DNA of 64,000 nt, from positions 186,001 to 250,000 of the forward strand of contig NADL03000010.1 in the NCBI GenBank assembly GCA_002205965.3, read 5' to 3'. The position numbers and the translations under genes were made by a program. The notes below the pieces were generated by a model. It saw only the letters and a program-made list of their open reading frames with translations. It did no database searches and was not told where the DNA came from. Source of the stretch: Kappaphycus alvarezii (Eukaryota; Rhodophyta; Florideophyceae; Gigartinales; Solieriaceae). Positions within the stretch are counted from its first letter, which is position 1. Each line of letters begins with the position of its first letter. Shown here piece by piece: positions 1 to 64,000 of the stretch.

Positions 1-3000
1 CTGAGGTGCTTTTTCCATGATAACATGAAAGGGCGTAATAGTATGCACAAATCAATGCACCTCACACAGTTTTTGGCATACAGTTTCAACTGCTTTTCAT
101 TGGTTCTTTCCCATAAGCCTTCATAATTTTCGAATTGTCCTTTGTATTTCTAGGGAACGCGGCGATAGTGATAGGTATAAATGAAAATGAAGTGGCAGAT
201 GACATGAAAGTACGGGGACTACATAGGGAAATTATAAACGCTCGGATCAACCACCAAAGGAGCCAGATCGACAAAGGTTAGATCCCAGTAAAAGGAACAT
301 AAAAAGCTGCAGTGGTTGTTTTCAATATATAATGTGTTTATGTACGCATTGTAAAAAGACACAAGTACACGATTAATCGAGACAACGCAATAACAAACAA
401 CAAGGTTAACTGAGAATAGTAATTAAACCTCTTGACATAGAATCTGATTCTGTTCTATTACCGTTTCGCGGCCGGTGTGAGGAATTCGGTGGAATTATGC
501 GATGGAAGCGGTTGAGTATCAGGTGTGGGCAACTCCTGCGGTTGATGCACTGCAGGAGTTGCACACAGTAGCACACGATTATTGTAACTGGAAGGCTCAG
601 ATCCTCCGTCTGTTTCAGAAATTCATTCGAGGGTCCCAAAGTTTTTCGTTTGCGCTATGCTCATTTATTGCTGTTTAAGAACAGTGTCTGTGCCCGGCAT
701 AGAGAAAAGGAGAGCATTCATGTATCTCGTTCAACTTGTACAATCCATTGAGTAGCTTTGGATTGTTTTGAGGATACTTCCGCTAATTTCTCGATACCCT
801 CTGTTACTCTCTTTAAAGTACCAATCTGCTTGAAAGCCCTTGGAAAAGCATTGTTCCAATTTTTATCTCTTTTCCTCGGATACTTCCGGCAATACTACAC
901 TCCCAACTTGATTTGGTCTGGAATCAGAGCTTTAATTACCTTAAATGCCATTTAATGTAGTAAAAGAACTCTTAAGATAAGCCCCAGCATAAAATTCATC
1001 TAATGATTTCACTTTTTCTTTCGATCACGGCATCTATGACCAGGAATGAGTGGTTCTGAAAAAATTAAGGCAGTCTTAGAAAATATAATCTGGACCTACA
1101 TCTACAGTTGAGTAGCGTAGAATTATGTACATGTGTGATAAGTTTGCATCTCTATTGAACACAACAGTCGCTGTGCGAAAAACTTACTCTTCTGTTGGGG
1201 AACCAGTAGGGTTCTTCTCAATAGCTCCGGGAACAAATTTCTCTGATTCACATCGTGACTGCGGTTTAGTTGCACGGTGTACTACCCAGTAATCTCGGGG
1301 TGTACGAAATTTCTGAATTTTTTGCTGTACGCCTGTGATAAAGCATTTGTAGGCTTGGAGAGCTTGTGACGGAAACAGGTCTTTCTTTTTTCGAAAACCG
1401 GAGAAGGGGTACTCTGCTGCAGCAACATATGCCCTACAGGGTGCCACTCTTTCCTATTTTTCCATCCCTTTCCCATCTGCACGTCTATCGAAACGATTAA
1501 AGTACGATTGGAGTTGTTTTTGGGATGATTTCTCAGAGTTTGTGGGGGAAATACTGAGCGATTTTTCGCATTCTTGATCAAGAAGAAATTTCTGATTTGC
1601 GATCATTGACTATTGCCGAGAGGTGCATTTTTCGTTTTCTTTTCTTTTTAATACGCGCCATATTGTTTTCTTTCTTTTGTAATAAGGAAATAGATATTGC
1701 TAGAGGGGGTGCGAAAGGAGAGGAAGTGTTCGAAAAGGAGCGAAAAGGCAGGACTGGATGTGTTCACCAAGTTTCTGTAGACTGATCTAGTCGATTGATC
1801 GACTAGGTCGGCGATCCTGCAGTAGAAAAATGGATTGGTAGATAGCGGAGCTACAGTACGTATATATTATTTGTTCGATAAGCCAGGACGTGATATTTTT
1901 TGGATTCCGATTCACCTCAATAGAATGAAAATTCTAAAAGAACCGGTTGACTCCGAATTAGATTTCCATGAGAACGTGTCAAATTGCGATGGCCAACTCT
2001 AAAACTTTTGATTTTACGCAACCAGTAGGGATTCTCTTAGCTCACCAAGCCGAAAAAGTAGGTAAAGTACTGTACCGTAACACATTATTTCCTGCGAAGA
2101 AAATAGGAAACAGAAAACTAGGTGCAAGTTGCTCGTCAGAAGAGGCCACACAAAGGAGTTCTGTACTTAAAATGAAACCGGTTCAGTGATCAATTACATG
2201 TTTCGGTACTACTAGAGACTACTTAAAGCGACTGTGTTTGGACCATAGATATCAGATTAATTCGAATACAATCTGTACCTGAAACTATTTGAATTGCTGA
2301 GGAATCGTGGTTGAGTGGTCTTGAGAATAAAAATCATTGTACCGTTCAAGATTTTATAACTTAAGTGTTTAGAAGAAACAGAGGTTTAGAAGCATTTTTT
2401 TAAAACTGAAGATAAAGACCGCGTGATTCTGAGAGTGGCAAAAAGTCTCGAGTAATGAGAGGTTGTTGACGAAGAGTAAAGGCCTAGGGTCGATACATGC
2501 ATCTTCAAGTGAGAGGTTAATCTTGCGAAAAAGTACGGCTTGCTGAAAAAGGACCGTTACATTCAAATTAACTTTAGAATATGATATAGGGACCGAAATT
2601 AAGGGCTATCGTTCGCTGCTCGAGTGAAAAATACATGTAGATGCCACAGTGAAAGGCCGAGCGATGAATAAGAGGCTCAAGTTTGCACATGCATGAGAGC
2701 TACTTCGAAATCTCGGCTCCAGGCAAGAGAACCCGAGACAAAGAACTCAGCAGTCAATTTCTGTCTGCATTTTATCAGAACTATTTTCCCTTATCATAAC
2801 TAAACATAGAAGCATTAGCCCATCATTTGACTTCAGAATAACAGTGGCCGCGCTGGTGACTAAAATAATTGGAGAACCCTGACTTGCTCGAAGACACTGT
2901 TGGACTTCTAAGGCCAAGATACTTATCGATTTTACAGAGAAACTCGCCCCGGCCACTTGACATCTACAAAACTGATGACTTGAAATTGGTCTGTGGCCTA

Positions 3001-3560
3001 TCTGAAAGGAGCCTGTGACTGGCCTGTAATAAATCTGTGACTTACTCGACTTAACAATTGCTTGGACCGAGCAAATAGTTTTTGTGCTTTCATCTAAGCT
3101 TCAAGCTTACACAGTCGTTTCCTTATAATCCTTGGCATTCAACTCATGCTAACTTGTCTTTGAATTCTCTCAGAAATTAATCCCGGTCGGAGCGAAAGTT
3201 CTGAAGTTACCTTGGAGAGTACTCGCCACAAAGGCTTGAAATTACCCTTACTTCACCAATTCGCTGGAAAGTAAAACTAATCTGATGGTCCCGTGCTGGC
3301 TCGCTCGAAAATTCATATATTGAGGGTGTTTTTAACCTCTTGCATCGATTAATATCTGCAAGAATCGTGGTATCGCGAATGCGTCTGCAAAATCCCCAGA
3401 TTACCCTGCTCTTTGCTGTGTGAACGGCAATACTAAAAGTACTGAATTCTGGTAAAAGTCAAAGAGTTTCTAGTCTCTCAGCTCCCTTCCGTTGTTGCAG
3501 CTCCACGTATCGGCGATGATCTTTTGGGGTCCTCAAAGGCTTTATATATCTGATTATATT
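1..3560. other. AT-rich stretch without a recognisable gene
   Basis: Only short open frames of 60-100 codons occur here, in competing frames and without a recognisable domain. Base composition resembles the transposon-rich parts of the window. I see no RNA gene and no element with identifiable ends. It is most likely old, eroded repeat DNA, which is inference from composition only. Confidence 0.5.
1784..1809. repeat. Short inverted repeat (hairpin)
   Basis: Two 11-base arms (GATCTAGTCGA and TCGACTAGGTC) flank a 4-base loop TTGA with one mismatch between the arms. No gene lies next to it, so a terminator or operator role cannot be argued. Confidence 0.5.
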
Positions 3561-3564
3561 CCCA

Positions 3565-4100
3565 TCGAGTACCAGGAATTTTTCTATAGTGAAGCAGTCG
3601 CTGCGTATTTTCTACTTTTCAATTCAAGATAAGCACCGAAAGTCCAAAGAGACAAATGACACGGGCAGTACAATGTAAATTTTCCCCTGAAACCTCGACA
3701 TGCACAGCATAAGTCCAAGGAGATAAGATACGTCAAAACTTTGAGTACCACAAATAGGGCAAGAGTAGGTTGGGTTAGGTGTTTTGGTAGTATGGTTTGT
3801 GTTTTTTGGTGGATTTAGTGAGTTTGGTAGTAGTTTTGCAGTGTCAAGGCCATAATATCCCTTAATTTCACTTTATGCAGGAAACCTAGGAAAACCCAAA
3901 CGCAATAAATAATAAAAAACACCTATAATGTAGTTACCAAGTACCCCCTACAGTGTTGCGTATTTTTGTGCTTAACGCAATGTGCTGCAGTGCGATGCAC
4001 ACAATTTGTGGCACAAAGCCATGCAAAGTACTTTGCAAAGCCCTCGAGATCCAAATTGGAGGCCATGTCCAGTACATGGCTCTTTTGAGCAGAATTTTTG
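3565..4100 (+). repeat. Degenerate direct repeat, copy 1
   Basis: The stretch begins with TCGAGTACCAGGAA, which recurs at 4714. It then holds two degenerate units with the core AAGTCCAAGGAGA, a GT-rich spacer, the string CCCCCTAC and the string AGCCATGCA followed by AGTACT. The same blocks recur in the same order about 1.15-1.2 kb downstream. The spacing and order suggest two LTR-like copies flanking a short interior, but no coding domain or clear terminal TG..CA was found. Confidence 0.5.
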
Positions 4101-4713
4101 GCCAAATATTGTGCCCTTGTTTCAGGCATACCAAATACGCAAAGTATTGTGCCCTTGTTGGCCAAAAATACGTACTTACTGTAATTTACTACACAATCTG
4201 CTCTTGACAGCTATGAATGGTACTGCCAAAACTTCGCTGGGCAGTCGCAAAGCACGGACCAGAATGGCAGTTTTGCTGTTCACTGATGCCTCGCCAGTCT
4301 TGGACACCGGTCCAGGGTACTTTGAATAGACTACGGATTGGTACTAATTGCACTCTGGGAGAGATACTGACAGTAAACCACTGTATGTGTTAGAGCACTC
4401 AGCTGACAGGACATGTGTACGTGAAACATACAAATTGAACCGTCAAAGAATTTTACGTGGCTCCGGATTATGAACTATGTATATAATAGTACCGCTTTGT
4501 GCGGGTATTGAAGGGTTTCTTATTTTAATTTCTTTTTGTTTTGATTTTTGTTCCCTTTTTGTTCCCTTTCTTTTGTTTTTTTCCTATTTAACCCTCGCTC
4601 GTTTCCTACCGCTACGAATTAAACCTGCCAATCCTTCCCTATGACTCAATCCTTAGCAGCCGTGGTGGTCTCTCTGCGTCCTTAGTGGCTCCGCAGGCAT
4701 TCAACCAACCTCT

Positions 4714-5250
4714 TCGAGTACCAGGAAGGTTTAAATTATAGCAGCCACTGAGGGTATTGCCCCTTGAACTTCGAGCTAAGCAACGAAAGTCCAAGGAGAC
4801 AAGAGACACACTGCAGTATAATGGGTATTGACCCCTTTAACTTCGGTATACACACCGTAAGTCCAAGGAGACAAGGGACACTACTGCTTTGAGGAAAACA
4901 GACAAGAGAAGAGCAACTTTTTGGTTGTTGTGTGGTTTTTGGGTTTATGAGTTGGTTGGGGTGTGGGTGGGGTTTGGGTGTCTGGAGTTGTGGGTGTTGG
5001 GGTGTTGGTTTTTCGGCCGGTCGCGGCTCGTACCCCAGTCGACCAGCCTTTATATAGAGATTCGTAAATTTGAAAATACTCAAATTGGTACTAAATTCCT
5101 AGCAAAAACAAAAACATCAGCCTTGGGCTCCCCTATTTGCCTGTTTCAGACGCCCCCTACTGTACTGTTGTGCAGTGTATGCTACTTAAGGCTTAGAGCC
5201 ATGCACAGTACTGTACATGGCTCTCGGGATCATAACTTGTGGCCGCAGGA
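4714..5250 (+). repeat. Degenerate direct repeat, copy 2
   Basis: This is the second copy of the block at 3565. It shares the opening TCGAGTACCAGGAA, the AAGTCCAAGGAGACAAG core, the GT-rich middle, CCCCCTAC at about 5153 and AGCCATGCACAGTACT at about 5197. The interior between copies (about 4100-4710) contains a TATATAATAG string near 4480 and a T-rich tract. It could be a small LTR-type element without coding capacity or a duplicated non-coding segment. Confidence 0.5.
4752..4893 (+). repeat. Tandem pair of 71-base units
   Basis: Units starting at 4752 and 4823 share GGGTATTG, a CCCCTTGAACTTCG-like stretch and AGTCCAAGGAGACAAG. The same tandem pair, more degenerate, lies near 3604-3740 in the upstream copy, so the duplication predates separation of the two large repeats. 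Confidence 0.6.
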
Positions 5251-5259
5251 AACCGGCCA

Positions 5260-6690
5260 CCATCAGCCACATAACAATATATCGCAAGGCGTCACAGCGT
5301 TGCAGGAATACAAAACGGACAACATAAATCTGTAAGGGCTACTCGGTAATCAAGTTTTTGATTTTCGTGCATCTCATATGTAAGCTGGAATCGAAGAGGT
5401 TTTTTGCTCAGGACTGTACGCCTAGTCAGGACTCGGGCCACACCACTATCACCATCAAGGACCTAAAACACCACTACCGACACTAGACCTTCTCCTATCC
5501 TGTTAGGGGTCCCCAAGCAGTGACTTCTCTTTTTTCCTTCGATTTACGGTGTTTCGGCCGAAGTTCAGGGGAGCAGTATAGTTTTTACTGCCCGTTCTAA
5601 TTGTCTATTTGTACTTTTGGTGTCTAGTTCGAATTTAATGAGGACAGTACCCTTGGCGACTGTTTAAACCATAAACCTTCTTGGTCACCGAAAAGAACGG
5701 TAAGAGGGTAAAAAATTCTTTTAGGACTCCACAAGATTACTGCCGTTACAGTGACCTTCGAAGTCGATAGAAAGCGGATGGATTTCCATAAGGTAGGACG
5801 TAGTAACCGAAGAAGAGAGCATTATAGATGATCATAACATAACGGATTACTCAAGAAAACACTTTATTGATACTGAGGCGTAGAAGGGGCCTAATAATCT
5901 GAATCTGAGTACATTTTGTTCTTATCGCTTCTTCATTGCATATATACACTTACTGGAAGACAGTAAAATGTAGTTCGGAGCCCATAGTCTGGCATTCTTA
6001 TCATACAAACGATCTTAGACTTTTTTGCTCAACTACTTCTTCCAAAACCTAAGCACAGACCGACCTCACTTCTTTTTTCACTTTATTTTGGTTATCAAGA
6101 TTAGCAGTAAAACAAATATGAGGAAAATTTACACTAAATGGATACTCTGAAGCAACACAGTAAAAGAAGAAAAAATTAATCTAGATCCAATTCTCTGCTT
6201 CACGTCCGCAGTATTTTGAGATAAAAATCAAGAATAAACTATACATAAAATTCTGAATCATGAGCACTACCTATGGTGCAGCATACATTTATAGCATAAT
6301 TCTTTGGACTACCATGAATAGCAAAATAATTTCGCGTAATGGTATCCTAATCGTCAATAGAACCCATTAAACTCTATCTGAACCCCTTTATGGAGCGAGG
6401 TTGCGAGCGAGCCACGTGTACACGTGTTATAGATGGACACGTTTGGGGACACTCCGGTGCATGTGGTATGGAATTTCGGGTACGAAACAGAGACCGATCT
6501 AGTGAAATGCAAACGGTGGCTATGTTAGAAGTACAGCAGCTTAGGTAAGACTGAAATGAGAACTTTGGTTAGCACAACAGGTAAAATGATTGAATGCATC
6601 AGTGTTTTTTTGTTTTTTTGGTCGGGTAAAACAGCGAAAGCTGAACCGTGCACCACTCAACTAAGACTACTATACTACGCGTGAATTATC
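5260..6690. other. Non-coding AT-rich stretch 3' of the amine oxidase
   Basis: No open frame of useful length and no domain. It holds a perfect palindrome at 6413-6426 and a poly-T tract near 6606. The last few hundred bases are the 3' flank of the minus-strand amine oxidase gene. Confidence 0.5.
6413..6426. promoter_or_regulatory. 14-base palindrome with two CACGTG boxes
   Basis: CACGTGTACACGTG reads identically on both strands and contains two overlapping-type G-box/E-box hexamers. It lies about 275 bases beyond the stop codon of the amine oxidase. A binding site for a bHLH or bZIP factor is possible but unproven; chance occurrence is not excluded. Confidence 0.3.
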
Positions 6691-6700
6691 GTAAAAAAAA

Positions 6701-8346
6701 CTAATACTTGAATGTATTTGCGCTTGTAGCAACGCAAGGTGCACCGATAGGACGATACAGTGAGCCATACTTCTGAACGATTGCGCATGCATTGAGAAGA
6801 GCGCTCATGAATGCGCCCTCATTCCATCCTCCCGCGCCTAAAATATCCTCAGAGTTGATGTAGACACAATGTCTTTCCTTGTTCTTGAGGCGGTCCCAAT
6901 AGTACATGATTCCTTGATACCCTCTATAAAATCTGGCGACCGGTTGTAGAAGTCGGTGAGCGAAAGGGTTTCCTCGGGCCATTTAATACCAACCACCTCT
7001 TCGATGTTTGCCAGCATGGTTTTCCATACTGCTTCATACTTGTGTCCACCAACGATTTCTCTTATGTCTTCAATGCAAACGTCAACGACTTCCTGTAAAG
7101 ACATATCTGCCATCTTCGAGTAACTATCCTCCCAACCATACCACAAAAGAACAACACGAAAGTTCGGGTTTGTGGCAGGAAGTATGTATACTTTTTGAGT
7201 TCTTTTGTCAGAAGGAAGCATCCGTCGGAAATCCGGATTATTAACTTCAGGGACTTTTGTGACCTTGACGCGAGCAAACACCTTACCCGACAAGCCCCCA
7301 TCAATGCTCTTCATCGTATCTATAATTTCAGGACGATAAACTTTGATAGACCGCTTATCTTGCAAGCGGCGGGTAACGTGGTGCCAATAACCACATCACT
7401 AAAAGAATGATAACCGTCGCGCCCACGAACGTATACCCTAATCGTCTTCTTCGACTTGTCTAACCTCACCACCTTTTTGTTGAGCCGGATCGACACGCCG
7501 TAGCTTTCCGCTGCTTTACCGAGTGCTTGAACGAATTCTTCAGCCGAAACAGGCACAACACTTCCATGTTTCCCTCGCTTAGACAAACTCCTTTGCTTGT
7601 CCTCGAAGCCATTGACAATCATTCTCATGATTATGTGGATTGCCTTGTTGAAGTAAACTCCATATCCCCGCGCCCGACACCGAGGGTTCCGAAGACGTCA
7701 AGATCTTCATCATTCCAATGTGGGAAGAGTTCGCAAAATGCTTGCTTAATTGTTTTTCCTTTCATCCAATCCAACCAACCCTGGATATCATCAGAAGCGT
7801 CTAACCCCTTTTGGAGCTTGAAGCGAATGTCGGCCCAAGAAACCAATCCACCCCAACCCTCTTCCACAAATTTATCCAGGTCGTCCCTAATCGGCTTGAT
7901 CATTGCAGGAGCATCTTTGCCCCCTTTCCAATCGACCTGAGTACTCTTAAACGAAAATAACGTGTGTGCTACGCTCGGGTCTGGAAAATCATCACGTAAG
8001 TCCATCTTGAGCGCGACTGCAATCTCCCCGAACAATGCTTGGCCGCGGCAAAACGCATCATCCCCATATGGACTTTCGTACCATCACGGAAGGTTTCGCA
8101 AAAGGCACGTCCTGCTAATTTGTCAGCTGCTTCGTAGATTGTTACCGAAGCGCCAGCTCGGGCAAGAAGGATGGAAAGATAAAGGTTGGCCTGGCCACCT
8201 CCTATCAATAGAAAGCTCTTCCCGTTCAAACCATTACCGATTGGAGAGAATACGTGTCCGTGCGAAGTGATCCAATCAGGAAAGTTGCAGTAAGGCGTGT
8301 CCACGTAGGCTTGCCTAATGTACGCGGCTTCACCGGTGGATGACAT
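6701..8346 (-). CDS. Flavin amine oxidase (tryptophan 2-monooxygenase / L-amino-acid oxidase-like), frame-broken
   Basis: Predicted FAD enzyme oxidising an amino acid or amine with oxygen. The ATG at 8346 opens a frame with a dinucleotide-binding motif at residues 49-54 (GGGQAN) followed by a long helix and an acidic residue (E72) that would bind the FAD ribose, then a DKLAGRAF second-arginine motif. A GVGRGGYG stretch, a VVIGTT strand and the C-terminal GGWNEGAF flavin-contact motif follow, in the order seen in IaaM-type enzymes. The frame is lost four times (near 8035, 7668, 7375 and 6930); each time one extra T or G in an existing run restores it. The restored length is 549 codons, about that of bacterial IaaM. 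Oddities: the third glycine of the FAD motif is Asn, and the gene sits alone between repeat tracts without the pyrimidine-rich leader of its neighbours. Substrate cannot be read from sequence; bacterial-type ancestry is inference. Confidence 0.8.
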
Positions 8347-8479
8347 ATTGAAGCTTAAAGGGAATATATGTCTTAGCGGATAACAGTCTCGATAGGGAAT
8401 TTCTCTAATACTGGGACGAAAACAAGTGGATGCAATGACCGAAAAAGTAGCTAAGACGAAATCAGTTGATCACACGCGA

Positions 8480-8487
8480 TATTTATA
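8480..8487 (-). promoter_or_regulatory. TATA box of the amine oxidase gene
   Basis: The minus strand reads TATAAATA, a consensus TATA box, about 135 bases upstream of the ATG at 8346. This leaves room for a leader of roughly 100 bases. No other gene start is nearby. Confidence 0.5.
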
Positions 8488-8498
8488 GACCTGTAGCA

Positions 8499-8536
8499 CC
8501 CGCTCTCAAGCGGGAGCTAGCTTGCGAGCGGGAGCT
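8499..8536. repeat. Hairpin and repeated GCGGGAGCT upstream of the TATA box
   Basis: CCCGCT and AGCGGG (8499-8514) form a perfect 6-base hairpin around CTCA. GCGGGAGCT occurs at 8510-8518 and again at 8528-8536. The site lies just upstream of the predicted TATA box, so it is a candidate upstream element of the amine oxidase promoter (inference). Confidence 0.4.
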
Positions 8537-8539
8537 GTA

Positions 8540-11500
8540 AAAGCGCATAATTTTGGCATATCAGGGTTACAATACAGATATTTTTGATACTAATACATGA
8601 AAAAACATAATCAATTTCAATGAATGTAAAAAGCATGAAGGGTAGATTTAGATCAAATAAATCGCTTAAAGGATATACTTGAACGATGTTTATGTGAAAA
8701 AGTACCTTCTTTGCGACTTAAATTACATCGCTTGAACCCTTTGCGGCTTAAAAACGTATTTGTGGGTTTATTTTGGTGAGGGAACCCAATTTCGTTGACA
8801 TATCTGTTTTTTTACTAGAAGACTAAACATATTGCAATGTTACAATATTTTTAGATATAAATTCTCAAATATGATGAACTTTCAGATCAATTTTATGTTT
8901 CTTGGAGAGATTGAAATTTTAGTCGCCAGAGACCGCGTATAGGTGCTTTCCAGAAGCATCATTGTTGTAGGGTACTCAACTTTTAGCTTCCTTTCCCGAT
9001 ACTTACATTATTTCCAATAAAATTTCTGATCCCAGAGATATATTTCGCGTGAGGCAGTAGTTCGACATAATGTACTATCACTCGACTGAAGCAATAAAGG
9101 GAACATATTGCCTTTCTATTTTACAAAATACAGTAGCATTGTTGATGGCGATGATAAACCCATTGCTTTTTTCTGGTCTCCCTTTATTTTCTTAGCCACC
9201 TTGGAAAATTCATCGAGTGAGTCAGCTATCATTATAGTAACTGTCTCGAGAAAAGGGCCGCATTTTCTTTCGAGATAAGACATCTAGTAAGCCTTTTAAA
9301 TTAAATGTCTTTGATTAAGGGTATGAAGGAGAGATAGAGCAGAAATTGAGAAGTATATATCTTGCTTTGTAATTACTGTGATGTAAAAAGAGCAGACAGT
9401 GAAGCAATACTCAGCTTGTAAAGAATGTGCTAAGAAAGACTGTAATTTGTAAGCAAGAGAGATATCTGAGTTAAACGACAGAGGGGCTCGTGCACTATTG
9501 GCTTGTTGTAAACCAAGCCATTCTTGAACTTTGTTTCGCTTAAATTCCCTTAAAACGGATATGCACACAATTCAGATTCCGTAGCAGTTGCTAATCCTTA
9601 TCTAGAGAACGAAACGGGCTTTAACAACAATTATTATAGTTTATAATACACTAATTATGATCAGAAACAATTCAGTTCAATTAAAATCGGCTTAAATGGC
9701 GTTTTAAGTGGACGCGATAAGCTTTTTAATATTATAATCAGCTTAAGAGGATCAGAAGCGTTCCAAAGCGAGTAAAAAAATGTGGAAAATATGTAACCGT
9801 AAGTTTGAAGTACGAATGCAAGCGTAGAAAGAAATATTTGCGTGTAGTTAACCAGAAGACAGTTATAAATACAAGAAAAGGGAAGCAAAGTTTGCAAAAA
9901 TTGATGAAATGAAGAATTCCAAGGTATTTACCGCGAAGTTTCTCGGTAGAGGTTTTATGCTTTCTATTACACACATGCGAACTTCAAAAACATCATGAGC
10001 AAAGTAAAGTAGAAGAAACAATAAGAATTTGAAAGCCCAGCGCACCATTCAAGGGTACAGGGTGATAGAAATAATATACACGGACCATGAGGCTACGATA
10101 CCAGTGCCCTCTTTGACAGAACTTATACTCCCTGTGGCTACTGGAAAGCGGTTTCGAATATTATTACGCAGAGAAAACTAATCATAAATTAAGGGTTTCC
10201 CAAATCGAGAAAAACTCGATATCCCGGGAATTACAGATGATAAATCCCTCGAATAGCTTCGCTTTACTTATGGAACTTGCGATGCAGGAGGTTACTAGAA
10301 TGTTCACATACCTTTTCATGTAGAAAAAGAGTTAAGCGTGACTATGAAATTAGCCCTCTCTGATTGAGGGGCGGAGAAACTTGATCCGAATCTGCAATAT
10401 TTGGATGAATTTGCCATTTCCTGTATATTGTCTAAGACTACCGCACCAGAAAAGATCCCTACGGAAAAGCGAAGATGTTTTGAGGTCTGAAAACTTCTCT
10501 ATCTCTCATTTCAAAAGATGTAAGCTCATGCTTCCATGTATTTCGGATACGAACCTATATATAATATCCCATTAACAGGAAAGCTCAAGGTACTGAGGAA
10601 GCTTTCAAGTGTTAAAAGATTTGTAATTCCAACAAGACTTTAAAAAGGCAAAGTCGATTGGAATTCACAGACTGATGCATAGCTGTTTGTGTGTAGTTCC
10701 GCCCATCCTTAAGATTCATGCAGACACTACATTCGCGTCCAACGATGATCTTTCTTACTAGCCAAAATATATTATTTGTGTTCACTAACAAGTTTGGGCG
10801 AGCTCATGTTCTGAAATACTTGGGCAAAAATTACAAACGATTTCTGAAATCAGTAATGGGTGAAGAAAAGTCCAGATTTGGTGACGGTTCCTACAAAGCG
10901 TTTATGCTCACAGAAGACCTGGAAAACTGCTCGGTTTTCCGAAAAGGTCTCAATGTTTTAGAGACTCAAAATAGAAATTCAAATTAGATACCAAGGGACA
11001 GATGATAATTGAACACCACTTTATGATCGATACTTTCACTGGCAGGCAGTTTTGCAAGAGTACAGTGATTGCGCAGATTGAATTTATCTGTCGCACCAAG
11101 AACCCTGTGGCTCTTTATATTGCGCGGTTAAAGTGCTGCAAACAATCTACTGGAGAATGGATCTGATATGTGTTCTGTCGTATAGTGGATAGTTCGTTCT
11201 GGACAATCCACCGCTACCGAAATTGGAGGATTATGATGGTGTAGGAAACTGTTGGTGGCTGGCATTTCAGTTTTTTATGCGAGTGCGCAATTTGTAATTT
11301 CTTGCTCGGTGATGGCAATAAAAAAAGTTGTGTTAGTGCCGGTTGAGGATTGGCTTTTCCTTGTTGCCATCATCTTCTTTCGTCGAACCTTCTCGTCTCT
11401 TAAAGCTCCGGAACCGGAGACGCACGCCTACGAGAAACCCATGTCGGTTGTAGGGCTGGTCTAGCGAACAGGAGGGAACGACACGCCTTCCACGATTCTA

Positions 11501-11560
11501 CCACCGTAGAGGAAAAACTGCGGCAAGGTGACAAGTTGTGATTTGCAGGCAGTTGCCGTA
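8540..11560. other. Gene-poor AT-rich stretch
   Basis: Several open frames of 60-90 codons occur on both strands (the longest on the plus strand at 10718-10987), but none shows a domain, a second supporting exon or a compositional shift. I see no element ends. Treated as unannotated intergenic or repeat-derived DNA. Confidence 0.45.
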
Positions 11561-11564
11561 ACTT

Positions 11565-12260
11565 ACTGCGCTTTACAGTACATTGGTAATTTGTTTTGTA
11601 AATTGCAGTAAGTTGCCTTTACTCACTTCACTTTACAGTGGCATTGAGCCGGCCCTGTAAGAAATTTTACAGTATTTACTGTAACCCAGTAACCACTTCT
11701 CCTGCGCAATGCACTCCCAGCCTGGTGGATGCATTACAAAAGACCACATGTTCCATACAGTAAAAGAACCCAAAAATTCCCCCTTTACAGTGTAATGTAC
11801 TACATTACAATCTGGTCAACTGTTGCTGTAGATGTGATTTTGTCCGGGTAGCCAAACATTTGGGCAGCACATGGACCATCCAGTTGGTTTGTACTGTGTG
11901 TGCAACACTTTTGTTGCAACACTACGAAGTCACAACAATTCTAATCTGCACGGTCGTACAGGATATCCTGCATTAGATATTGTACCATAGAAGTATGGTA
12001 TCCTACGGTACTACTGTAGAATCGTATCCGGCCGTGGATACTGTACCATTACAGTAGAACTATGGTATCCTACGGTACTGTCCATCTGCTTTGGATACCA
12101 CAGAAAGTATGTACTACCTGTACTGTACAGTATGCATTTGCCGTAAACTACGTGCAGTGCAGTACTGTACTGTACAGTACAATATCATTTTCGGCGCTTT
12201 ACCGCTCAGCCGAGTCAACTGTTCTACTGCACTACAGTATGTTCACAATAGCGAATGTGT
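11565..12260. promoter_or_regulatory. Cluster of TACTGTACAGTA-type palindromes
   Basis: Exact TACTGTACAGTA occurs at 12121-12132 and 12168-12179, with many half or near copies (TTTACAGTA, TACTGTA, GTACTGTAC) from about 11570 onward. A 12-base word should be present far less than once in 64 kb by chance. The density around non-coding DNA next to C-rich leader-like sequence suggests a promoter-associated element or a repeat family. No gene start could be assigned to it. Confidence 0.5.
11976..12079 (+). repeat. Local duplication of a TATGGTATCCTACGGTACT block
   Basis: TATGGTATCCTACGGTACT occurs at 11994-12012 and at 12061-12079, each preceded by a GATA(T/C)TGTACCAT string. The pair looks like a degenerate duplication of about 40 bases with a period near 67, inside the palindrome cluster. 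Confidence 0.6.
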
Positions 12261-13555
12261 CATTTTGCTATATTCCCCCAGCGCAAAAGTATTGCAGCCA
12301 CCTGTCTCCAGTGACCTGACAGACCGAGTCGAAAACGTCTCTTTGACGCAAATTAACGTATGATTCCAATTTTACGGGGTGATATCAAAGCCAACACCCG
12401 ACCAACTACCAGCGCCACTGAGCCGCCTCCAAGCCTATGTCAAGGTTATCACCCCTTGCAAAACGACTCCACGCCACTCACTTCTCCGCACTCATTCCAG
12501 CCATCGGCGCAAACCGCAGCACCACTGCTTGCCACCATTCACACGCGCTACACCACTGCACTCTCACCTCCCAGCACTATTCTGCACGCATCTCCAACCC
12601 TTATTCACGTGCCTCCTACACCACACCCTCTACGTTATCCCAACTTTCTGCTTCTCCACCAACCCCCGCACAACGCATACACCAACCATATACCACATAG
12701 CTCACGTCACCCGGCACGCAATATTCAGAACGCTTTGTGCCTGATACTCGCCTTTCCACACGTATAATCCCAGTTTAGTACTACTAGCACTTTACGCCAG
12801 TGCTGTATGTGCGTTGGCGGTGTGATGTGGACAGCCATGCATTCACGCGTTTCATCGTACAACGCTTGTATAGCTGTGAGCTATTACGCATGCTCAACAC
12901 CGGGCAAAGAGGGTTTGGGATGTATTGAAAGGGATAGATGCGAAATGCGGACTACTGGGCAGTTTTTGTTTGGTGCAGACGGCAGCAACAACCGCAGCGA
13001 ATTTAGCGAGATGGGCTTGTGGAGTCTGAATAGCAAGGCAAGCAAGCTCAGCAAGCTTCGCTTCTTTCCCCAGCGCCACCAAGCTACCTGAATATTAACG
13101 CAAGGGATACATGAGGAACAGGCTCAGCAACGAACACAAAGAGCAACAGGGGACGTATGCGGTATTTTGTAGTACTAAATACGACAAAACAAGTCCAAGA
13201 TCAGGATACAAAACAGTCCAAACACAGAACAACGACATACAATAGAGAGGCAATCATCATGACGCAACAACCCAGCTACAACCCAAACGGGAAACCTCGC
13301 ATCACCCAGACATGATAAACTCCCATCACAAACCCTCATCAAAGACCGGCCACATACACGAGCCACAACCCAAAACTACAGAGCGATGGATTGGCGCAAA
13401 CTATCCATCCGACGCAAACCGTCCCCCTCTCCCCCTCACTTCTTTCCACTATGACTCATCATTGACCGTCTTGAAATGAGAAATCACAATGCGAGCACGC
13501 AGCTTTCGCCATGAGCACCAAACAGACGACATGCTGCATTCCAACGTGACTTGCA
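12260..13555. other. Intergenic stretch, C/A-rich on the plus strand from 12380 to 12760
   Basis: The part from 12380 to 12760 is poor in G and resembles the pyrimidine-rich tracts upstream of the host genes, but no recognisable coding sequence follows. Overlapping open frames in all three plus frames are a by-product of this low-complexity composition. The final part is the 3' flank of the zinc-finger gene. Confidence 0.4.
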
Positions 13556-13561
13556 CATTGC

Positions 13562-14079
13562 TTAAATTTTGTCGAGCTTCGACGCGACAACGACCGGGTT
13601 TTGCTTTGCCAACTGCTGCCGACCCGAGTCCTTGTAGTTATAATCGCAGTCATGTTGGTCCTCGAACCGATGGTTGGCACAAAAGACATAGCCGCAATGA
13701 CACTTGAATCCGGTAAGGCCAACCTTTTTTCGACACACAAAGCAACGCGACGGATTCTTTTGAACCTTCCTCTCCTTGGGCGCATCGGCTGCAGCGGCGG
13801 TAGTATCGGGAGGAGACAAACCGGCAATGGTAGAGGAACTCGAGGTGGGAACGTTAATGAGGAAGAGGAAGGAAGGGGAAGAGGGTCGGAGGTGGAGGCG
13901 GAAGGTGAAGATTGCGGGGAGGAAGGGTTAGGGGAAGTGGGAAGGGCTTTTTGGTTCTCCCGGTAACACTTGGAGCACATGTTGAGAGTGGACGGGGAAC
14001 CGTAAAAGCCACAACCGGTAGAACAAAGGAGGGAGGAGGGGGTGTCTTGGATCGAATCGCCTGGTTGCTTGTCCGGCAT
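13562..14079 (-). CDS. A20/AN1 zinc-finger stress-associated protein
   Basis: The ATG at 14079 opens MPDKQPGDS, followed by an A20 finger with cysteines at residues 19, 23, 35 and 38 (C-x3-C-x11-C-x2-C). A Ser/Pro/Thr-rich linker leads to a C-terminal AN1 finger (C-x2-C-x10-C-x-C-x4-C-x2-H-x5-H-x-C) and the family-typical ending [12 protein letters not shown]. Proteins of this layout (plant SAPs, animal ZFAND5/6) bind ubiquitin through A20 and act in stress responses and protein turnover. One base is missing in the Ser-rich linker, between about 13815 and 13875, so the two fingers lie in different frames; adding one base gives 172 residues, a normal family size. No intron is needed. The upstream DNA is strongly pyrimidine-rich on the sense strand. 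Orthology to one named SAP cannot be decided. Confidence 0.9.
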
Positions 14080-14775
14080 TGTGGAGGAAAGAGTACAAAC
14101 GGGACGACGGGTATAGTACGAGTACAACACTTGCCAAAAGTTGGAAGGACAAAGGACTAGAGGGCCGGAGAAGAGGGAGAGCAATTGGGAAAAGAAAGGT
14201 TACGAGAGGAAAAAGGTGAGGGAAGGGTGGTTAGGGTTAGGGTGGGTGGCGGCTGTGGGTGGTGCGGATAGGTGAGGAAGGTTGGGTTGCGGAAGAAGTG
14301 TGTGTGGATGTCAAAGGTGGTGGCGAGGATGGGGCGGTGAGGAGAGCGAAAAACGTTGAGTGTTGGGAAGCGGAGAGGACAATATATGGAAGCAAAAAGT
14401 AGGAGGTATAGATAGGGCGACAAACAAAAAGTCAAACGCCGAAAGTTGATGAGTGGGCAAGGATTAGGGGGAAAGAGGGACGGGTCGAGGAAGAGTGGTG
14501 GACGTGGGGTTGGGTAGAAATAGGAAAGGCCGGCAAAAAGTGTAGTAGGGAGGAAGGACGTGTTTGGGTGGGGATGAGTTGGGTCGGGTCGGGTCGGGTC
14601 GGGTCAAGCGGGGTTATGAGGGATGGGGTGAAACGAAGCGAAAGGAGGGAAACGGAGAAAAAAAGGAAAAAATAAAGGGGAGGACGTCTGGGCAGAGGGG
14701 TGGAGCGAGGCGGAGGGGCGACAGATGGAGGGCAAAAGTGGAACAAGTGAACGGTGACAATGTGAAAGCAGGCCG
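14080..14775 (-). promoter_or_regulatory. Pyrimidine-rich leader/promoter tract of the zinc-finger gene
   Basis: For about 700 bases upstream of the start codon the minus (sense) strand is nearly all C and T with scattered A. The tract ends close to a TACTGTAGTGCACTGTGCACTG stretch near 14803-14825. It probably covers the 5' UTR and core promoter. Similar tracts precede the formin, the gene at 57.2 kb and the deubiquitinase. Confidence 0.45.
14581..14605 (+). repeat. (GGGTC)5 microsatellite
   Basis: Five perfect GGGTC units. Four or more G3 runs with 2-base loops meet the usual definition of a G-quadruplex-forming sequence on the plus strand, which is the template strand of the zinc-finger gene. 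Confidence 0.8.
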
Positions 14776-14825
14776 GTGACGGTCGGGTGTAGGTGTGTTG
14801 AAATACTGTAGTGCACTGTGCACTG

Positions 14826-15998
14826 TTTCGTTGTCTTTTTTCAGTGGTGTTTGGGTGTGGGCGTGAGTCGTTCCATTCAACCCAAATTTGTGTGGGTGGG
14901 TGCGTCTGGTTGTGTTTGGCATCAGCGTACTATTCGAGTGGGTGTGTTTCATAGGGCCATCTTTGGGGCAAATTCTACCCAAAAAAGTCTGGAGGCTAAA
15001 CAAGTACTTTCATTATTTTTTATAAAATCCATTGCATTGGAAAACAAATGCCCCACTTCAACGTTTTTTTCGAGTCTATCATACTCAGTCCTATTTTGTA
15101 TGGTCTCTCCCGTTGGTCCCGGTCCCAATAATTTATCCCGGTCACTTCAGCTGTATGGTTTTTCTTGTTGGAGGCCATTCAGCCCAATCAACAGAAATTA
15201 AAACAAAACATATACAAAAAAGCCCGTCTATTGATCAATCAGATGCTCGTTGCTCTTTTGCGTGAGCTATGCAGTCACGAAAGGAGTCCACAAACAGCAT
15301 TTACAGTTATGCTCTCAACCATTACCAATTACCAATTTCATCCATACAGCTTACACTGCAATTGCAATACATTCATATTTAATTTTTGCTGCGTTGTCCT
15401 CAAAATACCAGATTTTTCTATTCACGGAAATCCCTGTGCAAACGAAAAAATCCACATTTCGGAATACAGGAACTATCCCGACATTTCCAGACCAATTCCT
15501 CGTAATCCATTACCATTCGGTAAGTTGCTCTACACAAACATTACAGATAGATATTCCCTTACCCAAGTTCCTGCTATTTTTCGAAATTTTCATTCCGAAA
15601 TGTAAGAAATGCCATCAATGTAACCCAAATACATGATTTCCACATTTTTTCGGAAAGGCGACAGAGAAAGTGTCAAGCACTCAACTCCAAAGCGATTCAA
15701 TACCATTTCAAGAAGAAAAAAACAAGTACCACGACTATCTACAAACACGTGTCCATTCTAGCTAGATTCAACTGCAGCCCTTTCTGTAAACCATCCTAAC
15801 ACTGGCAACCAATATTTTCCCTGACAGGTGGCCAGCCATATCACATAAGTCACTTGATCGATGGTATCTTCTTTCTCCTTTTCAATTTTTCTTTAAAAAA
15901 CTCTACAGGGGAAAAAATTGGATCATCAAATCGAACAGAAATTTCGATCAAATTCAACATGTCTATTCCTCCGTGCCATTAGCCTCGACAAGGTCCCA
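14826..15998. other. Intergenic stretch 3' of the formin gene
   Basis: Plus-strand frames of up to 146 codons exist (15165-15605 and an overlapping frame at 15250-15636), but the peptides look random and no domain is visible. The right end is the 3' flank of the minus-strand formin. Nothing else recognised. Confidence 0.4.
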
Positions 15999-15999
15999 T

Positions 16000-18048
16000 T
16001 CACAGCTCCAGATCCACCACGACATCATTTCCGGTAGCTCTTGCTTCCGCCTTTGCCGCCGCCTTACGTTGACGTGCACCCTGCTCCTCAGCACGTTTCA
16101 GACCAGAAACAACATCATTTCCAAATTCTCGCAACATTCTCAGAATATCCTCTTGTCGGCCCCTAGACATCTTGTTCCTCTCTCCAAAGTGTTGCATCAT
16201 GCTCTGCAATTTTGCATCATCAGTCCTCTTAGCGACACAATCTCCTCTCGAACCTTCACTGCCTCTTCCGCAAACACTTCCATCTCCTCCTTGAACGCAG
16301 CCAGAGTCGGGTCATCCCCGATCTGCTTAATTTGCTCCGACACATTCGTCACGCTTTCCAGCAATGCCTGTACCTCTTCTCCAATCGCTTCAAGCGACAA
16401 TTCCTTGGATCGCTCCAGCGTCGGCATGTCATCAATTGGTAGCAATCCTGCGTGGTCCCTCTCCAACATGTAAACCAGGTAGTCTAGCAATGTATTCCCC
16501 TTGGCGTCCTTCACAGTACTCAGCATAGCCAAGCCTCCAACTTGAATCCATGTGCTCCACCGCGTCCAGTTCCCGAGTTGAGGAAATTCCCTAGCGCCAA
16601 AATCGCCTCCAATACTCGGTTCAATTTTTCAGAATTCATCACTTCCACAGGAATCATTGCAAACGTGTCCATGTTCCTGATCACCTCCACTGCCTCGTCA
16701 TTAAAAGTCTTAGCTGCCAGTGCACACAAAATCTTTCCTCTCAAACCCTTGAGGTCTGCCAAATCCATCATAAACGCATCTGTCGGTCCACTTCGTTCCG
16801 AATATTCGCATTCTGCACAAGCAGCATCTCCTCTTCTGCGTTGGACACACCAGTAGCAATGCCTGCAACGTTCCCGGCTCCATCTGCTTGTACGTCGGAA
16901 CCCTCACCACATCCTTAATATTGTCCGCACTCATCTTCAAATTCGCCAGCAAAATGTTCACGTTATGCTTCCTCTTGTGCGGCAACACTTCCGGTCTTAC
17001 CTCCTGTGCCGCAATCTGGAATCGTTCCACCACATCCACACCGAACAAGTCATCAATCTCCTCCTCGTCCAACCTCACATTGCCCTCATCCAACGTCGGC
17101 CACATCGATGTCTTGACCAAATTCATGGGCACCTTTGCCCAATGCAAAGGCTTCTTCTGCCTACCTCTAGCCGCATTATCCTTCCCAGCAATATTGCCCA
17201 CTGGAGCCTTGGGAGGTAACGGAGCACCAGCCGGCGGCGGGGCGCCTGGAGTTTCTGCGCAGTGCTCCCGACAGCAGTATTACTCTCCTGATTCTTCCTC
17301 GCCGCCGCGGCAGCCGCGGCTGCACCTCCCAATCCTGGTCCCTCGCCGCCTGCGCCACCTCCACCCCGACCACCACCACCCGGCCCAGCGCCACCACCAG
17401 GTCCTCCACCAGAACCAGGCCCAAATCCAGGACCATTACCACCATCTCCAGGTCCCATACCCGGTCCACCGCCACCACCAGGTCCATATCCACCACCACC
17501 TCCACCACCACCGCCCGGTCCGGCGCCACCGCCCAATGCACCCTCTGCATATGCCTCTGGAATGGTGACCATTTCGCCACCCTTGGTTCGAGCACCCTTG
17601 GACTTGGAATCAACACCGATCCACGCAGTAATAATGTTTCCATCCTTGTCTACACCGGCGACAACCTTACGACGCCTACCGCGCCCCAACGGCCCTACCT
17701 GTCGCTGTTTTACGGCATAACGAGCAGGATCTATGTAGAACCCAAACTGCCCGCGCTCAAAACGGACTATAGACACGAAAAGCGTGTAGAATTCATGCAG
17801 AAATCAAATTGTGAGGATGGGGATTTGCACACAGGGAAACAAGGAGCATTGTCAGCGGGGCGAAGAGATTGACAGCGAGGCGAGGGACACAAGTGGACTG
17901 GGGAGTATCGGTGGGAAGGGAACACAAGAGGGAGGATGGGAAGACGGAGGAACGTACCAAACTCATGGGCCATGCTCTGGAGTCGAGCAAGGACGTCCGG
18001 ACCGAGACGATCCTCGAGTTTTGACCTTGCATCATATTTGCGAGACAT
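16000..18048 (-). CDS. Formin (FH2 actin nucleator), two exons, frame-broken
   Basis: Formins nucleate and elongate unbranched actin filaments as FH2 dimers. Exon 1 (18048-17958) encodes 30 residues from ATG (MSRKYDARSK). After a 191-nt intron the frame continues VRFERGQFGFYIDP. Next come a basic stretch, a glycine-rich region (about residues 108-187), a short proline run (APPPAGAPLPPKAP) and the FH2 domain from about residue 235 (KKPLHWAKVP, later LGNFLNSGT and GNTLLDYLV) to about 600. A charged helical tail ends in VVVDLEL. Five one-base deletions break the frame, near 17263, 16863, 16787, 16530 and 16231. Adding one base at each gives 620 residues. The usual proline-rich profilin-binding FH1 is nearly absent and replaced by glycine. 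No N-terminal GBD/FH3, PTEN-C2 or transmembrane segment is seen, so membrane or Rho-type control is not evident. Confidence 0.9.
17767..17957 (-). other. Spliceosomal intron of the formin gene
   Basis: The donor reads G|GTACGT after GAGTTT and the acceptor reads CTATAG|TCCG. Splicing joins GAG TTT G to TC CGT TTT and keeps the frame in phase 1. The intron is 191 nt and lies only 91 nt into the coding sequence. The two exons cannot be read through without it because of stops and a frame change. Confidence 0.7.
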
Positions 18049-18250
18049 GATGAAGGCGGACGGTAAAGCTGGGGCGCGAGGGAAGGGGTCGGGAGAGGAA
18101 GGGGACTTTGTGGCGAATGTGAAGGACTTTGGTGAAGACGGGGGAGGGGAAGGGAGGTGGCAACTGGGTTAAAGGGAATGTGGTTGGAGGTGGAGAGGAC
18201 GGAAGGGGGGTAGGGGCGTTGGTGGGAGGCGGGCTTTGAACGTAGGTGAT
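18049..18250 (-). promoter_or_regulatory. Pyrimidine-rich leader of the formin gene
   Basis: The sense (minus) strand is dominated by C and T for about 200 bases upstream of the ATG. It resembles the tracts upstream of the zinc finger, the gene at 57.2 kb and the deubiquitinase. Confidence 0.4.
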
Positions 18251-18721
18251 GGGAAAGATTTGGTAAATAAAGTGGGTAGTTTGGCGGTGGGACGGAAATA
18301 CAGTAGAAAGTAGCGTTGATGTCAACAGTTTTTTTTTGAAGTACGGTATTGTAAAAAAAAAGAAATATTTAAATTTTGATCAAATGTTTACGGTTTTAGG
18401 AATGGCACTTTTAGCAGAGTGCGGTTTGACCCTTGAAGCGTTAGCATGTCTGGCTACAAGACATGCGGCACCCCCAGTTGGGATCATACTGTAATCCAAA
18501 AGTGTAAGATTGACAACAAATCCAAGTAGGACAAGTGGAATCATACGCTACTTGGGTGAACCGGATTGGATATAGAGTAGAGGCACGGAACGGCGCTGCG
18601 TGGCAGTGAGGAGGGCATAGGTGGGCACGGTTGAAAACGAGCCAATAATAAAGTCGCAAGTGGTTCGGTTCCACCAACATGGCTGATCACTGCTGCACTA
18701 CCCACCACTCAACCGTGTATC

Positions 18722-18960
18722 CCTCCCGTACAGTGTGTACTGTCACCTGTTCATTATACTGTACTGTACGTACTGTACAGCACATTTCTGTACTGTACAT
18801 ACCACAGCTGTAATGCCCCGAAATGGAGAACAGAAAATACTGTACAGTGCAGTACAATTGCTGACAACTGCACAATTGCACAAATCACAACTGTACAACA
18901 ATACTACTTACTATACAAGTGTACAACGCTCACGTAGTATTGTACAATACCGCACGAGCC
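18722..18960. promoter_or_regulatory. Second cluster of TACTGTACAG palindromes
   Basis: TACTGTACAG at 18771, CTGTACTGTACAT at 18788, TACTGTACAGTG at 18838-18849 and several AGTACA/TGTACA half sites lie within 240 bases, upstream of the formin leader. Further copies sit near 19569, 19704 and 19727. The cluster is followed by a C-rich tract (18960-19130). Confidence 0.5.
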
Positions 18961-21090
18961 TCCCCACCCACCGATCCTCCCGCCGATCCGACTCCCCCCG
19001 AGCCCCTCCCAAACCCCAACCCAACACACCCCCACGCCCCCCTTCCCAACCCCACATCTCCCACTCACTCCACCATACCAACACAGTTCCGCGCCCCGCC
19101 ATTCCCCATTCCCCCACTTTCAATCCTCCAGCGCCTCTGACCTCCGCTTGCTTCCCTTGTTGCACCCGCCGTCTCGGCTGTGACGCGGCCATTCAGCAGA
19201 CAGACGAGCTGTCGTCAAGTCGCGCCAGATGAACCCTGTGTGAAATGATTGGTGGGGTAGATATTGGTGTGAGGTTGGGGATGCGGTGGGGGTGTGGGGG
19301 TGTCTTTGAGGCTGTTGTCCTTGGTGTCGTGGGGAAACGGGGTGTGGGTTGTATTGGCCTTTTTGGGTGGCGGTTTATCCTGGCCTGGTGTGGTCGGGGT
19401 TGGTGCGGTTGGTGCGCTGTGGGAGGGTGTCACGAGTCGACAGGATGCGCGTCAATGCTGGGGGACTGGGAATTGGGGGTTTTGTATGGCCTTACACGCA
19501 GTACTGTAGGTGTGTGTAGTCGGAGACAGAGGTGGGATTTGTGTTGGGGCTCGAGTCATTTTTCGAAGTGTACAGTATTGAATGGCCCGATGTGACAGTA
19601 CTCTTGCTCTAGCTAGTGATGGAATGATCGTGCTTAGCCTGTTAGGCTGTGAAAAGTTGCTGTATAGCCACTGGTGCGATGAATTGTCCACTGATATAAG
19701 TGTACTGTACATCGAGCCTGGCCCTTTAGTACAGTACGTACAACGCCGAACAGTGACGCAGATCACAAGGTAACTATGCGACAAGCTAACCGTCGAGTAC
19801 GACATCAATCGTCCTAGTTACGGTGAGGGCACTGCCTCATTTCAGCACTCAGTTGTAACAATCATGCAGAATACCATGCGACGGCGATCGGAGCCATAAA
19901 AGAAACTGGTCTCATGTACAAACTCCGTATTGGATACATTGATCTCTATAATATGTCCATGTATGACGACGGTAACTCTATCATGTCAGCTGTCACTCAA
20001 CCCCTGTCCCGGTACTACATCCGTTTTCTTACTCATCCCTGTGTACAGCACGTCAGTGGAAATATTTGCTTAAAACTAGTCCCTTGGATAGCTATCTTGA
20101 TGGAGCTCCAAAGAGTGGTTTGTAAAGCAGGCCAAGTACAGATCCAGTGGTTTAGCAGATGTTTGCGACACCGGAGCGGTGTGCTACAAGTCTCCAGAGC
20201 CTTACCCTTTGAACTGTGTCGGGCTACAATGAACGAATACTAATCCGCACGTCCTCAATTGCCAAAAATCCCGCCGTAGTAGAAGGGACATCCAGCTCCA
20301 CTATGGTAGAATGTCCGATCCTCACCGACCTCTATCGACGTTTCACCCGTGGTATAAAGCCGTCTAAATTCATTTCATAGAGTGTCAATCAGACTAGATC
20401 AATGGATGAAGCACCACCCAGTAGCAGCCAGCTCACCCAAACAGACCCTCGTTCTCATTGTAACTCCTTTGGGCCGGAAACGTAGACGCAGGGTTTTTTG
20501 CAGCGGATCGCGTGTGAAAAGCGGAGATTGTACGATGAGCTGGATTGCAGATGTTTATTTCCTGTTTTTTCGTGAGACATGGTGTTGAGCGCATGATGGG
20601 CATGGCCGTGCCTGTTTGAAGCGCTGCGACAGGCAGGTTCAAGGGAGAGTTATTCTTATTGCCGGTTTCGGTTTCAATGCATCGGCGCTGATCCTGGAGC
20701 AACAGAGTGCGGGGTTGAGTCATTCGAATTCTAATATGCCATTCCCGGCGGGATCGCTCGAATGATCCCGTGTTTTGAGGTTATGAACGATCTTTGCGGA
20801 GCGGTCGTCGAGCAATACCATACGAGGGATTACGGATTACTCAGGTTGAGAAAGACCTTCGCCGTGACACCGCATGCGAGCTATAAGAGCCGTAGCAGTA
20901 CATATTACATAGAGCACGAATGGCCAGGGTTTCGTATCAGTCTAAACAGTTCGCCTCACAAAAACATATGAAAGGTTACCTGAAGGTAAGAAATAACTAA
21001 AAAGCGGGCGCAACATTAGTCAAAAATTTGACCCTCTTTCTCTATTAAAATGAGCGAAAACAACAGTCTGGAAGTCGACTAGGTTCGAAA
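18961..21090. other. Intergenic stretch, C-rich then G/T-rich, no recognised gene
   Basis: A C/T-rich tract on the plus strand (18960-19130) is followed by a G/T-rich tract (19230-19480), giving a composition like two facing leader regions. Open frames here (for example 19914-20243) show no domain. I cannot support a gene. Confidence 0.4.
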
Positions 21091-21135
21091 AACATATCCT
21101 ATTCTCAGCATTGCCACTCGGGAAAAAATCGACTC

Positions 21136-22180
21136 CTCTAGAGCAAGGAGAGATTCTTGGATGGCTTGATGAAGGAGTTTCGGTGTGTGAAATGGCTCTT
21201 CGGCTTGAAAGATCTCGTCAATCCATACAGAAGTTCCCCAAAGACACAGATGGCTATAACAACTAGCGCAAGGTAGGAAGAAAAGCCAAAATTGACACAA
21301 GAAACGAAGGGTGAATCGAGAGGCCTCCAAGAGGAAAGCAAGCGTCAACATCATCCAAAAATAGAACTACCGATAAATGTCATTCATACGCAACTAATTA
21401 TGTTTTCCGAGCCTATTATGGGCTGTAAGAAGGCTAGAAATGCATTTTATTCATCTCAGGATCACAATGAAAAATCGTATACAGTTGGAAAGGGCTCGAG
21501 CATCCTGGAACATGACAGAGTGGGGCCAAATCATCTTCTTAGGCAAAAATAAAGTTAACTTGGACGGTCCGGCGACTTCACGTGCTACTAGCATGATCTA
21601 ACAAGGAAAAAAGCATGTTCTTGTGACTTCAAATGGTAGAAAGATCCGTGATGATCTGGGCAGTGTTTTCTGATAAAGGAAAGTTAGATCTTGCATTTTT
21701 ATGGTACGCAGTGTGGTACAGCCTACAATCACTTTGCTGGATTATTTTTTTACATTCACTGCTGAGACCCATCCAAATAGATAGAAATTTCAGAAAATAA
21801 ATTCGTCATTCCATACAAAGAACCTAAGAAAAGAAAAAGAGTAGTTTGCCTCGAAAAATGCCAGCGGTTTGGATTGGACCGCACTAAGCACTGACCTAAA
21901 CCCATTTGAAAATATAGAGGGGTCACTTGTGCATAATGTCCCGAAATATGCTTCAGTTTAATAATGTCAATTAGCTGAAGTGTGTGATTTCACAGGAATG
22001 GGCAAAAAAGATCAGAGGCTGCTTTTTCACTGGCTCAAGCGCGCATAGGCGTTGGCTAGATTTTATTGAGCGTCACGGATCCAAAATTGATATTGAAACC
22101 GCAAACGCACCTCATAACCTTTTGTTTGGTGTTGCCCGCTCTTTAGCTATTGCGCGTATCCAAGTATCCTTCGAGATTGT
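21136..22180 (+). mobile_element. Tc1/mariner-type transposase relic
   Basis: The plus strand at 21136-21290 translates to a paired helix-turn-helix typical of Tc1 transposases (EGVSVCEMALRLERSRQSIQ, then a GRKAKIDTR hook). Further down come VMIWAVFSDKGKLDLAFL (about 21648-21700) and DWTALSTDLNPFENIEG (about 21873-21923), matching the catalytic core up to the third acidic residue. Many stops and frame changes separate these pieces, so the gene is dead. I did not find convincing terminal inverted repeats. Confidence 0.65.
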
Positions 22181-22189
22181 TCTGGGGTA

Positions 22190-25110
22190 AAAAATGAATT
22201 CATTGCGTTGAAAATCTGACAACCATTTATTTTTCCAAAAGAATAACACTGGGCAATTTTATCAAAATTGACTCCTCAGTGTACAAACGAGCTACCTTAT
22301 TGAGTTTTGGGGAACTTTACCAGATCAAATAGCTGTTGTTGGAAACATGATAAACTTTCTACCGGAAAATTGCTCATTTTGGCTCAAAAGAGTCGAAACT
22401 AAGGCATATATTTATTTTGTTTTCTATTTAGCTGCGAAGTGAAAAGATGAAAGAGCTTCCATAGGCTTCTTCATTCTATAGAATCCTCAAAAACTGTACT
22501 GTTTTTTCTACTAACTTGCAATTGAAACAGATTCTCCTACCACATAGAGGATGAATGTTTCATACTCCCATAGCCAAAACAGTTTTTCTAAAAAGCATAT
22601 TTCATCAAGATAGGAGAGTCATAAAATTCGATACGATTTCCCTTCCATCACAAAATCCACCACTTTAGAGTCTCAGAAATGACTTGTATAAAAAACCCAC
22701 TAAACCGAGTAAACCGGGACTTCCTTTCCAGTCTTCGAATGACAAGCGACTTATTGAGCCGCTGTCGAAGAATTGAGAGGCGGGGACGAAAAGAAGTCAA
22801 ACTGCTTGCTGCTCCACTGAATATTTACGTATTTTAGTCCGGAGCGGCGGTCGACTCTTCTTTCCGTTCCTGTCACGCTCACGAAGGGCGGATATAAAAG
22901 CAAAAGAGGTGAGTTGTTTTCCAGACCTTGCGCTCTCCTGAATGGTTCCCCATCTTCCACTGCAACGATTTCCAATATTGATCTTCATTTCTTGTCAAAA
23001 GAACATATGATTTTCTAAATAAGAAGGTTGGGCAATAATCATCATAGAAAAATGGAAGTGTCTTCAATGGCTCTATCGCTGCACATGTAATAGACAAAAA
23101 CAACGATATGTCAAAGGCGTCTAACGTTTTCTTCGTTGCAGCCGCCTTATTTATTCAATTTCACAAATGAGCATGGAAAATTGAAAGAAATTAAAAATCA
23201 AGAGGATAAAGAGGTTCGAGATATGAGATCAATCCGATGGAAATCGTTTAATGCCATCTTACGAGACTTAAGTATTCAAAATTCATCCCTAAAGGAATTA
23301 GCACCTGGCCTCCGTTTGTAAGTTTAAAATTTTCTCGGAAAATATTTGTGTGCCCAATTCAGAAATATAGCAGAGCCTAAAATGGCTAAATTTAGTTGGT
23401 AAAAAATTACATTTTGGTAGAAAACTTATTAATATCAAGATACTTCCCCTCGATCGTGTGGTATTAAACCAGTAGGGTGCGTCGATAGCGACAAGGCAAA
23501 AGAGACGGCTAGAACGCGCAGGGGCACCCGCGAATGGATCGGATATTCGCAAGAGGGATTTATCTAGCAAAGCGATAGTAAAAAGTAGGGTTCGTTTTGC
23601 TAACGCTTATCCTTAAGGAATGGTTTGTAGACCTTTGACATGGAGGCCAAAGGGTGATTTTTTCTTTACTCTACTCTACTGTCCTCCAACTACATCTTAT
23701 AGAACTAGCTGACCCGCACTAAAAACTACTGCCCCTCCTAACCCCTAAAGCACAAGTGGCCTCTTCTATCGCCATCTCCTCTATCTATCAATAGGAGTCA
23801 GGATTCCTAGATCTTCCCATAGGAGTAGTCTATCCCAAAATATCTATTTAAAACCCACTGATTCACCCGGCAATCCACAGGGTCCATGGGATCCCACTAT
23901 CTAACCACTCCTTCGTGGAAATTGATTGAAAAGAATAATTTTAAAAGATCAAAATATCCGTATCTTCGCAATATGAGGAGAAAAACAATAAAATCGAAGG
24001 GTTGGGCCCTATTAATTCATCACTTCCAATAAACACAACTATTTCCGAGCAGTTAGGATTAGCAAGTAATGCAGCAGGGCTAATGCAAACGGAAAATACC
24101 GCCGATATGGATGGACCGAAGGAAATCGTATCAAGTAGGTCGAGGTAACCCTTCCTACGTAGGAACCGACGTAGCTCTCGAGGAAGGAAACAGTAGGTTA
24201 CATATATTATCCCTCACAAGGCCTGTTCTCCATATTCATAATTGCACTGTATCATATCAAACAGCCGGAAAAGTACATTCGTTTAGCAATCCCAAGGTTA
24301 AAAATTAAGGACTTAGGAAAGGCTATATATGAGTAGAGCATGCAGCTATAAAGTTACGATCATCACAAAATAAAAACCAACAACAGCAGTTTTAAAATCA
24401 ACATCCACAATATCAAGGCCAAAAAAAACGACGTCAACCCAAATCTATTATGTGAATTCAAACGTAAGGACATTGATAACCACATCCCTACACACCTCTA
24501 CACGGGGCATGGGCACGCCCCCTTACAGTTTGTGTCACTTGCGGTTTCACTGTACTACTGCCAATTAGTACGCCGAATACGACATACTGAAGTGGTTTGG
24601 TACTTGTAAAAGTAATACACGAAATTTTGTTGCTGTATGATGCACATTTGTTCAATGCTTAATGCCTTTCTGAATTGATTGGTTTCGTGAAGTTTAACCG
24701 GGCTAACTTACCCACCCTTGGCGGGACATTAGTTTACAAAGGTATGTAGCCAATTCCTGGTGCACCCGATTGACGAGCATGTGTGTGCGGGAAAAGATTT
24801 AGGGGGAATTGATTGTTTATGCTATTACCTACTCGAATGCAGCGCATTCGCGAAGGTACAGGTTTTGTGTTTTGCTGAGTTGTAAACGGTCATGTAGACC
24901 GGGAATGTGAAATTTTTTGACACTGCTCCTCGGAATCAGGGACGATTTTGTTGCTATTAAAGAATGGATGATGAATTTAATTCTAGCCTATCATGACACC
25001 AGCAGATTTTGGTGCTGAACTTACCCTTATCGGAAAACAATCGGTCACGTTCGTCTCCAAAAAAAATAACCTATCGATTCGGTCACATTGTATTCTATAA
25101 TCACTCTTAC
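22190..25110. other. AT-rich stretch without recognised features
   Basis: Short open frames only. The peptides at 22751-23321 on both strands show no family resemblance. The composition resembles the surrounding repeat DNA. Confidence 0.4.
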
Positions 25111-25131
25111 AGTATCAAATGGGTAGCATAG

Positions 25132-25500
25132 TTATGTATAGTTCGTCAGGTATGGGCCCAGATGACCAGGTGTGATCATGGTAAGACTGGTATTGGGTCG
25201 AACACAAAGATCTTTAGCTATTATGCTAAGCTTCAAGAGTTCGATAGCTGAATGGAGGGCACCACTGTCCACTAGAGGTCCAAAGCAAGTCGGGGATGAA
25301 GCATTAATTGTTTTCATGTTGAACGATAGACTATTATTTTTGACATTAACAGGAGAGAGTCGATCGCGGGAAGTAGGGAAAAGTCTAGAAGGGTTTCCAT
25401 TGATGGACTCATGTGGAATGCCAAATTTTTTGACTCCTGGAGGCGATGAGCCATCGACTTTGTGACTGAGCTTCCAATGTCCATATTATCGCACATTTAA
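25132..25500 (-). pseudogene. Copia-type aspartic protease fragment
   Basis: The minus frame reads FGPLVDSGALHSAIELLKL, very close to the protease of the copia element at 50.9 kb (GPLVDDGAPYSAIG). The D-S-G catalytic triplet is kept. The flanking sequence in the same orientation is too decayed to read, so this is an isolated remnant of a gag-pol gene. Confidence 0.4.
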
Positions 25501-25819
25501 TTTGAATACTTTAAAGTTGGTGACATTTTGGGGCAGTTGGTCTCAATATAAAGATTAAAATGGTGACTATTTCACCAGAACTGGCAGAAAGTATGCCAGA
25601 GCCAATTTAGGCAATAAAGTGTAAGTAAATTTTGTCGCACTGTTTTATGACTGAGGAGAAAGCATCATACGTGACAGCACTCAAAAGCGGTCTTTTGAAG
25701 ACTTTGCGTTCAGGTTGGCAGTCGACGGTGAAGCTGTATCCATGACGGAAACAGGTTGTGCATCATCAATCAGGCAGTTAAACTGCAACACGAGGGCTAA
25801 AAAAATCTGTGCAGTTTGT

Positions 25820-25845
25820 TACAGTGCATCGTCTATTTAGTCTGG
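25820..25845 (+). repeat. Left terminal inverted repeat of the pogo-like element
   Basis: Begins TACAGTGCATCG and ends TAGTCTGG. It pairs with the reverse complement of 28525-28550 at 22 of 26 positions. Confidence 0.8.
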
Positions 25846-26557
25846 CCCAGACTATTTTTCAAAGGAGAATTTCGAGTCAAAATTATGAATAGTCTGGCCG
25901 CGACTAATTTTCCACCCAGACTAAATATGAAAATGGCATTTCTGAGCTAGTTTGAAGGGTGGTCTACTCTTGAGAGGTCCTGCCGTGACGCTTAGGCTGC
26001 GGTCCCATGGGAAGGGAGTTCTTCGTCCACAGTCCTAGGCGATGCAGTTTTAATATTCTATGGAACTGCAGTTACATTGTGATATAAATAGCTTACGGAC
26101 TCATTCAGACCGTCCTTTTCGTACTGCACGAGTTCGTAATAAGAACATGTCTATTTCGTATGACAGCGCGGTAACTCTCAATGAGATGCATAATCGGATA
26201 TACATTAAAAAAAATACGAACCAAACTTACAAATACTGTTTTTGCTACTATGAAAAATTTGAAACGCTCAACTAACCCAATCGGGATTTTGTTTATGTCT
26301 CTATTACAGCAACAGCATTCAAATTGGTTGAGCGGAGAATTTTCAAGGCTTTGATTGCACAAGCGGTTGACTTCTGTGGGATAAAAGCAGACTTGATACA
26401 GATATGACTGTGGTTTGTTCTACCCATGCTTCAAGCGAGACGTTATTGCCACACTCAGACTGTTGATGGGCAAGGAAACCTGCTTGGGCGTAAATTAGAG
26501 AGATAATAATCACCAGGCACAAGCAGTTCCGTGCTTCTCCACAGCAAAACACACAAA

Positions 26558-28328
26558 ATGTCATTCAGCAGGTCTTCACGAAGCTCAGCACTACCGTCTC
26601 CCCACTCAAGGTATTCTTTGTCTTCATCTCCGGAGCACAGTAGCCCGAAAAAACCTTCATGACCTCCCCGAAAACTCGATGGCTAAAGCATGTGTCCACA
26701 AAAGATGATCAGCGAAGGATCGTACAGTGGATGGTGGCAGGGCATGCTAGGAGTGGCCCAAAACATCTGGATTCAAAAGCGTTCAGGCAGTTTCCCTCCC
26801 TTTTCTGTGACTCGCAGAAAGCAAATTTACAGAAAGCCGGCGATTGGTGGGACGAATAGGATTCTATTCTGAGCAGAGAGCTCGAGAACCCCAAATATAT
26901 TTCTACACGCCAGGTTTGGACTCGACGAGTTGTTTGCACCACAGCAGCTCAGAGGCAGGTGACCAAAAAAAGCTGAATGGATAGATTTTCACCACTTTCA
27001 GCTCCTCGAGGAATTTGAACGTCTGAAATGTGCAGGGGTTTCAGTTTGACACGAATCTTCTGTTTGTTATTGCTGAGAAATTTCTGGAAAAATCCGAAGA
27101 TAAATTTACCGGAGAGTATTTGGATCCCGAAGACAGCAATCTTAAAATGGAAAAAGTTAAATTGAAGTGGATTCAAACTTTCATGGAGCGCTTCAACATT
27201 TTTCTTAGAGCCGCTTCAGGAAAGGGAGCACTAAGTCCTGCGAAAAGTGAACAAATTAAGAGATTAGTGGCGTACGATCTGGGAGCAACCAGAAGGGCTT
27301 TGGACGCAAATTTACTCGACGCGAACTTGGTGGAGAATATTGACGAAACACATTTTGTTATTAACATGTCGAATAGAAGGAAGTTGGGCTTCATTGGCGA
27401 CAAGAATACCAGTGTTGCAGAGGTCTTGAATGGTGGTGAATGTATGAAAATGATGGTGCCCATAACTGGAGGCCAGATCGCAATGGTTGCTCCGCCTTTC
27501 ATGGTATTCAAGAACACAGATCGAAACTATCCCCTCCACAACTGCCCTGAAAACGTTACAGGAGTGAGTTATCATACCTCTCCGAAGGCGTTTGTAGATC
27601 TTGCTGTTTTTGCGGAGCAATTTGCTGAAAGAAGAGCTCAATACCGTTCGGCGAGAAGCACATGTGAACGAGTTATTTTACTCGACAACTATTCTGGGCA
27701 TGAATCCACACCGGAACTGATTGCTGCTTCATTTTCATGCCAAGCTAAGCTGCGGTTCTTGCCACCCAATTAAACGCATCTTGTGCAACCTGCTAATTCT
27801 GTCATCATCGCAAAGATTAAGGAATATTGGACAAGAAAAATGGAATGAGAAAAGATGCAGATCATCGAGGAAAACGGATTTCAGGATCGATTGCGCCGTG
27901 ATTGGGCGTGGCCAGGAAAGCTTCCTCAACCAGGGCGAAAGTTCTTCTTGAAGCTTGCAGCGGATTCTGTGAGAGCAGTGAACGGTCATGGGGACAAAGA
28001 AGGTCAGGGGGACAGAAATGGTGCAAGCTATGCGAGGAAGGCTATGGTTCAATGCGGGCGATCTAGAGATATGGATGGAGTTTGTAAAGTTTCACAGCTA
28101 CGCGCGAGCTTCAGAGAATGTGCCCTAAGTACAGAGATCACTTCGAAGCAGCAGTTGTGGTGCGCATATCCGCACAAGACCCTCCGAAGCTGCATTAGCA
28201 TCCAGATCCTCCTCTTCTCGAGATGCACCATCTTGCGCAGGTCGCTGATAGTGAGGTGGACGAAACTTGTCGGAAAGGGAAATTACGATACATTTCTTCT
28301 CTTCTCTCTTTTTTGCACAGAATCATAG
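26558..28328 (+). pseudogene. Pogo/jerky-like DDE transposase, inactivated
   Basis: A likely start is the ATG at 26558 (Ser-rich N-terminus). The frame around 26659-26859 shows a helix-turn-helix-like segment (RRIVQWMVAGH) and the FPSLF...KAGDWW stretch. The core from 27030 carries VENIDETHF (first Asp), a GGQIAMVAPPFMVF strand and VILLDNYSGHE (second Asp), followed by LPPN. Then a TAA stop (27771-27773) interrupts the conserved PPN-x-THLVQP motif, and the third catalytic residue expected in QPADS is Asn (AAT at 27795). A second in-frame stop, TGA, lies at 27846. The same frame continues to 28328 with GKLPQPGRKFFLKLAAD. Frame changes also separate the N-terminal pieces. The two in-frame stops and the lost third acid cannot be repaired by adding single bases, so this copy is truly dead. 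Confidence 0.8.
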
Positions 28329-28524
28329 TTCACAGTGCATTTTGCTCGAGTAATTTCTGTTCCGTCATGTTTTAAAATAATTTAGGTTGCTTTACAAAGC
28401 AGACAAGTACCTCAAAGTACCTGCCTGCCTTCAATGCCCAAAGCACCTACCTACACTATTCGACGTGAATTTATCTGACGAATACTGAGTTTAATGAATA
28501 GTCTGGCCCAGACTATTTTCCAAC

Positions 28525-28550
28525 CCAGACTACATAAATGTTGCACTGTA
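28525..28550 (-). repeat. Right terminal inverted repeat of the pogo-like element
   Basis: Read on the minus strand it begins TACAGTGCAACA and ends TAGTCTGG, mirroring the left end. The conserved outer nine and inner eight bases suggest transposase contacts. Confidence 0.8.
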
Positions 28551-29860
28551 GTTGACGAAATTGAATTAACCTTAGAAACCTGTGCAAAGAAGCGAGAATC
28601 GAAGTTTCTCATGTTTTCAGATGTGCCGTGTCATTTATTCGGTAATTGATTGAAGGTTTTACATGCTTCACTGACAACAGTAAAGACTCGCGCTTTTAAA
28701 TTGCGCAAATGGTGTAAGAAACAGTATTGTCCCCCAACGAGTTGATCATCGGAAATGCTGGAGCAACGATATCTCGCACGACAATGCAGGTTTCACTCGA
28801 GACCGATTGATTGAAGGTCAGACGTAATTTAATTACTATTGCTGTCCGGGAGCGCGTTGTGGAACTTCTACCTTAGGGCTACATCGTCACCTTGGTCTCT
28901 TTTCCCATCCGTCCAAGTGGGCGACTTGGAATCATAAGGCAATGTGCTGAGCTGACACCACATTCGGCCAGGAATTACAAAATTACTCAGTGTCATTTTA
29001 GGTCTAAACTTTATTGAAATTTCCATATTTCCATTTGCGAACTTTATATTGGTTAGTTTGTATTTCTGTTGCTACTGTAACCGTCCTACACTCAAATTAC
29101 CATTGATATTAAGGATACTTACAACGTCTGGAGCTTAATGTACTTCGAGAAAGTACCTAGGGCGGCTGTTCCGAACAAAACACCACGTTCTTGCGTTATC
29201 CTCTGCTTTTCACCACTTCATCTGACTTCAAGAAGGGGACGTCCACTGCCAAGTAAATCCAATCTACTCGGTTTGCTACAACGGTCGGTCAGCAGAAGCC
29301 GAATAATATGCGTTCACCTAGCGCCTACAAGACAAAGTCGACGCCCTAACGCCGAGTTCACGAGCGAACCTTCATCGTCGAAGCATTCGACAACGACATT
29401 GCTCATCATCTACCGACTCCGTGAAAAAACACGCAGCAGAGCATTTGGGCCGTGAGGATAGGTGTTCGGCTTGGGGCACTGGGTCCATAACTACGGATAG
29501 TCAGAAGACAGAAAGTATGAACTTAGGTGAGGTGAGGTGTAGAACGAAAGTACACGATCGGCCTGGAAGTGGGTAGTCCAGCTATTCTGGTTTGTTGGAC
29601 CACATGTTTACAGAACTGCATAAGTTCGCAAAATGCTCTGTTTTATATTGAGCGGACGCAGTTAAGAATTAATATTAGCACCAATAGTTTCACATAGTGC
29701 GGGCAACGTGTAAATATGAGTCTAAAAATAGGTCTTAAACAGTGGCGCTCAACCCTTCAGACTGGATAGATGCATTCGTGTCCGATAATAAGAATGATTG
29801 AGAGCCGTGCTAGATATTTACGAGTTGTACAGTATGGCACAGAAGCGGAGGTTATTCAGA
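28551..29860. other. Stretch between pogo-like element and non-LTR relic
   Basis: No gene recognised. The plus frame at 29138-29455 shows no domain. Confidence 0.4.
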
Positions 29861-29862
29861 AA

Positions 29863-30540
29863 TTAACTACGAATGTAGGCGGCAGGTGGAAACCTGTAGG
29901 ACCTGCACCACTTGGAGATTAAATGCAAAACAGGTAAAGAAGTCGCGAAGCTCCTGCTGAGAGGATGAAACGAGACGGAAAGCAGCGAAGGAAGCAAGGC
30001 AGCGGGAGAAACCCTGGCCGTCGTCGCCCAAGGAGCCATAGATATCAATCCCGACAAGGGAGAGAAGGATATCGTTTGATCTCAGTAAGTGACGTAATGA
30101 AGTTTTTCGGGCTCTGCGAGTGTCGCGGTAGCGCCTGCGGTAACCGTACTTGGTGAGATGTGGCGGCGAGCGGAGGGGTGGGCAATAGTAATGTCTACGT
30201 TGAAATCAATACCGTGAAGCCCGTAAGAAGAGGGAATGCAAATGTCAATTCGTAACGTCTGGGACTTCGAATGCCCAGACGAACTGGGAAAATGGTAGAA
30301 GAGCGGATGCCAGACGAGCGCGACTATCCAAGCTTCCTTACAGAAGCTTGCGAGAACTTTGCCGAGGACGTAATGTCGACGAGTCATTCTGTCTTCGTAT
30401 TTTGAGGTCAATGCGTGTTGGACGCTTGGATCTAAGAGGGGTGCGATGTCGGCCGAGTGCCGGGAGCAGACCGCGCAGCAAGTAGATCCAGGGAATTGCG
30501 CGATGCAGAAATGTACAGCCAGAGCGACTTTCCACACAGA
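29863..30540 (-). mobile_element. C-terminal relic of a non-LTR (LINE-type) retroelement
   Basis: On the minus strand a CAVC...HALT zinc-ribbon-like stretch is followed by DICIPSSYGLHGIDFNVDITIAHP-type sequence and a GA-A-LAEPEKLHY segment. After a short decayed gap the reading continues to FSPL and a helical tail. This order (C-x2-C, HAL-x-C, a DVT-HP strand pair, an A-AE-K-Y helix, F-PL) is that of the region after the reverse transcriptase in algal and oomycete non-LTR elements, as I know them. The reverse transcriptase itself is not visible upstream. The family call is from pattern memory and should be treated as tentative. Confidence 0.45.
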
Positions 30541-30978
30541 GGGGACGTTTACGTACGACGGCGGGGGTGAGGAAGCGGAGAGAAAACAGAGGAGGAGGAT
30601 GTGCGCACGGAGAGGAGCCGTGCTCGGTCGGGTGCCGCTACGGACAAGAACAGCCTGTCAGACTTCGATAGCATGAGTTCAGTTGTGATCGCAGACTGGA
30701 ACCTTTTACCGGGACCGAAGATGAACAACGATCCAAAAGTACCGTAGCTGTAAGCGACGAAGACAGCTGTGGGTGGCTCTCGAAGTAAAACTTTTTGTAC
30801 TTCCTCTTTTTCGAAATTTTACTACCGACCGGCTCTCTTTGTCTTAAATACAGTAGGGGATAGGGGAGCCCATTCCAGAAATCTGTTTCTAAGAGAATTA
30901 CGTTTGGTGAGTACTCCGGGACGTTAGGTCTGGTACAACATGGTACCGCTGTTAAGCCGTCACCTAATTACAGGGTAA

Positions 30979-31800
30979 TCAACACGCTCCTTCGAGACCA
31001 TGTGCGTCCAGCTTAATCTGAAGGACACCAAGCCATTCCCTGTGGTAAATAAACTGTTCATCAATTGATAACCTTCGTGAAGAAGTCCGTTCGGTTATCA
31101 CCGGATGGGATGTAATTAACAGGCACCGATCGGTTTTCGATTTCGTCACAGACGTTATTAAATTTAATTTGCACGTATTTAACCTTACAGACACCGACCA
31201 TATCAGCATTCCATGAAATGCTACCAAATACATCCTGTTATATACAAGTTGGTCCGTTCGGTGAAATGAAAACATCCTTTAGAAGCTGACGCATCCAACG
31301 CTCGTCTTTAAAAAAATCAAACAAGGCAGCAAATTGTGCCTCATAGGTAGACACAGCCGTAGCGGATTGAATTTAGACTTCTGCAGTACCGCAGCGGACT
31401 TAAAATTCATTACGTAGCCGGTTTGGAATCGACGCTTATATAGGTCGCGTCCCCATTCGGCTTCAAAATGCACCTCAAGACCTACCATGGATCCACCGGA
31501 GGGAAAAATTAGACTGTAATGGGTGGTCATCTTGAGGTAGGAGACCACATGCGTCAAAGCATTCCAATGGAGGGGTGCGGTGTCATTCTGGAACTTCGCC
31601 GAAGGGAAACAGCAAATTCGAGATCCGGACTAGTACGGTTCGCCAAGTACAGTAGCTTACCCAGAATATTCCGGTAAGATTTTTCTTGCATCTACAGCTT
31701 CTCCGAATAGTTCTTAGCGACCCGCTCCTCATAAAGAGGGCGCACCAACAGCAACAGGCCCTAGAAAGCTTACACGGCACCATATTGGAAGCCTCTATAA
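30979..31800 (-). mobile_element. Copia pol 3' relic (RT end and RNase H)
   Basis: Reading the minus strand, YRNILGKLLYLANRTSPDLEFAV is the segment linking reverse transcriptase and RNase H in Ty1/copia polyproteins. It is followed by HVVSYLKMTTHYSLIFPSGG and an RNase H-like region (GLEVHFEAEWGRDLYKRR..GYVMNF, then QSK). The expected Asp-rich ADADWAGD motif has decayed. Several frame changes occur. No LTRs found. Confidence 0.6.
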
Positions 31801-32399
31801 CCCGTTCGGTGTACCCAGCTTGAGGAAGAAGAAGCTCTCCACTAATGTGGTACTACTTTATACCAGCGGTGTCGGCTGACTGGCATGATGTCACACGTGT
31901 GACATCCAATAAAGCAAAGTTACAGATAATTTACGTGACAAGCAAGGAATCAGTTCCACACGGTCTGTAGCATTGAAGGCAAGTAAAGCAAAGTCTGCCT
32001 CATTGATCAGGAAAGAAAGGAAGATGTTAATACCAAAGATACGTTAAAAAAGAGCACGATATACATGTTACCAAGTTTGTTCTGCTGAAGCTTTTACCGA
32101 TTTTCCATTGTCAAGTCAAAGCAGTTTCTGTTGCTTACAGTTTTCGATTTCAGAGGTCAAGGGAATCCCAACATGCATCCCTAGCTTGTCAAAAGAGCTG
32201 CCCTAGAGCTTTACTTGGCAACTACTGCAAATATAAGTTCAATCATCTCTGCAGCAAACTATGAGGTCTCGCAGTCCTTTTTTCACTTTAACGTTGATCT
32301 ATGGGCATGAAAGGTAGCAAAAGATTAGTTCATTGGATTGAGGATTTTTTTCGACTGCTCATGGACTTTGCAATCTTTTAGGACTTTCTCTTAGAAAGT

Positions 32400-32808
32400 A
32401 GCTGGTCGTCCGGTCGATAAGCAGGCTGCGTTGGAGGTGACTATCAATGCAATTCGTCGAAGGAGAATGGCCCTCACAATGGAATTTTGGTCCAAGGCTC
32501 GGTTGGCGACCGCCTGCGCCACCACCGTGATGTGGCGGAACGCATCGGTCTGCCAGTTCCCGAGCGTGGAGATAGGAACGGGCAAGAGTCTGTTCCCGTC
32601 GTTTAAACTGGCTATGAACCTCTGCTATTTTCGTAGCTTGTCCGCATGGGCTGCGCTTCTTGGCGTGAGGGTACTTCATACCGCTTCCTCAATAAGCAAC
32701 TTGAAATTGTCCAATAAGCTACTGATTTGGTGTGAGAAGTTAGTTGGTGAATTTGGGTTCACTATGAACCAAATAGCAGTTCCGCATCAGACGCTGGGTT
32801 TGAAGTGA
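32400..32808 (+). mobile_element. Possible copia integrase fragment
   Basis: The plus frame contains RMALTMEFWSKARLATACATTVMWRN, resembling the ...GLP-x-FWAEA-x-TACY-x-RNR stretch of copia integrase, followed by LCYFRSL and a later IWCEKLVGEFGF stretch like the GYR-W segment. Isolated, and the antisense frame at 32359-32679 is open too, so confidence is limited. Confidence 0.35.
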
Positions 32809-33113
32809 GACTTTTGTGTCAAAAACTATTAGAAGGTGACCGAGACTAGTGTATTTGTCATTTATTGAACTGCGCATTAGAATAGGCATCTATCAACACT
32901 CTTGATCCCGCGAAGTGAAGGAATACCGATTTTAGGCATTTAATAAAGAATGTTAAGAGCGTTGTTAACCACGTTAGCAAGAGCCACGCCATGAGAGTTA
33001 AATTTTAGGACTTAAATTTACCTCTGTGTGGTACGCGTTTAAAACTGATATCTGACATGCCGTACAGATGTCTAGGGACTATGCGTTTGTTACAGATTTT
33101 TTTTAGTAATTCG

Positions 33114-33357
33114 TGTAAAGATGACCGCAGGATGGGTTCTACAGTGTTGCAAGCTTGTTCCTTTTGAACCTGTTATTTTTAATTAATCTACGACGATTTC
33201 AAAATTCCGGGTGACGACGCTGATAATGAATAAAACGGTGTCCATGGCCGGTTGGAGTCCGAACTCTTTCCGGCCGCCATTGTCTTGTTTGCAGAACTTT
33301 CTTGCCGCGCTATGTCCTTCTGAAGGCCTTTCTGCAGACGAGAAGTGCAACGACACT
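33114..33357 (+). repeat. 5' LTR of copia element 1
   Basis: Shares TGACCGCAGGATGG, CTACGACGATTTCAAAATT, GGTGACGACGCTGATAAT and CCGAACTCTTTCCGGCCGCCATT with the 3' LTR. It lacks about 34 bases present in the 3' copy (between GCCGCGCT and GAAGGCCTTTCTGCA). Confidence 0.8.
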
Positions 33358-33372
33358 AATATGTAAGTTGCT

Positions 33373-33880
33373 TACCCCCCATTTTCCCGACGGTCACATT
33401 TCACCGCCCATTTTCAAACAGCAATTTCACCCGCCGCCGCCGATTCCCATGGACACCTCTTATACCCGCCCCCCCAAATCTTCCTCCTCTTTACTCTCAA
33501 ATTTCCCCCCCGATCTTCCTACCCCCCCAATCCTTCTCCCCCTCCGATCTTCCTTCACCTCACTCCCCTGATCTTACTCCCCCTTACCCATCCTGATCTT
33601 CCTCCCCATCTCCCCCACCCGATCTTTCTTGCCGCTTCCTCCTCGACCTTGTTCTCCCCACCGTCTTTTTCCCCCACCCGACCCTGTTTCTCCACCTTCT
33701 TCGACCTTCCAGTCCCCCATCCAACCTCTCCTCACCCTATAACCCCCCTCAAATTGACCTTCTTCCCACTCTACCTCTCCTTCCTCCCCCCACTCGACCT
33801 TCCTCCTCCCCCTACCGACCTCCCCCACAACCTAACCTCCCACCCACACCACCTCCCCACCTACCCACCCATGCTACCGT
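33373..33880 (+). repeat. Pyrimidine-rich low-complexity tract inside copia element 1
   Basis: Almost only C and T with scattered A, containing irregular repeats of CCCGATCTTCCT type. It sits between the 5' LTR and the gag start where a primer-binding site would be expected, which cannot be recognised. The open frames across it on both strands are compositional artefacts. Confidence 0.6.
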
Positions 33881-33884
33881 TGTT

Positions 33885-34230
33885 ATTTGTTGCTGTTGAG
33901 TGTAGACTTTTGTTGATTTTTGTCATTTTTGGTGGTGGCCTGGCCGTTTCTGTTTGTTTTTGGGTGTCGACTGTTGTCGTTTGTTGTCATTTTTGGTCGT
34001 GGCCGTTTTTATTTGTTGTGTTGGGCGTCTACTGTTGTTTGTTGATGCCAATTACTGTCGATTGTTGTCGTGAATGTTTTTCGAAGTTATTGCTTGCGAT
34101 TATTGTTTTTCCTTGCTTGCTTCTCTCTTTTGTTGTTGTAATTGCGTGTTGCTGTTGTTTTTGGTATTTTTGGTTGCTGTTGCTGTTGAGTCGGACATTG
34201 TTGGTTGCTGTTGCTGTTTTTTTGTCGACC
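33885..34230 (+). repeat. GT-rich irregular repeat (TTGTTGTC / TTGCTGTTG)
   Basis: Irregular arrays of TGTTGTC, TTGCTGTTG and TTTTTGG words, including a GTTGCTGTTGCTGTT string repeated near 34172 and 34202. Likely slippage-derived. Confidence 0.6.
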
Positions 34231-34437
34231 ACTGCCGTCTTTGGAATCTCCTGTGCGGAAAGTCGAGGCGAACACACCCCCCGGATAAGGACCGGGTTCA
34301 AACAATTGTTGATAGTTCTGGGGATATTCAGAACAGAGTTATAGCCACTTGCATTGGGCTGGTGCAAGCTTAGACTGCCGAAAAAGGTCTCCTTCTCCGG
34401 AATGATGGCGACTCAGTGCCTAGGGTCAATACCCGAA

Positions 34438-34506
34438 CCCTCCGCCAATAGGGGACTGGTCGTCAAGGTTCGGAGTACCCTGAGCCCTCCGCCAGTAGGG
34501 GACTGG
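34438..34506 (+). repeat. Tandem 47-base period repeat
   Basis: CCCTCCGCCAATAGGGGACTGG at 34438-34459 recurs with one change at 34485-34506; the words between the copies (TCAAGGTTCGGAG, CCCAGGGTCGGAG) are also related. Confidence 0.6.
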
Positions 34507-34679
34507 CTGCCCAGGGTCGGAGGACCCTTCTACCTTTTCTCAAGCTATATCGAGATCATGAGTGGGTTGAGAATCAAGTTACAGGGGTCCCCAAACAGGC
34601 TTTTTTTCCACCTACTTCCTCCCCTGAGTACAATAGTGAGTACAAGCTTACGTGAGCCAAGCGTCGGTAAGACTGCATC

Positions 34680-37600
34680 ATGTCGCAACACAGCCCTGCC
34701 GTTAGCAGCGATGTTCCCAAGTTCATTGGAAACTTATCCGACCAGGAACTATCGTCCCTCATTAGCGCGAATAAATGACTTTTTTGTCACTATTCGATCC
34801 TTAGACCCGGACCTCAGTGGTACTTACCTCAAAGAGATATTGGCAGAAGTCTCTTCCCTCCCGCGAGCCTTTTCGCAAAAGAAATCTGCGATCTTCCATC
34901 GGTCTGGGTCGAACTGCGCAATTTACTCAACGTTAGGGGTGCCATAATACAACAACATTCATCGCGTCGCGTTATCATGACCCTTGCAAACGGCATCTAC
35001 GACGACGCCGAGGATAGGACGCTGCAGTGCAAATGGCACAAATTATCGTAGAGCAGTGGTCGTAAGGTGCGTTCTGACTTACAAGATCAGACCCCTATCA
35101 TCATTGAAACTACCGATTCCGGTAGTAATCACGGCGGCAGTGGCAGCAGGTTAGCCCATGACATTGCAATGAGGCTTAAGGACTCGGATAAGGAATTCTC
35201 TGGAGACCCCGGTAAGTGTTGGATGTGTTACGTCGACGAGTACTTGTAGGTAGCTAGGGACTACGGGCTGAGTCCCAAAAGAGAAGCTGCAGTACATTCA
35301 CAACTTGCTGTCAAAAGACGCGAAGCGCTTCTACCTTGCCGAAGTGGAAAAATTTGTTCAGAGCTTTCAACAGGCCGTCGACATGATAAACCGGGAGTGC
35401 AACTCTCCTGTTAGGTAGACTAGAGTGAAGAACCACCTGAACACCGTGAGGGTAACTGGGGTTGTCAAAGGGGGGCAGGAAGTTCCATCTGCACTGGCTC
35501 GGGTGTACAAGCATATCACCGAGTTGTCACAGAAAGTTACAAAATCACATCGCGGGACTCCTATAATATCTAGTTCCTTAGAAATGCAACCTTCGGGTAC
35601 TCATGGACTTGTGAACCGCTTAGTCGAGTTGCAACACATAATTTAACGTTCCAGATGCTTAACGGTGAACTTGAAGCTGTTCTGCAGCTGGACAAGGAAG
35701 CTAAACTCGCGCCGCAACGATATGGTGCGCTTCTACAAAGGATCCCGCAATTTGAAGAGCACCTCGGTGTTCACTTCGCAGGACAGGGTCGGTACAAGTA
35801 CAACCCAAGGAAGGTGCGAAAGTGCGGTAATGGTACAGGGCGGCAAAGGTTTAATCCACTGGATATTGTGGGTTATTTTAACTGTGGAGACCTCGACCAC
35901 ATGCTGAAGGACTGCAGGAAACCATTCAATGCGTCAAATGCCGGTGCGAAAAAACTCGAGCACTATAATCGCAAGGACTCGGGGAATCATACCGTACACT
36001 TGGTGCTTGCAGACCTTTTTAAGCAGCTGGACGGCCTTTCGTGCGACAATGATGCAAGGGACGACGATCAACCTGAACGTGACGACCTTGAAATCTTCCA
36101 AGCGGCATAGCAAGGTGATATGCATGTAAAGGAGTCAGGTGAACCTTCTAGTAGCCTTCCTGGGATTATTCCAGAAGTCGACTCGGACACAAGCGAAACA
36201 TTTGTGATGACCTCGTCTTGGGAAAATCCCACACCCAGACACTTCGAAGGATCATGCGTAGACTCCAGGGCTCAAAAGACTGTAATTGGCAAACCTCATG
36301 CGCAGGCCTACTGCTCCCTCCTTAATACGGATCTGTCGAATGTAGTTAAAGGAATGAAGCGTACTTCCACATTGGGGAAGCTATACATAAGGGAATCGGT
36401 AGTATCTTAGTAAGGATCCCAGTCTCTAAGAGTTTCTTTCCGTCATTCAATGCCGATGTCGTCGAAGTTGAGATCCCAGTGCTCTTAGGCTTGGGTCCTT
36501 TGACGCGAACGCGACTCATATTGGATTTCCTCGACGACGCTATCCACGCAAAATCAGATGGCTGGAAACTTCCTTTGATGCGGAAGCGCGGTCATGTCTA
36601 TATGGAGTAGCCTGTTAGAATATTCTTTACAGCTAGGGAGTTAAAGAAGATCCACCGTCACTTCCATCACCCGCATCCCGGTAAGTTCCAAGCCGTCATG
36701 CGTAGAGCAAACCCCGAGTCAACGTCACTAAAGCTACTGGCCGATCTCGAGGACATCGTTGCGACTTGTGAGGTATTTCAGCGCGAAGGCGACGGACCTC
36801 ATGGGTTCAAAGTGTCACTGCCGCACGGAGACTGCGTGTTCAATCGCACCGTATCTTTGGACCTTATGAAGATCAAAAATAATACCATGCTGCACGTAGT
36901 AGAAAAGGATACGAAGTTTGGTGCGGCAGGTTTCCTAGATAGCAGGTCAACGGCTGAGACCTAGAACGCATTCATGCGCATTTGGGTGTCTACTTACGTC
37001 GGGTTCCCAGATAACATTTCAGTAGATCAGGAGCCCCATTTCGACTCACTGGAATGGAAGAATCGTTTGCAAGCAGCTGAGATATCAGAAAAACCACCCG
37101 GAGTAGAGAGTCACAATGCACTAGGCGCATGTGAACGTTATCATTCCCAACTTCGACGAATTTATGGAAAATTCACTGCCGAGGACTCTCCCGTTGGCCA
37201 CCATGTTGCTCTTCAACTTACTGTGAAGGCATCTAACGACACAGCCGGACCATTAGGTCTTGTCCCAACACTCTTGGTCTTTGGTATCCTACCGCGCATC
37301 CCGCTTATACCCAAGGGCCTTCCCGACCATAACAGTCGCATGAGGGCACTTATCGAGGCTTGCAAGGAGATGAAAAAATATCGCACAGTGCGAGAGTAAG
37401 CACGGCGCTCAGAATCAATGTCCCTGCAGCTGATGTGACATATGCCAGGAGGAATGAAGGGCTCATGAAAAGGGAATAGCCAGTTGGGAAATGGGTCGGG
37501 CCATTTGTGATACGAGATGTGAAAGGAAAACTTCTTACGCTCTACAGCGGCGACCTTCATATTCGTGCGTCAGTTGACAAGGTTAAGACGTACAGAGAGA

Positions 37601-39366
37601 AATGCTCGTCGCCAGAGTTGCAAGATGGTACCCCGCGTCAACCACCTGTCATCGGGATCCACTGCCTCCTATCCCTGACGACACCGCCGGTATTAAAGCT
37701 TCAACACCAGTAGTTTGCAGCCCTGACTACCTCATGGACGAGACACTACCGAGGGGCATGTACTACACCAAACGTAATGGAGGTACTGGTGACGAGCTTG
37801 ACCGAAAACACATGGAAGATGCATTGGATAGCGTGTCATTCGATTTCGCTTACATCGGCGTGCACATTACCGAGGTGTTGAATCCCGGTGACCCTCGTAA
37901 GGACGGCGCAAAATTTCAAACGGCGAAGGTGCCGAAATCATCGGGCTCAAAGAGCGGAAGGTATGGAAGGCCATCCCAGAGACAGACGTCGCGACGGACG
38001 CCAACGTACTTGAAGGGTGTTCCGTCCTCTCACTCAAGAACGTTGGCGCTGATGAAAAAGAAAAGGCGCAATATATAGCGCAAGGTCACAAAGATAAGGA
38101 CAAACCTACATGGTACACGATGTCGCCACATTGTGGTCTTCTTCGATTCGTTTGATCCTCCCAGTTGCTGCTATTAAGAGATTCCGCATATTTTCCAACG
38201 ATGTCAACCAAGCTTACGTATAAATCAAGGATAGAATGAGCAGACGAATATTTATCCTACCGAAACGTGAGGACCTCGACATTCTCGGGGTTGCCGATGA
38301 TGAGCTGCTGGAGTTACTCCGCCCTCTTTATGGCATATACGATGCAGGTGACCACGGGGGTGTGAATATTCGCTTTCACGTTGAAGAAGATTTAGAAATG
38401 TCCCCTACAACGGGAGACCCGGCTCTATATCTCAAAATTTCGGACGGCAAAATCGAAGGAATGATCGGCATTTACGTTGACGACAAACTGCATGCCGGTA
38501 ATGAAGAGTTTGAGAGGATGACCTTCGAAAGTATCGAACGTTTCGATTCGAACCCTAGGGTCTACGACGATTCCGATTTCTTCGGGGCTGTTATTAAGAC
38601 AACGAGACCTTTAGAATTCGTCGCAACTCAAGAGCTTCATGACAAGCGACTTCCCGTAGCACCAAAGGATTGAATATTAGAGCAGTTTACAAGGTACAAA
38701 GCCATGTTGTCCTGGCTAGCGAGCACGCGCCCGGAGCTCTGCCGTCTAATTAATAGAGCGGCTCAGGTGACGAAAGACACGTTTTCTAAAGAAAAAAGTG
38801 GCCGATTTCAATAAGGATGTGAAGATCGCGAGGAAGGGGGACGCGCTTGGACTGAAATACGCTCGTTTGGACAATTCATCGACCTGCATGAAGATTTATG
38901 CCGACATGCCTTTTGCTTCGAATGACGACCTGCCGTTTCAACTGGGATACTTGATTGTTTTGACAGACGAGACTGGTGAGGCGCACGTGTTGGACTACTC
39001 AAGTAAGAAGTCGAAACTTGTAGTCCGCTCTATACTGGGCGGTGAGGTGTATGCATTTGTTGATGGTTTCGACAGATCCTTTGTATCGCGAAAAGATCTT
39101 GAGTTAATGCTGGGAGTGAAAATTCCTCTTCACTGTTTCACGGACTCGGAGCAGCTGTTCGACTCAGTTACAAAGGGGTAGCCAACTACCGAGAAGCGAC
39201 TGCTGATCGACGTTCAGGCAGCCTGAGAGTCATATAAGGCCAAGAAATCACGCAGCTTGATCTGGTTAGCTCGACCGAAAATCCTGCGGACGGACTTTCG
39301 AAAGTACGAAATAACGGTGCTCTTACCAATCTGCTACAGACTGGGGTCGATAACTGCAGGGTTTAG
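34680..39366 (+). pseudogene. gag-pol of copia element 1, inactivated
   Basis: Gag starts at ATG 34680 (MSQHSPAVSSDVPKFIGNLS) and runs with stops to about 36108. Its zinc knuckle reads YFNCGDLDHMLKDC, with the first Cys replaced by Tyr. The protease region (36120-36410) has DSR in place of the DSG active site (CVDSRAQKTVIG). The pre-integrase segment (HRHFHHPHPGKFQAV) and integrase follow, with SLDLM, SVDQEPHFDS and PPGVESHNALGACER as the D, D and E regions. Reverse transcriptase (38236-38673) keeps GIYVDDKLHAG. RNase H (38798-39181) shows ADMPFASNDD where an Asp is expected after AD, and ends near SSTENPADGLSKV at about 39265-39305. Many stops separate the domains. Some frame changes may be consensus errors, but the altered catalytic residues are not. 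Confidence 0.85.
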
Positions 39367-39415
39367 CAGTGGATAGTTCGACCGTAACAAGCTCTAAACA
39401 TCGAAAATACGGGAG

Positions 39416-39694
39416 TGTAATGATGACCGCAGGATGGATTCTACAGTGTTGCTCGCTTGTTCCTTTTGAACCCGTCAGTTTTAATTTATCTACGACGATT
39501 TCAAAATTACGGGTGACGACGCTGATAATAAATAAAACGGTATCTTGGCCGGGTGGAGTCCGAACTCTTTCCGGCCGCCATTTTCTTGTTTGCAGAACTT
39601 TCTTGCCGCGCTCTGTTCCGCCGACGGAGAGAGCGCTCCGCGAAGAATCAGGTCTGTCGAAGGCCTTTCTGCAAACGAGAAGTGCAACGAGACT
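39416..39694 (+). repeat. 3' LTR of copia element 1
   Basis: Full-length partner of the LTR at 33114, with roughly ten substitutions over the aligned 190 bases before the 34-base difference. It follows the RNase H end by about 110 bases. Confidence 0.8.
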
Positions 39695-39699
39695 TTGAG

Positions 39700-42190
39700 A
39701 CTGCTTAAGAGAGCACTACTTCTATAACGGAACAAGTGGAGTATTTATGCCCTAAGGACAAAATGATGTCCTTCTAGAATGAGAATCATTCAAAGCAACG
39801 CTGCTGAAGCCTTAATGTCCAACCCAGAATGTTTTTTGGTCGACCTGGAGCCGACTTTTTAGGGCAAATAAAGGGCTACTTTTGGGTACCCTCTACGATA
39901 TTCCGGGCGACACCGGACCATATTTTACAGACAGTAAATCACCCCATATTTTCCTCCACATTAACAATTCTGGCTCTATGTCAACATCAGTACTATGCAG
40001 TTTCGATATTAAACTGTAATTTTCAACCTGAAGTAACAGATTCAGTTGATCATCCAGCTGTTCGTCCAGTAGATTGTCACTAAACTAGTTAAATAGTGAA
40101 TGTTCCATGCATGAACCACCTCATGAACGCATCATGCGATTATCAGAGCCTACCTTTCCGCAACCAAGCAAGATCAGTACCGAAGTAACCGGCCTTCTGC
40201 AAAGCAATAATTAAGCAACCAATGAAGTAAACGAGTCCCTTTTACAACTTAGGTGCACCCCGGTCCATAGGTGAGGTCAATGATGCAGTGAGACTTTGCG
40301 ACATCCTTGAGATAAACTTGAAAATTACTACATAGAACGAATTGTATTTGCACGGGTGGGGATAAGTCACAACCCGTAGCCAGTGGTACGAGTTTGGGAA
40401 ATTACTTTACTTGGCATGAATAAAAATCCATGCACACTCCGATTTGGTATCATTGACGGCGACTCAACTTTTTGATAGACCTTGACGTTGCAAAATTCTC
40501 GCAATAGGTTAAAAACATCTCAACACCGCCAACCCTGAGAATCAGACACCCAGGGAACAACTACGACCGTATATTTGCAACTTATATGTCAACAGATGAC
40601 GATAAACCGATGATCGAACACATAAGAATTGAGCTCACACCATGCCCAAACACATTAATTACTAACATTTTATCAGCACACCTAGCAGGTCGTGCCCGAC
40701 GTGAACCAAGACTCTTTTGCGAAGCGCATACACAGAGCCACGCACAACCCAGCGGCACAAGTAAGCATCATCTGAAGCCAAGTCAGGTATTTCAAATCCT
40801 GACCTTCAGCAAGCAACCGACAAAGTTGACGCAGCATGCGATATATGCGGTGGTTGTCTTTTGTTTTGAACACATCAGAAATCAAAAGCATACTATCTTT
40901 ACCATATCGGACACCGGCATAGGCTTCTCCAAGGGATTCATAACGCTCACTAAAAACGTGGACAGCATTTGTAAGCTTTTGGAGCACGTGTGGATTTTCC
41001 GTCATTGTACGCCCACCGCACTCCCAGCTGATGATGAATATAACGGAGATCGTATGCATTCATTCTTGCAGGCAAATTACATCAAGGTAAAGCCAAGGCC
41101 AGTCCCTCGCCGCAATAAGACTGGAGTCATTGGGAGAAAAGTGAAAACGGTGTATTGAACCATCCTCAAGTTGGAAAAGGAGACAACTAGCTGCTCCTCT
41201 AAAGAAATCGTGTCATGAGCTGTGTTCCTTTCGAGACTATTCTCAAGTTATCAAGTATTAAGTTAGTTTCAGTTAACGCCGTGATATCAGCCGGCTATTT
41301 TCGGAATACCAGCTGCAAAATTACCGCAATCACTCTTTGATTCACGCATTGAGCAGTAGGCGACGCGGGCGTTACAGCGAGCCCTGAAAAGAAAGCCAAA
41401 CTGCACCACACGAGCAGCCGCATACCAAAATAGAGACACTGTCTTGGTATTTTGTTCGTCGATGAAGGAGAATGAATGTGACGAATGGATTAAAACCGTT
41501 ATTGTCCAACTGCATGAGAACTAGATGGGAGTTCGTAGACTGGGAGATAGCAAACCCCTCGCAGGGCCAACGGTGAAACTGGCCTATGAAGATGTGCCCC
41601 TAGCTCTGAAATCAGACCTCACAAATGAGCTTATGGGATGCCCGCTTGTAGCACTGATGAGTAACTCGATGGACGAGGGGCGGCAAATATATAGCAAGCG
41701 GATGATACGTGTCCAACAAATGTTAAAGCTCTCCATTCAGCTGAGATAACAGCAGGACGCAACCGCAATATACTTGATATTTGGATAGCAGCTCCCATAG
41801 GTCCTCAGGGAGCAGGAGAGACACTCAGACGTAGTACGCTCCGTTATATCGGGAAGCACCCTTATGAGCTAGGAGAACCTACACAACAAATTTACAGCAC
41901 TTGAATCAGAAAGGGCACGTGCACTTGAGGAAATATACGAACAATTCGGATCGCTTCAAGTGAGGAAGCACGAGATAGAATTTTCCTCAGCATGGATCAG
42001 AGAGCAAGCATTCACTAGACATCAATGAGTACTGCATCTTAGACGAGGCCAATTTCATACGTTCACATATTTTATATAAGGTGAAAACAGATAAAGCCGG
42101 CCCGCAAGCGATTTAAAGTTCGTTTTGTCAACAATGGGCCTTTATTCGTGTTCAGAGGTACGTAGATTAAGATTGAATCTTATGATTACA
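39700..42190. other. Unassigned stretch between copia remnants
   Basis: The plus frame at 40586-41158 (190 codons) and the minus frame at 40682-41059 overlap each other and neither shows a recognisable domain. The frame at 41525-41749 could be an eroded upstream part of the copia remnant that follows, but I cannot confirm this. Confidence 0.35.
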
Positions 42191-42198
42191 TAGTTTTA

Positions 42199-43029
42199 TC
42201 AATGGCACAGTACCTGAATCGACCAAAACAGATCAAGCTATCAAGACTGAGACGCAAAGAAAGAGAGCCATTACCAATGGCTAGAGAAATACAGCAGTAC
42301 AGAGCTTTAGCGGGCAACTTGTTATACCTTAACGGAGTGCCACCCCAAGCGCCATACGTTGTTTCGTTATTGCAACAAAGCGTCGCAAGACTGAAATTGG
42401 AACACCTCCTTGGCGCGAACACTATCCTAATCGGGCTCCGCAAGTTGTATTCAACCATGATATATCGGAAGGCTAATAGACTCACTGACGTATGTTTATT
42501 CTCCTTTTCATATGCATCTCATCCTAACGAAAGAGATTAAGGACAGAGCTGTATCCTCATGGGTATATTATGCAGGGCAGGAAAGAACGGGAGAGGAGTG
42601 TACCATCTCATAGATTTGATATCGCACAAGCAGTGCTGAGTAAGCAATTCATTTTACGGCGCGGAAGTCCTGGCAGAAGCTTCAGTCTATGATAGGGACT
42701 TTTACATGAAGAAGGCAAGTAACAAGTTATTTTCCAAAACAACCCTGAAGCATGAGCTAAATGTTGATTCCAGAGAACTTTGAGATGCGGTAACTTCCAT
42801 GCATGAAGATAAGTAGTACAGGCTCATGAAAAAAGTTCAGAGGCTCAGAAATAGCTTTGAAAGCGGCGGTAAAAACGTTTTAAGATGGACCCCTTGACCT
42901 CTGAACCACGCGGACGCTATGAAGAAATTTAATATCTTACAGTTTAAGAGGTTTAACAAGGTCTGCACAACAACGTTTCTCAACCTTAACCTAGACAGCA
43001 GCAAGATAGTCGACACGGATGATATGTAA
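42199..43029 (+). mobile_element. Copia pol 3' fragment (RT link and RNase H)
   Basis: The plus strand reads IKLSRLRRKEREPLP, QQYRALAGNLLYLNGVPPQAPYV and CLFSFSYASHPNERD, the RT-to-RNase H link and first RNase H strand of a copia polyprotein (the expected DASH shows Tyr for Asp). A decayed RNase H follows (AGKNGRGVYHLIDLISHKQ, YGAEVLAEA, TLKHELNVDS) and ends SSKIVDTDDM before a TAA at about 43029. Scattered stops mark it as dead. Confidence 0.65.
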
Positions 43030-45550
43030 TATCATCAATCATCATGGCGTAATCAGGCCAGCAGTACAAGAGCAAGTCGTCAGACTGTAACTCAGACGAC
43101 TAAGGGGAATGTGAGATGACGCATGCATTTGCAAAGCTAATCCAGACTACAAAATTACTTATCAGTGTTGAAGAGACAATTGTAGTATCAATGTGACATG
43201 CACACATTCGGAGCAAAAGCATTTATACAGCCAAATTATGGCAAACGCAACGCGATCGGACACACCGTGACATAGAGAGGATCGGAACAACATGAAAGAG
43301 CGAACATAAGGGAATAAGCGGAACGCGAATGAAGAGATAGGACATGCAATACAACACAATGCAGATAAAAGGAATGCAAAATTCACAAAACGTGAAAACA
43401 ATGATACTAGTAAGGTTAGCTTCACCGCGAGCGATCCAGCTTCTATGTAAACTTTAGATTATCCTATGAATGGAGCGGCAGTAGAGCAGCACGCCAACAT
43501 CTTGTACCGAATTTCCTTGCAATCGACATCACCAATTTATCCGCCGGGTCTTATCCTCTGCAGCCAAAACCAAGTATCAATCACTACAGCATACACCGCT
43601 CTATGGCTTAATCTACAGTAATTTTCCTGTCATTTTCCTGCAATAATTATCTACCATAGTGCATTCCTCCCGTTGAAGGGTGCCAACGAATGCAATTGAA
43701 CGTCTTTTTGGATTTCGCCGGGCGAGCTCGTCAGCGACTCGCGCTGGCCGTTTTAATACAATTTGAATGTGGGACCCAAAAAATAACGCGGTTAATCGTT
43801 TGATGTGGATTTCACGTTGTTTCCTCCCTCAAATTCTCTCAAGTTATTCAGTTTGGAGCCTTCTATCTAAACGGCGTTATATTTCACTACTTTGCATGTC
43901 TCCCTCTCTCTTGCAATACACCATCTGCCTAGCGCACAGTTTTGCAGCTCTCTTCTCACAGAATATCGAAGAATCCCATCCCGTCGTCGGCCTGCCGGTA
44001 AAACGGGTGCTGAACAGCCTTTTGAAGAATCGAGTATTGTATTTCCTCATACTCTCAGTCCCCTCAGCCTCTGTGGGCCACGACCGAGGTATAGAGGGAT
44101 TTAAAATCACTCTCCTTGGTAAACGTCGAACGGAGGTGGCGATGATGTTGGACTCCCGTAGGACAGTATTTGAGGTTACTCTTTCCGATCGCGATGCTCA
44201 GGAGTTGGGTATGGGTGTTTCAACTCTACAGGAAATGAAATAATCTATCAAGGTGACAAGCATGGACTGGTCAAAGTAACATGTTCTTCGCTGGTTGAGT
44301 AAATATCCTCACAGACAACTATATTTGAATCCTGCTAAGAGGCTAGGACTTCACGAAGTAGTAGTAGGTGTGACGTGGTCCATCTCGAAAGGCAAAGGTT
44401 ACGAAGTGAAAAGGATAGTGTTGGACTGTGGTAGCAAGGGAGGATTACGAAGTAACACTTACAACGGTTACGATAAGCTTCAAGGGGGGCTTGAAAAGTT
44501 CTAGCCCATAGTGTTTTCCATTCTAAAGATATATCAGACGCCAGTAGAACAGCCTGGTAGTCCAATGAACTTTGTATGTTTAGTGAGATAATGGAAACTC
44601 AGCACTAAACCCTTCAGCAGTTACCTCATGTCGATATTACAGTATAGTTCGTAATACTGACCTTGTGGAAAGTTTATTCATAAGTAACCTTGACATTGCT
44701 TTCAGTACTACAGCACCAGGGCAGCGCGAGAAGTCTACGAGCGTGGATTAATTCTTAGATACACGTCTACCTGTGTTATGCTATTCTCCTAATGGTCAGT
44801 GTCTCTAAACATCCTTTGCAATTTCCATTACACTTGCTTTCGGTCAGTGTAGAGGAGGGCAACTTCTTGAACTTAGATCGATCGCTGCAAGGAGCACAGA
44901 GCAAGCTTATTCTAATTTACATCAGAGATTCGGATAGTTAGAAATCGTTCACCGTACGGGTTTGGGAACAATCGGTGTTGTTGATTGGCTGTGCGGCAGG
45001 AGAAAAGGTGCATACCTATCACCAATCGCAAGTGAAGATAATGAAGAAGATTCCAAGATTTAGTAGCAGAAGTCGAAACCAACCCCTTCTACGATCCAGC
45101 TGAGCTTTTTGCGCTCAATCTACGCCCTTGGGTCTTGAACTTCTGCATAGGATATAGCGCTGTGCTATTTGGTGTAAAGGAACTGTATGAACTGCGCATT
45201 AAGAATAACCGGGAACTTAGGCTCTTACCCAAGAAGTCATTAGAGGAAGAGAACAGCGAGCAAGGAAAAGGCGAAAAAGAAGGAAGGCAAATGTTGATAG
45301 CAGTAGCATCTGAACAACGAATAACATCATTTAGCGTCTTAAACATCTGGATGTTCCGCTTCGTCAAGGCATCGGCTACATTCTTCTTTCCAGGGATCTA
45401 TTGCATGAAATAAATTTAAATTTCTTTGTTTTCGTACGAGTCGTGAAGCCTGGCAACAGTGGTTCGCAACAGAAAGTCACTTCCCTCATGCAGTGTAGTG
45501 ATTTTTGAGTATAAACCATCTTAGTCCACGGTCAAAACAGAAGGATTTTT
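43030..45550. other. Unassigned stretch with an LTR-like word at its left
   Basis: Contains a 38-base segment (43619-43656) shared with 50647. The plus frame at 43767-44243 (158 codons) and neighbours show no recognised domain. Probably repeat-derived. Confidence 0.35.
43619..43656 (+). repeat. Segment shared with 50647-50684
   Basis: TAATTTTCCTGTCATTTTCC and the following CAATAATTATC match the other copy at about 33 of 38 positions in the same orientation. The two sites lie on either side of the minus-strand copia relic, so they may be eroded LTR remnants. Confidence 0.4.
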
Positions 45551-45558
45551 TTTCCTCT

Positions 45559-48500
45559 TCAGTAATTCGCGAAACTCTCTCCGCTAAAAAACCCTCCCCT
45601 ATCAACTGATGGGGTAGAAGCGATTAATTTAGCGCCTATTGAGGAAAAGTATACCCGAGATTGTTTGCTGCTCCACCAATCATTAGCACGGTAAAGCATT
45701 CTTCTCCCCTCCAGGCATGTGCAGGCCAGAAAGGCAAACTGGCCCATATGGCTATTTTCCGGTACTGGAATCGTGGAAAACTAGATAGCACAGATCATTA
45801 ACATCATCTAATGAGCTTAACAGGAAAGTAAGGCGACGAGAACGACGCTTTTGTAGCACCTTTCTAGCCGTGAGGAGATCAGCAACGCACAAGTGACCGA
45901 CCTGTTGCTTGAGGTAGCTTGTATTAAACAATGCTTGGAGTAGAGTGCCATGGTCAAGATATTTTAAGGAGCCGGTGAGTCTTTTGAACGACGGAAATTC
46001 TCCCGGTGTACATATGGATGAAGTTTTGCTTGCTACTTTGACGATGCAAAGTAATAGGGTGTATTTGGCCAAAATAATCTTCCATCGAAACTTTAACCCT
46101 GAAGTTAGAGAGCTGCTCTATATGTAATCGGACGAAAGCAAATTTGATTCCCATCGTGAATGATCCAATGGTAAATTTTTTTTCAGAGCCACCAAGAAGG
46201 CTTCAATCTCGGACTGTGTGCCAGCTAGAAGTATATCGTCTTCCGCTTTTGAAACAAGTATTGTACAATTTCGTCATCACTATAGCGCTTGAAAAAGAGT
46301 TGCTGAACTCCGGGAATGGCAAAAAGTTAATACTCCTGGAAGAATTTTTAGATAACCAGCTGCCAAATTTGACAAAACTCAACGATTCTTTACGCATGTT
46401 TCAAAACTTTGCAAAGCCTCCGTGAGCTAGAGGCCTAACCGTGAGGATGTCGAACATATATTGGTCTTTCTCAGTTGATATTTCCAGCTCGTAGGTAAGC
46501 ACTTTTGACATCTAAAGCCGCCACCGTTAGTCTTAGTATCACTGAAAGTGATAAGGTAAGTCGAATGGGTGGTAACTGGGCTGTGAAAGATTCCTTTTGT
46601 ATCAAGTCCTTGTCCTATTGTTGATTACCATGGGGTACGAGTCGGCACTTTAGCTTCAGTCTTCAGGAGTCTGTAGTACTACATGCTTGAAGAAATGACG
46701 CGAACTATTGATTTTTAACCCACGAGGGACACCTCTGATATCAGCCTCTTCATAAGCATCCACTTAGTTGCTTTTCTCATCCTCGATTGCTTTCGATAGG
46801 AACCAATTTGGAATCCATTCGAGTTAAGATTCTGGGACTAAACGAGTCCCTATCACAGCTTAAATGTCCGGCAGCAGGGATTTTTCACATGATTCAAGTT
46901 GGTAGTTGCTCGGATCATGTCTTATCGGGACATCCCCAACGTCTTTCTCGGATATCAGCAGCGAAATAATCTTTTTTTAAGTTTCTTGGGCACTTTCTCT
47001 GCTGGCCAATTCGGCATCTCAGCTTCCCGAGTTGCGAGCTGCCAATTTCAATCGACGGTATATTCACAGTGGGTCCTCCAACAATAGAGAGGATGGAACT
47101 ATATAGTTAATGCATCCATCAAATTCGTTCTTCACATTCGAACATGGCAGGAACAGCTTCTGCATCCTCAAATTCGCTCTCTACAATTCTCGGTGCTATT
47201 CGTTTGACAATATCTACATTTTTACTTTGAATATGGTCTCCCTGTCGTACTTCTGAGGACCCCTGCGCATGCTCAGCATTCCTAGACATTACTCCTTCGG
47301 CCTCTTACACAAGATACGGCGTTAATAACTCCTCAACCTGGGGGAGGATAGAGGGTTAATTGACTGCTGGGTCCGGTTCGTACTCACGACTTCATCGAGT
47401 AACGAAAAGGTTCTTGAGAACACATACTCAACTTCTTCCAACTTCCGTGGGAGTAAATTCTCGGGTAACGCTCGAACGTCTTCATAAGCCGCATAGATTG
47501 GTTTAACACGATGACCTGACTTCGTTGAAATACAAAAAAGAATGGTTCCTCATTTATAACGAGTCCCGACTCCCATGTCCCATTTCTGCTCTTCCCACCC
47601 TTCGGAAGAAGTAAACTTCCCCACCCCTTTTCTAACACTTTCTATTGGCGAGCTTAAAGGTTGAAAGGTAAGTAGTTCTCGCCATAACTTCCTTAGAACT
47701 TACAACAGTGTCTCTAGTCTTTGAAAAATACTGCGCATCTTTCAGCAATCTTTGGACCAGCGATCGCACTACTGCATTATGCCGTTCAACTACGCAGAGC
47801 TTATTGTGTCTGATATCTGGTCCAAATTCATACGAGGTTCCAAAAATACCTTGAAGCATTCGCGAAGGGTTTCGTCATGAAATATAAACCAGAAGAAACA
47901 ACTTTCGGCGGGCCGTGAACGTCCACCTAGTACATCTCAAACGCTTTTGCAGCCTCTGACATCTCCCTTGTACTAGAAATCCAAGGAACAGAAAACCCTG
48001 TGTAGAGGTCGACCATATGTAGGATAAGAATATTCTTGAGCTCTGATATGAAAAAGAAGTTCACCTGGACGTTCGAGTTGAAATTTTGGAACAACCTATT
48101 GAACGATACTTTCCTAGAACGCCTCCCTGATGCTGTCTCCTGGCACGACGTACAGCGTTCGAAAGCGGATTTTAGTTCCTGGGCGAGAACACGCGTTAGC
48201 ACCATTGCTCGACAGCAAAGTGTGATCATGTCATCGGCATGCAGATATTAATAAGATTGTAGCCTATTGACCAAGCGCTTGGCTACTTTCCCATCTGGTA
48301 AATCCTTATCTATCTTTCTAATTTTTGGTCCCTTAGAGAGAAAAGAAGTTTAAATAAATTTTGGACCATTGTTTGAAATCATGGAATTCACGGTATTCAC
48401 CAAGTAGGTAGTGTTACAAATAGAGAAGAAGAAAGAAGAAGAAAGAAGAATGATGGAATCTGGCCAGGGCAAAAATGAACCAAGGAAAGGCGAAAGATCT

Positions 48501-50422
48501 TTCGCATGTTGGTGAGCTGAGAAGTGAGACGAGAGTATGAAAAGTTCTCATAGCTGCGAATTAACTTTTCAATGACGAAAAATTAGCTAGAACAACAGAT
48601 AAATAAGTGCAGAGAGCACCGAGATGGGAAACTGACACTTGTTCCTTGTGAAGAGGGACCCAAAGATCTTGGTTGGAAATACAACAGATCGCAGCAGAAA
48701 TTTGCAGCAGATTTTCCGGGCCGAAGCAAATTTCTTTGTGCTCTATCTTGTTCCCTAACAGAAGGAAACAATTTCCGGGAATGACATAGAAGGGAGTAAA
48801 AGCTTTAGTTCCGGCTAGATCTCTTACCAGAAGATTCAAGCTCCCTATCGAAGTTTTGGAGTCTGAACAATCCTTCCTATATCCTTGGATAAACGATTCA
48901 TAATCAAGTTCTTTCATCACAAACTCTATTCTCAGTGACCTGCGCAGTGACATGATGGTCTCAATGCCGCCAAAACTTTTTGAAAAGGCTCCATCAAGAA
49001 TTGGTTCGTCATCCTCTCTTCCAACAAAAACGTAAAAATTGGTTCCTTTCGAAGATAAAAGACTTAATTGCCTTGTCCTTGGTATAAGACATGACAAAGA
49101 CCCGATTTTAAAGATTCAGGGGGCTGATTAGCGGTTGATGGAGAGCTTCAAGACTCTAGGTACTTCCTACGCTTGAGAGCTCTCTAAATTGGATTGTTAA
49201 AAGCGTTGCCTCCTCTCCAATGCCCTTTTTCCAAAATCATACATTCATCATTCTCAAAATTCCTGATTCTATTCCTTACGAGGGAAGACCTCTTGTTTCC
49301 TTGCTACTTTGCGGAGCTATTTGAGTAATCACCTCCATTAAACTGACGATTATCGCGAACAGAAAGGTTTATGTTGCATTTCCCTTTCTTTTTCTTTCCA
49401 AGTTGTCCTTTTTTGGTCAAGCATTGAGGGAAACTCCGCATTTCCGTCATGATTGTCTACAGCTCCAATGGCGCAGATCTATTTCCAGGTCCTTTTGGTA
49501 CCATTACAGACTGACTAATGTTGCGTCGCGCTGTAAAGGCGCCATTCAGACGAATTATGCGCTTCTGAGATAAGGATGTGAACATCTGAGCAACAAAACA
49601 GGTATTCATCGATCCTCCAAAACTTACAGTCATGGATTGAAGAGATGTTTGCACGTTTCGTATCAAATTAAGAAGTTCGGTCCCAGAAATTCCGGTTAAT
49701 CTGTTTCCATCTCGCGGAGACGAAACAGAATTTTCGACAAAATCCTACACAGAATCTTCCGATGTAGACATATTATCCTTTTTAACCTCCAATCTTGCAT
49801 CTGTGGCTTCTTCTGCTTCCCTTCCTTGGGCTAGCGGTATGGGTTGCAGCTTTGTGTTTGTTGAGACGTTTTCATCGAGGCTCGCGTTATTTCGCAAAGT
49901 TATAGCAAGGACTTGACCGACTCGTGACAAGGGAGTGTCATGTGTCTGCTGCAATTTTTCAGCAGCTGCACCATAGAATCTCGATGCAAACGTAGACAAT
50001 TCTTCGTTCTTCTTACGGTCAATTGATGCCACCTCGTTGAACGAATTGATAAGCCTTGGGACTACTTCAATCAGCGGATCGATGGCGATGACGCTGACAA
50101 TGTCAAGGATAGCTTTGACCGGGTTGTTAGTTTGGTGATAATCAACGATTCTTTTGCATTGTGCCTAGTGAACTACCGACTGCTATTCTCTTGAGAGGAT
50201 TTGTTGATGCAAAGTTTGGCCGAGTATCTTGTAAGTGGTTTTGATGCGTATGTCTTCACCAGCATCATGTACACCCTTAATTAAGTGGACCCATGTAGCC
50301 ACACTCTTCCTCCATTGCTGGAGATCCATATCAGGGCGGAACCGCGGAGGGTCAAAAAGTCCTTGCTTGTGCTCATTTTCTACCCTGATTCCATAGTTGT
50401 CGTTGCGCAGACAGGAAAGCAA
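45559..50422 (-). mobile_element. Copia element 3, decayed, minus orientation
   Basis: Reading from high to low coordinates: gag-like frames at 50422-50183 and 50032-49745 (LSTFASRFYGAAAEKLQ); a protease-like frame at 49097-48561 (EPILDGAFSKSFGGIET); an integrase zinc/core region at 48229-47927 (CTSCQETASG, HMVDLYTGFS) and its Glu helix at 47859-47632 (CVVERHNAVVRSLVQRLL). The RT link follows at 46072-45752 (FPSFKRLTGSLKYLDHGT, HLCVADLLTARKVLQKR), then the end of RNase H at 45747-45559 (RANDWWSSKQSRVYFSSIGAKLIAS). The order fits Ty1/copia. Frames change at each domain. The reverse transcriptase core between about 46.1 and 47.3 kb is too eroded to recognise. Confidence 0.65.
48425..48450 (+). 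repeat. GAA-rich microsatellite
   Basis: Runs of GAAGAAGAAA repeated almost three times, inside the copia element 3 region. Confidence 0.7.
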
Positions 50423-50646
50423 GTTGAAAGAGAATTACTGTCCGCGCTATCACCGCACGCAGCAATGGATCACTGAGGGAGGATCGAAAAGCTGATAGAA
50501 GGAAAAGAGTAGAAGGTCTCGAGTACCTGGTGGGGGCGAGTCGATCGGGCAGTAGAAGCGCCTGTCCGTTGACAAGTTTGTGTGTCCTGTAGCTGGGGCT
50601 TCCCAGCCTGACAGTACAATACAGTAAAATTAGGAATTACACATAG

Positions 50647-50684
50647 TAATTATCCTGTCACTTTCCTCCAATAATTATCCAACA
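50647..50684 (+). repeat. Segment shared with 43619-43656
   Basis: TAATTATCCTGTCACTTTCC followed by TCCAATAATTATC. Same orientation as the other copy; it may be the 5' LTR remnant of the minus-strand copia element. Confidence 0.4.
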
Positions 50685-50869
50685 AACCGTACTACTGCCT
50701 CGATACAGTGAAGTCAATCGCAGAACTTCCTGAAGCGTAAACTCACAATGAAGTCAGAGCACTGCTAGTCTCGCTCTATCTAAATGACACAAATCATCTG
50801 GACACATTTATAATACATGAAGTAAAGGTGATTACATCTGGACAAGTCCGCGTTTACCGTCTGTCGGTA

Positions 50870-51102
50870 TGAATCTGTTGTAATCATGCTTTGATGATTA
50901 CATATTACGCCCGCTCTCTCTCACATCTTCAATGTGAGTAATTAGCATTTCGTGGCGTCCATTTATATGTTCTATGTTTGACTACTTAAGTTTTTAATTA
51001 TCCTCCCTTCAGTAAACTGAGAAACCAAACGGCCAACCGTGTAATTCGTTTCACTAATCTCTGCTCCTTCTCTCTGGACCCACACATCCTGCATTCTTAG
51101 TT
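50870..51102 (+). repeat. 5' LTR of copia element 2
   Basis: Runs from TGAATCTGTTGTAATCATG to CCTGCATTCTTAGT and contains two perfect hairpins: TGTAATCAT/ATGATTACA (50879-50902) and CTCACAT/ATGTGAG (50920-50938). The termini are not the canonical TG..CA, so the exact right edge is uncertain by a few bases. Confidence 0.8.
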
Positions 51103-54100
51103 ATGGGCCCGGTGCCTCAGTGCTCGGCGACGCTAGGTCGTCCCCGTTTCTCCTGGGTTATTAAGAACGTTCCCTGGACCGATGGAAAAGGAAATCAAGA
51201 GGATTATGCCAAGGCAGTGGAACTTTGGACCTCGTTCCATAATGGACTTCCTGATGCGAACTCCAATAAGATTCCAACTGCACTTCGTGGAATTATGCTG
51301 AAGTCTCAGCTCTATGGAAGAGCTCGTGATCTCATAACTACGGTGCCTAATGATACCATTGCATCTGAGACTGGTTCTGATGCAGTTGTGAAGGCCATCT
51401 ACAAGCGAGATGCTCTCTCCGTTGTGAGTGAAATCTATACTAGCTTCATCTCTCTGCTCCAGTTGAAGCGCGGACCTACTGAAATCTTTAAGAATTTCGA
51501 AGCTAGGTTTGATGCCCAAGCCTCTAAGTTCAATTCAACCTCTGGCAATACCAAATTTCCAGAAGCTCTTACAGCGTTCATGCTTCTGGTAAACTCTGCT
51601 GTAGATAATGGTCAACGTGTGTCAGTACTGGCTGCTGCTTCAAGCAACAATACACTTGATGCTGATGCTACTGTCGCAGATTTCCTCAACACTGTAAAGT
51701 ATGAGAAGATTGCGTCCGTGTTACGCCAATGTGAGAGGTGTATTCTGCAGGAAGCAAGCCACCTGTTTTGGTTGCTAGTTCTGCTGATCCAAGCCGCTCT
51801 CGTCTTGTACCTCGTCCCGACCATTGACGTGGCAAAGGAGTGTCTCCTACAATCAAGTATCCGTGTGACTTGTGTGGAAAATTTGGTCACTGGAAGCGCA
51901 ACCACAACCACGACGGCTCATTGACGGCACAGGTCAAGTCTTATGATGTCCCAATGGCTCTTCGAATAACAGCCGATCTAATGGTAAGCCTGGTACTTCT
52001 ACAGTTTGCCACAAGCAGGACAGAAAGACCATGTCGTTTAATACTCCTACTTTGGTTGGCTCATCTGCTCGTCCAGTGCCAGACCGTCTCGGTCCTTTGG
52101 TTGATGACGGTGCCCCATACTCCGCTATTGGGTCCGTGGAACTCCAACTTCTCTCTGAAGATCTCGGACTTGGCAAAGCACCTGTGCTCAACGGCATTCC
52201 CTCTTCTTTGAATGGCCATATTCGCTGGCAATACGGAACTGGTCTCCATGCTTCCGAGCCTCGTGACATTCCAGGCTCGATTGTAATCTCTGCTACGACA
52301 GATCAAGGGAAACAGTTAATATCACCCACATTGTGCTTGATGTCTCGTCCCAGTGGGTGATTGGACATAATGTTACTCGCAAATGTGACATTGAAGACAT
52401 TAGTAAGAACTCCCTATCTTTCAAGTTTCTAGGAACACAAAAATCTCTCTCCATGATTGACATAGTTTTTCTAAGCTACATTCACATCGACGTGTTCATT
52501 TTATCTGTTCGTACTGACTCTGCAGTCTCTGCTATGGCAGCAGTGACCCTAGGTGATTCTATATGGGCTGAAGTCAAGACTGTGGTTGACAATGTGCATA
52601 CACATGTATGTGGCCATGCTGGTTACACAGACTTTCAACTTCTGTTAGATCGCAATGGTCTTTGGACTCATATTGTTGCTGACTATGTATCTGGGCTCGT
52701 TGCTTAGTTTCGTGCATGTCGCTCGACTGCAGTGCCCCCTCCGACTAGAGAGGTATCTATTAGCTCGTTGACCAAGTCCCTCAACGAAATTCTTTGTATT
52801 GATCACTTGTACTTGGACTCCGTTTTGCTCTTGCATTGTATGTTTTCGTCTCTTGTTTTTGCAGTACGCATGCTGTGACTACCACCGCCTTGAAAGAAGC
52901 GATTTCTGGCTTCGAAGCGTTCTGGGTCTCTCAATTTTGGTACCCCGATGCAATTCGAGGAGAAAAGGACTTTCTCGTTGGCGACTTTAAGGATTATGCC
53001 AATAAGCTTGGAATATTTATGTACCCTGTGGCGCCTGGATGTCATGACAAAAACTCCATTGAGTCTAAGCATACTTTAATTCGTACTGTCTTCTTGCGCC
53101 TCAAAGCATCCGAAGGTAATAACTTTGATCCGGTACTCGGTGCCTAAAAAGCAGTCTCACTTTCTAATGACTTGTATGATAACGACTAAATGTCTGCCTT
53201 TGAGATGGCAAAAGTTTTTTCTAAACCTGTCAATGCTAACCTTGTGACCTCATTGTTCCTGATGATGTGCACGAAGCACAGGAAAAGCTGAATGCTCGTC
53301 GAAAGCTGTCGCTAATCTTGAAATCCAATGCAGTCACTGAAATTCCTCTCTCCACAGGAGACACTATCATGAGGTTTATAATAGAAAGGATAGTGAGAAG
53401 CGTGGACATTGGTCCGCACCCAAGACAATAACCTCAATCAATGCCAACGCCCGGTTTGTAACTGTTCCTGGGAAGAGCGGTCGAGAAATCACTGCTGCTT
53501 CCGAGAACGCGCGCCCTGCTCTGCCGCAGCAAAGTTTGCACAGATGGTTCAAGAAGGCCTTGACTCTATTTCTGAAGACTGACCTACGACTGACCAAGAT
53601 GTTACCGAAGATACTACGACCGTCCAAACAGATATTGGAGAGGTCTGTGTCTCCGTGCCTGATGCCACAGCAATGCCATTTGATGCTGAAATCTCGGGTG
53701 TGTCCGAAGGATGTCCTCAAACTGGTGAATGCATTGCTGTCTATTGGCCTCTCTATGATACATTCTATCATAGAGTTGTTGACTCAAGGATGAATGACGG
53801 AACGGTCAATGTGCAGTATGATGACGGTGAGACGGAGTGTTTGGACTTTAGTGACGAAGTTTGTAAATACTCTATGCCAATTTGAATGCTAATACAGCTG
53901 ACATTGTTTCTCGTCGTGATTTTCTGACAACTATGGTCACTAGGCAGGCCCGGTCCGTCTTGCTCTCCATGCTATCCCACTTTGGCAACAAAACTTTCAT
54001 GAAGCACGAATCGCAAGGCTTTGATCAATTTCCATCGGTGACTGCCTACGCCAAAGAAGAGGAGACTTTCTTGAAGACTGCTCGTCCAGTCTTTCACCTG

Positions 54101-55560
54101 GATGTACCTGCCGATGCCAACATAATCAATAGCCATACGCTCTGCAAAGTGTAGCAGAACGGCGATGAATCTCTAAAGCTTAAAGCACGCATTGCTCCTC
54201 ATGGAAACGAGGACAACTTGAAGGATGTGCTAACCAAAGATTGCTCTACCTGCCCCCCATTGGCTTAAAAATTCTTGAATCTATTACCGCATTGTTTGGC
54301 TGGAAAATTCGTAGGGCTGATGTGACTACTGCCTTTCTTCAAAACTGCAACGCCAAACGTGACGTGTACATTATGTTAAACGGCCTAAGGAAAGCTCTAT
54401 GAGAGCAACTCATCTTTGGTGCTTCTGACTGCTGCATATGGGTTGTTAAATGCCAACGCCAAATGGCAAAGTGTATCTGATTCTGTCATGATTGACCTCG
54501 GTCTCTCCAAATCCCGTTACATCCCGCAGCTATTTTCATGAAGGCGAACAATCGGCTTGTGCTGATTGTTACAAAAATTGTTGATTACCTTATGATTTCT
54601 GGCGAAGGTAATCGTCCGCAACAGTTCTTGAAAGCTTTTGAAATAAGTTCAAGTTTGGTGAAGTTCAACATGGTCCTGGAAAGCTCCGCTTTTTTGGTTT
54701 AAACACAACTCTGAACGCTGATTTTACCATTGAGACTAACGCTGACGACAAGTTAGATGCCGGAGTGAATATCCGTTCTCTCATCCGCGCCGCAAGCAGT
54801 CTGGTGATATGCTGAACGCCATCGAGAAGTCTTCTTTTGCATCCACCAACAGTGCACTTGGTTGGATCGGCACTGCCGCTTCCCGCTCTGTTCGTTCTAT
54901 AGCAGCTATCTTCGGCAGAAAGCACATAATGTGAAGGTGAGTTACCTTGTCGGACAAGTCAACATCGTCCCGTCAGCTCAAGAAATATCGAACTGTGAAC
55001 TCGTACCCTCGTCCCACAGACCGTGCAAACTATGAGCTGATTATTCTCGTCTTTGGAGATGCTTCAAGGGTCGATGGTGTTGGACAACTTGGAGCTGTTA
55101 TTGGTTCACTGTTGAGTAATGCAAAAAATGCGATCTACCACGTTGTCTCATAGATGTCGCATAAATCTAAAAGACCGGTCAAGAGTGTACCAGCAGCTAA
55201 AATCTTTGCCGCCAGTGAAGGTATCGACGAAGAAAGGTCATCCGTAATGCCTACTCTGAGCTACTTGGACAGAAGTTTAAGTTGCATGTTTGTGTTGACT
55301 CGAAATTTATTCAGCTCTATGGAAACTCAGAAAAGCTCGGTGGACAAATCGATTCGTGGGAATGTCGGTTGCATTCGTTATGAATGAGACTGGTGCTGTT
55401 GATCCATCTCGTGGATTCCTGGAACTACTAACTGGGCAGATCCTTTAACGAGAAAGATAGTGCTCTAACTGATGCTCTACAGTTGACACTCTTCACGGGT
55501 CGTCTATCTCTCGACTTTGAGTCTGTCGCTGAGACGAAGATCTCGGAGAAGAACTTCGGT
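51103..55560 (+). pseudogene. gag-pol of copia element 2, inactivated
   Basis: Gag begins at ATG 51103 (MGPVPQCSATLG), directly after the LTR, and stays open for more than 200 codons. A frame change follows before the zinc knuckle CDLCGKFGHWKRNH (about 51860-51903). The protease keeps GPLVDDGAPYSAIG (52094-52135). A pre-integrase segment has HTHVCGHAGYTDF, and the integrase core is eroded, with CIDHLYLD, then WYPDAIRGEKDF and APGCHDKNSIESKH as the D and E parts. Reverse transcriptase shows IRRADVTTAFLQN and then IVTKIVDYLMISGEG, where the catalytic V-D-D has become V-D-Y. RNase H begins FGDASRVDGVGQLGAVIG and ends TTNWADPLTRKDSALTDAL. Gag is the best preserved part. The lost RT aspartate and several stops make it inactive. 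Confidence 0.8.
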
Positions 55561-55579
55561 TAGTCCAAAGAAAGGAGAA

Positions 55580-55804
55580 TGAATCTATTGTAGTCATGCT
55601 TTGATGATTACATATCACGCCCGCTCTCACATCTTCAATGTGAGTAATTAGCATTTCGTGCCGTCCATTATATGTTCTATGTTTGACTACTTTAGTTTGT
55701 TATTATCCTCCCTTCAGTAAACTGAGAATCCAGGCGACCAACCGTGTACTTCGTTTCACTGTTCTCTGCTCTCCTCTTCTGGACCCACACACCCTGCATT
55801 CTTA
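55580..55804 (+). repeat. 3' LTR of copia element 2
   Basis: Matches the 5' LTR from TGAATCTATTG to CTGCATTCTTAGT. It lacks a CTCT unit and has one mismatch in the first hairpin arm. A purine-rich stretch (AAAGAAAGGAGAATGAA) precedes it and is a plausible polypurine primer. Confidence 0.8.
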
Positions 55805-57170
55805 GTCGGCGTATCCTTAGCGACGATACTCTAATACTCCACGCCGTCTTTTCGGGTCTGAACGCTGTTGCTCACATTCTCCATGCAGATTAACAGAGAC
55901 CAGTCCGGCGGTAGTAACACGCTCGACATTCGAACCACGTATTTACCGAGAGCATTGAACAGTGTATGGTCTGCTGCATTAAGAATCCAACACTTGCCTC
56001 GGCCATTTGCACTTTTCGGTGGTTTTTGAGAGGTGGGGTGGCGCCAGAATATCAGCGTTTGGAGGGTACCGAGCATCTGGGCCAGCAACCGTCACAGCAT
56101 TGATCCAAAAGAGGCATGATAAATTTTCGCCGCGAATTATCTGCAGGTTCAGCCTTTTTTCGTCACACCATTACAAACGTCGTATCGTCAAGCTCCAGTA
56201 GGTCGAAATATTTTCGGCAATTTAATGCGTGTGCACCTCCGCCAACCGATGGAATCCGCTAAGCTGTAGGGCCCCAGGACTTTTACAGTGAGCATGTTGT
56301 CAGATGTCATTCCAGATTGCCAAGAGCTGGTTGTAAGGGGAAAGGTTTGGTTGTTTTACTCTTGGAAGATATCTCCGGTTGTAAGGGTGACTGTCGAACA
56401 GGTCGGCGATACTGACGGAAAACTGGTCACTGTCAGCGGTCCTTTTTTTGAACTGTTCCCACTTTTAATTGCAACGTTATCATCTTTGACCCCCGCTAAC
56501 TGCAGTGGAGTTGCTGTTGGCGACATTCGCTAACCTCCCAGGGTTTGCCCTCCTGACGCTCAGTAAAAGTGTGTCCTCGCACGGGAACAGCCTGGCACCC
56601 CATACAGTTCTTGCCTATTCTCGTCCAGATATAGTGCAAATACTGCGAACCTTTTACAAACGAGAAACTTTCAATGTAAGAAAACTACGCAGCTGTGAAC
56701 GAGAAAGGCAGTTTGGCACGCAAATTCAGAGATAAAATCTCGATATCGCTTCTGCCGCTCACGCGACCCACTTCACCCGTTCCTCGCAAAAGTAGAAACC
56801 ACCGTTTCTACATGGGACAAAATGTGTGGAAGACTGCAACACTCCCTGCTCAAGCACCCGTACCATCATCCGAGACACAAACTTGATTCCACACTGCATT
56901 CTAAACGAGGCGAAATCGAGGCGCAACGGCCCGCATTTACTCAGAGTTGACCGCCACACCCGTGACCAACTAACAACGCCAGCGGTTCATCATCCACAAC
57001 CCCTCGTCCCGCCTCATGCGCTGCAAATCCAACCCCCCAACCCCGCCTCACCGAAACCGGCAGACTCTCTGCCAATCCAAAAACAGCACTACATAACAAT
57101 TCAAAAAAAATATTAGCTCCCCCTGCCCCCTCTGCCATTCAAAAACCCCCAATCCTCAACGCACCCCAAA
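55805..57170. other. Intergenic stretch right of copia element 2
   Basis: Short frames at 55831-56088 (-) and 56288-56533 (+) have no recognised domain. The region 56960-57130 is C-rich on the plus strand. The right end is the 3' flank of the gene at 57175. Confidence 0.4.
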
Positions 57171-57174
57171 CCCA

Positions 57175-57765
57175 TCAAAAGTCGGCCGGCAAGCCACAAG
57201 CAGCGCTGAGATACTTGAGTGCGTTGATAACATCGTTCGCATTATGACACAGGCCGAGCGGCCATTCCAGACGCTCCTGCACACACACGCATTGCGACTC
57301 ATCGCATGACACGATATCGGCGGTGAAGCCCATGGCGTCCACGGCAGTCATGCGTACGTTTGCCAGCTGCGAAAGGTCATCCTGTTTGACAAACAGTAGG
57401 TGAAGACAGACGGAAAGCGGACCAGAGAGACACACGCGCACATGGAGATAGTCGAGTCAGTAAACCACATCACCAGCCAACAAACCATGCCACCCAGGGA
57501 TTTCGCGCGTGCAAAAGGTGGTCAAAGAGAAGCAGCACGAGGCAACGTACGAATTTGTTTCCAAAGGTGACGATGTAATTGGCAAGGTCCTTTAAACGTT
57601 CGGTGTTCATAAAGTCACAGACTGCGGCGCTAATGGCGGCGACTTCTGCAATGTCCGGGACGATGGAGTCGGAGGTTTGGGTTTGCGCAGTGGGTTGTGC
57701 TTGTGGGGCGACGTGGTCGAGGTTGACGGGGTGTTGTTGCGGACGGGACGTGAGACGATGGCCAT
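57175..57765 (-). CDS. Unidentified two-exon protein
   Basis: I do not recognise the family. The ATG at 57765 starts MAIVSRPV. One missing base near 57745 would carry the frame into a Gln/Pro-rich stretch and then a well-behaved helical segment (SIVPDIAEVAAISAAVCDF, ERLKDLANYIVTFGNKF). A 169-nt GT-AG intron (57550-57382) joins this to DDLSQLANVRMTAVDAMGF, a Cys-containing stretch (SCDESQCVCVQERLEW) and the end ACGLPADF. With the inferred base the exons are 216 and 207 nt, giving 140 residues. Evidence for a real gene: in-frame splicing, codon-like composition and the same pyrimidine-rich leader as its neighbours. No signal peptide or membrane segment. The small size and helix content would fit a complex subunit, which is speculation. 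Confidence 0.55.
57382..57550 (-). other. Intron of the unidentified gene
   Basis: The donor is TTC|GTACGT and the acceptor CAAACAG|GATGAC. It is 169 nt in phase 0. The donor hexamer GTACGT is identical to that of the formin intron. Confidence 0.6.
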
Positions 57766-58090
57766 GCGGGTGGGGAGGGGGGTTGGGTGGGGTTGGGGAC
57801 GGGGGTGTGGAGGGGGTGGAGGATGTGTGGAGGGGATTTTGAGAGGGGGAAAGTGGGGGTTGCAAAGGGACATTGTTGGGGTGGGTTGTGGGTGGAGGTG
57901 GAGGTGGAAGTTGGGTTGGGCGGTGTTGGGGAGATGGAAGTTGAGATTGGGACAGGACAAGTTAGGGGAGCGGGAGACGGGTGGGGGGTTTAAATGCGGA
58001 TGGAATAGAGGGTGCAGGTGCAACGTCGAAGGTAAGGTTGGGATTTTTTTTGGAGGTATTGAGAGGTGAGGAGGAGATATGAGGACGAAG
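57766..58090 (-). promoter_or_regulatory. Pyrimidine-rich leader of the unidentified gene
   Basis: The sense (minus) strand is almost free of G for about 300 bases upstream of the ATG. The open frames across it on both strands reflect composition only. Confidence 0.4.
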
Positions 58091-58094
58091 AGAC

Positions 58095-59520
58095 GTGTGG
58101 ACGGCGGGGCATGATTGGTTGATGTGTAGCCATGGCGGTGGAACAACTAATGATTGGTGGAAAATGCAAAGCTCTCTTTTTAGGACAGCTGTGCAAACAC
58201 CATTTGAAGAAGGCGTTTATACACTTCCGCCACCATATCAACCACATTCACTGTCCTCTCAGAAGGCATGGGTTGGCAGATATTTAACGACAGTCGGGAA
58301 AGATGATTGCATCGGTCGTATGGTTTCATAGTTGTTTGTGGGTGGCAAGGGCGTGAGACTTACCCCTGACTGCATTGTTCAGGGTGACAGCTATTATACC
58401 GCGGCGCTTTTTAGCAGCACGTGAAATCTCAATAGGAGATAAGCTTGCTTATGTGAGAGCATTGGTGTCAAAACGCAGATCATCTGTACACAGCGCAATC
58501 CATGGCCGAGGATTTGAGATAGAAATCAGATTGACATATGCTAGGCACTGCAACCTCGCATGGCCTTTTGACGACTAAAGATGAGAGTGTGTCAGGCACA
58601 AGCACACACTTCTTGCCCAACTTTTGTTCTTTCATTTGCAAAAGTTTGTTTCAGCGAGATATCTATACGTGCTTCTAGAACAATCCTTTAGAGTATGCCC
58701 TGTTTATCTTACCACCTCTTCAAATCTTCGTACCGAGAAAGCCAGATTATCCTCTACCCGCAGTGTACCTGATTTTGTAAAACTCAACTAGTCTGCACAC
58801 GTAAATCCCTTCTACTCGATGCCCCACTCTATGCAAAAGTGTCAAATCCCGTGAAAACCAGTGCGTAACAAAACCAAGAAAAAACATCCAGGAAAACAGC
58901 ACTGACTGCCCTCCACCGATGATTTGCCACCGTTCAATACAAGACGGTACATCCACCCCGCCCGCCCCTACATCCTCAACCAAGCCCATTATTTCCAACA
59001 CCACCCGAACCCCCAAAACGGCCACAACACCCATGTACACCCGTGCTGCACAACCACGTCCACACACTACAACCCATTTCCTATGCCCAGTGCACGCGCC
59101 CTACAATGGGGGCCCGCCGAAATCATATGTGCAAAGCGGTGTGCCGTCACTAGAGGCCTGCAATCTGCGTTTTGCCCTTGCGGTGTGACAATGCGATGGG
59201 TAGCGTGTGGCACTTGCGTTGCCGAGCCGCGTGCTGTCTTGCCATGCGGCCCGGCCGGCCTGTATGGATTCGGGATGCAGGGCCAATGCCGGGTGGAATG
59301 GGCTTGTCGCGGGCTACTCGTCCTCCGTCGGTAGAGCTGATCTGCTGGCCTGATCTACAGAGCTGATCTGGTCGTATCAACTGGATCTCTACTGGATCAG
59401 CGGTGAAATGGATCACAACCTCACCATCAATATGAGTGAGGGTTTGAGTTGCAAATTTTGTCGAGGGGCAAATTGCAACTATTGACCAGTGAGACATCGT
59501 CCTGATTATACTTTACAGTA
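58095..59520. other. Intergenic stretch between divergent genes
   Basis: No recognised gene. A C-rich segment lies at 58940-59100. A TTTACAGTAACTGTAA string at about 59513-59528 resembles the palindromes found near other leaders. Confidence 0.4.
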
Positions 59521-59639
59521 ACTGTAATTGGGAACATATACAAGTGTACGAGTTGTGATTGTTTTGCAAGCCTCTTCAGAACCTGCTATGGAGCGTTGTG
59601 AAAAACAGATGCCACGAGCGAAACGAAAAGCTAGTCACC

Positions 59640-60160
59640 GCTCATTTTCTCCTCCTCGCCATCGTCTCGGTGCAATTTCCCCCGTCGTCATCTCGGCCCA
59701 ATTTCCCGTCCATCACCCCTCCGATATCTATTACTTCAACTCATTCCCCTTCCCCGTTCTTTTCTCTCTATTTTTACATCCACATCCCATCGCCGTAATC
59801 CGCCCTTCGATTTACTTCGATATACCCCTCGTCTTGACTGGAATCCATCCATCTTCCAGCTTTCACTCTTCCGAATCCAACATCACCCAACCCAAAACCA
59901 TTCAATTCAATCGCACATTCACAATACCACCTCCCCACACAAAACAACCCTTCACACTTGATCCTCAACCTCGGAACACACCCGTCACCCGTACCATCAC
60001 TCGCCACTTTCCATACCTTTCTCCCCCTCTCCCCGCTCTCCTTTACACCCCCACGCGCCCCCTTCGCCCTGGACATGATCTTCGCAACCCACTAGGTCCC
60101 TCCCTCCCATTCTTGTCACTCCTTTTCAACATCCCATCACCCTTCCACTTTCGCAAGTCG
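59640..60160 (+). promoter_or_regulatory. Pyrimidine-rich leader/promoter of the deubiquitinase
   Basis: The plus strand is strongly enriched in C and T (for example CTCCTCCTCGCC, CTTTCTCCCCCTCTCC) up to the ATG at 60161. This matches the sense-strand tracts of three other host genes. The long open frame through it (from 59528) does not begin the protein; homology starts at 60161. Confidence 0.45.
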
Positions 60161-61606
60161 ATGGGTTCCGTCAATTCGACCGGAAACAAACTCGAAAAGG
60201 CCCTCGCCGCAGATCTCCCGGAAGACGAGCGATATTTCGGTCTCGAAAATTTGGCAACACCTGCTATTGCAACTCTGTTCTTCAAGCACTCTACTTCTGT
60301 GAACCCTTTCGCAAGGCTATTCTCGATTACGCGGGTTTTCGTCGCTCGGCGAAACAATTACTGCCTCCAGAAAAAAATGACCGTCTCTTGCAAAACTCCG
60401 CCCCTTCAAGCACAACCCTGGCGGGTCTCACTGGTGCTCCGGGCTCTGCACCACCACCACTTCCAATCCCGCCTTTCTTTCGTCTGCGTCACCCGCTCCA
60501 ACAATGAACGGCACATTGAAGAGTACCATGAAAGGCGTTATCAACTTTGGCTCCACCAGTTTGTCATCGGGTTTGGGCGCCTCCACCTTGACCGCAAACC
60601 ATTCAACCTCTGTTGACACTGACAAGGTACCCGTGTCCACCGAGGAAACCATGTTGACCGCATTGGCCGATTTGTTCACGCAAATAGCCACTCAGAAAAA
60701 GCGCACCGGATCAGTACCCCCCAAATCATTTGTCAACAAGTTGCGACAGAAGAGTGACATGTTCTCCAGCTACATGCACCAGGATGCCCATGAGTTTCTC
60801 AATTTTATCTTGAATGATGTCGTGGAATGCCTCAGGTCAGAGGAGAAGGACAGGCTGCAACGAAAGCGCGCGTTGAAGATGAGAGAGAGTTATCAACAGA
60901 ATGGCACCGATATCAATGGCAAAGCACTGCAGAACGGTGTAATCGTCGGAGCGCATCGTGATAGGGACGATGTGTCGACAGAGACGTTGCGGACGTTTGT
61001 ACATGAGTTGTTTGAGGGTCAGTTGTCAAATGAGGTGCGCTGTTTATGCTGCGAGACGGTGACGCGAAGAGTGGAATCCTTTTTTGATCTAAGCGTCGAC
61101 GTAGAGCAAAACTCGTCGCTCACCTCTTGCCTTCGCAGCTTTTCGTCAACGGAATTGCTTGAGAAACAGGACAAGTTTTTCTGTGATGCTTGTTGCTCGT
61201 TACAGGAGGCAGAGCGGCGAATGCGGGTGAAAAGGCTGCCGAGAATCCTGGCCTTGCATCTCAAGAGATTCAAGTATGTGGAACAATTGGGCAAGTTCAA
61301 GAAACTTAGTTATAGGGTGGTGTTTCCTTTAGAGTTGCGGTTGTGTAACACTATGATGACGCTGAGGATCCGGATAGGCTGTATGCGCTTTTTGCTGTGG
61401 TTGTGCATGTTGGATCAGGTCCAAACCAGGGACATTACGTTGCATTGATCAAGTCTCACGGGCAATGGCTAATGTTTGACGACGACTGTGTTGAACCAAA
61501 AGATGAAAGTGAGATTCAAAGCGTCTACGGAGTAACGCAAGATAATGCGCAAAGCACCGAGGCGGGGTACATACTGTTCTATGAGCAAAAGTCTGCCAAT
61601 ACATAA
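60161..61606 (+). CDS. USP12/46-type ubiquitin carboxyl-terminal hydrolase, frame-broken
   Basis: Cysteine protease that removes ubiquitin from proteins; in animals and fungi this subfamily is activated by WD-repeat partners (WDR48/WDR20 type). From [15 protein letters not shown] the protein reaches [15 protein letters not shown], whose first Cys (residue 35) is the nucleophile. Then come a Ser/Pro/Thr-rich insert, [29 protein letters not shown], a zinc ribbon (RCLCCET and FCDACCS), [40 protein letters not shown] (His about 426) and [10 protein letters not shown] (Asp about 442). Three one-base deletions (near 60253 GG, 60479 TTT and 61351) break the frame; the first restores GNTCYC exactly. 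The restored length is 482 residues. Compared with human USP46 it has roughly 100 extra residues between the Cys box and the ALADLF motif. Convergent with the PreP gene, 225 bases apart. Confidence 0.92.
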
Positions 61607-61831
61607 ATCGTTTTGACTCGGAAGCTTCAAGTACATCCAGCATGGTAAGCAGTGGGGCGGTATTCCGCAGCTCTCCGGTGGTACAACCTCATTTCATCAA
61701 GAGCCAACTGATTTAACTTTTCAGACTCGCTTTCTGCACAGAATCTCCTCTAACATGCTTCCCTTTACACTTTTGCTGACGCCTAGGGCAGTAGGATGAC
61801 GAAATCGCTGATTGCTGTACTTGAAATCGTT
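61607..61831. other. Short spacer between convergent stop codons
   Basis: 225 bases hold the 3' ends of both genes, so their transcripts probably overlap or terminate very close together. No strong hairpin seen. Confidence 0.5.
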
Positions 61832-64000
61832 CTAAACCACAGTCTCAAGCTCCAGTTCTAGACCTTCGCTGTTCGCCTTTTTCAACGCATCTTCGCCACC
61901 AACAACCACAACGGTACCTTGCTCGCGTACTGCTGCGAGTGCTTCACCTAACTCCCTAAAGTCCTTCACACCTGCGCCCAAAACTTGGTCACGCCGTTCC
62001 TGGCGGATCTCGTCAGTTTCGCCCGTCAAAAACCGAAGCGTGGATGCGAAGCCCTTCGAGTCTGGTAGCTGATACGAGTCTAGAGCCCCAATCATTCCAA
62101 TCACGCTCTTTGTTAGGTCGTCAGCAGACATGTTCACGTTTGCTAAAAAGTCTGGGGCGCCATCGTAGCTTTGTAGAGTTCCAGTGACATTCGGATCCCG
62201 ATAGGATAGATACATGAACATCCCAGTTTTCACATCCAGCCTGCAGAATCCACCATACGCCCCCCTTGCACGCGAACGGTATCCCACAAGTAGGACGTGC
62301 CAAGGTGCTTTGCTGCGAGCGAGTGTCCCCTCTGAGTTTGAAACCCAGGTCGTACAAGTTGGCAGCCTTGCCAACGTAGTTTACCGCAGATGGGACAATG
62401 AGGCCTTCGTTTTGGCGTTTGAGTGAGGTGGGTGCCAGAATCCAACCTGCAGTCTCACCAGGCGGCTTTTCAGGTAGTCGGTCCAGGAAGGAAGCGAGGA
62501 CAGGCCTGACAGTCTTAAAGTCAGAGCCCGTGGTCGTGACATTCACGAGCATGCTTTCACGAGAGACCACAAGCTGCTGAATTGTGCGCAGATCCGCAGC
62601 AACCGACTCCCAATTGCTCTCCACTCTGTCAATAAGCACCGGACAGCTTTCAGAAAGTCTACACCACCCATTTGCTCGTCTGCCCACCCCGTTCTTCGGA
62701 ACATCCCAAAGAGTCGCCCGCCGGCAACAGTATGACCACTTCCCGCAATTCCCGATCGATGCCCGCACGCTCCTCGATGAGCAGCTGACGCACGCGCTCC
62801 TTGTTGTTGATGTCGACATCAGTGAGGATATCGCCCAAGAGGTCAAACAGCGAATCCACTTGCGACAGCATGCACTTTCCGCGCACAGCCAATTTAGCAA
62901 GGGCCGGGCCATTCCCGTCCGGTGCGTACAGCTGACTGATGAGAGTAGACCGCGAATCCCGCCAGTTTCTGCTCCAATCCTCTGTTGCAGGGATGCAAAG
63001 TCCTGCTTGCTGGTGCCGAGCTCAGTCAGTGATCCCGAAAAATTGACATCAGCGGCAACAAATGATTCGGTACACGGGACATGTCAAGCGCCATGTCCAC
63101 ATACACAACGCCGCTAGTATTCAGCGGATGATGCAAGATAGTTACTCCCTTGTCATCCACTCTTTCATAGGCGACGGTGCGTATCTTCTTATCCAAGTCG
63201 TCGCGGGTGAGAGTGGAATCTTCGCAGGTCCTTTGGATCATCGTGCGCCGCCTGCTGCGCTTTGAGACGCTGTGTTTCAGAGATGATATTGTCATAGTCC
63301 TTCTCGGAAAACCCGCTCGTTGCGGCGGCAATTCGGGCCTGCTCTGCAGCGTCTTCCTTCTTTGAAAACTCTGGATCCGGTTTTAGGGTCACCAGCGCCC
63401 GATGCTGATTTCTCAATATATACTTTGACACACACTCCTGAAAGACAGGTTCATTCCGGGCCAACCTCGCTCTGAGGTTTCCCACGGCGTTTTCAAACTT
63501 GAGCGGAACGAGGGGATCGGCATCGTGCAACCAGGTACCATGGACCTCAGCATCAGAGAAAGGCCTTTCGGAATGACCCGGTGTTGTTCTCGCGCAAACG
63601 AAACTCAATCGTGTTTAGGCTCGCATCGACCATGCCCTTGTCAAATCCGTTCTTCTCTATATCTTTCAAGACGCTGAAAACCAGTTGCTCCATCTTTTTG
63701 ACGGCATCTTCAGTCATACCCTTCAGTCCTACCGAAAACATCATTTGCCTCAAATCAGTCTCCAAGCCACCGCCGACCACATCCTCGCCCAATTGCGAGT
63801 CTGTCAAGGCCTTTCTCAGAGGTGATGCCGACATGCTTAGCAAAATATGGTTTAACACTGACAACGTCAACAACTCTTCCGGATCTATCTCATCGACCGG
63901 CGGGTTAATAAGCCAATTCACAGTAGCCATATACTTTTTCGCCAACTCATTCCCCGAGCCTGCATCATACGTAAACTCAAATTCCCTGGGACGAGTCCAC
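61832..64000 (-). CDS. Presequence protease PreP (peptidase M16C), 3' part, frame-broken
   Basis: Zinc metallopeptidase that degrades cleaved targeting peptides and other short peptides in mitochondria and, in plants, plastids. The 5' end lies outside the window, so the HxxEH zinc site and transit peptide cannot be checked. The visible part begins RPREFEFTYDAGSGNE and runs through SMSASPLRKALTDSQLGE, FRLRENNTGSF, the coiled linker (EKDYDNIISETQRLKAQQ), HLLPLMSIF..LTELGT, QQRIGAETGGI, ADEQMGG, VNYVGKAANLYDLGF, GGAYGGFCRLDVKTGMFMYLSYRDPN and DSYQLPDSKGFASTLRFLTG. It ends VVVVGGEDALKKAN..ETVV. About ten one-base deletions break the frame, near 63570, 63538, two near 63220, 63036, 62915, 62740, 62641, 62328 and 62262. 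Nearly all are in base runs (for example six C at 62260-62265 where seven are needed). About 725 of an expected 1,000 residues are present. Confidence 0.92.

Follow-up and report, generated by a model that had tools for sequence, protein, structure and literature searches.

Frame changes inside eukaryotic genes recall two described systems. In the mitochondria of Physarum, editing inserts bases at regularly spaced positions, mostly C, whereas Euplotes shows pervasive programmed frameshifting, which is +1 in direction and takes place at stop-codon motifs. The genes described here resemble the former in that a product would need single bases that are missing from the genomic sequence, and the latter in that many frame changes of one direction are spread across genes. 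They differ from the Physarum genes, which are mitochondrial, in being of nuclear type, two of them with likely introns, and in the irregular spacing and varied contexts of their breaks. Compared with Euplotes, the frame changes belong to the opposite class, and a search for a motif common to the breaks found none.

A further point of comparison is the error left behind in long-read consensus sequences. Among the figures given in one study of bacterial genomes, a nanopore assembly of an Elizabethkingia isolate, treated with Racon plus Medaka, retains 7,891 deletions alongside 1,114 insertions and 566 mismatches. Reading frames are shifted by systematic indels, and the Racon-Medaka assemblies contain many excess pseudogenes (PMC8011154). 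The dominance of deletions is not universal: in the same set of figures, insertions outnumber deletions in a Flye draft (14,394 to 439) and in Racon-Medaka-treated Pseudomonas aeruginosa (704 to 324) (PMC8011154). For one long-read assembly treated in a study of small genomes, false deletions are described as making up most indels and as associated with runs two to eight bases long, their incidence at non-repeated bases being small (PMC12007338).

In the window, by which we mean the whole stretch of 64,000 nucleotides that was analysed, every recognised gene carries frame breaks. Judging from the sequence, it is very probable that these genes are intact in the organism and that the breaks are residual one-base deletions in an under-polished long-read consensus; the observation itself is almost certainly an artefact of assembly or basecalling, rather than gene decay or unusual decoding. 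The likeness to the described errors, as far as those accounts go, is that one-base false deletions dominate some assemblies, that reading frames are disrupted, and that short runs may often, though not always, play a part (PMC8011154, PMC12007338); the difference is that no insertion is needed at any of the 23 breaks found here and that homopolymer enrichment is at most weakly visible. At a deletion share of 0.876, the chance that 23 of 23 breaks are deletions is p = 0.048, so that the pattern is compatible with such errors, if somewhat pure.

Genes with frame breaks in the window

Five ordinary eukaryotic genes were recognised by Pfam profiles and PDB matches, each unjoined open piece being searched separately. 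In all five, successive parts of one protein lie in differing reading frames; none of the recognised genes is unbroken, and the window contains no N bases. The genes are the following:

6704..8346, minus strand: flavin-containing amine oxidase gene with 4 frame breaks, across which it counts 549 residues
13565..14079, minus strand: A20/AN1 zinc-finger protein gene; 1 frame break, 172 residues
16003..18048, minus strand: FH2 formin gene; 5 frame breaks and one likely GT-AG intron, 620 residues when spliced
60161..61603, plus strand: USP12/46-like ubiquitin hydrolase (USP) gene; 3 frame breaks, 482 residues
61835..63999, minus strand: plant-type PreP (presequence protease, M16C) gene, 3' part, extending past the window edge; 10 frame breaks

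The amine oxidase is matched by PF01593 in three pieces and by PF13450 in the first, and the A20/AN1 gene carries zf-A20 and zf-AN1 in frames one base apart, with its single break between both fingers. Positions 11-129, 144-229 and 230-340 of PF02181 are spread over three pieces of the formin, which PDB formins also match, and positions 6-37, 46-183 and 193-254 of PF00443 occupy three frames of the USP, the nearest solved chain of which is USP46 (6jlq). Ordered pieces of the PreP gene match 2fge, PF05193, PF08367 and PF22516; the nearest solved relative, 2fge, is entitled 'zinc metalloprotease (insulinase family)' in the PDB table, and we take it to be Arabidopsis PreP. Catalytic and metal-binding motifs are found in the pieces, namely, what we take to be the Cys box and His box of the USP, the cysteines of A20 and AN1, and the FH2 core. 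No PreP match was found for piece 63416-63604, which would contain a short link between PreP breaks 1 and 2 and probably resembles plant PreP, and piece 63029-63382 has no PDB match at E 0.001, though PF08367 matches it. The Rfam and tRNA scans gave no matches, and ten further open pieces gave no convincing match to Pfam. No intact relative was found when two PreP pieces and one USP piece were compared with viral contigs, and the USP piece with genome contigs, in a search that detects close relatives only.

One change of frame in the formin is explained by a likely intron, not by a deletion, and a similar candidate lies in a small gene at 57.2 kb:

17767..17957, minus strand: likely formin intron of 191 bases; donor GTACGTTCC, acceptor CTATAG, both sites chosen by eye
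57178..57736, minus strand: small gene without family match, 5' limit approximate; one likely GT-AG intron at 57382-57550

The figures of 5 breaks and 620 residues given for the formin in the preliminary description are consistent with removal of the 191-base intron. The candidate intron of the 57.2-kb gene is 169 bases long and has the same donor, GTACGTT, as that of the formin; a family match was found for neither of the two pieces of this gene. The deletion formerly proposed in it finds no support in homology, and the likely 169-base intron explains one frame change. The scarcity of introns in these genes, together with the plant-like PreP, might point to an alga, possibly a red alga.

Number, direction and context of the breaks

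The five genes together contain 23 frame breaks in 7,621 coding bases, or one per 331, formin break 1 in our numbering being the intron and thus not counted; every gene is affected, and the rate is homogeneous across them (chi-square 2.7, p 0.61). The frame paths bear out the numbers put forward in the preliminary description (4, 1, 5, 3 and about 10) and its rate of roughly one per 340 coding bases. Its restored lengths of 549, 172, 620 (when spliced) and 482 residues were likewise reproduced, but that they are exact multiples of three is built in by the choice of the number of repairs. Along the chosen path, which leaves out formin exon 1, none of the 2,502 codons is an in-frame stop, in agreement with the earlier statement that no premature stop was seen apart from frame loss, although this count is favoured by construction, the path having been selected to avoid stops.

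Direction was assessed at 13 places by comparing the DNA distance between neighbouring matches with the corresponding distance in the reference, and at PreP 8 and in the A20 gene by the frame change alone. Matches flank 11 single-step breaks on either side (A20, amine oxidase 3, formin 5, USP 2 and 3, and PreP 5-10), and in every one of them the DNA is, modulo three, a single base short, a purity with p 0.0005 under equal odds for the two classes and 0.02 under 70% odds. An offset of exactly -1 is seen at formin 5 and at PreP 5, 7, 9 and 10. At PreP 6, amine oxidase 3, USP 2 and USP 3 the lengths differ by +5, +2, +254 and -13, respectively, each equivalent to -1 modulo three, and the true size there could be -4 or +2 rather than -1. 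Two-frame steps at four places (twice in PreP, once each in the formin and the amine oxidase) account for 8 more breaks. Three of these, PreP 1+2, PreP 3+4 and formin 3+4, fall short of the reference by exactly two bases, where an inserted base would have left one base too many; this argues against an insertion unless the alignment there has a gap, and each of the three might also be a single two-base deletion. The fourth, amine oxidase 1+2, has an offset of +40 and falls into the class 'two short or one over', but requires two separate breaks because a 150-codon open frame in the third phase lies between them. For the remaining 4 breaks (amine oxidase 4, formin 2 on the FH1 side, formin 6 at the C-terminus and USP 1 at the Cys box), database matches cover no more than one flank, and the placement depends on open frame, codon usage or local residues. 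The former claim of single-base deletions with no clear insertion therefore stands at the two-sided single steps and at three of the four double steps, whereas these last 4 breaks are without two-sided homology.

A Viterbi frame caller that sees only codon usage, trained on these genes and run at five penalties, equal for insertions and deletions, gave a less uniform picture. Within gene limits that are too wide or intron-containing for the A20 gene, the 57-kb gene and the formin, it called nothing but deletions at any of the five penalties for the amine oxidase, the A20 gene and the 57-kb gene; for the formin this held at penalties 5 to 8, one insertion being called at penalty 10. In the USP and PreP it called one and four insertions, respectively, at penalties 6 to 10; at penalty 5, the USP has three deletions and PreP has four deletions and three insertions. 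Each of the PreP and USP insertions with a printed place (penalties 6 and 8) consists of two -1 steps merged into one +1, and the frame thereby skipped has a match of its own at USP 1-2 (Pfam E 1.2e-7) and PreP 7-8 (E 1.5e-5), and a weak one at PreP 9-10 (E 0.021). Homology thus appears to overrule the up to five insertions of the caller, against which the offset of -2 at PreP 1+2 and 3+4 also speaks, and the symmetric codon-only caller was discarded as too weak, since it merges adjacent -1 steps.

The preliminary description had located the breaks mostly in homopolymers, which is not demonstrated at the resolution reached here. With the number of breaks fixed, posteriors give each a 90% interval of 26-122 bases; the 24 intervals include the formin intron, and those of USP 1 and 3 are broad and lie partly outside the tight homology brackets. 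Their mean longest run is 3.67, versus 3.59 in random intervals of the same genes (38% of random sets being as high), and a run of 4 or more occurs in 11 of the 24, against 11.2 expected. In these genes, every 50-base window contains a run of 2 or more, 93% of such windows have one of 3 or more, and a randomly inserted base equals a neighbouring base in 43% of cases, so that the statement that a repair lengthens an existing run is close to unfalsifiable at this resolution. Seven tight brackets, bounded by profile ends or local residues, do show longer runs (mean longest run 3.71 vs 2.84, p 0.012; a run of 4 or more in 4 of 7 vs 1.25 expected, p 0.018), but they were defined post hoc, with the sequence already read at those places, and so amount to a hint rather than a test. 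At two of the seven sites, formin at about 16532 and USP at about 61353-61366, no run exceeds 2. Across the whole window, run lengths are distributed as in Markov models trained on it and show no visible truncation, a comparison that is uninformative in that runs of 10 or more are expected about once under the Markov model. What remains of the under-calling proposal is that a consensus artefact dominated by one-base deletions fits best; homopolymers as its mechanism are plausible, with the weak support just described.

Introns, decay, recoding and consensus error

Given that likely GT-AG introns of 191 and 169 bases are present in the formin and the 57.2-kb gene, and that the USP linker at break 2 exceeds the profile by 254 bases, one might suppose that several breaks are small introns mistaken for deletions. 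However, 8 of the 13 bracketed places fall below the reference by one or two bases and therefore leave no room for an intron (of the other five, one is 13 bases shorter and four are longer, by 2, 5, 40 and 254). A search of seven roomier places (USP 2, A20, formin 2 and 6, amine oxidase 1, 2 and 4) for stop-free GT-AG pairs that restore the frame found none with a strong donor, the pairs with weak donors numbering 4 to 35 in each place, and within the five genes GTACGT occurs at the formin intron only, making this explanation scarcely credible. True decay, with the genes being pseudogenes in a recently degenerating chromosomal segment, is very unlikely, although the window also contains old, mutated LTR-like elements, so sequence does decay here. 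Over 437 alignment columns, the two LTR pairs show 31 substitutions and 5 gap openings, of which 4 involve one base; this ratio of substitutions to gap openings, applied to 23 indels, predicts about 143 substitutions and, with 3.9% of single substitutions on the chosen path creating an in-frame stop, about 5.6 premature stops, against 0 seen (P about 0.004), although the argument depends on the ratio of substitutions to indels, and three substitutions per indel give P 0.07. Furthermore, instead of the mixed indel sizes of decay, the breaks fall in a single size class wherever homology decides, and five unrelated genes are struck at the same rate. The error rate alone predicts about 2.6 single-base gaps in the LTR pairs, in agreement with the 4 seen; the pairs were nevertheless dropped as a gauge of error, as they cannot separate error from age.

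The uniform direction of the breaks is what one mechanism would produce, and this could in principle be pervasive -1 ribosomal frameshifting or one-base insertional RNA editing by which the genes are read. Such a reading is highly improbable, as no k-mer is common to the breaks: with the three USP intervals set by hand in these counts, the most widespread 4-mers reach 10 of the 23 intervals, against 5 for 5-mers and 4 for 6-mers, and slippery heptamers lie in 2 of 23, compared with 12 occurrences elsewhere in the genes. TCCG, present in 9 of 23 intervals, is nominally enriched compared with the remainder of the genes (p 3.9e-5; 242 tested), but intervals placed from codon usage are biased toward rare-codon stretches. 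The spacing of the breaks, 18 to 926 bases with a CV of 0.84 from hand-set midpoints, is unlike the even spacing of editing in Physarum mitochondria. PreP would need ten serial shifts, and ten serial frameshifts at known efficiencies leave almost no product. Yet more improbable is the broader proposition that the nuclear genes of a eukaryote systematically miss single bases, at roughly three sites in every kilobase and with no simple sequence signal, which would be restored in the transcript or by the ribosome. The preliminary description had held decay and frameshift-tolerant translation to be far less likely than error, and we likewise find both much less likely than a consensus artefact.

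Residual error in the consensus is favoured because the breaks are of the one-short class wherever homology decides, occur at a homogeneous rate over five unrelated genes, and are accompanied by no stop. An under-polished long-read consensus would retain one-base deletions, leaving about one base in 330 missing, the losses being perhaps commonest where short runs collapse and sometimes occurring elsewhere; we infer that the missing bases are present in the DNA of the organism and that the error was made by a long-read platform. Against this explanation speak the lack of homopolymer excess in the 24 intervals, the run-length spectrum without truncation, the insertions of the caller and the insertion-dominated assemblies mentioned above.

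Consequences for annotation

As an artefact, the pattern matters for annotation only: gene predictors will fragment such genes or discard them as pseudogenes, and any tally of pseudogenes or gene losses drawn from this assembly should not be trusted. If, instead, the bases were truly missing, the genes would represent a new nuclear recoding system.

Repeats and possible mobile elements

33113-33315 and 39415-39616 (+): terminal-repeat pair 1, ~203 bases each
50869-51101 and 55579-55806 (+): terminal-repeat pair 2, ~230 bases each
4752-4887 (+): 72-base unit, two imperfect copies

The repeats of pair 1 display 92% identity, with 15 substitutions and 1 gap, and mark the two ends of an old LTR-like element, which contains a zinc-knuckle-like piece at 35574-36107 (E 0.015, below the cut-off). 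The repeats of pair 2, separated by 4.7 kb, are 90% identical, with 16 substitutions and 4 gap openings. Furthermore, segments 3565-3727 and 4714-4875 are 73% alike, and a region weakly matching the DDE_1 transposase (27027-27770 (+); E 0.0017, below the curated cut-off) is perhaps a transposon remnant.

Pyrimidine-rich stretches

14160-14400 (-): long pyrimidine-rich stretch upstream of gene
57610-58146 (-): long pyrimidine-rich stretch upstream of gene
59700-60100 (+): long pyrimidine-rich stretch upstream of gene

Several genes lie downstream of these stretches, whose proline/serine/leucine-rich open frames are probably non-coding.

Formin tract and intron donors

On the FH1 side of the FH2 formin gene, about 17300-17550 (-), a long glycine/proline-glycine tract, read in the frame of piece 17126-17803, is present, with no plain polyproline FH1. 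Both likely introns, 17767-17957 (-) in the formin gene and 57382-57550 (-) in the small gene at 57.2 kb, start with GTACGTT, possibly a donor preference of this species.
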